NCBI GenBank assembly: GCA_914767715.1
Contig: OU612066.1
Coordinates: 17,179,001 to 17,243,000 of the forward strand
DNA: 64,000 nt
Source: Membranipora membranacea
Lineage: Eukaryota > Bryozoa > Gymnolaemata > Cheilostomatida > Membraniporidae
Reading direction: 5' to 3'
Of the stretch, positions 1 through 64,000 are shown one piece after another. Under the pieces are notes generated by a model. That model did not search any database. It was given only the letters and a program-made list of their open reading frames with translations, and was not told where the DNA came from. Every line of letters begins with the position of its first letter. Within the stretch, counting starts at the first letter, position 1. The position numbers and the translations under genes were made by a program.

Positions 1-403
1 ATTGTTATTTTCAATTCATTTTAATTATTACCCTTGCAGAAAAATTCAGCAAAAATAAAGAAATATGTAACTTGAAAGTATGGTGCCTGGAGTAAGGGTC
101 ATAAACATCCCATCAATGATGAAAAGGTGAAGATGAAGACTCCTCGTATAAGTATGAAGGGTGTGGGAGTGCACACAGGTTACACTATAATAGTCTTATC
201 TGCAGGGTTCCATTTTAAATAAGACATTTTAAAATGGTAGCACATTAAGATCAAACTCACCAGATTGAATAAAGTAACAAGATCGAAATCACCAAATTAC
301 GAAACAAAATCACAGCACCTAGTAATATGTGAGACCAAAAAATTTGTAAACACGTATAGAAAATGTTCATTTTTATGTTTACAATATTAATCTTTGGTGG
401 CAA
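1..403. other. 3' flank of R1
   Basis: This is non-coding sequence beyond the R1 stop codon. It matches the 3' flank of R8 around 59270-59470. An inverted copy lies on the plus strand at about 15529-15830, including a shared stretch around the word CGAGGAGTCT. The AATAAA that R8 shows in this flank is changed to AATTAAA here, so the poly(A) site of R1 is unclear. Confidence 0.6.
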
Positions 404-1890
404 TCAAAATGTAATCTCAGAGTCTGAGGGTTTCTCAAACTCTGCTGATATTGTTTGTAAAACACCCGATAGAGTATGAGATAACGAACGCCAAGCAGAT
501 GTGAACGCTGATGATTCATCTGAGGAGTTAGATAGCGACCTTGGTTCGACTGCACATGAGTATTCAGCATACTCTGCATAGCGGTCAAGTGGAGCAGGTC
601 GATTGTTACAGTATTGTGATTCTTCCATGCGAGGGCTATTATTAGATAACTCACTGCTATGTGGTGTCGTACTCTCAGCGCTGGGAATAGGAGACAAGGC
701 AGATGTCCTAGGTGGTACATATAGAGGCTGTGGCACAGAAGCTTGGACGTGGATTTGCCTATTCACATTTTCCAGTACCTCTTCATAGTATGGCCCATCG
801 GGAACATAGGCATCGTTTGATCTCATGTGTTCCTGAGGTGATCTATGCTGTATTGGCAGAGGAGGTGAAGGTGGTTGGGACAGATTGTCACTGTGAGACG
901 GTCTCACATCCAGTTCTTGGTCACTTTCTCTTTTATGAGATAATGATCGCCTAGCAGAAGTGAATGCTGATGGTTCATCTGAGGAGTTAGATAGAGACCT
1001 TGGTTCCACTGCGTACACATAATCAATGTACAGTCCATCATGGTCATGTGGGCCCTGATCATTGTCACAGTATGGTGATTCTTCAGTGGAAGGGCTATTA
1101 TCAGATAACTCACTTCTATGTCGTGCAGTATTCACAGCGTTGGGGATAGGAGGCAAGTCAGATACCCTAGGTGGTACATATGGGGGACGTTGCACAGATG
1201 CATGGACGCGGATTGGTCTCCGCACTTTTTCCAAGACTTCCTCATAGTATGGCCCATCGGGAACATCGCTATTGTTCGATCTCATGTGTTCTAGGGGTGA
1301 TCTTAACTGTATTGGCATCGGAGGTGAAGGTACTTGGGACAGATTGTCATGGTGTTCTTGGTCACTTTCTCCATTATGAGATAACGATTGCCTAGCAGTA
1401 GTGAACGCTGATGGTTCATCTGAGGAGTTAGATAGAGACCTTGGTTCCACTGCATATGAGTATTCAGCATACTCTGCATCACAGTCATGTGGGACCTGAT
1501 CATTGTCACAGTATGCTGGTTCTTCAATGGAAGGGCTATTATTAGATAACTCACTGCCATGTGGTGCAGTATTCACAGAGTTTGAGATATGAGGCAAGTC
1601 AGATACCCTAGGTGGAACATATGGTGGACGCGGCACAGATGCATGAACGCGGATTGGCCTCTCCACATTTCCAAGTACCACCTCATAATATGGCTCATTG
1701 GGAACATTGGCATTGTTTGTTCTTGTGTGTTCTAGAGCAGGTCTTTGCTGTATCAGTCGAGAAGGTGAAGGTGCTTGAGGCACATTTACATTGTGAGAGG
1801 GTCTCACATCCAGTTCTCGACTTCGTTGTCTATTATGCTGAGGTGTTGATCGCTGTTGATCTCTCCATTCAAGTGAGCTCATTGCAAAAT
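404..1890 (-). repeat. R1 tail exon: three direct protein repeats
   Basis: A single exon of 1,487 nt encodes about 495 residues as three imperfect repeats of about 150 residues. Each repeat contains, in order, a Pro-rich segment with PSPP, a PYYEEVLE or PYYEVVLG block, PPYVPPR, SELSNNSP, YCDN or YCNN, a YAVEPRSLSNSSDE block and a SLSH end. YEEV resembles the Src-family SH2 preference, YVPP fits YxxP, and the Pro-rich parts could bind SH3 domains. These binding roles are inference. The reading frame is open throughout, unlike most R tails in the window. Confidence 0.85.
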
Positions 1891-4800
1891 CTATAAGGGT
1901 AAAAGAGGAGAAGGATTGATATTAATTGTCGGCAACTTGTTTGTATGATTTTTATTTACTGTAAAACAATACTGCCAATACCGAAGATTTTATTTCAACC
2001 CTATAATGGCTACATGATTTATCTGAAACTTTTATTTTATAGGCCACAAACTTTTACCTTCAATGATACGATCTGAGACAGATCGAATTCTCTGTCTTCT
2101 GTGTGGAGGAAACTTCTGGATCAGTTGTCTTCTCTTTTTTGTGTACAGCACCCAAAGCACAGCTGAGAATATTCCAAGTATTAGCACCACTGCGGCCACA
2201 GAGCTTCCAACCATAGTAGGGACTTCTGCAAGATGAAATAAAGTGTTACAAATTTGTCAATATACACATGCATTGCTAGCATGTGTTTGAGGTTTAAAAA
2301 ACCAAAGACTATTGTTGGTTGAGTCAGGGAGTGAGTTTATACAGCTTTACCTTACAGCTGACACATCACAAAACGGGAGTGACGCTCCCTTTGTACATGG
2401 AAAGACAACTACTGCTTTAAAAATTTAACATTTCCTGATCAGGGTGTTTAGTCTACATATGTCGAAATCTGTGACACCATATATATCAGAAATAAAGGCA
2501 AGGATGTTAAGACTTTATTACTCACCATCAATCCCTTCATCTGATGTCGTTGTGCTGGTCACAGAATCGTTTGGAACTGAAGTCTCAGTAGTATCAGTAA
2601 TATTATTGGCATCATTATCGTTAGATGTCACTGCAATAGAAATATGAAAATAACATTTTGATTTTATTATTAGTGTCGTAAATTTGTATATTCAATTACT
2701 CAGCAAGTTTTTATACAGAGATTATCAATAAATGGTTGATATGCACACAGATGAATGAGTGATTTAGAAGTGTTCAACTTCACGTAGGAGGGAAATGGAT
2801 CAAGATATCCAAGACAATGTCACTGTTTCTGGTGAGAAAAATGTCATTGCAACCAGTAGCCGATAACTGATCTCAATACCCCTTTGTCTCTAACATCAAT
2901 TCCCCCCTCCCCACTCATCAAAACAGACTGAGCAAGTAATGTAGCACAAATTAAAATTTTTACTTAGCAGTAGATTAAGCGAAAGAAATTAGACTGTGGT
3001 TACGCTTATAGGATAAAGGATTATTGGCAATCAATTGCTAAAAATTCTTTGTACTAACCAAACATACAGAAGTTGACACTAAACAGTCAGTCAACTCACC
3101 GTTATATTTAAGCTTGATCAATCTGAGTTTGGGGTCAAGAGCGAGTAAGTATCCCTGGTTTTTAATGTCCACCATATTTTTTACTTTCATATCCGCACTT
3201 CTGCAGTTGGGCTTGCAAGGCAATTGTGTCGTCTCATTTAAAACACCGCTATGGTGACCTGTATTAATATCGACTAACATCAGCTCATCATTTAATGTGC
3301 GACAAAGAAGTACACCTTTCTCTATGCTGATTGCTTGTTTAACAGGGTTTGAAAATATGTGGAGCTGCACGGGGTTTGACTTCTGTGTGTGCAGGTTGAA
3401 ACTATTCATGGTAATTACGGAATCTTCTTCGGAGAAAATGTAGGCTGTAGAATAGTTGATATTAAATGCCATGGCTGTTGCAATTCCGCCGACACCATTG
3501 AAGTCATAAGTTGTTGGCAAGACATTTGAAGATAGATCGACGCTATAGATTGAAGAACTGATTATGAAAAACACAACTTGTGAATTTGGGCTGTAATCTA
3601 CCGCGATTGGTCCAAGACTTGCTGATCCACTCTGCATACAGATAACTGTTGAGTTCAGGCAACACTTGGGTTCTGTGCACACCAATGTAAACTCTTGTGT
3701 GATGCTGATCATATTGTTAGAAAGTTGATATACTTTCACCGAGTTTTCCTCTCTAACAAGGAACTTTCGACTGCTTATCTGATGAGAGCATCAGTCTTTA
3801 TTAATAGGGAAGATGATTCTCTTCCCTGTGAAATGTTCCAGAGGTAGATATTGTTGTCCTTGGAATATAAAACTGTTTGATTGCTATCTAAATTTGGTTC
3901 CATGCTTTCTGGAATATTCACAGCCAGATTTATTGTAGGGTCATCAAAGTTCTGTTCTATCATTTCCAAGGTTATTCTGAGAAACAGAAACAAAATATAC
4001 AAGATGTACTTGGGCAGGAAACAAAGGATTCGTAAATAAAACTCACTACACAACAGATCTCAGCAACAAGAGTAGAAGGAGGCCCAGTTGGTAAGAGCGG
4101 TTGTCCTTAAGCATGCAAATATTGCAGACTCCCCACTAAGGCACTAAAATTTTGACACCCATGCTTTAGGATGTATCGTGTGACAAGACATCTTAATTTT
4201 TTTCAATCAGCATTACACAAATGCGTTCAGAGAGTACGAAACTTATATATTGTTATCCAGTGGATAACAGTTATCTACTCGTCAAGCAAGAGAGGACAAT
4301 GTTGTTATCAAAAATAATGATAATAATATTTGAGTAATTAAAACAAATGTGGACAAATTATTCCCAAGCTTGTGCAAAAGACTATCAAAGTTTATCCTCA
4401 TGAAACCAAAATGAATGGGAAAGTGTATTTTTGTTGTCAGCAAGACAAATGTCATAGCCTAGAAATAATTGAATATTTTGAAATAACTGTCATGGGGAAT
4501 CAATAATGATAACTGAAATTCAAGATTCTCGCATTCTAGAGAATTCATGAGCGAAACTCAATAGGTTACTATATAGCTATACAACACTTTACCTGGAACC
4601 TGTTGAGTCACCTTTGATATCTGCGGCGTTTAGATATACCTCTACACAAAGCCAGATCATCAACTGTAAATTTGAGAAGTATGATATGATTTCATTCTTT
4701 ATCTATTCAAAGGTTAACTTTTCATCACGTGTAATGACTATGTGCACTAAAATAATCTGTCCTTTCGGTTTCATTATACAATGGATTTGGAAAAACTGTT

Positions 4801-5025
4801 CACACATGTAGGGCCAAGTTATGAACAATTTGGATATGATTTGCTCTTATATTGGATTTAAATGCAGAGGAATAGTCAACCAGTTTGAATAGAAATAACC
4901 ATCTACGGCTTACGGTAAATAGAACAGGTTTCTCCTTCTGATCTGTTGGCATGCAAATTTCAGAGCAAGATTATAAATCAATTGGTATATAAGGTTTCAC
5001 ATGCTCCTACCTTGTAAATATCCAT
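404..5025 (-). CDS. R1: propeller-ectodomain transmembrane receptor with three-repeat tyrosine tail (one frameshift)
   Basis: Six exons follow canonical splice signals: 5011-5025 (start MDIYK), 4593-4663 (hydrophobic signal peptide), 3100-3976 (ectodomain), 2526-2630 (stalk), 2058-2225 (membrane segment AAVVLILGIFSAVLWVLY, then a KKRRQ-type basic stop-transfer) and 404-1890 (tail). All junctions keep phase. The ectodomain has strand patterns such as NIYLWNIS, PIAVDY and DELMLVDINTG, resembling YWTD-type propeller blades, plus a CCLNSTVIC cluster. The tail holds three repeats of about 150 residues with PYYEEVLE, PPYVPPR and YCDN, and ends in SEITF. It has no kinase domain. Compared with R6, 10 bp are missing near 3782, putting a stop inside the ectodomain exon; an assembly error is possible. 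Type I topology is inferred. The ligand is unknown. Confidence 0.72.
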
Positions 5026-5338
5026 TTCCTCAGTACTTGATTATAGGAATCTACCAAAATCTCAGACAACAGCTATGACAAGAGAAAGCAATAGACGAAA
5101 CACAGCAATAGGTGAGAGACACAACCATCAGCTTTTGTTCATCAGCCAATTGTAACTTTAGTGATGGATATAGTCTTATATTACAGGACTAGACTTAATC
5201 TCCTTAGTCCAACCCACTTTATTTCAATTTTTTGCCTAACACTGTGAGGCGATCAACCACAATTTGTCCTTACTATGAAAAGTTGCATAAAAAATGTTGT
5301 AGGAATCGGTCACTAATCATATAATAATATATAAATAC

Positions 5339-5344
5339 TTTATT
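5339..5344 (-). terminator. possible poly(A) signal of S1
   Basis: AATAAA on the minus strand lies between the S1 stop and the R1 start. It is about 640 nt after the S1 stop, much further than in the other S copies, so the assignment is tentative. A signal here supports S and R being separate transcripts. Confidence 0.35.
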
Positions 5345-5986
5345 ATTGCTGATCAAAGACAATGACAAATAAGACCATGCAATGCATAAAAAGAAAAATA
5401 AAAAACCAAAGCAATCAGGTGTATTTTTGGAAAATGTTGTTGTCTATTAATCTTGGGCTTCAAAAAATTTCTTGCATGAATGATTGTCATATTCCCTAAC
5501 CTTTGCGATATATCTCAAACACAGAATATCAGATTTATATTCAGATCTACGAGCTTGGGCAATTTTTAAAGAAATGAAGTTTTTGGAGAAAGATTTGTTA
5601 GCATTCGATAGCAGAAAGTTATCAGTACAGTACTGAGAGGTGTAATCGAGCGCTCTTTGAAGGTGGATTTAGTTGATGCTCACAGGTGCCCGATGAGCAG
5701 TGGAGTCCGTCATGAGACAGTTATATTATGATAGCTGATGGTTGTTTGTGTCATCGGCATACTTAAGATGTGGTGTTGGTGGTAACAAGTCATTGATAAA
5801 TGCATCCAGAGTAGAGGTCCTAGTATACTGGGACATCTATATTTATTGGACTGAAGATGATTTTTATTGCGAAACCTGACACATTGTTCTCTATAAAAGA
5901 GAAAGTCCCGGACAATAGCTACAAAATATCCATCAATTTTAAATTTTAATAGTTTCTTGACAGCGATACTGAAACAGTCAGTTCTC

Positions 5987-8869
5987 TCATCCACGAAATG
6001 TCCAATAAGATTGCGATGGACAGGACTTGATGTCAGTGAGCCTCACTTTCAATTCTCTTCTACTTTTAACAGCGCAAACTATACTTTCCTTTGCGCCTCC
6101 TGCAAATAGGAAAATTGGAACATGAGATATCTTAATTGCTTATGGCAATGTTGCTTTTAATATCATGGTATGTGCCATAACCCAATCATATTCAGGAAAG
6201 GTACGGGTCAGGTATTGATATCATGTGCACCCATTGGGAAGCTGCTGGGCTTCGTCAACAAATAAAAAATCAGACAGAAAAGGCTTTTGGTGAAACTAAC
6301 TCCATTGCATGAAATTCAAAAACTTCTCGGCCCATTGGCTAAGATCAAAGTGCCAGTGGCCGATTAGTGCTAGTTTCAGTTTCTGGCAGCTTGCTGCACA
6401 CCCACGTTCAGGAGGCCTTCTATGGCCTCACCTCTAGGATGCATTCTAGTTTTCTAGGATGTATCACATTCTCAGTATGAGGATATAGGGCACTTCTGTT
6501 TCTTACTAAGCAGCAAGAAATTAAAAAACAGGTGTCCTTTCTAATGATATATGATGAGTCTAAAGTGACCTTAGGAGTCATAATTTGTATTATTTCTATG
6601 ACTGGATGATGTAAAAGTATGTTAGGTTTTGGTGGTGTCTTGAGCATGCTTTGAGGGATTGATACATTCATCAGGCAACCCTTTACGGGTACTGGCACAG
6701 GCCTCTGAGTTCTCATATATTATGTCTTATATTACAAATCTAGATATTGTTTGTTGTTTTTTTAAAATAAAATCTGCAAATACCAACCGTACTTACTTTT
6801 ATGTTTAATAAGTTTGAAAAATCCAATACCAGCGTATTCAAACACATTCTTGTCACACATGGACACCGTCTCGGCCGCCTGCTGTGAGCTGGGCTGGAAC
6901 AAACATGAGGTTGAAATTTTGAATAAACACAACATTAGTCTATAGAAATGTTGCTGCCATATTTGACAACCAAATTAACAATAAAATATGAGATACAGGA
7001 CAAGGTCGATATATGATATGGATCAGTGCAAACAAAGATGAAAGATTATTGTGTTTATGTACCATTGAGAGTGTTCAAATGAATTGAGCATGGATGTTTA
7101 GTTAGGCCTCAGGGAAATGCTAGTACATTTACTTAAGATTCAATCCTATAGCATAGTGACATTTACCGTTGCTATGAGTCTCACTCCAGATGGATCTGCT
7201 GTAATTTGACCTTGAGAGTAATGAGTCCTTCGATAAACTTCTTGCCTCACATTCCAAACATGTATAATGACAAATAGCCGGTTGTCACTAGCCCAATCTA
7301 TTTCGTAAAAATCGTTTGTCACGTACTGGCGTTCTGTTGCTATAACAAGCAGAGGGAAAACACTTTAAATAGGGTTGATTGCGGATGCCATCAGTGCTTT
7401 GATATGTGATGATAATCTTAGCAAAACCTCCGGAAATGGTCCACCACGGGCGAGTATTGCACCTGATGGTTCAGTTGCCTGTGGATAAGCTGTTGCAGCC
7501 AGTTTATATAGTTGCAATCTGACCAGTGTAGACTAGCCTTGGTGGCAGCAAAAAATTGTAAAATTTTACATCTTGATGAATTATTAAAGTGTTTAGCAGA
7601 GCAAAGAACAACCACTGTTCATATCATAGCAATGAACAGAAATGTGAAAATTACACCGCAAGAACACCATTGAATGATGTAACTGATTTCAAAGTGGAAG
7701 AAGGGTCTAGACTCTAAAGTATGGTATCTTCCCTGCGACACGAAATCACTATATGAAGTGATAATCATCCACCAGAATAGCAGTAAGCCTAGCCCTAGCT
7801 CGCCTAGAGCTGTAACAAAGTTGCAAAACTTACACCAAAAATTATCTCATAACAGTATTTGTCGATGTTAGCCTAGTCAAAGATATTACAGCATTTATCT
7901 GTGTCAAGGGGGACAACATACTCTAGAGTCTAGGCCCTGTTTTTTCCTCTTTAAAATCAGCTATATCAATCAATAATTTTCTTTTGCAAGCAACTTTAGT
8001 TTTTTTTGTTTATTGCTATGAAATTACTTTGATATAAAAAGTGGCTGTTTTTGCTCTCCTAAACACATTAATAAAAAGCTCTTATTCTGGGACCTCATTA
8101 TTCACCTTCTGTTTGCCACCGCTGCATGATGATTTCCTTGGATATTGGATCAATTGTCATAAACATAGATGACCCATCGTCTCGTACATTAAGCTTGGAT
8201 GTGCTCCTCGCATGCATCAATTTCAGAGTTGAGCAGTATTCAGCATAGTATTGGCTTACTAAAACTTAAAACATGATACAACAATGAGAATATTGTGATA
8301 TTATTATGGTTAAATTTAGGCCCAGTCTTAGTTTTTGGATATCTGAGTATTCCTGACAGTCCAGTGACGGGCTTCTAAGAACAAATCTATCATGAAATGC
8401 TTTCTCTGCGATACTAATCACCAATTTCAGCCAAATTTTCTTCATCAAATTATGGATTGTCAATAAATTTAAACATTCCAAGCAATCAAAGCAACTTGAT
8501 GGTGCTTCAAACTTTTTCTAGTTTCCGCCTTGAACATGTCAAACCCTAATAAAGCCTGGAATGTCCTTAAATTATGAATTATAAAATTTGAGTTTTAACA
8601 TAGTTTGATTTTTTTTGCTTTATTGCTCACCTGTTAAAATGATGAGATGATCTTGCTGGAACAACATGGTAGATGGTGTGATGTTTATATCGTGTCTTAA
8701 TCATGAGTGTTACTGAATTAAAACCTTTATTCAAAAACCCATGGTTAAGAATTTCAGTATAAAGGGTAATAAAACAATTGTTCTCAGCGACTTGCCTTTG
8801 TTATTTAGAGTTTCCATTTTGAGTATCCTTTGTCTGATTGTAATGAAAATTGGAACCAACACAGAGGTT
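5987..8869 (-). CDS. S1: S-family protein, 3' five exons open, 5' splice donor lost
   Basis: Exons 8641-8712, 8106-8258 (SQYYAEYCSTL), 7167-7339 (FYEIDWAS, FVIIHVWNV, YSQGQ), 6797-6893 (PSSQQAAETVSMCDKN) and 5987-6099 (SIVCAVKS, ending QSYWTFRG) keep canonical splice sites and compatible phases. The exon reaching 8869 (CWFQFSL) has lost its donor: TATGTAACA in S5 and S7 reads TAAATAACA here. The 8641-8712 exon also has stops at its 5' end in the family frame, though a Met in MLFQQD could start a shorter protein. A further exon is at 9564-9632. No database family was recognised. R1 begins about 960 bp downstream. S1 is either a shortened gene or a decaying one. Confidence 0.55.
7711..7929. mobile_element. 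small inverted-repeat element in an S1 intron
   Basis: The insert is absent from the matching S6 intron around 42485. Its ends are inverted repeats (CTAGACTCTAAAGTATG against CTAGACTCTAGAGTATG), and the similarity runs roughly 30 bp inward with mismatches. S6 carries the short word CTAGAGTCTAG at the same place, which could be an excision scar. The superfamily cannot be assigned. Confidence 0.5.
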
Positions 8870-9563
8870 CTTGCAACAAAGCATGTGTATAATCATAACT
8901 TGAAGGCCTGTGGCTTAATTAAGGCCGCATAAAAGATGCAACCAGGGCCCTATCTAAATGAGTTCCAGTGGCAGGGCCAAGGGGTGCATGACGGATGCTT
9001 AAACACTCCTCACTTTGCCGATCGGTTGTGATGGATGTGTGAAATATTTTTAAATTGTCAAACTAAAGGTGTATTGAAAAGGGGTTGCACTAGAAGCGTA
9101 CATCTTCTAAACAACTCTATATGTATAAAATGATAAGTAATCAGTTCATCAACTTTTTTGCTCAAATACCCTAATGGACAACGATCATAACTGTAAAGCC
9201 AATAAAACAGGTTAGTGTAAAGAACAAATTGGTCATTTTATTGAACTGAAGTCTAACGACCATTGTAGGCTGTAAAGTAAAAAATCTGGAATCATTATTC
9301 ATGACAGGCCTTTGTTTAGGGATTGTGGTAAGAGCTAATCCCAAATTAAAGTCTGAACCTCCAAAGCAACAGTTCTACTGTCTTTGACGTAAGAGAGTTT
9401 TTCCTTTATTCTAAAATGTCCATTTTTTGCCAGGATTTGCCCTACTGGTGGGAAGATGGGCAGATAAGATTTGATATTGTCATCCTATTGGATAGGACAA
9501 GAGAGAAACAAAAGAAAGCACTTGAGATTATGTGTTACCAAACTAATCCTAAATTTCTTTCAC

Positions 9564-9632
9564 CTGAGATTGTGTAAACTACACCATCGACTGATATACA
9601 TTGATTTCCTGCTCTGCAGATGGGCTGGGTTT
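9564..9632 (-). CDS. S1 5' exon (ICRAGNQCISVDG)
   Basis: The 69-nt exon has a conserved acceptor (CCACAG) and donor (GTGAAAG). It encodes a segment with ICRAGNQCISVDG. Its end phase matches the next family exon (PLCWFQFSL), as in S5. The same exon is intact at 34289-34357 and lacks its donor near 52150-52220. No further upstream exon or start codon was found. Confidence 0.55.
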
Positions 9633-10235
9633 CTGTGGTGAATTTTTTGCTACGTTCATCTTCGTTCGGCGGAGAATTATAATCATTTCAGCCTGACATC
9701 TGTTATCAAGTGTCTCTCATGTAATTAATTACGTACCAATGTAAGAGTGGTGTAACAATTGATGTCACAGCTCATTTTTAGGGGAGAGATTTCATATGTT
9801 AGTGTATTGTCAGTAAAATCTTGTGGTCTGAGTTAATCTCCTCTTGTTGTACTTATATTTTGACTCAACATTTTCAAAAGCTTTTAAGCGGTATAAGCCT
9901 TTCAATGGTTATGTGGTAATTACAGGGCTGTAGTTTATAAAAAAAAAAGTGGCGGAGAAGGAACAACTCCTTGAGGGTACGAAGAAACACCGACGGGGTG
10001 CTGTACGCCCTTGCCTTCAGTGCATCCAAAGGTATATAAATAGCAAAGGAAAGTCCCAAAAAGAGCTGATTCTGATTTGAAATATTAAATTACAGTGTTT
10101 TCAGGCCACTTTGTTTAGCCTCCCGTAGAACTACGGCCCTGAATTGGATGGTGAATTTGTTCAAATATTTTATATTGTTAAATGTTATGCCGAGCTACTG
10201 ATTGGAAGGTAGCTCAACAAAATTGTGGTTTGGAT

Positions 10236-10340
10236 TACGATTTTCTAAATATCATATGAATGTGTTAAAACCACTATATTCCTCAAAATGGATTTAGTTA
10301 CAATTTTCTAAATATCATAGGAATGTGTTAAAACCACTAA
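10236..10340. repeat. imperfect direct duplication of about 44 bp
   Basis: Two copies, about 10236-10279 and 10297-10340, share the block AATGTGTTAAAACCACTA and its left flank with a few differences. No coding role is seen. Confidence 0.7.
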
Positions 10341-11267
10341 GTGGGTGACAACTGACAGAATGAAGACAAATTGATAGGGAGAAACCTAAAAAACTTTAAA
10401 AATCTTAGAATATGTGCTCACCTTTTTGGTTATTAATATTATTAAGTGACATTTCAATTCACTTTTCGGACTTTTTATCGAATAGACTTCGAACCACCAA
10501 AGAAAATGGCGCGTTATCTGATCGAACTCAAAGGTCAGCATTGGACTCATTACTTTTTATTGCCTTTATTAATCATCTTGCTACTTGAGACGTTGTTAAT
10601 TGTTCACCAACGATTGTTTATGGTACCAGAGGAAAAAAAACGAACTCTATCCATAAAAAAATGGACCAATTATGAGCCTTAGCTTCTAACTGGTATGACT
10701 GTAATTAATTGATTCTCAACGCATCAAAGTGTTCCCAATCTAAAACTTAGGGGTGATATTAGATTAAAATTTTAATTTCAAATACATGTCAAGAAGATTG
10801 AACAAAAACTGTACCCTGTATAACAAATTTTGATGGAAAAGAATCGTTAGCTGCAGAATCTTACACAGGGCTCAAAAATCATAAATCTTAATTGCCAAAA
10901 AAGTGAACCAAGGCAAGGCATAATCTGATTTTTTAAAGATGGCTTTGATGTGAAATCATATTAAAATCTTTTATCACTTTCCCTTTCTTCCAGCTGCGTT
11001 TTTGGCAATTAGCTACCTATTGTGCAACTTGTTGTAAGGTACAATATTACCATTGCAATCAGCATGAAAAACCCAATCAGAAGCAACCGGCAAACCCTAT
11101 CCTCCCAAAAACGAAAAGGAAGTTGTATTTCTAGCCACATTTTGCATAGCCCCGTTTCATATTTGTTTCTTAGCCATTAAAAAAAGATGTAGACATTAAT
11201 ACATCAGCCCTGTCTGAGCATGGAGCTTGTGTAAAATTAAGCGACAATTATTTTGATTTATATTGGT

Positions 11268-11273
11268 TTATTT
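11268..11273 (-). terminator. possible poly(A) signal of the cyclin F remnant
   Basis: AATAAA on the minus strand lies about 590 nt beyond the last recognisable cyclin F stop. The same sequence context recurs beyond the second cyclin F fragment near 35470. Confidence 0.35.
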
Positions 11274-11854
11274 GAAAACTAACAACTAACAATCCTTTTC
11301 ACAATGCAAACTAAGCTTGCAATAGTCTACAATCATAATTTACTGAAAAAATACTCATTTTGGTTTTGTATTATCAAATTGAAAATCAATAGCAGGCATG
11401 AAAAAATGGCTGATTCGCAAAAGGATAAATAATAATCTAGTTATAACTCATATTAACATGCAAAATTTTTGATCAGTAATTTTTGTCTCATTCTCTAAAA
11501 AAATTGTATTCGTTAACAAAAAAAGTATCGTCAGAATACGGATAACCACTGGCAAACATGAAAAGAAATCTCACTTGTGTATACTTTGGATGAATCTCAT
11601 TGAAAAAAAAAACAATAACATGTAGTTGGCTTGTTTGATGAAATGTTGAGAAATAGATGAAAATAAGGCATTAAATTGCAAATGCATGAACACACAGTCA
11701 ACCATTGTATGAGAAGGGAAAAGTACAAATACTACTGTGATCATTGATATTTTGGTCTCCTTGAGGTAGAACTGTACCCTGCGTTAAATTTGCGTTTGAT
11801 CTGTTGGCTAAGTGCTGGCTCATTACATCAGGGAGTAGCATTAGATCCTGAGGC

Positions 11855-14510
11855 TCAACCTATTGCATAGTTCGGGCTCTTATCGCTGACCCCCGCCATG
11901 GAGGTTGTTGAATTTCTGACAGAGGCTTGATTCACCAGTGTCGATTTGAATGCTGTAGGTTTGCTTAGTCCGGTATTATGATTGGATATGGCACCAATAG
12001 GAGAGAGAAGATCTATTGATATGGATTGCTTTCTGTTGTTTTTGTGAGCTAACATGGAAGGGGAGAGTAAATAATCGGTGAGCAGTGATTCATAAGTGTC
12101 GTCCATCGATTCTACAAGAAGACAAAATCAGCAAGTCATTATTTGGTGGGATATTCTGTGCTTGTTAGGTTCCACTACTATCAAATCAAAAAACTATATT
12201 ATGTGTATCATTTGACACAGTTTCGATTTCAAAGGCTATTTGGGAGTATCTGCCCAATGGTAAGAATGACAAGTATATAAAATTACTTGGACGGTATATA
12301 ACATGTAGAAGATAGGCAACCCGGTTTAATTATTTGTTATGCTGTGAAACTTGAGGGCCAGGACTGTTTTCCAGCAACTAAGTAGGTTGAATGGCCTGAA
12401 TATTGCACACAAAAAAACACTCTTTAAACAAGGATGGCCAAGAATGAAATAACAGAAAATGATCCGGGGGGGGGGGGGGATGACATAAAGTTTCAAAACA
12501 ACTAGGTAGGCGCATGGGTTTTGGTAGTGTAAATTTTCCACTCTCCTGTACATTAAATGTTGGTTTAACTTGCAGAGAATATACTTCGGGAAAACAGGAA
12601 AATCCAGGATTCAATACAACACATATATTATTTCCATTGTAAGTGACTTAAGTTTGTACTTACATCTAGTTCGCTATCTAAACAGCTGTCATCTCCAAAA
12701 CCAGCCCCATCACCATCCTGCACTGAGAGTAGGGAGTTATCTATACATGCTTGTCTACATGGACGTGGTGTACCGGCATCGTCACGCTTGGCTGACTCAG
12801 CAATTCCGATTACGTCATCATCTGTGTCACAGCTGTATACGATAAAGAGAGCAGATAATTAAAAAGGATACTTATACTAACTATCTTGCTGTACATGAAG
12901 TTGTGGGTCTTATCAAAGTGATAAGAAAACTGAAAACTGATTAGATATCGTTAAATTGTTCATGAACTAATAATATTACCAGAGATGAGTAGGGGCTGAA
13001 ATGGAATACAAAAAAACAACATATAAGATTGATCATTCTCCCACTGCTTCTTCACTTTGACAAGTCCAGTCGTTGATTCCCTATACAGTCTAACCTCCCT
13101 ATGTCGTACGCATGATGGTAACAAACTTGACAAGACCAAATTTGGATCAGTTACCCATTTTCAAGAATTCGATCAGAGCTTTATGTCCAATGTACTCCTA
13201 ATTCAATTAAACTACTGATTGGCTGGTTTCAGATCAGCCAAACTGTCAAAAAAGTACAACATACCTGCCAGTCTTTCTGGATGGAGATTTGATGAGATAT
13301 GGTTGACTTCTCAATCTCATATTGACTCCGGCTTGTACCCATTCATCAGCAGATTTCTCTCCTCCCAATGCAAAGAGCAGCGCATCTCGTCCTATAACAG
13401 CGTTACAGCGACGTCGCTCACTTTATCGAACACCTCGCTGGAGTAACGTAGTCTGACAGAGTCAAGCTTTACATCTCTGTGATCTTTTGGGGCTTCTTCC
13501 ACAAAACTATTTCCTTAGAGACATGATATTATTTGAAACTGTTATGATGACCGGAAATGCTATGAAAACTGAATGAAATGATTTTTTCCTACTCACCCAG
13601 CTTAGCAAAGTTCTACTATTGGTTCAAAATCAACTAAGAGTATGTAAATTTGAATTTGCGGCAATGATTTATATTTCAGATACAGATCCCAATCAACATC
13701 ACATTACAGTGCTGAAATCTATAGTAAAGATAAAAGCTGAATTGAGTAACTGACCATTTCTCATGAATATGTAGTAACATGAATCCAGTGAACTGAACAC
13801 ATCTCTCTCCCCACAGATCATCTGTAAAACAAACAAACCAAATAATAAAAAGGAGTTGCAATTATGTCTGGTAGCTATTTATATTTACTTTAATTAGATA
13901 AAATCACTCACTGCTGTTAACAGGGGACATGTCATTGATTATTAAAGGATGAATAGAGAAATTTGTGTAACCACCATTGGGTAAGGTGGGGTAACTTGGG
14001 ACGATTTTTCATTTATTTGATTAAAGGTCATGACAGAAACAATGCAGCTTTTGAATCTTTGGTACACAAAATCCATTTCATTGACAGTAAATCAAGAAAT
14101 TGTGAAATATACATCAGGTGAAGACATCTAATCTAGATACTCATTTTACACCAAATAGGGTGGGAACACAAGGTTAACACACTGGCAATATCCAGATCAT
14201 GTTCAATTCAATTTGCGTTCATTTGGAGTTGCTTCTCCTCGGCCAGTATAACCATAGCAACTTGAAATTCAGGCAAATCTGATCAAACTAACAGAGTAAA
14301 TGCTCTCATGATATGTCACACATCTGTACCTTCCTTGAGCATGACTTTAGATAGTATAATACAAGAAGCTGCTAAGTATGATTTTTTGTACACAGTCAGA
14401 TCTACGTGTTGGAGACACAGTTCACATATGTACTCTGATAAATGTCTCTCCTTATCTGAGCAGTCGGCTAGCTTACTGAGAACTCGGATATAGTCTAATA
14501 CTGTAGGTAC
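11855..14510 (-). pseudogene. CCNF: cyclin F (CCNF) 3' part, truncated and frameshifted
   Basis: Exon 14330-14510 encodes a cyclin C-terminal fold (VPTVLDYIRVL, YICELCLQHVDL, KSYLAASCIILSKV). Exon 13755-13821 (FTGFMLLHIHEK) joins in phase to 13422-13506 (FVEEAPKDHRDVKLDSVRLRY), matching the conserved KKCF-APKDY region of animal cyclin F, the substrate receptor of an SCF ubiquitin ligase. Exon 13265 to about 13402 (DALLFALGG, SPSRKTG) is in a different frame from the preceding exon. It joins 12664-12832 (acidic, DTDDDVIG). The last exon is about 11855-12110. F-box and cyclin N-terminal exons are absent because the sequence switches to an inverted R tail just upstream. The recognition of cyclin F is strong. 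Pseudogene status rests on the truncation and the frame break. Confidence 0.8.
12469..12480. repeat. G homopolymer
   Basis: A run of about eleven to twelve G in otherwise AT-rich sequence. Similar G or C runs occur at about 16057, 34727 and 59126. Confidence 0.7.
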
Positions 14511-14547
14511 CTGAAAATAGAGAAATATAATCATACAGGTAATCGTA

Positions 14548-15528
14548 CAATCTGTTCCAAGTACCTTCGCCCCCTCTGCCAATTCAGTATAGATCACCCC
14601 TAAAACACATGAGATCGAACAATGGCAATGTTCCTGATGGGCCATACTATGAGGAAGTCTTGGAAAAGGTGGAGAGGCCAATCCGGGTCCAAGCATCTGT
14701 GCCGCGTCCCCTATATGTACCACCTAGAGTATCTGACTTGCCTCCTATCCCCAGCGCTGTGAATACTGCACAACATAGAAGTGAATTATCTAATAATAGC
14801 CCTTCCTTTGAAGAATCACCATACTGTGACAATGATCAGGTCCCACATGACCATTATGGACTGTATGTTGATTATGAGTACGCAGTGGAACCAAGGTCTC
14901 TATCTAACTCCTCAGATGAACCATCAGCATTCACTTCTGCCAGGCGATTGTTATCTCATAATAGAGAAAGTGACCGAGAAATGGATGCTAGACCCTCTCA
15001 CAGTGACAATCTGTCCCAAGCACCTCCTCTACCAACACAGCATAGACCACCTCTAGAACACACGAGATCAAATGATGCCTATGTTCTCAATGGGCCATAC
15101 TATGAGGAGCTACTGGAAAGTGTAGAGAGCCAAATCTGCGTACAAGCATCTGAGCCACGGCCCCTATTTGTACCACCTAGGACCTAGGACCTAGGACCTA
15201 GGACCTAGGACCTAGGACCTAGGACCTAGGACATCTGCCTACGAATCCCAGGGCTGTGAGCACTGCACCACATAGCAGTGAGTTATCTAATAATAGCCCT
15301 CGCACGGAAGAATCACCGTACTGTGACAATTGCCCTTCTCCACTTGTCAGTGATGCAGAGTATGCTGATCTCATATGCAGTGGAACCACGGTCTCTATCT
15401 AACTTCTCAGATGAATCATCAGCATTCACTTCTGCTTGGCGTTCGTTATCTCATACTCTATCGGGTGTTTTACAAACAATATCAGCAGAGTTTGAGAAGC
15501 CCCCAGACTCTGAGATTACATTTTGATT
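14548..15528 (+). pseudogene. inverted R cytoplasmic-tail fragment
   Basis: The plus strand here encodes the last two tail repeats of the R family: GPYYEEVLEKVERPIRV, YVPPRVSDLPPIP, a second PYYEELLE block, and finally FEKPPDSEITF with a stop. It is opposite to all other R genes and has no stalk, membrane or ectodomain exons upstream. A heptamer expansion at 15174-15231 shifts the frame and further deletions follow, so it cannot be translated through. Homology to R tails begins abruptly within 40 bp of the last cyclin F exon boundary, marking a rearrangement junction. Confidence 0.85.
15174..15231. repeat. heptamer array (CCTAGGA)n
   Basis: About eight perfect copies of a 7-bp unit lie in the tail fragment. 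The unit is the family sequence at the PPRT codons (ccacctagga), so the array arose by local slippage. The number of added bases is not a multiple of three. Confidence 0.95.
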
Positions 15529-16666
15529 GCCTCCAAAGATTCAACTGATATTGTAAACCACAAAATGAACTTTTTCTATATGCGTTTACAAATTATTTGG
15601 TCTCACATTTTATCAGGTGCTGTTGATTTTATTTGGTAATTTGGTGATATCGATCTTGTTACTTTTTTCAATCTAGTGAGTTTTATCTTTATGTGCTATC
15701 ATTTTAAAATGTATCATTTTAAATTGAACCCTGCAGAAGGATTATTATACTGTAGTCTGTATGCACTCCCACACCCTTCATACATATACGAGGAGTCTCC
15801 ATCTTCACTTTTTCATCATTGATGGGATGATTATGACACATATTCCATGCATCACACTTGCAAATTATATATTTGTTTATTTTTGTTGACTTTCTCTACG
15901 AGGGTATTACTTTAAATGGATTGTAAATAACTCGTCGCTTCATCTTTTTCTCTCACACACCCGTGTCGCAATTTCAATAGTAAGAAAAACAGTACCAGTT
16001 GTAGGGTATTTGCAAACATAGTATGATTAAAAAGCATTTTTATCATAAATTGGACGGGGGGGGGCGAAGGAATTATATTGTAAGTTCACAAATTAGTTGA
16101 GATTGTATTTTAATGATCCATGAGGCTTGGTTGAAACAATATTAATGTAGCAACCTACCAAAGAGTGCAGCCTCTTTTATATAAATGGTAAGTCAACACT
16201 ATTACATTTCAAAATAATGTGGTTCAGTATAATTTCACCATGTCGTAATTGAACTGTCCCAAAAAAGTACCACCAGACAGCCGTTAAAACATGGCTGCTA
16301 TTACATAGCTTATTGTGACAAAACATTGATGTTTTAGTCCTACCAATTGTACTGAATTCAAAAATTGAAATTATTTGGAGAACAGCAGGTATACTTTAAA
16401 AATAAAATGGTACATAAAGGATAATGTTGGGATTTATCTGAAATTAAATGTCTAGCTTAGCAAATGACAGCTCTTGTCAATGTGACGCATTGATTCCTGC
16501 ACTCAACTTCATTATTGCTGATTTTTTGCTAGTATCTTTGCATTGAGGTGCAGGTTTGATTTCCAACCTGCCATCTCATTGGTCGTGACAGGTAAAAAGA
16601 AAGAAATAATACAAAGATTATTTCTTTCACAGGTGATTCCTTTTGTAACATCTGGGATAATTTTAA
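15529..16666. other. inverted R 3' flank, no gene
   Basis: No coding signal was found. On the opposite strand it resembles the 3' flanks of R1 (1-403) and R8 (about 58890-59470), including a G/C homopolymer at about 16057. The inverted block therefore spans about 14.55-16.3 kb. Confidence 0.7.
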
Positions 16667-18287
16667 TGTAATCTACAGCTATTGGTCCTAGCTTTCTCGA
16701 TCCACTCTCTCTGCATCCAACACTCGAGTTCGGGCAACAGCCAGGTTGTGTGCACACCAACGTATCCGCATGTGTAAAGCCGCCCATTTTGAAAGGAAGT
16801 TGATACACTTTCACCGAACTTTCGCCACTTACAAGGAACTTGTGGCTGCTGATTTGGTGAAAACCGTTGATAACATCATCATTCTCAATTAATTTGGAAG
16901 AGGACTCCCTTCCCTGTGTAATGTTTCAAAGGTAGATTTTGTTTCCCAAGGAATATAAAATTGTTTGATTGCTATCTGAAGTTGGTTCCATGCTTTCGGG
17001 AACATACTGTTCTGGATATTTAGAAGGATCGTTGAACTTCTGTTCTACCATTTCCAGGGTTATTCTGAGAAGTAGAAAAATAGAATACAAAATATACTCG
17101 GGCTGGAGGCAAGGCACTCAATGAATTTATAATACTACAAATTTCAGCAATATATCTGCAGATAATTTTGCTGGTCTGGTGACTATAAATATTAATCTTA
17201 ATACCACCTTCAATCAAATGAATTCAGAATTTCGAGACACATGTTCCTTCGTCAGTCAAATATAAACTGTGATATAAACATGTGATAAAAGACTACAATA
17301 CTTTCCACATCAGGAGATCATTGTTGACCAGTAAAAATGTTCCTTCAACCAGGCAGTTAATCCCATACGCCTTGCTTTTACATTAAATGGGACAATTTTA
17401 CATTATTTTACATTTTTTTTACATTATATTTTACAAAATTTAGCTGACCAAATATGGCAAAACGAGATTTTTAAACCAATTCATTTCATTTAGCAAAGCG
17501 TTATATATATCAATTAATCACATACAGTAAAACTTGTTCTCCAACCTGATTATCATTTCCGTCCATATCTATAAATATATTTTCCTTTATTTTCTTTGTT
17601 TGTTTTGATTATGAGGTCAAAAAGTTATTTTCCTTTGTTTATAACATACTTATATATATGAAAACCTCAATAAAAACACATAATAATAATGAAAAAATAA
17701 TCAATGAGTAGTTGGCCGTAAGTAAGAGAGGACAATGTTGTTATCATAAATAATGATGCTTGTGTTGTCAATCAAAATGAGGAGGAATAAATCCCAAAGT
17801 GTGAGTAGAATCTTATCAAAGGTTATCATCTTGGAAATAAATTCTGTTGGAAAGTATTTTTACCTTTTTTCCTGTTGAGTTATCGATATATATCTTGGAA
17901 ATATTATATGGTTAAAAATGGCGGTAAATGACAGCTTTAAAAATGTACTCACATTTTGTAAAGGAAACGGAAACTGCAGATTTCCACCTTCTTAATAATG
18001 GAAAAAACCATGTGAAAACCTTGATATGTTACAATAAATTTTTACAATACTTTACCTTGAACCTTTGGAGTCACCTTTTGCAGCTGTAGCAATAAGAATA
18101 ACTTTCACAAAACACCAGATAATCTGTAATTGAAACAGTTGAGACACATAATAGAAATCGTTATCTTTATTCAAAGATCCACTTGCTATCGGTCAGGGGG
18201 AAACATTTTGTTGACAAAATATAATACATCTAATTAATTTATCTAGCCAGTTTCCTATGCTCTTACCTTATAGATATGATCCGCCAT
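16667..18287 (-). pseudogene. R2: truncated R gene
   Basis: The start exon 18267-18287, signal-peptide exon 18056-18123 and ectodomain exon ending at 17064 have intact splice sites. A nonsense codon at 16926-16928 replaces the Trp of the IYLWNIT motif. Homology stops abruptly after PIAVDY near 16667, so the second half of the ectodomain, stalk, membrane segment and tail are missing. It is most similar to R7. A three-copy 34-bp minisatellite lies upstream of the start. Confidence 0.8.
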
Positions 18288-18363
18288 TTCCTTGGTAAGG
18301 TTATGGGAATCTACCAAATTCTCAGACAACACAACAGCTATGACGAAAGACAGCAATTGATGA

Positions 18364-18465
18364 AAGACAGCGATATACTGAAGACAGCGATAGATGAAAG
18401 ACAGCGATATACTGAAGACAGCGATAGATGAAAGACAGTGATATACTAAAGACAGCGATAGATGA
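18364..18465. repeat. 34-bp minisatellite, three copies (R2)
   Basis: Three units beginning AAGACAGCGATATACT lie about 75 bp upstream of the R2 start codon. Related arrays sit at the same place in R3, R4, R7 and R8. Within each unit AAGACAGCGAT occurs nearly twice, so a shorter ancestral period is visible. Confidence 0.9.
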
Positions 18466-18722
18466 AAGACACAACCATCAGCTTTTGTTCACCAGCAGAT
18501 TGTAATTATTGTGATAGATAGGGTCTTATATTACAGGGCTAGAGTTAATCTCTTTTGTTCAACCCATTTCATTTCAATTTTTTGCCTAAACACTGTCAGG
18601 CAAAAAACACAATTAGTCCCTACCTATTAGTACCTATCTATTACTATAACTATACTATAAAGACTTTATTTTCAGATTTAGTTACCAATCGTATGATCAC
18701 GTGTATGAAAAAGTCTGTTCTC

Positions 18723-18835
18723 TCATCTGCTAAATGTCCAATAGGATTGCGGTGGGCAGGATTTCAAACCAGTTAATCTCACTTTTAATGATGTTCTACT
18801 TTTAACAGCGCACACTATACTCTTCTCTCCGCCTC
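18723..18835 (-). pseudogene. S last-exon fragment between R2 and R3
   Basis: This is the 113-nt terminal S exon, with a conserved acceptor and reading frame (SIVCAVKSR, PPQSYWTFSR, stop). It is followed by AATAAA at about 18664-18671. No other S exons exist between here and R3 at 19052, so this is a remnant left by unequal exchange. Confidence 0.75.
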
Positions 18836-19051
18836 CTGCAAATAGGAAAGTTCAAAACATCAGACCAAAGTAAGATATAGTCTGGCAGCTAGATGTGCAG
18901 TAGATCCAATATTTTTACACTGAAAAAATTCATAGCCTTTCTGGGTAAGCTCCCACTTTTATCTACTTATGAGAACAGTAAAAACTGAATTTCTCAACAA
19001 AGGTTAATGATTGAATCATTGAATGTATCAACCATTGTACAATGTCTCCTG

Positions 19052-20920
19052 TCAATGAAAATACATATCCATTTTTGACTTCTGTGTGTGCAGGTTGAAC
19101 CTATTCATGGTAATTACGGTACCTTCTATCGAGAATATGTAGGCTGTAGAATAGTCGCTATTAAACGCCATGGCTGTTGCACTTCCGCCGACTTCATTAA
19201 AGTCAAAGGTAGTTGGCAAGGCATTTGCAGATAAATTCATGCCGTATATTAAAGAACTGTCTATGTAAAACACAACTTGTGATGTTGAGGTGCTGTAATC
19301 TACAGCTATTGGTCCTAGCTTTCTCGATCCACTCTCTCTGCATCCAACACTCGAGTTCGGGCAACAGCCAGGTTGTGTGCACACCAACGTATCCGCATGT
19401 ATAACGCCGTCCATTTTGAAATGAAGTTGGTACACTTTGACCGAACTTCCCTCACTTACAAGGAACTTGTGGCTGCTGATTTGGTGAAAACTGATGATAT
19501 CATCATCATTCTCAATTAATTTGGAAGAGGACTCCCTTCCCTGTGTAATGTTCCAAAGGTAGATTTTGTTTTCCAAGGAATATAAAATTGTTTGATTGCT
19601 ATCTGAAGTTGGTTCCATGTTTTCGGGAACATATCGTTCTGGATATTTAGAAGGATCGTTGAACTTCTGTTCTACCATTTCCAGGGTTATTCTGAGAAGT
19701 AGAAAAATAGAATACAAAATATACTCGGGCTGGAGGCAAGGCACTCAATGAATTTATAATACTACAAATTTCAGCAATATATCTGCAGATAATTTTGCTG
19801 CTCTGGTGACTATAAATATTAATCTTAATAACACCTTCAATCAACTGAATTCAGAATTTCGAGACACATGTTCCTTCGTCAGTCAAATATAAACTGTGAT
19901 ATAAACATGTGATAAAATACTACAATACTTCCCACATCAGGAGATCAATGTTGACCAGTAAAAATGTTCCTTTAACCAGGCAGTTAATCCCATACGCCTT
20001 GCTTTTACATTATATAGGACAATTTTACATTATTTTACATTGTTTTACATTATATTTTACAAAATTGAGCTGACCAAATATGGCAAAACGCGATTTTTAA
20101 ACCGATTCATTTCATTTAGCAAAGCGTTATATATATCAATCAATCAATCACATACAGTAAAACTTGTTCTCCAACCTGATTATCATTTCCGTCAATATCT
20201 ATAAATATATTTTCCTTTATTTTCTTTGTTTGTTTTGATTATGAGGTCAAAAAGTTGTTATTTTCCTTTGTTTATAACATACTTATATATATGAAAACCT
20301 CAATAAAGTCACATAATAATAATGAAAAAATAATCAATGAGTAGTTGGCCGTAAGTAAGAGAGGACAATGTTGTTATCATAAATAATGATACTTGTGTAG
20401 TCAATCAAAATGAGGAGGAATAAATCCCAAAGTGTGAGTAGAATCTTATCAAAGGTTATCGTCTTGGAAATAAATTCTGTTGGAAAGAATTTTTACCTTT
20501 TTTCCTGTTGAGTTATTGATATATATCTTCGGAATATGATATCGTTAAAAATGGCGGTAAATGACAGCTTTAAAAATGTACTCACATTTTGTAAAGGAAA
20601 CGGAAACTGCAGATTTCCACCTTCTTAATAATGGAAAAAACCATGTGAAAACCTTGATATGTTACAATAAATTTTTACAATACTTTACCTTGAACCTTTG
20701 GAGTCACCTTTGGCAGCTGTAGCAATAAGAATAACTTCCACAAAACACCAGATAATCTGTAATTGAAACGGTTGAGACATATAATAGAAATAGTTATCTT
20801 TATTCAAAGATCCACTTGCTATCGGTCAGGGGGAAACGTTTTGTTGACATAATATAATACATCAAATTAATTTATCTAGCCAGTTTCGTATGCTCTTACC
20901 TTATAAATATGATCCGCCAT
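19052..20920 (-). CDS. R3: intact secreted short form of the R ectodomain
   Basis: Three exons, 20900-20920 (MADHIYK), 20689-20756 (signal peptide, VEVILIATAA) and 19052-19691, add up to 729 nt, giving 242 residues and a stop with all phases matching. The ectodomain is in frame: IYLWNITQGRESSS, CTQPGCCPNSSVGC, LGPIAVDY, VVFYIDSS, TAYIFSIEG. It ends after NLHTQKSK with a short unrelated tail (MDMYFH), because the locus is joined to other sequence at this point. Stalk, membrane and tail exons are absent, so the product would be soluble and lack the last propeller blades. It is one of two open R genes. R4 encodes the same protein. It could be a decoy form or a recently copied fragment. Confidence 0.72.
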
Positions 20921-20996
20921 TTCCTTGGTAAGGTTATAGGAATCTACCGAATTCTCAGACAACACAACAGCTATGACGAAAGACAGCAATTGATGA

Positions 20997-21098
20997 AAGA
21001 CAGCGATATACTAAAGACAGCGATAGATGAAAGACAGCGATATACTAAAGACAGCGATAGATGAAAGACAGCGATATACTAAAGTCAGCGATAGATGA
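20997..21098. repeat. 34-bp minisatellite, three copies (R3)
   Basis: Same unit and position as the array upstream of R2, with TACTAAAG in place of TACTGAAG in the units. Confidence 0.9.
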
Positions 21099-21355
21099 AA
21101 GACACAACCATCAGCTCTTGTTCATCAGCCGATTGTAGTTATTGTGATAGATAGGGTCTTATATTACAGGGCTAGAGTTAATCTCTTTTGTTCCACCCAT
21201 TTCATTTCAATTTTTTGCCTAAACACTGTCAGGCAAAAAACACAATTAGTCCCTACCTATTAGTACCTATCTATTACTATAACTATACTATAAAGACTTT
21301 ATTTTCAGATTTAGTTACCAATCGTATGATCACGTGTATGAAAAAGTCTGTTCTC

Positions 21356-21468
21356 TCATCTGCTAAATGTCCAATAGGATTGCGGTGGGCAGGATTTCAA
21401 ACCAGTTAATCTCACTTTTAATGATGTTCTACTTTTAACAGCGCACACTATACTCTTCTCTCCGCCTC
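21356..21468 (-). pseudogene. S last-exon fragment between R3 and R4
   Basis: Same 113-nt terminal S exon as at 18723, offset by 2,633 bp and nearly identical. It is open to its stop, but no other S exon lies between it and R4. Confidence 0.75.
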
Positions 21469-21684
21469 CTGCAAATAGGAAAGTTCAAAACATCAGACCA
21501 AAGTAAGATATAGTCTGGCAGCTAGATGTGCAGTAGATCCAATATTTTTACACTGAAAAAATTCATAGCCTTTCTGGGTAAGCTCCCACTTTTATCTACT
21601 TATGAGAACAGTAAAAACTGAATTTCTCAACAAAGGTTAATGATTGAATCATTGAATGTATCAACCATTGTACAATGTCTCCTG

Positions 21685-23553
21685 TCAATGAAAATACATA
21701 TCCATTTTTGACTTCTGTGTGTGCAGGTTGAACCTATTCATGGTAATTACGGTACCTTCTATCGAGAATATGTAGGCTGTAGAATAGTCGCTATTAAACG
21801 CCATGGCTGTTGCACTTCCGCCGACTTCATTAAAGTCAAAGGTAGTTGGCAAGGCATTTGCAGATAAATTCATGCCGTATATTAAAGAACTGTCTATGTA
21901 AAACACAACTTGTGATGTTGAGGTGCTGTAATCTACAGCTATTGGTCCTAGCTTTCTCGATCCACTCTCTCTGCATCCAACACTCGAGTTCGGGCAACAG
22001 CCAGGTTGTGTGCACACCAACGTATCCGCATGTATAACGCCGTCCATTTTGAAATGAAGTTGGTACACTTTGACCGAACTTCCCTCACTTACAAGGAACT
22101 TGTGGCTGCTGATTTGGTGAAAACTGATGATATCATCATCATTCTCAATTAATTTGGAAGAGGACTCCCTTCCCTGTGTAATGTTCCAAAGGTAGATTTT
22201 GTTTTCCAAGGAATATAAAATTGTTTGATTGCTATCTGAAGTTGGTTCCATGTTTTCGGGAACATATCGTTCTGGATATTTAGAAGGATCGTTGAACTTC
22301 TGTTCTACCATTTCCAGGGTTATTCTGAGAAGTAGAAAAATAGAATACAAAATATACTCGGGCTGGAGGCAAGGCACTCAATGAATTTATAATACTACAA
22401 ATTTCAGCAATATATCTGCAGATAATTTTGCTGCTCTGGTGACTATAAATATTAATCTTAATAACACCTTCAATCAACTGAATTCAGAATTTCGAGACAC
22501 ATGTTCCTTCGTCAGTCAAATATAAACTGTGATATAAACATGTGATAAAATACTACAATACTTCCCACATCAGGAGATCAATGTTGACCAGTAAAAATGT
22601 TCCTTTAACCAGGCAGTTAATCCCATACGCCTTGCTTTTACATTATATAGGACAATTTTACATTATTTTACATTGTTTTACATTATATTTTACAAAATTG
22701 AGCTGACCAAATATGGCAAAACGCGATTTTTAAACCGATTCATTTCATTTAGCAAAGCGTTATATATATCAATCAATCAATCACATACAGTAAAACTTGT
22801 TCTCCAACCTGATTATCATTTCCGTCAATATCTATAAATATATTTTCCTTTATTTTCTTTGTTTGTTTTGATTATGAGGTCAAAAAGTTGTTATTTTCCT
22901 TTGTTTATAACATACTTATATATATGAAAACCTCAATAAAGTCACATAATAATAATGAAAAAATAATCAATGAGTAGTTGGCCGTAAGTAAGAGAGGACA
23001 ATGTTGTTATCATAAATAATGATACTTGTGTAGTCAATCAAAATGAGGAGGAATAAATCCCAAAGTGTGAGTAGAATCTTATCAAAGGTTATCGTCTTGG
23101 AAATAAATTCTGTTGGAAAGAATTTTTACCTTTTTTCCTGTTGAGTTATTGATATATATCTTCGGAATATGATATCGTTAAAAATGGCGGTAAATGACAG
23201 CTTTAAAAATGTACTCACATTTTGTAAAGGAAACGGAAACTGCAGATTTCCACCTTCTTAATAATGGAAAAAACCATGTGAAAACCTTGATATGTTACAA
23301 TAAATTTTTACAATACTTTACCTTGAACCTTTGGAGTCACCTTTGGCAGCTGTAGCAATAAGAATAACTTCCACAAAACACCAGATAATCTGTAATTGAA
23401 ACGGTTGAGACATATAATAGAAATAGTTATCTTTATTCAAAGATCCACTTGCTATCGGTCAGGGGGAAACGTTTTGTTGACATAATATAATACATCAAAT
23501 TAATTTATCTAGCCAGTTTCGTATGCTCTTACCTTATAAATATGATCCGCCAT
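21685..23553 (-). CDS. R4: intact secreted short form, copy of R3
   Basis: The exons are 23533-23553, 23322-23389 and 21685-22324. They encode the same 242 residues as R3, with the same signal peptide, Cys cluster (CTQPGCCPNSSVGC) and unrelated C-terminal end MDMYFH. It differs from R3 in its minisatellite units upstream, and its S neighbour (S4) is a fuller gene. Absence of any coding difference means either very recent duplication or gene conversion. Soluble secretion is inferred from the signal peptide and the lack of a membrane segment. Confidence 0.72.
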
Positions 23554-23639
23554 TTCCTTGGTAAGGTTATAGGAATCTACCAAATTCTCAGACAACACAA
23601 CAGCTATGACGAAAGACAGCAATTGATGAAAGACAGCGA

Positions 23640-23741
23640 TATACTGAAGACAGCGATAGATGAAAGACAGCGATATACTGAAGACAGCGATAGATGAAAG
23701 ACAGCCATATACTAAAGACAGCGATAGATGAAAGACACAAC
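23640..23741. repeat. 34-bp minisatellite, three copies (R4)
   Basis: Three units upstream of the R4 start. The last has AGCCATATACT, a variant shared with R7 and R8. Confidence 0.9.
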
Positions 23742-23941
23742 CATCAGCTTTTGTTCATCAGCCGATTGTAGTTATTGTGATAGATAGGGTCTTATATTAC
23801 AGGGCTAGAGTTAATCTCTTTTGTTCAACCCATTTCATTTCAATTTTTTGCCTAAACACTGTCAGGCAAAAAACACAATTAGTCCCTACCTATTAGTACC
23901 TATCTATTACTATAACTATACTATAAAGTTGCTGTAAAGAC

Positions 23942-23947
23942 TTTATT
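23942..23947 (-). terminator. poly(A) signal of S4
   Basis: AATAAA on the minus strand, about 41 nt after the S4 stop codon. Equivalent signals follow S5 (30342-30347) and S7 (48389-48394). This separates the S transcript from the R gene downstream. Confidence 0.65.
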
Positions 23948-23987
23948 TTCAGATTAAGTTACCAATTGTATGAAAAAGTCTGTTCTC

Positions 23988-26900
23988 TTATCTGCTAAAT
24001 GTACAATAGGATTGCGGTGGGCAGGATTTCAACCCAGTTAATCTCACTTTTAATGATGTTCTACTTTTAACAGCGCACACTATACTCTTCTCTCCGCCTC
24101 CTGCAAATAGGAAAGTTCAAAACATCAGACCAAAGTAAGATATAGTCTGGCAGCTAGATGTACAGTAGATCCAATATTTTTACACTGAAAAAATTCATAG
24201 CCCTTCTGGGTAAGCTCCCACTTTTATCTCCTTATGAGAACAGTAAAAACTGAATTTCTTAACAAAGGTTAATGATTGAATCATTGAATGTATCAACCAT
24301 TGTACAATGTCTCCTGTCAATGAAAATACGTATCCATTTTTACACAGAAAAAACTCAGTAATGAAAAGCAAATGAAAGTGGAAGCATATTCTGCCAATGT
24401 GTTAGTTCTTATTGGTGGGAAGAAGAAGAGCCAATGTCAAGGTCATGTGTAGCCTGTCTTGACTAGCTTGTCAAGACAGGCTAGGACATATGGTACTTTC
24501 AAATGTAACAAGCAACACAGCTAGAGCATACTTGCCAAGTAATCTAAATACAAAATAGGGAGATTCCATTTTATGGCGATACTGCACCACAACGTGGTGC
24601 TTCGAGGGTGCGAAGCACCCGAGTCACCCACCTGGGGGTTTGGGGGGCGGTGTGAGCCCCCCAGCGGGGTACGGGGCGGAGCCCCGTCTGCAGAAGCTCT
24701 GAGAGCGTTTCCAGCCACTAGGAAGGGCTGAAAAGGTATATTTGACCCCAAATAATTTCATGTTTGTACTAGTACTAAAATATCAAACTGAGGTGAAATA
24801 CACTTTAAACAATTACAATCAATCCATGGGCCCCTGGGACTCTTACATACATGCCTTTACATTGTCAATGTCCAGTATCAAACACCCCATCGGCAAAGTA
24901 GAGGCATGTAAGTCCCAGGGGCCCTTGCCTGCCAAGACAGGCTACAAGTGCCCATGCATCATCAACAAGATCTGAAAACGTGCTCAGTCACAGACAGTGA
25001 GAATCCAGATAAGGTACAATATTCCTGTTTGTTTTACATTAAATATGTTTCAAAGTGTTTGGTCCGAGATTTTTTGAATTGTAGTGGACCTACCTTTGGA
25101 ATTGTTAGGTTTCTATTTTCCTTCACAAAAATCTAACTAGACTAGACAGTGTCAAATTATTGCTAAAAAATGTGTGATCTGAAAGGAAATGAAAACTAAA
25201 TGTATGCGCTTGACTAGCTACTTTATATTTTGACCAATGACAGTCAGTGTTGTGAGTTATGAGAGGATGCTATTGGTCATTTACAATAATAGGCTGAATC
25301 TTAACAAAACAGGTAAATTTGTTAGGATTGTTTAATTTGATAAGTCCTTTCTATTTTGTGTGCATAGACCTTATCAGTAACTAGTCAACAACAACATGTG
25401 CTGGGATAACTATCAAAAAATTGCGATTGGGCTGTTTTCTCTCAAATCTGGAGGAAATAGTGAGATTTACAAAAAGTGGGAGATGGGTGTAAAAATCTGG
25501 AGGGTCACGCCTAAATCGGGAGACTTGGCAAGTATGAGCTAGAGTTCAATTCTCAGATTGTTGTACACGAAGCTTGTAAATAATTCAAAATTATATGTTA
25601 GGTTTTGCTAGTGCCTTGTGAGCATGTTTTGAGGGATTAATGTCTCATACTATATAGCTCTAGATATTGTGCGTAGCTGTTTTAAAATTAAATCCAAGTC
25701 AGCATATAACTAACTGTACTTACTGTTGTGTTTAATAAGTTTGAATAATCCTCTACCGACAGATTCAAACACATTTTTGTCGCACATGGACACCGTCTTA
25801 GCTGCCTGCTGTGAGCTGGGCTGGAACAGAAATATTTAACACTTTTGAATAACTGTATAACATGAGCCAAGTCCTTAATTTGCTTGCTCAGGTAGACAGG
25901 TTTTTGTTGCACAATGCATGCCTTAGAATGCCAGTTTGCTGCAAATTAACTCATATATCATAGTGGCATTACCGTTGCTATGAGTCTCACTCCAGAGGGA
26001 TCTACTGTCAGTTGACCTTGAGAGTACCAAATCCATGGATAAACATTCGACACATTCCACACATGTATAATGACAAATATCCGTCCGTCTCGATCTCGAT
26101 CTATTTCATAATAATGACTCTTCACATACTGGTAATATGTTGCTATAACAAGCAGTAGGAAAACACTGTAAATAGAGTGGATCGCCTGAATGCTGAAGCC
26201 ATCGTTTCATTAGTATGCGAGTTACAATCTGAATAGCAACATCTCATTAAGCCTAGAGTAAGTCCACACAGTCCTGAAAGTTTAGCTCAGCCCCACTGGG
26301 TTGGCGAGTGAGAATGGTACTGGCCATGTTTACTGAAATAGATTACCTGGCCCAATCACATCTAGTTAAAACATTCATATCTGCTTCCTGTGAAATAAAT
26401 TTCTATTTTAATTTGCAAAACGTAATTTTCTAATATGGATCTGGATGAAATCTTGCAGATTCATCACATGCTTTCATGCAAATAAATGTGGAGGGGTCAG
26501 CGTTGGTTGGTTCATCGGGATCTGATATGATTGTATATTTATGGTATGAATATAAATGCAATATGTAGCAAATGTTGGCCAATAAGCCAATTAGTGCGAT
26601 TACAGGAAGTTTCTAACGCTAACTTATTGAGTCGGATTAGGCCCAGTGTGGTCTAGCCTTAGGTAGAGGTAAAGGAAAGGTAGCAAAAAATGGTAATAGT
26701 TGAAAAGACACTAAAAGCTATCATTCAATTTATTTTAACAGAAGGGGTGCAACATATTGACATATATGTATAGATTGGTCGCCCAAATACTATGTCATAA
26801 TTTGCCAGTTAGGGAGGAATCAATTTTTTAACTCTAAAACTTGCAGGAGATAAATCTTAATAGTTACCCATGATATCCCATTATTTCCCATTAGAGTACC

Positions 26901-28029
26901 AAAATATTCCCATTTATTCCTTTTCTCACCTCAGTTTAAAGGGAGTTGTAGCAAGATTGTAAATTTTATTGCAGGTTGAAATGTTATGAGGCAGGTTACA
27001 TGACACAAAATCAATTGAAGTCAGCAAATATTGATGCAGAGAGGTGTGAGGCCATCTTAGAAAGGTTTTCAAAGGCTGCAGCACTTTTTAACTGGCAGAC
27101 TGAGAGGTGTAGAAACCAAGTATTTGAAATCAGCATAAAATTCTGAACTAGTGGTATTGTTGCCTCCTTTCGTTAAAACAAACACAGTTTTGAGCACTTA
27201 GAGCAAGGTGTAAATTAAATGATAAGCTATGCGTTTTAAATCTCATCACAGACCTTCTGTTTTCCATTGCTGCATGACTATTTCTTGTGACATTTGATCG
27301 ATTATCATTAACTCAGAGGATTCCTCATCGACTACATTACGTCTGCCTGATGAGCTCTTCTCAAAATGTAATCTCAGCGTCGGGCAGTGTTCAGCATAGT
27401 ACTGACTTACTAAAACTTAAAACATGGTAATTATAATAATGAGAAATATATTGATATTCTTGAAAAATGAATGATGACAATTCTTAGGTTTACTAGTTAG
27501 ATTTGTGTTAATCTGCAAGTCTGATAACTGACCATCAGGGATCACTATATTCAAATAATATACTAACCTCAAATTTCTGGCCTCAGTCTGAAATGCATTT
27601 AATGTGAAACATGCGCAGCTGATCACCTGCTATAACCTGATTTTCTCATCAATTTACAATTGAGTTCAAGCGATCTGGAATTTGATTGATGTTTCGATAA
27701 TTCCTTGTTTCAACGCAAACATAATGAATCTTTGTATTACCTTAAAAGCCCCTATATTATATTTGCTATATCTAGTATTCGGTAAGTTTAAAAACTAGTT
27801 TTAGCGTCATGCTTTCAAATCAGAGTCCGCATTCAAGGATGATGTATCGTCTTGAACATAGAGGCCCTCTCAAGGGTTGTAATAAAGACTCAAGTTAGAT
27901 CACACTTGATCATTTTGCCTCAATCTATTTAAGACTATTCTGCTCACCTGTTAAAATGATGAGATGATTGTGCTTGGAAAACATGGTAGAAGATGCGATC
28001 TTCATTTCGCTCCTTACACTAGAATAATA
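23988..28029 (-). CDS. S4: S-family protein, five exons, 5' end rearranged
   Basis: Exons 27948-28029 (MFSKHNHLIILT), 27254-27409 (SQYYAEHC, MSQEIVMQQWKTE), 25973-26142 (YYEIDRDRDGRIFVIIHVWN), 25724-25820 (PSSQQAAKTVSMCDKN) and 23988-24100 join in phase without a stop. The C-terminus has SYCTF where other copies have SYWTF. The exons homologous to 33550-33614 and 34289-34357 are missing, because at about 28128 the sequence switches to a copy of sequence found beside the cyclin F remnant. A hAT-type element sits in the last intron. Function unknown. A weak resemblance of the C-terminal half to FGF/IL-1 beta-trefoils is inference only. Confidence 0.62.
24448..24487. repeat. perfect hairpin in S4 3' intron
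   Basis: AGCCTGTCTTGAC and its complement flank a short loop (TAGCTT). A near copy stands at about 48904-48942 in S7, where one stem base differs (GGCCTGTC), so it is part of the ancestral intron. Confidence 0.8.
24584..24690. repeat. GC-rich cluster of short perfect hairpins
   Basis: Within the hAT element about 105 bp are strongly GC-rich and form successive stems: CACCAC-GTGGTG, GGTGCTTCG-CGAAGCACC (24596-24619), GGGGGGC-GCCCCCC (about 24642-24662) and CGGGGC-GCCCCG (about 24672-24686). The composition is unlike any neighbour. Origin unknown. Confidence 0.8.
24828..24924. repeat. inverted repeat inside the hAT element
   Basis: The arms GGGCCCCTGGGACT and AGTCCCAGGGGCCC, extended by ACATGCCT and its complement, are separated by about 45 bp. 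This may be a second small element nested in the first. Confidence 0.75.
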
Positions 28030-28127
28030 CTGAATAAGGACCTTTAGCTAAAATCCTATGGTTTATAATTTCAGTATAAAGGGTAATAAAACAGATATAC
28101 TTCCCCTTGTTTGGAATTGTTCTCAGC

Positions 28128-28273
28128 TCTATTTGGGAGTATCTGCCCAATGGTAAGAATGACAAGTATATAAAATTACTTGGACGTATATAACATGTTG
28201 AAGATAGGCAACTCGGTTTAGTTATTTGTTAAGCTGTGAAACTTGAGGGCCAGGACTGTGTTCCAGCAATTAA
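28128..28273. repeat. dispersed repeat shared with the cyclin F remnant
   Basis: About 145 bp match 12236-12383 (starting CTATTTGGGAGTATCTGCCC), which lies in a cyclin F intron. It replaces the 5' exons of S4. It is either a dispersed element or a rearrangement junction. Confidence 0.75.
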
Positions 28274-28622
28274 AGGGCAACCAAGGTTTCAAACAACTTC
28301 TCATTGATGGCCATTGATTAATAGCAGATTGCACCTTCTGCATGGGGAATAAGACAAAATATAATTCGGATGATTATTCAGCCAGAATTCTTGTGAAACA
28401 TTTCTTCCATCAGGTACTCAAACTCAGCTAAAAGAGAATACCACATAGCAGTTTCCTGTTCCTGTTATTATTTAGCCTGTGCTCTATAATTATTACAGCA
28501 AATTCTTGGAACCTCCCCTAAACTGAAGTGTTACCCAGCTTAGAGTCAGCAACTACTTTGAGTTTTGCATCGCGTAATGCACAAAGCTGATGCTGCCCAG
28601 CACATTATTTACTACTAACTAA

Positions 28623-30082
28623 CTAACTAGTTGCGGTGATTACAGAATCTTTTATGGAGAAAATATAGGCTGTAGAATAGTTGCTATTAAATGTCATTGC
28701 TGTCGGGCTTCCACCGACTCCATCGAAGCTAAAATTTGTTGACAAGGCATTTGCAGATAAATTCACACTGTATATTGAAGAACTGTCTATGTAAAACACA
28801 ACTTGTGATGAGGAGCTGTAATCTACAGCTATTGGTCCTAGAGTAGTCGATCCACTCTCCCTACATCTAATTATTAAGTTCTGGCAACAACCATGATGTG
28901 TGCACACCAATGTAACCTTTTGTGTGATGCTGATCATATCGTTAGTAGTTGATATACTTTCAACGAAGTTTTCTCACTAACGAGAAACTTTTGATGGCTG
29001 ATCTGTTGAAAGTTGATGAGAGAAATCTCATTCTCAATTAATTTAGAAGAGGACTCCCTTCCCTGTTCCAGAGGTAGATATCTTTGTCCAAAGAATATAA
29101 AATTGTTTGATTTCTATCTAAATTTGGTTCCATTCTATCCGGAATATTCACGTTAGGATTCATAGAAGCGTCATCGAAGTCCTGTTCTATCATCAGGTAA
29201 CTGCAAAAACCATGATCAAACCTCAATGAACTACAGTAAAATTTACAGCACTTCACCTTGAACCTTTTGAGTCACCTTTGACAACAGTGGCAATAAGGAT
29301 AACTCCCACACAAATCCAGATCATCAACTGTAAAGAGACATATGAAACAAATCTTTTTTTTTTTCGAAGGTTCTCTTGCAATAGACAGTTTTCTGAGCTT
29401 GATTTTAAACCTATTTTTGGAGTCGAAAGAAAGAAGTATTGTAGAGTTTTTATTTCCATTATATTAAAATTAAATAAAAATGTAATATAAAAATTACAAT
29501 GAAATTAAGTGTCAGGATGGAAGGAGGGTTCATGAAATGAGCAGTTTTATCTATTTTGCTCAAAAGTTCCATACATATATTCAGTTATTGAATTGAATAC
29601 AGAATTATTCTGTATTAAACTAAGATTTGATATATAATGTATATGTGATTCAATTTTTTTCCTGCAATCAATCTTTTTAGGTGAGATTTGTATAATATCT
29701 GAAAATCGCAGCTGCATCATCATTATTTCCCATTAATTTAGTGATAACATATATTAAAATATATAATATAATAAATGCTGAACTGAAGTTATTGTCAATT
29801 TTGAGTATATGGGTATTTAGTTTCTATCATAATTTCCCTAAGTGTCAGACTAAAAAGTTTGATCTGCCCCAATTATAGCATATATAAAACATGGTCTGAT
29901 CTGTTCAGCGCCCCCTTTAATGAGGGACAACTCCTGTTATCAAGGTGAGTGGGGGACACACCCTTCTCGGACCTATCTTACCAATCGATTAACGCTGCGT
30001 GAAAGTTCCTACACTGAATTATAAATCATATTTCTTTTAATATAGTTTGATATGCTCCTACCTTATGATTATAATCTGCCAT
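28623..30082 (-). pseudogene. R5: truncated R gene with frameshift
   Basis: The start exon 30062-30082 (MADYNHK), signal-peptide exon 29257-29327 (WICVGVILIATVV) and ectodomain exon ending at 29200 keep their splice sites. Seven bases are missing at about 29065, within the family YLWNITQGRE motif, which shifts the frame. The ectodomain then recovers homology (CTHHGCCQNLIIRC, GPIAVDY, VVFYIDSS), and all homology ends near 28625. Stalk, membrane and tail exons are absent. It is more diverged than R2-R4. Confidence 0.78.
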
Positions 30083-30365
30083 TTCCTTAGTTTGGTTATA
30101 GGAATCTACCACAATCTCGGACAACAGCTATGACGAAAGATCACGATAAACAAAAGACAGCGATAGACAAAAGACACAACCATCAGCTTTTGTGGATCAA
30201 CCAATTGTAACTTTAGTAATAGATATGGTCGTATATTGCAGGCTTAGACTTAATCTCCTTTGTCCAACCCCTTCTATTTCAATTTTTTGCCTAAACACTG
30301 TCAGGCAAAAAAGTCTACGCCTATACTAGGAAGTTGCTACATTTATTTTCATATCGATTCACCGA

Positions 30366-33300
30366 TCAAAATAATCTGCGAAAAGTCCAATAAGATTGAG
30401 GTGGACAGGTTTTGACATCAGTTAATCTCACTTTCATTGATCTTCTACTTTGTACAGCGCATACCAGACTCTGCTTTCCGCCTCCTGCAAATAGGGAAAG
30501 CCAAAACATGTGATATCTTTTTAAAAAATCATAACACTTTTGGGTAAAAGTTATGTGTAGTGTTAGAAATTGCATCCCCTGCTCATCTATGAGGTATTTA
30601 TGTTGTGTGTACTGTACAAGCACAACGAGTAACCGCTTATAGCTACATTATTAATTATTTGATTGAAAGTGTGTGTTTGTTTTTCTTCTTCTTCTTTCTT
30701 CTCATAGTTGATGTTGCTGCTTGAAATGAAATCTACAAATAACTATCTGTACTCACTGCTATGTTTGATAAGTTTGAAATATCCTCTACCGACAGATTCA
30801 AACACGTTCTTGTCGCACATGGACACCGTCTTAGCTGCCTGCTGTGAGCTGGGCTGGAACACAATGTTGTTAGAATTGTGAATAACTGATAACAATTTTC
30901 ACTTCAAATTATTTGCTTATATTGACAGAACAATATTGACAGGTTTATGTTGCAAAACACATGCCGTATATCAAACTTACTGATCAAATAATATATGATA
31001 ATGAGACATTACCATTGCTATAAGTTTGACTCCAGACGGATCTGCCGTCAATTGACCTTGAGAGTAATGCTTCCACGGATTAACCTCCATATTCAGATTC
31101 CAAACATGTATAATGATAAATAGCCGTCCATCAGTAGCCCAATCTATTTCATACAAATCACTCTTCACGTGCTGGAAATCTGTTGCTATTAAAAGCAGAA
31201 AGAAAATACTGTCATTATGGTGGACTACCTGTAGCCATCAGAAAATTTAGTGAGTTCACACCGGTTTAATATGGGCGATTTTGGTTTGATGTTTGCCCTA
31301 ATAGAAATTGTCCCCGAAAGTGCAGTGCAGGGCAGTGTTTCCTGATATAGATTAGCTGGTAAAATCACATTATAATCGCTTCTTGCTGCAAACGTTCAAA
31401 CAGCATGGCCATTGGTAAGCTGACAAGAGATGGCCGTAAGCATTCGGCCCAGGGTGGACTGGCCCTGAAAGCGGTAAAAACTGGTAAGATTTGATATCTT
31501 GAATATATCCAAATGATAAACTATTTTGAAAAAAAAACCTTCTTATTTTAGGACCTTGTGCAGTGGCCTGGGATGCATCATGATATTAGGATCTTAGGTT
31601 ACTGCACATGTGCAGAGCGTACTTATAAACAAGATAGCAACAAAATGGCAGCTTCTACATTCACAGATATTGGAAACTAACAAGGATGCCAGAACCTTAC
31701 TTCTGAAGCTTTATAAAGTTTGTTGCCAACAAATAAGGCATCAGGGGAGAGGAAATAGTATATTCAGGCAGGGAGTCAGGAGTGGTCTGATGGGTGCGGA
31801 CTTGTGATCTGTGAGGTTCAGGTTCAATTCCCAGCGCCGGCAGTCATTTCTGATTGGGTACTGTCGCGCCATTTATCCTAGCCAGGTCCTTGCAGAAGGG
31901 GACTAAAAATACCGGAGGTCCACTGTGTGTTTGCACACCCCACATGCAGTAGAAAGATCCCCCTCTGCCTGTAAAAATAGTAGCCGGAATTCCGGCGAGC
32001 AAGGGTATAGGGTGGAGCTTGAGTACCATGGGACCCTGTACCTGTACTCTAGAGGGGCAATCCTCTCCGCAATGACGACTTAGACATAGTATATTCAGAC
32101 AAAAACTCTGCCTTCACCTTTAATACTCACCATCTGTATTCCACCGCTGCATGACAATTTCCTGTGACTTTTGATCGATTGTCATAAACCTAGAAGATTC
32201 AGCGTCTTTTAAATTAAGCCCAGCTGTGCGCTTCTCATGAAATAATCTCAGCGTCGAGCAATATTCAGCATAGTACTGACTTACTAAAACTTAAAAAATG
32301 ATTCAACAATGAGAATATTGTCATATTATGGTTAAATTTAGGCCCAGTCTTAGTTTTTTGATCTGTAGTATTCCTGACAGTCCAGTGACGGGCTTCTAAA
32401 GCTGCGTTTACATGAGCGACAAATCGGCTAATAATAACAACTCCGACACAGATTATGAATCTGCTCTATAATCGTTGTCTGTCAACATGTCAACGATACG
32501 CTATTTACACACTGTTCATGCCTAACCGATTTCAACACAAACTTGCAACTCAACTTGTCTCTGATTGGCTAGTAAGACAACTAGTTGGTTTATTCAGTAG
32601 TAGTATTAGCTAGTAACTAGTTAGTATTTCATAGCTGGAGAGTGGAGACTGGAGACTCCTTCACTAGTCTCCCTAGTTGAAAGGCTACTAAAAGATTTAA
32701 CTAACTGAAAGGCTACTGTTGTGCCCCTGCAGACTGAGACTGACAGAGAGAGTCATGTATAGTAAGATTATTAGTAGTAGTATAGTATGATTCGTCATCT
32801 GATGAAGATGTTATAATAGCAGCAGCAGCAATAACTGTTATAACAGCTGTACAAGTTGCTGCTAAGGACAAGGAAAGGGTGAGAGATATATAATGATCAT
32901 CATTACTTATACTCATTTATTGGCTGAACCATTCATAATCGTTAAGATCTGTCGTTCACTTGTGACATTGTCACAAGTGAACGATTCTGAACAATACAGA
33001 TTTAAACACCGATTTAAACACAGATTAACTGTTTACACAGTCAATCAAATTGGTGACCCGTGTCGGAGTTGTTATTATTAGCCAATTTGTCGCACATGTA
33101 AACTCAGCTTAAGAACAAATATATCATGAAATGCTTTTTCTGCGATACTGATCACCAATTTCAACCAGATTTTCTTCATCAAATTATGGATTGTCAATAA
33201 ATTTAAACATTCCAAGCGATCAAAGCAATTTGATGCTGATGGTACTTCAAACTTTTCTAGATTCCACCCTAAACATGTCAAACCTTGATATAGCCTGGAA

Positions 33301-34357
33301 TGTCCTTAAAATATGAGTTTTAACATATTTTGATTTTTTTTGCTTTATTGCTCACCTGTTAAAATGATGAGATGATCGTGCTTGGAAAACATGGTAGGAG
33401 ATGTGATCTTCATTTCGCTTCTTACACTAGAATAATACTGAATGAGGAACTTTAGCTAAAACCCTATAATTTCAGTTCAGTATAAAGGGTAATAAAACAG
33501 ATATATTTCCCCTTGTTTGGAATTATTCTCAGCGCCTTTCCTTTGTTACATAGAGTTTCCATTTTGAGTATCCTTTGTCTGGTCCTAATGAAAATTGGAA
33601 CCAATACAGAGGTTCTTGCAACAAAGCATGTGTAGAATTTATAACCTGTAGATCTGCGACTTAATCAGGGCTGCATAGAAAGATGCAACCATGGCCCTAT
33701 CTAAATAAGTTCCAGCGGTAGGGCCAAGGGATGCTTTGGCAATTGGTTGTGATGGATAATTTATGTCATATCTTTGTAAATTGTCAAACTATAATTGTAT
33801 TGGAAAGGGGTTGCACTAGAAGCGTACATCTTCTAAACAACTCTATATGTATAAAATGGTTCATAATCAGTTCATCAACTTTTTTGCGCAAATAACCTAA
33901 TGGGCCACGATCATATATGCAAAGCCAAATCAATAAAACAGGTTAGTGCAAAGAACAAAATGGTCATTGTATTGAACTAAAGTCTAGCGACCAATGTAAA
34001 GTAAAAAATCTGGAATCATTATTCATGACAAGCCTTTGTTAAGGGATTGTGGCAAGAGCTAATCCCAAATTAAAGGCTTAACCTCCAAAGCAACATGTTC
34101 TACTGTCATTGGCGTAAGAAAGTTTTTCCTTTATTCTAAAATGTCCATTTTTTGCCAGGATTTGCTTTTCTGATGGGCAGATGGGCAGATAAGATTTGAT
34201 ATTGTCATCCTATTGGATAGGTCAAGAGAGAAACTAAAGAAAGCACTTGAGATTATGTGTTACCAAATCAATCCTAAGTTTCGTTCACCTGAGATTATGT
34301 AAACAACGCCATCCACTGACATATATTGATTTCCTGCTTTGCAGATGGGCTTGGCTT
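30366..34357 (-). CDS. S5: most complete S-family gene, seven in-phase exons
   Basis: The exons are 34289-34357 (ICKAGNQYMSVDGVVY), 33550-33614 (PLYWFQFSLGPDKGYSKW), 33356-33437 (MFSKHDHLIILT), 32131-32283 (QYYAEYCSTLRL, FMTIDQ), 31013-31185 (LYEIDWATDGRLFIIIHVWN), 30757-30853 (PSSQQAAKTVSMCDKN) and 30366-30484 (SLVCAVQSRR, PPQSYWTFRR). All splice sites are canonical and all six junctions keep phase without a stop, giving about 250 residues. The start codon and any signal peptide are not found. AATAAA follows the stop by about 20 nt. A SINE and a Harbinger-type element lie in introns. The family is not recognised. The CDKNVF to QSYWTF segment has the spacing of the last FGF/IL-1-type trefoil lobe, offered only as a hypothesis. 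Confidence 0.7.
31768..32085 (+). mobile_element. tRNA-derived SINE
   Basis: The 318-bp insertion is flanked by a perfect 13-bp target duplication ATAGTATATTCAG (31755-31767 and 32086-32098). Its left end carries RNA polymerase III promoter-like boxes: TGGTCTGATGGG as box A and GGTTCAATTCC as a perfect box B. The rest is GC-richer than the surroundings. It lies in an S5 intron, opposite to S5 transcription. Confidence 0.85.
32400..33109. mobile_element. PIF/Harbinger-type MITE
   Basis: The 710-bp element interrupts the intron sequence CTTCTAAGAAC, which is continuous in S1 (about 8372) and S6 (about 43200). It is flanked by a TAA duplication. Its termini are inverted repeats of about 50 bp starting AGCTGCGTTTACATG on the left and AGCTGAGTTTACATG on the right. 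The 3-bp TAA duplication is typical of Harbinger elements. No transposase was found. Confidence 0.88.
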
Positions 34358-35933
34358 CTGTGGTAAATTTTTTTGCTGCATTTGGCAGAATATTATAATC
34401 ATTTCAGCCTGACATCTGTTATCAAGTGCCTCCTTTGCAATTAATTAGGTACCAATGTTAGAGTGGTGCAACAATGATATCTATCTAGTATATTATCAGT
34501 AAAATCTTGTTGTACTTATATTTTGACTCAACATCTTCGAAAGCTTTTAAGTGGTATAAGCCTCATACTTAGAAAATGTGCTAGCCTTTTTGGTTATTAT
34601 TACTATAAAGTAATTAAGTGACATTTTAATGTCAAGCCGTGATAGATTCACTTTTCGGATTTTTTATCAAAAGGACTTCTAACCACCAAAGAAAATGGCG
34701 CATTAACTGTTAGAACTCACATTGTGAAGGGGGGGGGGGGGGGGGCGTCCTCGAAGGTCAGCATTGGGCTCATTACTTTTATTGCCTTTATTACTTGGGA
34801 CATTGTTAATTGTTCACCAACTGTTGTCTATGGTACCAGTGGGGAAAAATGCGAACTGATCCATAAAAAAAATAAAAAACACTTATTAGCCTTAACTTCT
34901 GACTGGTATGGTTAAAATTAGTTGATTCTCAATACATCAAAGACCGATGTTATAACTCTCTCAAATTCTATTTAACACATGTTTTCCGAATCTAAATTTT
35001 CAGGGCATCGCTTTAGAGCAAAACCTGTACACTGTATAGCAAATTTTTGATAGAAAAGATTTTTAATGAATTTTATGCTGCAGAATCTTACACAGGGTTT
35101 AAAAATCATTAATCTCAATTGCCACAAAAGTGAGCCAAGGCAAGGCACAATCTGATTTTTTTAAGGTGGCTTTGATTTTAAATCATATTGAAATCTTTTA
35201 TCACTTTCCCTTTTTCCAGCAGCGTTTCTGGCAACTAACCACCTACTGTGCAACTTGGTGTCAGGTACAATATTATCGTTGCAATCAGCATGCAAAACCC
35301 AATCAGAAACAGCTGTCAAACCCTATCCACCCAAACTCGCAAATGAAGTTGCATTTCTAACCACATTTTGCATAGGCTGCAAGCATTTTTGTTTCTTTGC
35401 CATTAAAAAAGATGCAAATTTTAAAAGGCCATAAAATTAAATAAGGCAGACAATTATTTTGATTTATATTGGTTTATTTGAAAACTAACAACTAACAATC
35501 GTTTTCACAATGCAAACTCAGCTTGCAACAGTCTACAATCATAATTTACTGAAAAAAATACTCATTTTGGGTTTGTACTATCAAATTGAAAACCAATAGC
35601 AGGCATGAAAAAATGGCTGATTCGCAAAAGGATAAATAATAATTTAGTTATAACTCATATTAACATGCAAAATTTTTGATCAAAATAACAATAACATGTA
35701 GTTGGCTTGTTTGATGAAATGTTGAGAAATAGATGAAAATAAGGCATTAAATTGCTAATGCATGTACAGACGGTCAACCATTGTATAAAAAGGGAAGACA
35801 AGTACAAATACTATTGTGATCATTGATATTTTGGTCTCCTTGAGGTAGAACTGTACCCTGCGTTAAATTTGCGTTTGATCTGTTGGCTAAGTGCTGGCTC
35901 ATTACATCAGGGAGTAGCATTAGATCCTGAGGC
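34358..35933. other. upstream region of S5, no confident gene
   Basis: This is paralogous to 9633-11800, with a G homopolymer of about 16 bases at 34727. A plus-strand segment near 35220-35265 (QRFWQL, CATWC) has splice-like borders and is partly conserved at 11.0 kb, but its paralogue at 56.2 kb is broken. I call no gene. Confidence 0.4.
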
Positions 35934-36108
35934 TCAACGTATTGCATAGTTCGGGCTCTTATCGCTGACCCCCACATGGAGATTGTTGAATTACTGACTG
36001 AGGCTTGATTTCATTGCTTTCTGTTGTCTTTGTGAGCTGACATGGAAGGTGAGAGAAAATAATCGGTGAGCAGTGATTCATAAGTGTCGTCCATCGATTC
36101 GACAGAAT
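35934..36108 (-). pseudogene. cyclin F last-exon fragment
   Basis: A second copy of the last cyclin F exon (SMDDTYESLL, LSPSM, NRKQ) has an internal deletion and a shifted frame. It then joins directly to sequence matching the 3' border of the LLHIHEK exon at 13755. All exons between are missing. It shows that the S1-cyclin F segment was duplicated as a block before decay. Confidence 0.75.
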
Positions 36109-36717
36109 AACTTACCATTTCTCATGAATGTGCAGTAGGCATGACTGAAATTCCTTCATGACTACAACCAGGCCTACAATCATATATGAATCTTGCAATA
36201 GTTTTAGGAGACGCTACACTTAAAGAAGCCAATCCTTTTAACAGAGACACGTCACTGACTAAGAAAAAATTTATTCTTGAATAGAACATTTTTGGCATAA
36301 AAACTGACTCCTCCTTACCATATAGGGAAGAGTGCTATTTTGGACAATTTCCAATTTTTGAATTACAGCTCACAATAGAATCCTGATATAAAAGATCAAT
36401 ATCACCAAAATACCAAATAGAATCAACAGCACCTAACAATATGTGAGACTAAATGTATTTGCAAAAGAATACAGAAAACAGAAATCTTCTAGCGCCCCTG
36501 AGGGCACCCGAAGGAGAGGGCGACCCAAAGAGACTTGGCTTACGCAGATGAATGTGCACGGCGTTGTGGGCAGAGGCTGGTGAGATCGCGAAAGATCGGG
36601 ATGGATGAAAGGGGAAGGAGGAGGCAATTCTGGCGCAATATTCCACTAGGAGTTCTGCAACATAAGTAAGGAAGTCACAGAAAATATTCAACTTTTCAGT
36701 TTACAATATTAGCGGAA

Positions 36718-39700
36718 TCAAAATGTTATCTCAGAGTCTGAGGGCTTCTCAAACTCTGAATATTGTTTGTAAAACACCCGATAGAGTATGAGATAACGAA
36801 CGCCAAGCAGATGTGAACGCTGATGATTCATCTGAGGAGTTAGATAGTGGTCTTGGTTCAACTGCATCGCGGTCAAGTGGAGCAGGGGAATTGTCACAGT
36901 ACTGTGATTGTTCCATGCGAGGGCTATTATTAGATAACTAACTGCTATGAGGTGTAGTACTCTCAGCTCTGGGAAGAGGAGACAAGGCAGATGTCCTAGG
37001 TGGTACATATAGAGGCCATGGCACAGAAGCTTGGACGTGGATTTGCCTATCCACATTTTCCAGTACCTCCTCATAGTATGGCTCATTGGGAACATAGGCA
37101 TTGTTTGTTCTTGTGTGTTCTAGAGCAGGTCTTTGCTGTATCAGTCGAGAAGGTGAAGGTGCTTGAGTCAGTTTACATTGTGAGAGGGTCTCACATCCAG
37201 TTCTCGACTTCTTTCTCTATTATGCTGAGGTGTTGCTCACTGTTGATCTCTCTGTTCAAGTGAGCTCATTGCAAAATCTAGAAGAGTAAAAGAGGAGAAG
37301 GATTGATATTAATTGTCGGCAATTTGTTTGTATGATTTTTATTTACTGTAAAACAATACTGCCAATCCCGAAGATTTTATTTGAACCCTATAATGGCTAC
37401 ATGATTTGACTTTTTTAATCCATGGATGTAGTTTATCTGAAACTTTTATTTCATAGGCCACAAACTTTTACCTTCAATGACACGATTTGAGACAGATCGA
37501 ATTCTCTGTCTTCTGTGTGGAGGAAACTTCTGGATCAGTTGTCTTCTCTTTTTTTGTGTACAGCACCCAAAGCACAGCTGAGAATATTCCAAGTATTAGC
37601 ACCACTGCGGCCACAGAGCATCCAGCCATAGTAGGGACTTCTGCAAGATGAAATAAAGTGTTACAAATTTGTCAATATACACATGCATTGCTAGCATGTG
37701 TTTGAGGTTTAAAAACCAGAGACTATTGTTGGTTGAGTCAGGGAGTGAGTTTATACAGCTTTACCTTACAGCTGACATCACAAAACGGGAGTAACACTCC
37801 CTTTGTACACGGAAAGACAACTACTGCTTTAAAAATTTAACCTTTTCTGATCAGGGTGTTTAGTCTACATATGTCGAAATCTGTGACAGCATATATATCA
37901 GAAATAAAGGCAAGGATGTTAAGACTTTATTACTCACCATCAATCCCTTCATCTGATGTCGTTGTGCTGGTCACAGAATCGTTTGGAACTGAAGTCTCAG
38001 TAATATCAGTAATATTATTAGCGTCATTATCGTTAGTTGTCACTGCAATAGAAATATGAAAGAAATAATCTTATTTCATTTGTCATTTCATTTCATTTTA
38101 TTAGTGTCGTAAATTTTTCAATTTTATTACTCAGCAAGTTTTTATACAGAGATTATCAATAAATGGTTGATATGCACACAGATGAATGAGTGATTCAGAA
38201 GTGTTCAACTTCATTTAGGAGGGAAACGGATCAAGATATCCAAGGCAATGTCACTGTTTCTGGTGAGAAAAATGTCATTGCAACATGCATCAGTAGCCGA
38301 TAACTGATCTCAATACTCCTTTGTCTCTAACATCAATTCCCCAATTCGATAATGTAGCACGAATTTAAATTTTTACTTAGCAGTAGATTAAGCGAAAGAA
38401 ATTGGACTGTGGTTACGCTTATAGGATAAAGGATTATTGGCAATCAATTGCTGATCCACTCTGCATACAGATAACTGTTGAGTTCAGACAACACTTGGGT
38501 TCTGTGCACACCAATGTAACCTCTTGTGTGAAGCTGATCATATTGTTAGAAAGTTGATACACTTTCACTGAGTTTCCTCTCTAACAAGGAACTTTCGACT
38601 GCTTATCTGATGAAAACTGATGAGAGCATCAGTCTTTATCAATAGGGAAGAGAATTCTCTTACTTGTGAAATGTTCCAGAGGTAGATATTGTTGTCCTTG
38701 GAATATAAAACTGTTTGATTGCTATCTAAATTTGGTTCCATGCTTTCTGGAATATTCACAGCCAGATTTATTGTAGGGTCATCAAAGTTCTGTTCTATCA
38801 TTTCCAAGGTTATTCTGAGAAACAGAAACAAAATATACAACACTTGGGCAGGAAACAAAGGATTCGTAAAAAAAACTCACTACACAACAGATCTCAGCAA
38901 CAGGAGTAGAAGGAGGCCCAGTTGGTTAGAGCGGTGGTCCTTAAGCATGCAAATATTGCTGACTCCCCACTAAGGCACTTAAATTTTGACGCCCATGCTT
39001 TAGGATGTATCGTGTGATAAGACATTTTAGTTTTTTCAGCCTTACACAAATGCGTTCAGAGAGTACGAAACTTATATATTGTTATCCAGTGGATAACAGT
39101 TATCTACTCGTCAAGCAAGAGATGACAATGTTGTTATCAAAAATAATGATAATAATATTTGAGTAATTAAAACAAATGTGGACAAATTATTCCCAAGCTT
39201 GTGCAAAAGACTATCAAAGTTTATCCTCATGAACCAAAATGAATGGGAAAGTGTAGTTTGTTGTTTACGAGACAAATGTTATAGCCTAGAAATAATTGAA
39301 TATTTTGAAATAACTAATCAGTAATGATAACTGAAATTCAAGATTCTCGCATTCTAGAGAATTCATGAGCGAAACTCAATAGGTTACTATATAGCTATAC
39401 AACACTTTACCTTGAATCTGTTGAGTCACCTTTGACATCTGCGGTGTTTAGATATACCCTTACACAAAGCCAGATCATCAACTGGAAATTTGAGAAGTAT
39501 GATATGATTTCATTCTTTATCTATTCAAAGGTTAACTTTTCATCACGTGTAATGACTATGTGCACTAAAATAATCTGTCCTTTCGGTTTCATTACAATGG
39601 ATATGGAAAAACTGTTCAAAACTGTAGGGCCAAGTTATGAACAATTTGATTTTCTCTTATTGTATTTAAATGCAGAGGAACAGTCAACCACTTTGAAGAG

Positions 39701-39833
39701 AAATAACCATCTACGGCTTACGCGTATTAGAACAGGTTTTTCCTTCTGATCTGTTGGCATGCAAATTTCAGAGCAAGATTATAAATCAATTGGTATATAA
39801 GGTTTCACATGCTCCTACCTTGTAAATATCCAT
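36718..39833 (-). pseudogene. R6: R gene with multiple lesions
   Basis: The exons are 39819-39833 (MDIYK), 39411-39481, the ectodomain remnant up to about 38818, 37938-38042 (stalk), 37472-37640 (membrane) and about 36718-37277 (tail). It is the sister of R1. About 590 bp of ectodomain coding sequence, including the splice donor, are gone at about 38452, with the 5-bp word TTGCT at both ancestral edges. One base is missing near 38574. The membrane exon has one extra T in a T-run (169 instead of 168 nt). The tail has TGA at 37237-37239, a further stop, and a 5-bp loss near its C-terminus. Only one tail repeat remains. Confidence 0.85.
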
Positions 39834-40729
39834 TTCCCTCAGTATTTGATTATAGGAATATACCAAATTCTCAGACAAAAGCTATGGCAAGAGAAAGCAA
39901 TAGACGAAATACAGCAATAGGCGAGAGACACAACCATCAGCCTTTGTTCATCAGCCAATTGTAACTTTAGTGATAGATATAGTCTTATATTACAGGACTA
40001 GACTTAATCTCCCTTTGTCCAACCCACTTTATTTCAACCACAATTTGTCCTTACTATGAAAATTTGCATAAAAAATGTTGTAGGAATCAGTCACTAATCA
40101 TATAATAATAATATATAAATACTTTATTATTGCTGATCAAAGACAATGACAAATAAGACCATGCATAAAAAATAAAAATAAAAACAAAGTAGTCAGGTGT
40201 TGTTTTGGAAAATATTGTTGTCTATTAATCTTGGGCTTCGAAAAAATTTCTTGCATGAATGATTGTCATATTCCCTAACCTTTGAAATATATCTCAAACA
40301 CAGAATATCAGATTTATATTCAGATCTATGAGCTTGGGCAATTTTTATAAAATGAAGTTTTTGGAGAAAGATTTGTTAGCATTCGATAGCAGAAAGTTAT
40401 CAGTGCAAGGTCTTAGTTGATGCTCACAGGTGCTCGATGAGCAGTGGAGTCCATCATGAGACAGTTATATTATGATAGCTGATGGTTGTTTGTGTCATCG
40501 GCGTACTTAAGATGTGGTGTTGGTGGTAACATGTCATCGATAAATGCATCCAGAGTAGAGGTCCTAGTACTGGGATATCTATATTTATTGGACTGAAGAT
40601 GATTTGTATTGCGAAACCTGACACATTGTTCTCTATTAGAGAGAAAGTCCCGAACAATAGCTACGAAACATCCATCAATTTTCAGTTTTAAAAGTTTCTT
40701 GACAGCGATTTATGAAACAGTCAGTTCTC

Positions 40730-43538
40730 TCATCCACGAAATGTCCAATAAGATTGCGATGGACAGGACTTGATGTCAGTGAGCCTCACTTTCAATTCTC
40801 TTCTACCTTTAACAGCGCAAACTATACTTTCCTTTGCGCCTCCTGCAAATAGGAAAATTGGAACATGAGATATCTAAATTGCTTAGGGTAATGTTACTTT
40901 TAATATCATGGGGTGTGCCAGAACCCAATCATTGTCAGGCAAGGTAAACATTTAATTGAGGTTTCGGGTCAGGTATTGACTATTGACATCATGTACACCC
41001 ATTGGGAAGCTGCTGGGCTTCGTCTTCAAATAAAAAATCAGACAGAAAAGGCTTTTGGTGAAACTAACTCCATTGCATGAAATTCAAAAACTTCTCGGCC
41101 CATTGGCTAAGATCAAAGTGCCACTGCCAGCGGCCGATTAGTGCCAGTTCCAGTTTCTGGCATCTTGCTGCACACCTACGTTCAGGAGGTCCTCTATGGC
41201 CTCACCTCTAGGATGCATTCTAGTTTTCTAGGATGTATCACATTCTCAGTATGAGGATATAGGGCACTTCCGTTTCTTACTAAACAGCAAGAAATTAAAA
41301 AACAGGTGTCTTTTCTAATGATATATGATGAGTCTAAAGTGACCTTATGAGTCATAATTTGTATTATTTTTATGACTGGATGATGGAAAAGTATGTTAGG
41401 TTTTGGTGGTGTCTTTAGCATGTTTCGAGGGATTGATACATTCATCAGGCAACCCTTTACGGGTACTGGCACATGCCTCTGAGTTCTCATATATGATGTC
41501 TTATATTACAAATCCAAATATTGTTTGTTGTTTTTTTTAAATAAAATCTGCAAATACCAACCGTACTTACTTTTATGTTTAATAAGTTTGAAAAATCCAA
41601 TACCAGCGTATTCAAACACATTCTTGTCGCACATGGACACCGTCTTGGCCGCCTGCTGTGAGCTGGGCTGGAACAGACATGAGGTTGAAATTTTGAATAA
41701 TCACATAACATTAGTCTATAGAAATGTTGCTGCAATATTTGACAACCAAATTAACAATAAAAATATGAGATACAGGACAAGGTCGACATATGATATGGAT
41801 CAGTGCAAACAAAGCTGAAATATTATTGTGTTTATGTACCATTGAGAGTGTTCAAATGAAGTGAGCATGGATGTATAGTTAGGACTCAGGGAAATGCTAG
41901 TACATTTACTTAAGATTCAATCCTATAGCATAGTGACATTTACCGTTGCTATGAGTCTCACTCCAGATGGATCTGCTGTAATTTGACCTTGAGAGTAATG
42001 AGTCCTTCGATAAACTTCTTGCCTCACATTCCAAACATGTATAATGACAAATAGCCGGTTGTCACTAGCCCAATCTATTTCGTTAAAATCGTTTGTCACG
42101 TACTAGCGTTCTGTTGCTATAACAAGCAGAGGGAAAACACTTTAAATAGGGTTGATTGCGGATGCCATCAGTGCTTTGATATGTGAATGATAATCTTAGC
42201 AAAACCTCCGGAAATGGTCCACCACGGCCGAGTATTGAACCTGATGGTTCAGTTGCCTGTGGATTAGCTGTTGCAGCCAGTTTATATAGTTGCAATCTGA
42301 CCAGTGTGGACTAGCCTTGGTGGCAGCAAAAAATTGTAAAATTTTACATCTCGATGAATTATTAAAGTGTTTAGCAGAGCAAAGAACAACCACTGTTCAT
42401 ATCATAGCAATGAACAGAAATGTGAAAATTACACATCAAGAACACTATTGAATGATGTAACTGATTTCAAAGTGGAAGAAGGGTCTAGAGTCTAGACCCT
42501 GTTTTTTCCTCTTTAAAATCAGCTACATCGATCAATAATTTTCTTTTGCAAGCAACTTTAGTTTTTATTGTTTATTGCTATGAAATTACTTTGATAGAAG
42601 AGTTGGCAGCCTCCCTGGTTGCGCAACAGCGTAAACACACCAATTATGTCAAACCACCGAAACTTACAAAATGCACTGAGGGATCGATGAGATTGATTGA
42701 GATGCTCAGCAACACACAGGGGTGGCTTCATGCTGCTGGGGCCGGCCATGAGGAGGTTGTACTAGAGAAGGCCTCGAAACAGCGTTTGACTCATGGTTTC
42801 TAGCTGAAGACCTGTGTGTTGTGCAGTGGTACGCGCACCACTGTATGTTGTATCCCTAAAAAGTGGTTGTTTTTGCTCTCCTAAACACATTAATAAAAAG
42901 CTCTTATTTTGGGACCTCATTATTCACCTTCTATTTGCCACCGCCGCATGATGATTTCCTTGGATATTGGATCAATTGTCATAAACATAGATGACCCATC
43001 GTCTCGTACATTAAGCTTGGTTGTGCTCCTTGCATGCATCAATTTCAGAGTCGAGCAGTATTCAGCGTAGTATTGGCTTACTAAAACTTGAAACATGATA
43101 CAACAATGAGAATAACGTTATTGTGATATTATGGTTAAATTTAGGCCCAGTCTTAGTTTTTGGATATCTGTAGTAATCCTGACAGTCCAGTGACAGGCTT
43201 CTAAGAACAAATCTATCATGAAATGCTTTCTCTGCGATACTGATCACCAATTTCAGCCAGATTTTCTTCATCAAATTATGGATTGCCAATAAATTTAAAC
43301 ATTCCAAGCAATCAAAGCAATTTGATGGTGCTTCAAACTTTTTCTAGTTTCCGCCTTGAACATGTCAAACCCTAATAAAGCCTGGAATGTCCTTAAATTA
43401 TGAATTATGAAATTTGAGTTTTAACATAGTTTGATTTTTTTTGCTTTATTGCTCACCTGGTAAAATGATGAGATGATCTTGCTTGAACAACATGGTAGAT
43501 GGTGTGTTGTTTATATCGTGTCTTAATCATGAGTGTTA
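40730..43538 (-). pseudogene. S6: S-family copy with nonsense codon
   Basis: It is the sister of S1, with the same lost 5' donor. The family exons are recognisable: MLFKQDHLIIL-like at 43457-43538, QYYAEYCSTLKLM, the FVIIHVWNV exon, PSSQQAAKTVSMCDKN and the last exon from 40730 ending QSYWTFRG. A TAG at 42103-42105 interrupts the FYEIDW-type exon where S1 has Gln. An unrelated insertion lies at 42595-42850 in an intron. Confidence 0.72.
42595..42850. other. unidentified insertion in an S6 intron
   Basis: About 255 bp are absent from the S1 intron at about 8030, where ATTACTTTGATA continues directly into AAAGTGGCTG. It is richer in GC than its flanks. It contains an open plus-strand stretch (LAASLVAQQRKH, LSNTQGWLHAAG) to 42803 and a GTGGTACGCGCACCAC palindrome near its right end. 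The family is not recognised. Confidence 0.6.
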
Positions 43539-43751
43539 CTGAGTTAGAACCTTTAGTCAAAAACCCATGGTTAAGAATTTCAGTATAAAGGGTAATAAAA
43601 CAATTTTTTGTTCTCAGCGACTTGCCTTTGTTATTTAGAGTTTCCATTTTGAGTATCCTTTGTCTGATTGTAATGAAAATTGGAACCGACGCAAAGGTTC
43701 TTGCAACAAAGCAACTTTTCAAACTGCCACTGGGTAGTTCTTGTTGGTTTT

Positions 43752-43806
43752 GCCAAACTTGGCCCGAGCTAAACTTGGCCCGAGCCAAACTTGGCCCGAG
43801 CCAAAC
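43752..43806. repeat. 16-bp tandem repeat at the S6/R7 junction
   Basis: About 3.4 copies of GCCAAACTTGGCCCGA lie exactly where S6 5' sequence meets the R7 tail. The left edge (CAAACTGCCACTGGGTAGT) also occurs at about 58748. Confidence 0.9.
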
Positions 43807-43870
43807 GGTCATGTGGAACCAGATCATTGTCACAGTATGGTGATTCTTCAATGGAAGGGCTATTATAAGA

Positions 43871-46800
43871 TTACTCACTTCTATGTCGCACGGTACTCAC
43901 AGCTTGGGAGATATGAGGCAAGTCAGATACCCTAGGTTGAACATATGGGGGTTGCGGCACAGATGCATGGACGCGGATTGGCCTCTCCACATTTCCAAGT
44001 ACCACCTCATAATATGGCTCATCCGGAACATAGGCATCGTTTGTTCTTGTATGTTCTAGAGGAGGTCTATGCTGTGTTGGCAGAGGAGGTGAAGGTGCTA
44101 TGGACAGATTGTCACTGTGAGAGGGCCTCACATCCAGTTCTCGACTTCTTTCTCTATTATGCTCAGGTGTTGCACGCTGTTGATCTCTTCGTTCAAGTGA
44201 GTTCATTGAAAAATCTGTAAGAGTAAAAGAGGAGAAGGATTGATATGTATTGTCGGCAATTTGGTTGTATGATGTTTATTTACAGCAAAACCATACTGTC
44301 AATACCGAAGACCTGATTTGAACCCTATAATGGCTATATGGTTTGACTTTGTTAAAGACTCAGGTAGTACAACAGCAATATATAGTCTGGCAGCTCGTTC
44401 AGCAGTAATTATGCAATATCTTCACATTTAGAAGATTCAGAGCACAATTGGGTAAAGTTTATGTATAGTGTTAGAAATTGTCCTCACTTCTGATCCATGA
44501 GCTATGAGGTATCCATGGGGCCTAGTGCTGTGCCGGGGTCTTCAAACAATAGATGTAGTTTATCTGAAACTTTTATTATAAAGGCCACAAACATTTACCT
44601 TCAATGACATGATCTGAGACAGATCGAATTCTCTGTCTCCTGTGTGGAGGAAATTTCTGGATCAGTTGTCTTCTCTTTTTAGTGTACAGCACCCAAAGCA
44701 CAGCTGAGAATATTCCAAGAATTAGCACCACGGCAGCCAAAGAGCATCGAACCATAGTAGGGACTTCTGCAAAATGAAATAAAGTGTGAAAAATTTGTCA
44801 ATACACACATGCATTGCTAGCATGTGTTTGAGGTTCAAAAAACCAAAGACATTTGTGGGTTGAATCAAGGAGTGAGTTTGGGACAGCATTACCTTACAGC
44901 TGACAACATGCTTGTACATCACAAAACGGGAGTAACGCTCCCTTTGTACAAAAAAGACATCTACTGCTTTGAAATTTAACCTTTCCTGATCAGGGTGTTT
45001 ATTCTATACAAATATGCCAAAATCTGTGACACAATATATCTCAGAAATAAAGGCAAGGATGTTTAGACTTTATTACTCACCATCAATCCCTTCTTCTGAT
45101 GTCGTTGTGCTGGTCACTGGAACGTTTGGAACTGTAGTCTCAGTGGTATCAGTAATATTATTGGCATCATTATCTTTAGTTGTCACTGCAATAGAAATAT
45201 GAAAGAAATATTTTTATTTCATTTGTCATTTCAAGTGTCGTAAATTTTTCTATTTTATTACTCAGCAAGTTTTTATACAGAGATTATCAATAGATGGTTG
45301 ATATGCATACAAATGAATGAGTGATTTAGAAGTGTTCAACTTCACTTAGGAGCGAAACGGATCAAGATATCCAAGGCATGGCACTGTTTCTGGTGAGGAA
45401 AATGCCATCGCAACCAATAGCCGCTAACTGAGCTCAATACTCCTTTGTCTCTAACATTAATTTCCCCCTCCAAACTCATCAAAACAGACTGAGCTGGTAA
45501 TGTAGCATGAATTTAAAATTTTACTTACCTTAGATTTAGCGAAAGAAATTGGACTGTGGTTACGCTTATAGAACCATGGATTATTAGCAATCAATTGCTA
45601 AAATCCTTTGTAATAACCAAAACATACAGAATTTGATACTAAACAGTGAGTCAACTCACCGTTATATTTAAGCTTGATCAATCTTTGTTTTTGGTCTAAA
45701 GTGAGTAAGTATCCCTGGTCTTTAATGTTCACCATAGTTTTCACTTTCATATCCGCAATACTGCAGTTGGGCTGGCAAGGCACCTGTGTCATCTCTTTTA
45801 AAACACCGCTATGGTGACCTGTATTAATGTCGACCACTGAATTAGATTCTTCTCTTAGAATGGAAATAGTATCATAGCGTTATACGGTTAGGGCACTAAA
45901 CGCAGGGACCCATCTGACTGTTATCTGATTGGCTGTCCCTAGTAGCATGAATAATTAGACTGAGAAATTGTCTTGTTTACAAATTTGCAAACAGTAATTA
46001 TACCCCTACAGTGTCGATGATTAGGGCATTTCTAGATTGCTTCTAGGGACTGGCTATTTTTGCAAGCCCTTTGTTTTGCAAAAGAAAGCTAATGATGCTA
46101 TTCCAGATATGGAATTCAATGATGTCGACTAACAGCAGCTCTTTATCTGATGTGCGACAGAGAAGAACACCTTTCTCTATGCTGATAGCTTGTTTGACAG
46201 GGTTTGAAAATCTGTGGAGTTACACGGGGTCTGACTTCTGTGTGTGCAGGTTGAACCTATTCATAGCAATTACGGTACCTTCTATCGAGAATATGTAGGC
46301 TGTAGAATAGTCGCTATTAAATGCCATGGCTGTTGCACTTCCGCCGACTTCATTAAAGTCAAAGGTAGTTGGCAAGGCATTTGCAGATAAATTTACGCCA
46401 TATATTAAAGAGCTGTCTATGTAAAACACAACTTGTGATGTTGAGCAGCTGTAATCTACAGCTATAGGTCCTAGGTTTCTCGATCCAGCCAGGTTGTGTG
46501 CACACCAACGTATCCGCATGTGTAACGCCGCCCATTTTGAAAGGAAGTTGATACACTTTGACCGAACTTCCCTCACTTACAAGGAACTTGTGGCTGCTGA
46601 TTTGGTGAAAACTGATGATAACATCATCATTCTCAATTAATTTGGAAGAGGACTCCCTTCCCTGTGTAATAATCCAAAGGTAGATTTTGTTCCCAAGGAA
46701 TATAAAATTGTTTGATTGCTATCTGAAGTTGGTTCCATGCTTTAGGGAACATACTGTTCTGGATATTTAGAAGGATCGTTGAACTTCTGTTCTACCATTT

Positions 46801-48034
46801 CCAGGGTTATTCTGAGAAGTAGAAAAAAAGAATACAAAATATACTCGGGCTGGAGGCAAGGCACTCAAAGAATTTATAATACTACAAATTTCAGCAATAT
46901 ATCTGCAGATAATTTTGCTGGTCTGGTGACTATAAATATTAATCTTAATACCACCTTCAATCAAATGAATTCAGAATTTCGAGACACATGTTCCTTCGTC
47001 AGTCAAATATAAACTGTGATATAAACATGTGATAAAAGACTACAATACTTCCCACATCAGGAGATCATTGTTGACCAGTAAAAATGTTCCTTAAACTAGG
47101 CAGTTAATCCCATACGCCTTGCTTTTACATTATATGGGACAATTTTACATTATTTAACATGTTTTACATTATATTTTACAAAATTTAGCTGACCAAATAT
47201 GGCAAAACGGGATTTTTAAACCAATTCATTTCATTTAGCAAAGCGTTAAATATATCAATCAATCACATACAGTAAAACTTGTTTTCCAACCTGATTATCA
47301 TTTCCGTCCATATCTATAAATATTTTTTCCTTTTTTTCTTTGTTTGTATTGATTATGAGGTCAAAAGGTTGTTATTTTCCTTTGTTAATAACATACTTAT
47401 ATATATGAAAACCTCAATAAAAACACATAATAATAATGAAAAAATAATCAATGAGCAGTTGGCCGTATGTAAGAGAGGACAATGTTGTTATCATAAATAA
47501 TGATATTTGTGTAGTCAATCAAGATGAGGAGGAATAAATCCCAAAGTGTGAGTAGAATCTTATCAAAGGTTATCGTCTTGGAAATAAATTCTGTTGGAAA
47601 GTATTTTTACCTTTTTTCCTGTTGAGTTATCGATATATATCTTCGGAATATGATATCGTTAAAAATGGCGGTAAATGACAGCTTTAAAAATGTACTCACA
47701 TTTTGTAAAGGAAACGGAAACTGCAGATTTCCACCTTCTTAATAATGGAAAAAACCATGTGAAAACCTTGATATGTTACAATAAACTTTTACAATACTTT
47801 ACCTTGAACCTTTGGAGTCACCTTTGGCAGCTGTAGCAATAAGAATAACTTTCACAAAACACCAGATAATCTGTAATTGATACAGTTGAGACATATAATA
47901 GAAATAGTTATCTTTATTCAAAGATCCACTTGCTATCGGTCAGGGGGAAACATTTTGTTGACAAAATATAATACATCAAATTAATTTATCTAGCCAGTTT
48001 CGTATGCTCTTACCTTATAAATATGATCCGCCAT
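43871..48034 (-). pseudogene. R7: R gene disrupted by transposon, deletion and nonsense codon
   Basis: The exons are 48014-48034, 47803-47870, 45660-46811 (ectodomain, interrupted), 45081-45185 (stalk), 44599-44766 (membrane) and about 43871-44214 (tail). A 287-bp insertion with 8-bp duplication sits in the ectodomain exon. About 38 bp are missing after CTQPG near 46487, shifting the frame. TAA at 46742-46744 replaces the Glu of the VPESMEP motif. The tail starts normally (NSLERRDQQRATPEHN, PYYEVVLGNVERPIRV, PPYVQPR) but stops after one repeat and runs into S6-related sequence. Splice sites, stalk and membrane exon are intact. Confidence 0.85.
45835..46121. mobile_element. hAT-like MITE in the R7 ectodomain exon
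   Basis: The 287-bp insert is flanked by a perfect 8-bp duplication ATGTCGAC (45827-45834 and 46122-46129). Its ends are short inverted repeats (CACTGAATT against CATTGAATT). R8 reads continuously through this site at about 61458. The 8-bp duplication fits hAT. Confidence 0.85.
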
Positions 48035-48110
48035 TTCCTTGGTAAGGTTATAGGAATCTACCAAATGCTCAGACAACACAACAGCTATGACGAAAGACAG
48101 CAATTGATGA

Positions 48111-48178
48111 AAGACAGCGATATACTAAAGACAGCGATAGATGAAAGACAGCCATATACTAAAGACAGCGATAGATGA
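48111..48178. repeat. 34-bp minisatellite, two copies (R7)
   Basis: Two units at the family position upstream of the R7 start. Confidence 0.9.
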
Positions 48179-48446
48179 AAGACACAACCATCAGCTTTTG
48201 TTCACCAGCAGATTGTAATTATTGTGATAGATAGGGTCTTATATTACAGGGCTAGAGTTAATCTCTTTTGTTCCACCCATTTCATTTCAATTTTTTGCCT
48301 AAACACTGTCAGGCAAAAAACACAATTAGTCCCTGCCTATTAGTACCTATCTACTACTATAACTATACTATAAAGTTGCTGTAAAGACTTTATTTTCAGA
48401 TTAAGTTACCAATTGTATGATCACGTGTAAGAAAAAGTCTGTTCTC

Positions 48447-51400
48447 TCATCTGCTAAATGTCCAATAGGATTGCGGTGGGCAGGATTTCAAACCAGTTAA
48501 TCTCACTTTTATTGATGTTCTACTTTTAACAGCGCACACTATACTCTTCTCTCCGCCTCCTGCAAATAGGAAAGTTCAAAACATCAGACCAAAGTAAGAT
48601 ATAGTCTGGCAGCTAGATGTGCAGTAGATCCAATATTTTTACACTGAAAAAATTCATAGCCCTTCTGGGTAAGCTCCCACTTTTATCTACTTATGAGAAC
48701 AGTAAAAACTGAATTTCTCAACAAAGGTTAATGATTGAATCATTGAATGTATCAACCATTGTACAATGTCTCCTGTCAATGAAAATACATATCCATTCTT
48801 ACGCAGAAAAAACTCAGTAATGAAAAGTAAATGAAAGTGGAAGCATATTCTGCCAATGTGTTGGTTCTTATTGGTGGGAAGAAGAAGAGCCAATGTCAAG
48901 GTCATGTGTGGCCTGTCTTGACTAGCTTGTCAAGACAGGCTAGGACATATGGTACTTTCAAATGTAACAAGCAACAGAGCTAGAGTTCAATTCTGAGATT
49001 GTTGTACACGAAGCTTGTAAATAATTCAAAATTATATGTAAGGTTTTGCTAGTGCCTTGTGAGCATGTTTTGAGGGATTAATGTCTCATACTGTATAGCT
49101 CTAGATATTGTGTGTAGCTGTTTTAAAATTAAATCCAAGTCAGCATAAAACTAACTGTACTTACTGCTGTGTTTAAAAAGTTTGAAATATCCTCTACCGA
49201 CAGATTCAAACACATTTTTGTCGCACATGGACACCGTCTTAGCTGCCTGCTGTGAGCTGGGCTGGAACAGAAATATTTTAACACTTTAGAATAACTGTAT
49301 AACATGAGCCAAGTCCTTAATTTGCTTGCTCAGGTAGACAGGTTTTTGTTGCACAATGCATGCCTTAGAATGCCAGTTTGCTGCAGATTAACTCATATAT
49401 CATAGTGGCACTACCGTTGCTATGAGTCTCACTCCAGAGGGATCTACTGTCAGTTGACCTTGAGAGTACCGAATCCATGGATAAAAATTCGTTTTCACAT
49501 TCCACACATGTATAATGACAAATATCCGTCCGTCACGAGCTCGATCTATTTCATAATAATCACTCTTCACATACTGGAGATCTGTTGCTATAACGAGCAG
49601 TAGGAAAACACTGTAAATAGAGTGGATTGCCTGAAGCCATCGTTTCATTAGTATGCGAGTTACAATCTGAATAGCAACATCTCATTAAGCCTAGAGTAAG
49701 TTCACACAGTCCCGAAAGTTTAGCTCAGCCCCACTGGGTTGGCGAGTGAGAATGGTACTGGCCATGTTTACTGAAATAGATTACCTGGCCCAATCACATC
49801 TAGTAAAAACATTCATATCTGCTTCCTGTGAAATAAATTTCTATTTTAATTTGCAAAACGTAATTTTCTTAATATGGATCTGGATGAAATCTTGCAGATT
49901 CATCACATGCTTTCATGCAGATAAATGTGGAGGGGTCAGCTTTGGTTGGTTCATCGGGATCTGACATGATTTTATATTTATGGTATGAATATAAATGCAA
50001 TATGTAGCGAATGTTGGCCAATAAGCCGATTAGTGCGATCACAGGAAGTTTCTAACGCTAACTTATGGAGTCGGATTAGGCCCAGTGTGGTCTAGCCTTA
50101 GGTAGAGGTAGAGGAAAGGTAGCAAAAAACGGTAATAGTTGAAAAGACACTAAAACCTATCATTCAATTTATTTCAACAGAAGGGGTGCAACATATTGAC
50201 AACATTATATGTATAGATTGGTCGCCCAAATACTATGTCATAGTTTGCCAGTTAGGGAGGAATCAATTTTTAACTCTAAAACTTGCAGGAGATAAATCTT
50301 AATAATTACCCATGGTATCCCATTATTTCCCATTAGAATAGCAAAATATTCCCATATATTCCTTTTCTCAGCTCAGTTTAAAGGGAGTTGTAGCAAGATT
50401 GTAAATTTTATTGCAGGTTGAAATGTTATGAGGCGGGTCACATGACTCAAAATCAATTGAAGTTAGCAAATATTTATGCAGAGAGGTGTGAGGCCATCTT
50501 AGAAAGGTTTTCAAAGGCTGCAGCACTTTTTAACTGGCAGACTGAGAGGTGTAGAAGCCAAGTATTTGAAATCAGCATAAAATTCTGAACTAGTGGTATT
50601 GTTGCCTCCTTTCGTTAAAACAAACACAGTTTTGAGCACTTAGAGCAAGGTGTAAATTAAATGATAAGCTATGCGTTTTAAATCTCATCACAGACCTTCT
50701 GTTTTCCATCGCTGCATGACTATTTCTTGTGACATTTGATCGATTATCATTAACTCAGAGGATTCCTCATCGACTACATTACTTCTGCCATATGAGCTCT
50801 TCTCATCATATAATCTCAGCGTCGAGCAGTGTTCAGCATAGTACTGACTTACTAAAACTTAAAACATGATATAATAATGAGAATTATATTGATATTCTTG
50901 AAAAATGAATGATGACAATTCTTAGTTTTACTAGTTAAATTTGTGTTAATCTGCAAGTCTGATAACTGACCATCAAGGATCAGTATATTCAAATAATAAT
51001 TATACTAACCTCAAATTTCTGGCCTCAGTCTGAAATGCATTTAATGTGAAACATGCCAGCTGATCACCTACGATAACCTGATTTTCTCATCAATTTACAA
51101 TTGAGTTCAAGCGATCTGGAATTTGATTGATGTTTCGATAATTTCTCGTTTCAACGCAAACATAATGAATCTTTGTATTATCTTAAAAGCCCCTATATTA
51201 TATTTGTTATATCTAGTATTTGGTAAGTTTAAAAACTAGTTTTAGCGTCATGCTTTCAACTCAAAGTCTGCATTCAAGGATGATGTATTGTATTGAACAT
51301 AGAGGCCCTCTCAAGGGTTGTAATAAAGACTCAAGTTAGATCACACTTGATCTTTTTGCCTTAATCTATTTAAGACTATTCTGCTCACCTGTTAAAATGA

Positions 51401-51644
51401 TGAGATGATTGTGCTTGGAAAACATGGTAGAAGATGCGATCTTCATTTCGCTTCTTACACTAGAATAATACTGAATAAGGACCTTTAGCTAAAACCCTAT
51501 GGTTTATAATTTCAGTATAAAGGGTAATAAAACAGATATATTTCCCCTCGTTTGGAATTGTTCTCAGCTCCTTTGTTACATAGAGTTTCCATTTTGAGTA
51601 TCCTTTGTCTGGTCCTAATGAAAATTGGAACCAGCACAGAGGTT
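48447..51644 (-). CDS. S7: S-family protein, six in-phase exons, outer 5' exon damaged
   Basis: Exons 51580-51644 (PLCWFQFSLGPDKGYSKW), 51389-51470 (MFSKHNHLIILT), 50696-50851 (SQYYAEHCSTLRLYDEK), 49415-49587 (YYEIDRARDGRIFVIIHVWN), 49165-49261 (PSSQQAAKTVSMCDKN) and 48447-48559 (SIVCAVKSR, PPQSYWTFSR) join in phase with canonical splice sites. The exon near 52152-52220 (ICKAGNQCMSFDG) has lost its donor in a deletion of over 100 bp. AATAAA follows the stop by about 50 nt. It is most similar to S4 and shares its intron hairpin but lacks the hAT insertion. Function unknown. Confidence 0.65.
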
Positions 51645-52336
51645 CTTGCAACAAAGCATGTGTATAATTTTCAAATTGTGAGTCTGTGACTTAATTGGGG
51701 CTGCATAGAAAGATGCAATCAGGCCCTATCCAAATGAGTTCCAGCGGTAGGGCCAAGGGATGCTTTGGCAATTGGTTGTGATGGATAATTTATGTCATAT
51801 CTTTGTAAATTGTCAAACTATAGATGTATTGGAAAGGGGTTGCACTAGAAGCGTACATCTTTTAAACAACTCTATATGTATAAAATGGTTCATAATCAGT
51901 TCATCAACTTTTTTGCGCAAATAACCTAATGGGCCACGATCATATATGCAAAGCCAAATCAATAAAACAGGTTAGTGTAAAGAACAAAATGGTTATTGTA
52001 TTGAACTAAAGTCTAACGACCAATGTAAAGGAAAAAATCTGGAATCATTATTCATGACAGGCCTTTGTTAAGGGATTGTGGCAAGAGCTAATCCCAAATT
52101 AAAGTCTTAAACTCCAAAGCAACACATTCTACTGTCATTGACGTAAGAAAGTTGAGATTATGTAAACTACACCATCAAATGACATGCATTGATTTCCTGC
52201 TTTGCAGATGGGGTTGGTTTCTGTGGTAAATTTTTTTGCAACGTTCAACTTTGTTCGGCAGAGAACTATAATCATTCCAGTCTGACATCTGTTATCAAGT
52301 GTCTCCTATGCAATTAGTTACGTACCAATGTAAAGG

Positions 52337-52410
52337 CCTGAGCACATTATAACGTATCGTTGACTGTAAATCAGTCAACTGTAAATCAGTCAACTATAAA
52401 TTGTTAACCA
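52337..52410. repeat. short tandem repeat beside a transposon
   Basis: Three imperfect copies of about 16 bp around GTAAATCAGTCAACT. The left edge (GGCCTGAGCACATTATAACGT) is partly complementary to sequence at about 53757-53800, so it may be the end of an older element into which the next one inserted. Confidence 0.5.
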
Positions 52411-52497
52411 ATCAAATGCTTAGTTGTGAAAGTTCATAGGTCAATCAAGGATAAGTAGCTAATCAGGTCATTGACCTCAAACGCATGGCTAGTAAAA

Positions 52498-53751
52498 CCA
52501 GAGACTATAGATATAGAGACCTTCCACTTGCGCATAAAATGCGAATAGCCAATCAGCGTTATTTAACGGTCACGCCCACTTCTGGTTGTATAGTAAGCGC
52601 TGCTGCCTTAGACAGCAATGGCTTTCTCAATAAAATTTCAGGTTTTTCACCTGAGTTATTTGAGGCAAAATAACCACAATCTTGATGACAAAACCAGATC
52701 AGACAGCAACAAAGTCACTATCAACTTGTTGTTGCATTCTTAGCCAGAGATTTATATTATACAGGCCTGTATTTTTGTAAGAAAGTAAGGGGGCTGTGCA
52801 GTATAATCCATCATTGTTGCCCACTGCGATGTAATGATGGCCTGCCATAGGTTAGCTGTTGTAATGAGTTTCAGGGACAAAGTTTTCATGTGTGAGGACA
52901 AGAGGAAGAGGGCTTCTTTTTGTTTGTTAATATATGCTCTAAGATTAATATAAAAGAATTTAATCATGGTGACTAGTACCAACCATACACACACATTCAA
53001 AACTGAAGTAAGAATGGCATCAGAGTAAAGTGCATCGCCAGCAGATTCATACTGACAATTCAATGCTGACAAATGAATAGAATTTACTGCATTGAGAGAT
53101 AGAAGAACTCCCTCTCTGCCTCAAAGTTATTGTGGGATGGTTGAGGCTATGGAAAGCTTATTTTTACAAATCGCCTTGAAAACTTGTTTGGGCTTCATAG
53201 ACAGATTCAGAGCAATTCAAAGCACATATCTTCATGCAACAATCAGCAGTATGCTGACTTAAAACGGGAAAACTTAGACTTTTTGAGGATGATACTCTTC
53301 TCAGACCTATGCTATAGAAAGTTTCTGTGCTGACCTATCTGATGAATTCAATTCAGTCACCGGAACTGGAGAATATAACATCAGTGCTTGTTCACATTTA
53401 ACTATTTTCACATTGAATATTCAATTTTCTATACATATGGGGGCTACATTACCAAAAGGGCATCCACCAAGTATTTTGTTTCCTTGATGCCTATATTTTA
53501 TATAAAAGTCGCACATCTTAGATTTCACTTGTCCCAGTTGATATTATTGAGAGTTTTGTGTGAATGTACTTATAAAATAAACAGCTAAATCATTCACCTT
53601 GTCAATTTTTGATAGTAAATTCATAGCACTGGGTACGCTTACCTCTAAGCAATTACCACCAGAAAGGGGCGGAGCCTAATTTTCAATGTGTTCGCATCGG
53701 TTATATACGTTATCATGGCAAGTGGAAGGTCTCTATATCTATAGTCTCTGG
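52498..53751. mobile_element. non-autonomous DNA transposon with 34-bp class inverted repeats
   Basis: The 1,254-bp element is flanked by TAAAA on both sides (52493-52497 and 53752-53756). Its termini are perfect inverted repeats starting CCAGAGACTATAGATATAG, extending to the word CCACTTG. Subterminal sequence is more weakly complementary. No transposase frame was found. The superfamily is not assigned with confidence. Confidence 0.85.
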
Positions 53752-53756
53752 TAAAA

Positions 53757-54900
53757 CTACGTTACTGAAGGAATACGCCATAGTGTGCTGTAGGCTTAAG
53801 AATGGTGTAACGATTGATGTCACTGCCCACCTTTTTTGGTTAGTGTAAGTTATTGTGGTCTGAGTCAATCTCCTATTGTACTTTTATTTTGACTCATAAT
53901 TTAGTGGTATTAGCCTATACATACTTCAGGGTTCTCAACTACTCGGATTTTATCCGAGCTAGCTCGGATTTTAGGCCTTTTCATGGGTGTCTGGAGGATT
54001 TTGCAAAATAGTGCTAATAGCTCGGATATTTTACCAAATCCTTCTTCACACATTCAAAAGAACTCAATTAGTGCTTGCATCAGTCATTGGTTTCCTTAAA
54101 TCTGTTCAAAAAACTCACAAAATACAGCTACAGCTTTTCAACATTCCTCTCTCTGCTCTAACTACTATTAACAAAGCTTACGCTTGGTATATTAGCTCTG
54201 CTATTAATACTGTTTTTTTTGCATTTGTTTTGGTCCCTAGTTCCATAGATTGTCTTCAATATCAACCCATTCTGCGCATGCTCAGCTCTGGGCATGAGCA
54301 GATCTCTGCAAAATTGAGTCTCGGAATTCCGAAGCCATCTGATTGGCTACCTGCTCTGGTGACATACTCTCCAAAGCGTGCGGATCTGTTATTAATAGTT
54401 ATCCTCTCTTGTCATTATTAGCTGATCTTGATTGACAGTTTATGCAGGGGATATCCCATTTCCTCTTTCCAAAGTTGCAATCAGAACCCAAACTAAACTC
54501 ATTGTTCTTGCACATGCGCAAACTCAAGTCACGCATCATGCATACTTAGCCTTACAACACCTGCTTTGTGGTAATGATAGCCTAGTTTATCAGTGATCTA
54601 CATGCCCAGTCAGATCACGAGAGTCAGTATGATATCAACCAGTACTGTGTAATTTATCCTTCTCAACCTGCTGTCTTATCACTCACAGCTAAATATAAAA
54701 CATTTTATTGTACTCGCTAGATAGTACTCTGAATATGTTTTCAGGCTTAGATTTTTAATAAAGGTAGTTGGTCTATAATTCCTGCAGTGCTATTCCTGGT
54801 CTAATAAACAAATAAGATAATGGGTTTAGCAGACAGGTGTGAAATCCCCATGCTGGCCCTGTCCTGTCCTACACTTTTTCCTTCCACTTGGTAAACTGAT
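53757..54900. other. gene-poor stretch with transposon-like left end
   Basis: At about 53927 the word CAGGGTTCTCAACT resembles a hAT terminus, followed by TCCGAGCTAGCTCGGA, a perfect palindrome. The complementary right end was not found. A plus-strand open frame at 53987-54421 has no recognised domain and I regard it as chance. Confidence 0.4.
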
Positions 54901-54913
54901 TCTTCTCTGCTAC

Positions 54914-55421
54914 AATGCCTCCTAAAAAGTCAGGTTAACAAAACAAACGAAGAGCTACTTCATCAAATGAAAGCAGTGTAGTGAGGATCCCCAAGAAGAG
55001 GAAGAAACAGCATGAGACTGATGAGGAGAATGATGACGATGAAGTTGTTGTTAGGGTTAGTGATTCTTCTGATGTTAGTAGTAGTGGCTCCAGACTCCAG
55101 ACCAAGTTTTTCTGAATCCCAGAAAAACACCGTTCAAAGAGGCAGTGCAACATCATCTGGAAACATGCTTGATGAGCTGAATAAGTCAGCACCAGGGACA
55201 TTTTGTAAAGCACCTGGTAATGATAAATCCAAAGTGAAATGCACTGTATGCCAGGCTGTGTTAGTGATCTCATCTGGGATGAGGGATATTGAGAGACACA
55301 TATCAACTAACAAGCACAAAGATTCAGTAAAGGCAGCTGCTGGACAGCGGAGTTTGTTCTCATTTGGTGTGAAGGCATCATCCATGACAGCGGAGGAGCG
55401 AGACCACCAAAGTCAGTTATA
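54914..55421 (+). pseudogene. decayed transposase-type zinc-finger fragment
   Basis: A frame starting MPPKKSG has an in-frame stop and then an acidic/basic stretch (RIPKKRKKQHETDEE). A different frame carries KVKCTVCQAVLVISSG and ERHISTNKHKDSV, a C-x2-C...H-x4-H-type finger seen at the N-terminus of some transposon-derived proteins, followed by QRSLFSF. The two parts are out of frame with each other. I infer a dead transposon gene; the exact family is not certain. Confidence 0.5.
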
Positions 55422-55429
55422 GTTATAGT

Positions 55430-57266
55430 TTTATATTTCTAGTTTTCTAAAACATTTGCCAAAACAATAGGTGAAAATATAACCCTCAAACACTATCATT
55501 TCTATCAATTCTGCTTCGATATTTTACTCTAAATGATTGAAAATGCGTTGTAGAGCAGTCAAAACTCTTTGAGGGTACAAAGAAACATCAAGTAATGTGC
55601 TGCCATCAGCACATGCTAGGCTTAAGCTAATGCATAAGGCATAACAATGGCAAAGGGGAACCCCAAAATGAGCTGAATGCTGTTATGAAATATTCAATTA
55701 GAGTTACTTCAGGCAACTTTATTTAGCATTATAAGGACCATAAACTTGTTTGAAATCTGCCGAGCTACTATTAATGAGTTTGCTCATCAAAATTGTGATT
55801 TGGTTACGATTTTCTAATTATCATAGAAATGATCCAAAAAACACAATAATTGTATCGAATCAGATTTAAATTGAAAGTTTAGTATAACTGTCTCGATGCA
55901 ATAATATAATACCATGGCATTCGGAGGTGTATATCTCGAATTTTCAGGGCGTTGCTTTTGAGCAGTCAGAGGAATTGAAAAACTTAGGAGTGATATAAGA
56001 TAAAAATTTGAATTTCCAATCCCATGTTTGGACCCAAATTTTGAGAGAAATTGTAAGATTTTTAATTAATCCTTAGCTGCAGAATCTTACACAGGGCTTA
56101 AAACTCATAAACCTCAATTGCCAAAAAAGTGAGACAAGGCAAGACACAATCTGATTTTTTCAAGGTGGCTTTGATATGACACACAATCATAATCTTTTTT
56201 TATCACTTTCCCTTTTATCAGCAGCGTTTTTGGCAACTAGCCAGTAGCTACCTATTGTACAACTTGGTGTAAGGTACAATATTACCGTCAAGCTGCGTTT
56301 ACATAAGGCTGTCTTTTGGCCCAGTCTTGAGTCTGACCGACAAATTACTAAGACGGAGGCTGAGACTGTGTAGTATGAATAACAAAAACGATTGATTGAC
56401 CTTGTCTGACCGGCTTTTAAGACGGTGTCTGGCAATTCGAGCAGTGCTCGTTTTTCAGTCTCAAGACTGCCCGTCTTAACACAAATTCCTAATTTAGCGA
56501 TCACAATACTGCCCTTTGTCTGTCTGTCTTATCAATTAGCATAGCAAATTAAGCGTGGGTCGTTTTTGAGACCAACTGCCTATTGATTTTTTTTTGCAAA
56601 GCACTTGGTTTATTTGGCCAAAGGTTTTTCTCATCGTGATGGATGTTGAATCATCAACAAGGCAGCCTTTCTGAGCCTTTGGGGTGGGGAAAAGAGAGAG
56701 AGAGAGCAGATCACACTTTTTGTGGACAGACTAACAAGGTTGGAATAAAAAAAACCACTCAAAATGTACGAAATCACACAAATGTGTGGGTATTTCAGAA
56801 CAATTAATATGACTACCAACTGTAACATGCAAAAGTATACACTGGAGCACATTTTCTAGAGTGATGTCCCTATATTTCGGGTTAAGGTCCTAACGATAGA
56901 AAGTATCGTAATGAGCGTAGCTTGTAGCTAACAAATTAATAGCTTTGCATAAAGTCAACGGCAGGGTGGATTCCTGCAGTTACATAAATCAATTATGTTC
57001 AAGCAAAAAAAAGTTGCAAGACTACACAATCGCTGTAAAAAAATCATTGATTGGTAAGGATGAAAAGACCAGGTTCCGTCCCAGTCTGCCGTTGAATAAC
57101 ATGAAAGCGGATAAAATAGCCATATATTGAGATAGTGGGGCTGACATAGGATTCACTACATACATCCCTTTTCCCTAATGGAACTTGGATCCGCCTTGTA
57201 ACATAATTAATGAATTTTTTTTATATATATTTTTTTTTTTATTGGCAACCAAAGTACAGGACTTCT
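55430..57266. other. non-coding stretch with copies of S-upstream sequence
   Basis: Parts of 55560-56290 match the S1 and S5 upstream regions. At about 56290 the word AAGCTGCGTTTACAT matches the terminus of the Harbinger-type element, but no matching right end was found. A GA microsatellite lies near 56695. No gene is supported. Confidence 0.5.
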
Positions 57267-57354
57267 GTAGTTGGTGCAAGTCCAGTGGTCGAGTGCCCCA
57301 GTGGCCGAGGCCTCGACCACTGGGGCACTCGACCACTGGACTTGCACCAACTAC
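57267..57354. repeat. 88-bp near-perfect palindrome
   Basis: Two 44-bp arms meet without a spacer at GAGG/CCTC, and 43 of 44 pairs match. It is GC-rich in an AT-rich setting. Internal words CAGTGG and CGAG recur, so it could also fold into smaller stems. No promoter or gene was linked to it. Confidence 0.95.
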
Positions 57355-59472
57355 AAGTCATCTCATTCGAAATGTTTTGCACTCAGTGCCAGAAAAAAAA
57401 AACTGAAACAAAAAATGAAACAGAAAGGAAATAATATCATCAATGATGTTGGTCAAGTTGACAATATATAAGAGTTATGTAATCAATCAATGTCACAAGG
57501 ATGATGCTTACTCCTATATCTCCACTGTACAGGCTCATCCATTAGGAGGCTATTGTTTTATTTGTACCGCACCTGTCTACTGCTAAACATGACCTAGAAA
57601 AACTGTGAAAGTTTTTGCAAATATAATCACTTTAGCAGGAGATTAACCTAGCCACTAATTCCTAAACAAAGGCCGGACATCTGTTACCACTCTAAACATC
57701 CATGCTCTGGATTCATAATGAGCTATACAAAGTGCGAGATTGATCATTGTATCCATCATACGTTTTTTCTTATCATGTAAGTCATTGTATATGTCTTTAT
57801 TTGTTATATTATCGTATGAATAGTTTTTACAATTTATAACCTCTGACCCCACAAACATTTTACATCTATATGCATGCATGCTTGCTTTACAATATTCAAT
57901 AGAACAAGAATCAGTTAGTCTTAAACCATAAACAACACTACACTTTAATTCAGCCTCTCACTATAATCTACATCCCCATTCAAATGATTCTATAATAATC
58001 ACACACCGCATCAGTCCGCATTCAACATAGACAACAAACAACAATATCATAATATTATCCTTGCTCACAAAAAAAATTTATGATCAGCTTTTCCTTTGCT
58101 ATGCCTAATTTACTAATGTTCCGATGAGCTATTGCTAATAGAAAATCACTGCATCAAACTTGTGAATAGGCATGGATAAGTCACCACTACAAGTTAAGTA
58201 ATGTGGATAGGTAAAAGGGATTTCAGGCATATTTGGTAGGGCAACACCAGAAATTTTGGCTTGTTTCCCTATGATACCATATGACCCTATACTATAACCA
58301 CCCCACTTCTGCACCTGTGACCTTTATTAAATATTGTGCTTGTATTTATTGTACCAGGTTGTCAATGAGAACAATATTGAGGTCTGGACTTGAACAAATT
58401 AAAACCAGTTGCCTAATCTAGACTTTGTTACACAATATCACTCTTAAATTTGCTTCTGGAGCACAGAATTTGCACAAAATGCTTTGGCTTGGCCCTGAGT
58501 CGAACCGAAGGAAGGTTAACAGGATTCCCCAGGTACGCTCGCTGGATTGGGCCATGCACTACCAGATATGGAGTCCAGCCACCTTGTCGTGAATGATTTC
58601 TGGATTAATCAACTGTAGTGCCATCAGTAAGCCATCACCAACAAAAAAAATTAACATCACTAAACTCTTGAAAAAACATGAACTTTGGCGCGACTTATAT
58701 TTCACAGTTGTTATTACTACTGGATGTGCAAAGGGTTGATTTTTTCAAACTGCCACTGGGTAGTCCTTGCTGGTTTTGCCTCAAGTTCCAATTGAGCAGG
58801 TCCATCGTGGGTCAATGTGGGCTTGCACAGGCGACGGATTAATTTGACATATTTTTATGTCTACAATTAGAAGGTTAATTGTTTTAGTTTGCGTGTCTGT
58901 CTGGTGGTACTTTTTTGGAATAGTTTAATCTCGACAGGATAAAATTACCAAAGCACATTCTTTTGAAATGTAATAGTGTTGAATTACCATTTACATAGAG
59001 GAGGCTGAGCTCATTAGTAGGTTGCTACAATGGTTGTTTGAAACTCAACCAAGCCAGCCTTATGGATCATCTAAAATACAATCTCAACTCATTTGTGAAC
59101 TTACCATATAATTCGTTTCTCCTCCCCCCCCCCTCCGTGCAATTTATGATGAAAAATTTTTTTTTTATCCCTACACGTGTATGTACACCCTACAACTACA
59201 ACTGCTTTTCCTAATATTGAAATTATAACACGGATGTGTGAGAGAAAAAGATAAAGCGACAAGCTATTTTCAATTCATTTTTATTATTACCCTTGTAGAA
59301 AAATTCAACAAAAACAAACAAACATTTAATTTGTAAGCATGATGCCTGGAATATGTGTCATAATTCATGTCAATAATAGCACCTAATAATATGTGAGACC
59401 AAATAATTTGTAAACACATATAGAAAACATTCATTTTGTGGTTTACAATATCAGCTGAATCTTTGGTGGCAA
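57355..59472. other. gene-poor stretch ending in R8 3' flank
   Basis: No gene is supported from 57.4 to 58.9 kb. From about 58890 to 59470 the sequence is the R8 3' flank, whose inverted relative is at 15.5-16.3 kb. AATAAA on the minus strand at 59280-59285, about 190 nt past the R8 stop, is a credible poly(A) signal. Confidence 0.55.
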
Positions 59473-62400
59473 TCAAATTGTAATCTCAGAGTCTGAGGGC
59501 TTCTCAAACTCTGCTGATATTTTTTGTAATACACCCGATAGAGTATGAGATAACGATTGCCAAGCAGATGTGAATGCTGATGATTCATCTGAAGAGTTAG
59601 ATAGCGACCTTGGTTCAACTGCATTGCGGTCAAGCGGAGCAGGGCGATTGTCACAGTATGTTGATTCTTCCATGCAAGGTCTATTATTAGATAACTCACT
59701 GCTATGTGGTGTAGTACTCACAGCGCTGGGAATAGGATAGGACTTCTTTCTATGCTCAGGTGTTGCACGCTGTTGATCTCTTCGTTCAAGTGAATTCATC
59801 GAAAAATCTGTAAGAGTAGAAGAGGAGAAGGATTGATATGTATTGTCGGCAATTTGTTTGTATGATGTTTATTTACAACAAAACAATATTGTCAATACCG
59901 AAGACCTGATTTGAACCCTATAATGGCTATATGGTTTGACTTTGTTAAAGACTCAGGTAGTACCACAGCAATATATAATCTGGCAGCTCGTTCAGCAGTA
60001 ATTATGCAATATCTTCACATTTAGAAAATTCAGAGCACTATTGGGTAAAATTTATGTATAGTGTTAGAAATTGTCCTCACTTCTCATCTATGACTATGAG
60101 CTATGAGGTATCCGTGGGGCCTAGTGCTGTGCCGGAGTCTTCAAACAATAGATGTAGTTTATCTGAAACTTTTATTATAAAGGCCACAAACATTTACCTT
60201 CGATGACACGATCTGAGACAGATCGAATTCTCTGTCTTCTGTGTGGAGGAAATTTCTGGATCAGTCGTCTTCTCTTTTTAGTGTACAGCACCCAAAGCAC
60301 AGCTGAGAATATTCCAAGAATTAGCACCACGGCAGCCACAGAGCATCCAACCATAGTAGGGACTTCTGCAAAATGAAATAAAGTGTTACAAATTTGCCAA
60401 TACACACATGCATTGCTAGCATGTGTTTGAGGTTCAAAAAACCAAAGACTTTTGTGGGTTGAATCAGGGAGTGAGTTTGGGACAGCATTACCTTACAGCT
60501 GACAACATGCTTGTACATCAGAAAACGGGAGTAACGCTCCCTTTGTACAGGGAAAGACAACTACTGCTTTGAAATTTAACCTTTCCTGATCAGGGTGTTT
60601 AGTCTATAATTATGCCAAAATCTGTGACACAATATATCTCAGAAATAAAGGCAAGGATGTTTAGACTTTATTACTCACCATCAATCCCTTCATCTGATGT
60701 CGTTGTGCTGGTCACTGGATCGTTTGGAACTGTAGTCTCAGTAATATCAGTAATATTATTAGCGTCATTATCGTTAGTTGTCACTGCAATAGAAATATGA
60801 AAGAAATATTTTTATTTCATTTGTCATTTCAAGTGTCGTAAATTTTTCAATTTTATTACTCAGCAAGTTTTCATACAGAGATTATCAATAAATGGTTGAT
60901 ATGCATACAAATGAATGAGTGATTTAGAAGTGTTCAACTTCACTCAAGGATTCTCTTGAATTCCTTGCTCCACTTAGGAGCGAAACGGATCAAGATATCC
61001 AAGGCAATGGCACTGTTTCTGGTGAGGAAAATGTCATTGCAACCAATAGCTGCTAACTGAGCTCAATACTCCTTTGTCTCTAACATTAATTCCCGCCTCC
61101 CAACTCATCAAAACAGACTGAGCAGGTAATGTAGCATGAATTTAAAATTTTACTTAGCTTAGATTTAGCGAAAGAAATTGGACTGTGGTTACGCTTATAG
61201 AACCAAGGATTATTAGCAATCAATTGCTAAAATCCTTTGTAATAACCAAAACATACAGAATTTGATACTAAACAGTCAGTCAACTCACCGTTATATTTAA
61301 GCTTGATCAATCTTTGTTTTAGGTCTACAGCGAGTAAGTATCCCTGATCTTTAATGTCCACCATAGTTTTTACTTTCATATCCGCACTACTGCAGTTGGG
61401 CTGGCAAGGCACATGTGTCATCTCTTTTAAAACACCGCTATGGTGACCTGTATTAATGTCGACTAACAGCAGCTCATCATCTGCTGTGCGACAGAGAAGT
61501 ACACCTTTCTCTATGCTGATAGCTTGTTTGACAGGTTTTGAAACTCTATGGAGTTGCACAGGGTTTGACTTCTGTGTGTGCAGGTTGAACCTATTCATGG
61601 TAATTACGGTACCTTCTATCGAGAATATGTAGGCTGTAGAATAGTCGCTATTAAATGCCATGGCTGTTGCACTTCGCCGACTTCATTAAAGTCAAAGGTA
61701 GTTGGCAAGGCATTTGCAGATAAATTTACCCCGTATATTAAAGAGCTGTCTATGTAAAACACAACTTGTGATGTGGAGCTGCTGTAATCTACAGCTATTG
61801 GTGCTAGGTTTATCGATCCACTCTCCCTGCATCCAACACTCGACTTCGGGCAACAGCCAGGTTGTGTGCACAGCAACGTATCCTCATGTGTAACGCCGCC
61901 CATTTTGAAAGGGAGTTGATACACTTTCACCGAACTTCTCTCACTTACAAGGAACTTGTGGCTGCTGATTTGGTGAAAACTGATGATATCATCATTTACA
62001 GTTAATTTGGAAGAGGACTCCCTTCCCTGTGTAATGTTCCAAAGGTAGATTTTGTTTCCCAAGGAATATAAAATTGTTTGATTGCTATCTGAAGTTGGTT
62101 CCATGCTTTCGGGAACATACTGTTCTGGATATTTAGAAGGATCGTTGAACTTCTGTTCTACCATTTCCAGGGTTATTCTGAGAAGTAGAAAACTAGAATA
62201 CAAAATATACTCGGGCTGGAGGCAATGCACTCAAAGAATTTATAATACTACAAATTTCAGCAATGTATTTGCAGATAATTTTGCTGCTCTGGTGATTATA
62301 AATATTAATCTTAACAACACCTTCAATCAAATGAATTCAGAATTTCGAGACACATGTTCCTTCGTCAGTCAAATATAAACTGTGATATAAATATGTGATA

Positions 62401-63398
62401 AAAGACTACAATACTTCCCACATCAGGAGATCTTTTTTGACCAGTAAAAATGTTCCTTAAACCAGGCAGTTAATCCCATACGCCTTGCTTTTACATTATA
62501 TAGGACAATTTTACATTATTTTACATTGTTTTACATTATATTTTACAAAATTTAGCTGACCAAATATGGCGAAATGAGATTTTTATACCATTTCATTTCA
62601 TTTAGCAAGGCGTTATAAATATCAATCAATCACATACAGTAAAACTTGTTCTCCAACCTGATTATCATTTCCGTCCATATCTATAAATATATTTTCCTTT
62701 TTTTTTTCTTTGTTTTGATTATGAGGTCAAAAAGTTGTTATTTTCCTTTTTTTATAACATACTTATATATATGAAAACCTCAATAAAAACACATAACAAT
62801 AATGAAAAAATAATCAATGAGTAGTTGACCGTAAGTAAGAGAAGACAATGGTGTTATCATAAATAATGATACTTGTGTAGTCAATCAAGATGAAGAGGAA
62901 TAAATCCCAAAGTGTGAGTAGACTCTTATCAAAGGTTATCCTCTTGGAAATAAATTCTGTTGGAAAATGTTTTTACCTTTTTTCCTGTTGAGTTATCGAT
63001 ATATATCTTCGAAATATTATATCGTTAAAAATGGCGGTAAATGACAGCTTTAAAAATGTACTCACATTTTGTAAAGGAAACGGAAACTACAGATTTCCAC
63101 CTTCTTAATAATGGAAGAACCATGTGAAAACTTTGATATGTTACAATAAATTTTTAAAATACTTTACCTTGAACCTTTGGAGTCACCTTTGGCAGCTGTA
63201 GCAATAAGAATAACTTCCACAGAACACCAGATAATCTGTAAGTGAAACAGTTGAGACATATAATAGAAATCGTTATCTTTATTCAAAGATCACTTGCTAT
63301 CGGTCAGGGGGAAACGTTTTGTTGACAAAATATAATACATCAAATTAATTTATCTAGCCAGTTTCGTATGCTCTTACCTTATAAATATGATCCGCCAT
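59473..63398 (-). CDS. R8: complete transmembrane R gene with short tail and one frameshift
   Basis: The exons are 63378-63398 (MADHIYK), 63168-63235 (VEVILIATAA), 61289-62177 (ectodomain), 60679-60783 (stalk), 60198-60365 (membrane, AAVVLILGIFSAVLWVLY) and 59473-59807 (tail), with canonical splice sites and matching phases. The ectodomain shows IYLWNITQ, CTQPGCCPKSSVGC, PIAVDY and ELLLVDINTG. A single missing base near 61675 (CTTCGCC where others read CTTCCGCC) breaks the frame. Otherwise this is the best transmembrane copy. The tail is only about 110 residues: the PYYEEVLE blocks are deleted, leaving STYCDN, AVEPRSLSNSSDE and the end SEITI. Whether the indel is real decides if this is a gene or a pseudogene. 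Confidence 0.75.
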
Positions 63399-63469
63399 TT
63401 CCTTGGTAAGGTTATAGGAATCTACCAAAATCTCAGACAAAAGCTATGACGAAAGACAGCAATTGATGA

Positions 63470-63537
63470 AAGACAGCGATATACTGAAGACAGCGATAGA
63501 TGAAAGACAGCCATATACTAAAGACAGCGATAGATGA
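63470..63537. repeat. 34-bp minisatellite, two copies (R8)
   Basis: Two units at the family position upstream of the R8 start. Confidence 0.9.
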
Positions 63538-63805
63538 AAGACACAACCATCAGCTTTTGTTCATCAGCCGATTGTAATTATTGTGATAGATAGGGTCTTA
63601 TATTACAGGGCTAGAGTTAATCTCTTTTGTTCCACCCATTTCATTTCAATTTTTTGCCTAAACACTGTCAGGCAAAAAACACAATTAGTCCCTACCTATT
63701 AGTACCTACCTACTACTATAACTATACTATAAAGTTGCTGTAAAGACTTTATTTTCAGATTAAGTTACCAATTGTATGATCACGTGTATGAAAAAGTCTG
63801 TTCTC

Positions 63806-63918
63806 TCATCTGCTAAATGTCCAATAGGATTGCGGTGGGCAGGATTTCAAACCAGTTAATCTCACTTTTAATGATGTTCTACTTTTAACAGCGCACACTA
63901 TACTCTTCTCTCCGCCTC
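63806..63918 (-). CDS. S8 last exon (gene continues beyond window)
   Basis: This is the 113-nt terminal S exon, open, ending with the family SYWTFSR stop and with the CTGCAAAT acceptor complement at its right. AATAAA follows downstream. The other exons would lie beyond the right edge, so completeness is unknown. Confidence 0.65.
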
Positions 63919-64000
63919 CTGCAAATAGGAAAGTTCAAAACATCAGACCAAAGTAAGATATAGTCTGGCAGCTAGATGTGCAGTAGATCCAATATTTTTA

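Follow-up and report, generated by a model that had tools for sequence, protein, structure and literature searches.

Two unrelated gene families that alternate along a tandem array may be functional partners, or they may be two genes that are copied on the same segment. The question is raised by a locus of the bryozoan Membranipora membranacea, whose genome of 339 Mb contains introns. The window, that is, the whole stretch of 64,000 nucleotides that was analysed, is part of an array of about 210 kb (approximately 17.142 to 17.356 Mb), which extends beyond both window edges. The repeated unit comprises two genes, one for a small, probably secreted protein (S), and one for a predicted beta-propeller cell-surface receptor (R).

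Layout of the array

All features described here lie on the minus strand. The alternation of S and R noted along the window was recovered in place: five S-then-R pairs were found, at 8.7-0.4, 28.0-21.7, 33.4-28.6, 43.5-36.7 and 51.4-43.8 kb, and the terminal exon of S8 (63806-63918) lies upstream of R8. The first pair consists of an intact S1 (5987-8667; exons 8631-8667, 8106-8258, 7167-7339, 6797-6893 and 5987-6099) and of R1 (404-5025), which has a frameshifted propeller and an open tail of 495 residues with three YYE repeats. R2 (16668-18287), R3 (19076-20920) and R4 (21709-23553) are all truncated; R4 ends after about 206 propeller residues, and R3, near-identical to it, is a partial-module tandem copy. 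Lone S last exons had been claimed to persist in the R2/R3 and R3/R4 intervals, and they were found at 18723-18835 and 21356-21468, respectively.

R4 is paired with an intact S4 of five exons (23988-27984). S5 (30374-33392) also has five exons and an open frame, and all that is left of its truncated R5 (28635-30082) is the exons of the signal peptide and a damaged portion of the propeller. The five-exon S6 (40730-43493) is interrupted by a single in-frame stop, located in its third coding exon, and is the exception among the complete S copies of the window, four of five of which are open. R6 (36721-39833) is a pseudogene that has lost most of its propeller, with a stalk at 37938-38042 and a transmembrane segment at 37472-37640. 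S7 is intact (48447-51425; exons 51389-51425, 50696-50851, 49415-49587, 49165-49261 and 48447-48559), and R7 (43805-48034) is a pseudogene with stops and deletions in the propeller, a stalk (45081-45185), a transmembrane segment (44599-44766) and a shortened tail. At the edge, R8 (59473-63398) has a frameshifted propeller and a tail down to 111 residues, and the remaining exons of its S lie outside the window.

All eight R propellers of the window are thus broken or truncated. For the array and the 10.4-Mb locus together, 4 of 10 full-span propeller exons are open, and all four are located outside the window. An intact module is present at 17.3466-17.3551 Mb. Between modules of the array, divergence reaches about 22% for S and 25% for R, and the lesions differ from one module to another; a tandem repeat of the window, at an offset of about 2.6 kb, shows 97.9% identity across 5,051 aligned bases. 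The non-coding block directly upstream of the S7 start (51481-51690), a suspected promoter or 5' UTR, is one of several blocks that are unusually conserved among some modules. No tRNA, and no Rfam family at gathering score, was found in the window.

Two genes and their products

That S and R are separate genes, as first proposed, is strongly supported by the splice borders of S, by its stop and poly(A) signals, and by the start and signal peptide that R has of its own. S spans five exons and about 190 codons, and its splice sites are conserved. In the array and the 10.4-Mb locus, the three middle exons each had AG/GT borders in 18 of 18 whole-exon copies, and the last exon followed an AG acceptor in 20 of 20 copies. 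AATAAA or ATTAAA was found at most 150 nt from the stop in 19 of 20 S last exons, compared to 25% of random array stretches, and the position of the stop was constant to a few codons among the array copies and the paralogs read. When copies were compared by exon block (blocks S1 to S3, not to be confused with the modules), in-frame stops were absent from S1 (0 of 15) and from S3 (0 in 15 long copies), and S2 had one stop cell in 17. Indels were multiples of three, with the exception of 1 of 15 S3 copies and 4 of 17 S2 copies. Because the frames are nearly free of stops and the indels mostly multiples of three, we conclude that the S exons are coding.

An N-terminal hydrophobic stretch and four conserved cysteines predict that S is probably secreted. 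The stretch is short (best 8-residue mean between 1.8 and 3.1 over seven S sequences), and the hydrophobic N-terminus is retained in four paralogs, being stronger in two of them. S profiles matched nothing significantly in the libraries that were searched, and no extracellular domain was recognised. Outside this genome, none of 3577 candidates was retained at E up to 0.1 in a protein search with the S profile, and none of 134 at E up to 0.01 with a composite S protein, a query that included a non-coding segment. The best E-value against DUF7717 was 0.054, under the family cut-off; the NHL match concerned one member only (E = 0.023, below significance), and the PDB returned two unrelated chains (E = 0.61 and 1.0, below significance). 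Two identities proposed for S were rejected. A gasdermin match (E = 0.0055) leaned on an upstream block that is non-coding by codon test; it weakened to E-values of 0.13 to 0.16 once this block was removed, and correct S profiles gave none at E up to 10. The other, a beta-trefoil of the IL-1/IL-18/FGF type, was a likeness seen only by eye, whose supposed motif is not conserved in paralogs and for which the profiles were empty.

The product of R combines a signal peptide, a beta-propeller, a stalk, a membrane helix and a tail rich in tyrosine, with YYEEV and PPYVPPR in the tail repeats. The original prediction of a signal-peptide receptor is supported by the R sequence and by a predicted model, and we describe R as a putative type I receptor made of a propeller, a short Thr/Ser-rich stalk, a single membrane helix and a proline-/tyrosine-rich tail. 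The propeller model reached a pLDDT of 85.5 with 15 diverse R copies (52.2 with six sequences), and the predicted model and the structure matches both indicate a beta-propeller fold, with four-stranded blades in a circle; from the strand list of the model, we count six blades. The structural resemblance fails to discriminate between the WD40, NHL and YWTD families, and in Pfam the composite R and one other R sequence scored under every curated cut-off for these families, the best E-values of the 14 other members being 0.0026 to 0.32. A receptor tyrosine kinase was also considered for R and rejected: no kinase domain was matched at E up to 10 in the 505-residue tail exon of R1, or in the 500 residues of the composite R, which include the membrane helix and extend into the tail.

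Linkage and joint divergence

The physical linkage of S and R, with S upstream, was verified at the array and at most dispersed S loci. Among the 46 S loci listed outside the array, 37 have an R on the same strand at most 10 kb downstream; for the remaining nine, a listed R lies at 12 to 21 kb in six, and none is near in three. Of 44 R stretches for which no S is listed, two deep loci were checked, and both have an S. The pairing at dispersed loci involves four contigs, and it is seen also where R has only 32 to 36% identity to the array copy.

Distances among S copies track those among R copies, both inside the array (Mantel r = 0.83) and over nine loci from three contigs (r = 0.94), and these nine loci show no clear partner swapping. 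This agreement argues for co-duplication and long co-divergence, so that the co-duplication originally proposed is strongly supported. Within the array, the nearest relatives of S and R disagree for several modules. Neither discordant S and R trees nor unlinking, two observations that would have spoken against the pairing, was encountered when paralogous loci were compared within this single genome. Gene-wide dN/dS among paralogs of this one assembly was 0.33 (S) and 0.40 (R ectodomain); values below 1 give no gene-wide sign of diversifying selection, and both genes are under purifying selection on average. As judged from the sequence, S and R are separate genes on the same strand, with R downstream, and they share a history of duplication and divergence at many loci.

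A candidate ligand-receptor cassette

The leading reading of this association, to which we give close to an even chance, is that of an old two-gene cassette in which the product of S is a ligand, or a modulator, of the adjacent R. The probable signal peptide of S fits a ligand role. The S product would bind or modulate the R encoded beside it, and binding would lead to tyrosine phosphorylation of the R tail and to recruitment of SH2 and SH3 proteins. A single cassette would keep cognate versions of S and R joined during copying, generating a repertoire of matched pairs that would suit self/non-self or partner recognition.

Alternatively, the segment may hold two unrelated genes, whose linkage persists by hitch-hiking, through copying of whole segments and rare breakage. 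Modules are indeed copied as near-identical blocks, and a unit always copied whole would give apparent pairing even without function. In many modules, moreover, R is lost or broken while S survives intact, as if neither gene needed its neighbour; an obligate one-to-one pair does not predict this. However, over a divergence as large as that of the dispersed pairs on the four contigs, breakage should have produced many unpaired genes, and the nine loci compared revealed no clear swapping. We regard hitch-hiking as a serious but rather unlikely explanation. Under the ligand-receptor reading, a damaged R beside an intact S would be a non-signalling remnant, or the S products may act on receptors encoded elsewhere. 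The shortness of the S hydrophobic stretch, the nine S loci without a listed R nearby and the disagreement between nearest relatives of S and R in the array also count against this reading.

Rather than being a ligand, S could also work with the R tail as an adaptor or effector, in the cytosol or associated with the membrane, in keeping with its short hydrophobic stretch and with the failure to recognise an extracellular domain; the retention of this N-terminus in the four paralogs and the four conserved cysteines make this improbable. Somewhat less probable still is a single transcription unit, giving S and R from a dicistronic or alternatively spliced transcript: order and orientation are constant and the intergenic gap ranges from some hundreds of bases to a few kilobases, but the conserved S stop, its nearly constant poly(A) signal and the separate start and signal peptide of R argue against it. 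A selfish killer-and-antidote pair, spreading through its own linkage, would account for tightly linked unrelated genes in many copies with one partner often decayed, but a long-tailed surface receptor is an unlikely antidote, there is no indication of toxic activity, and the average purifying selection on both genes further makes this very doubtful. Finally, a collapsed or expanded array produced by misassembly, which the close similarity of the 2.6-kb-offset repeat might suggest, is hardly credible given the divergence and distinct lesions of the modules and the pairing on four contigs.

Comparable pairs exist in other organisms. In the s-Themis / v-Themis pairs of Ciona (PMC7018956), a single locus supplies a receptor-like membrane protein and its extracellular partner, which are co-inherited. 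They resemble S-R in linking a receptor-like membrane protein to a probable extracellular partner, and they control self-sterility; the Themis proteins are polycystin 1-like and fibrinogen-like, whereas here S lies upstream on the same strand, the sequences are different and there are dozens of loci. At the Brassica self-incompatibility locus, the small cysteine-containing secreted protein SCR adjoins the receptor SRK, which combines a lectin-type ectodomain with a kinase. The likeness is that of a small cysteine-containing secreted protein, as predicted for S, next to a receptor; the differences are that no kinase was matched in R and that S has no significant match. TgrB1 and TgrC1 of Dictyostelium, polymorphic self-recognition partners encoded by neighbouring genes, are both membrane proteins, whereas S is small and probably secreted. 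Compared with known beta-propeller ectodomains (LRP, ROS1, plexin-like receptors and the bacterial PknD sensor), R has one propeller and a short stalk, with no other domain recognised. The Alr genes of Hydractinia and fuhc of Botryllus are clustered, duplicated allorecognition receptor genes of sessile animals, a clustering and duplication that R shares. To our knowledge, they have immunoglobulin or other domains instead of this propeller and are not built as two-gene cassettes, in which they differ from S-R.

A literature search, with most subscription journals outside its reach, found no description of such cassettes among the papers listed. According to a survey of the human genome, ligands are no closer to their receptors than chance (PMC1309615). 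The linked pairs that can be named, Ciona Themis and Brassica SRK/SCR, both control self recognition in mating. It is conceivable, though we hold it unlikely, that the dozens of co-diverging cassettes form a previously undescribed recognition system. In it, each small secreted S, from a protein family not seen before, would be matched to the propeller receptor encoded beside it, which has a phosphotyrosine-type tail, and one genome would possess a repertoire of such pairs that tell self or partner from non-self. The dozens of S-R loci provide natural replicates for testing the co-evolution of linked genes as cognate partners, and the S-R family is a clearly specified candidate for a recognition role in this lineage.

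S gene structure

The coding blocks of S, the small five-exon gene heading each unit (module) of the tandem array, were identified by module alignment and a codon test. In the reference copy the five coding exons measure 37, 156, 173, 97 and 113 nt. Counting copies matched over the whole exon, all 18 of each middle exon are flanked by AG and GT, all 19 first exons are followed by a GT donor, and all 20 last exons are preceded by an AG acceptor. No in-frame stop occurs in the 15 long copies of block S3 or the 15 of S1, and one stop cell was found in the 17 of S2; indels are multiples of three, save in 1 of 15 S3 and 4 of 17 S2 copies. Block S4, an upstream stretch first modelled as an exon, was ruled out as non-coding, because it lacks a codon pattern and carries indels of 5, 7 and 13 bases. 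Among 18 chained genes, 12 had a complete open frame and three were open with the stop displaced or cut off; of the rest, one had an in-frame stop, one a frameshift, and one, its first exon absent from the match, was left unjudged. A poly(A) signal lies within 150 nt of the stop in 19 of 20 last exons, compared to 25% by chance.

Upstream of S in the 17.355 Mb module (window-relative 176400-176160), a non-coding block is 97 to 100% identical between modules M177 and M155, compared to about 70 to 90% for the S exons, pointing to gene conversion or to conservation of a promoter.

The S product, about 190 residues long, is probably secreted. Cysteines 135, 163 and 181 are invariant (11 of 11 sequences), as is C21 in the nine covering it. 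No significant match was found in Pfam, PDB or the protein database. Six paralogous loci on contigs C1, C2, C4 and C11 all carry S2, S1 and the last exon, four of them also S3, and their exon borders, read by eye, are similar; a search of seven paralogous stretches for a start exon found one resembling a short signal peptide in four.

Linkage and co-divergence of S and R

The assembly comprises 339,339,785 bases in 18 contigs; since the genes are spliced, the genome is a eukaryotic one. The analysis covered C2 17139001-17373000, within which the window occupies 17179001-17243000, and, at 10.40-10.43 Mb, a related locus. Modules span about 17.142-17.356 Mb, of which the window covers about 30%. 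A repeated open frame, at window 54985-55422 (+), L014:4507-5028 (+) and L018:5924-6283 (+), probably belongs to a mobile element lying between modules; its window copy gave a weak zinc-finger match (E 0.008). Pfam matches were also obtained to Cyclin_C inside the array (window 14316-14723 (-), E 3.6e-12) and to Cyclin_N on its right flank (L024:8681-9001 (-), E 1.5e-13). Adjoining the 10.40 Mb locus, a long open frame (L028:6675-9998 (-)) resembles, by eye, a reverse transcriptase.

Nucleotide distances of S and of R, the predicted beta-propeller receptor gene downstream, were correlated across 16 modules (r = 0.834, permutation P = 1e-4, 10,000 permutations). In three sister pairs, M160-M76, M155-M34 and M43-M9, the members are nearest neighbours by S as well as by R. 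Several other modules, within the recent clade and among P25, P37 and the 10.4-Mb locus, have different nearest neighbours in S and in R, a sign of some exchange or conversion, or of branching left unresolved. At the protein level, for nine loci on three contigs (three from the array; S from the third exon onward), r reached 0.938, and none of 40,320 sampled permutations was as high.

Searching the genome yielded 119 stretches matching the R propeller on C1, C2, C4 and C11, and at least 158 S matches (150 of 282 candidates scored). Outside the array, pairing was counted on 78 R stretches, second pieces of an already represented propeller being dropped, and on 80 S stretches among the matches listed, grouped into 46 loci. 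Among these 46, a same-strand R lay within 10 kb downstream in 37 (median 2,543 bases) and at 12 to 21 kb in six, with none near in three; an opposite-strand R lay within 10 kb at one. Conversely, 34 of the 78 R stretches had an S within 12 kb upstream, and the other 44 had none among the S matches listed. In two of those 44 (18.366 and 16.371 Mb), the upstream DNA contained S exons in the right order, and hmmsearch on open frames gave best S E-values of 1.6e-11 and 1.3e-12, respectively.

Decay and selection in R

Ten propeller exons of full span occur in the array and the 10.4-Mb locus. Four are open, at 17.35 Mb (M177), 17.33 Mb (M155), 17.27 Mb (M95) and 17.15 Mb (P37); no intact R propeller was found within the window. 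The R tail reaches its normal C-terminus in 6 of the 12 modules where it was sought (M177, M155, M95, M67, M9 and P37), but is shortened in M67. An inverted tail fragment with YYEE/YVPP repeats and EITF at its end lies at window 14543-15526 (+), on the other strand from the array. In some modules an ATG within the signal-peptide exon can serve as the start of R; in the recent clade, where this ATG has been altered, the start can instead come from a mini-exon further upstream (MADHIYK).

Over seven representative copies (21 pairs), median dN/dS was 0.33 for S and 0.40 for the R signal peptide and propeller, the latter inflated by decay since R is broken in several of the seven. The stalk and membrane helix gave 0.46 (six copies) with a lower dS (0.18 compared to 0.47), pointing to gene conversion in the 3' part of R.

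A putative recognition cassette

Linkage, co-divergence, the receptor architecture of R and the probable secretion of S argue for a cassette in which the S product would be a ligand of the R encoded beside it, or would modulate it. The main difficulty is that R decays beside an intact S; S products may also serve receptors elsewhere, or the array may be in turnover.

The closest system in kind is s/v-Themis of Ciona, where the genes are nested and opposed and the proteins differ from those of S and R (PMC7018956). In a human gene survey, ligands and receptors are reported to be in general not closely linked (PMC1309615). On the strength of the Themis likeness and this survey, the S-R cassette may be placed as a putative variant among linked recognition gene pairs.
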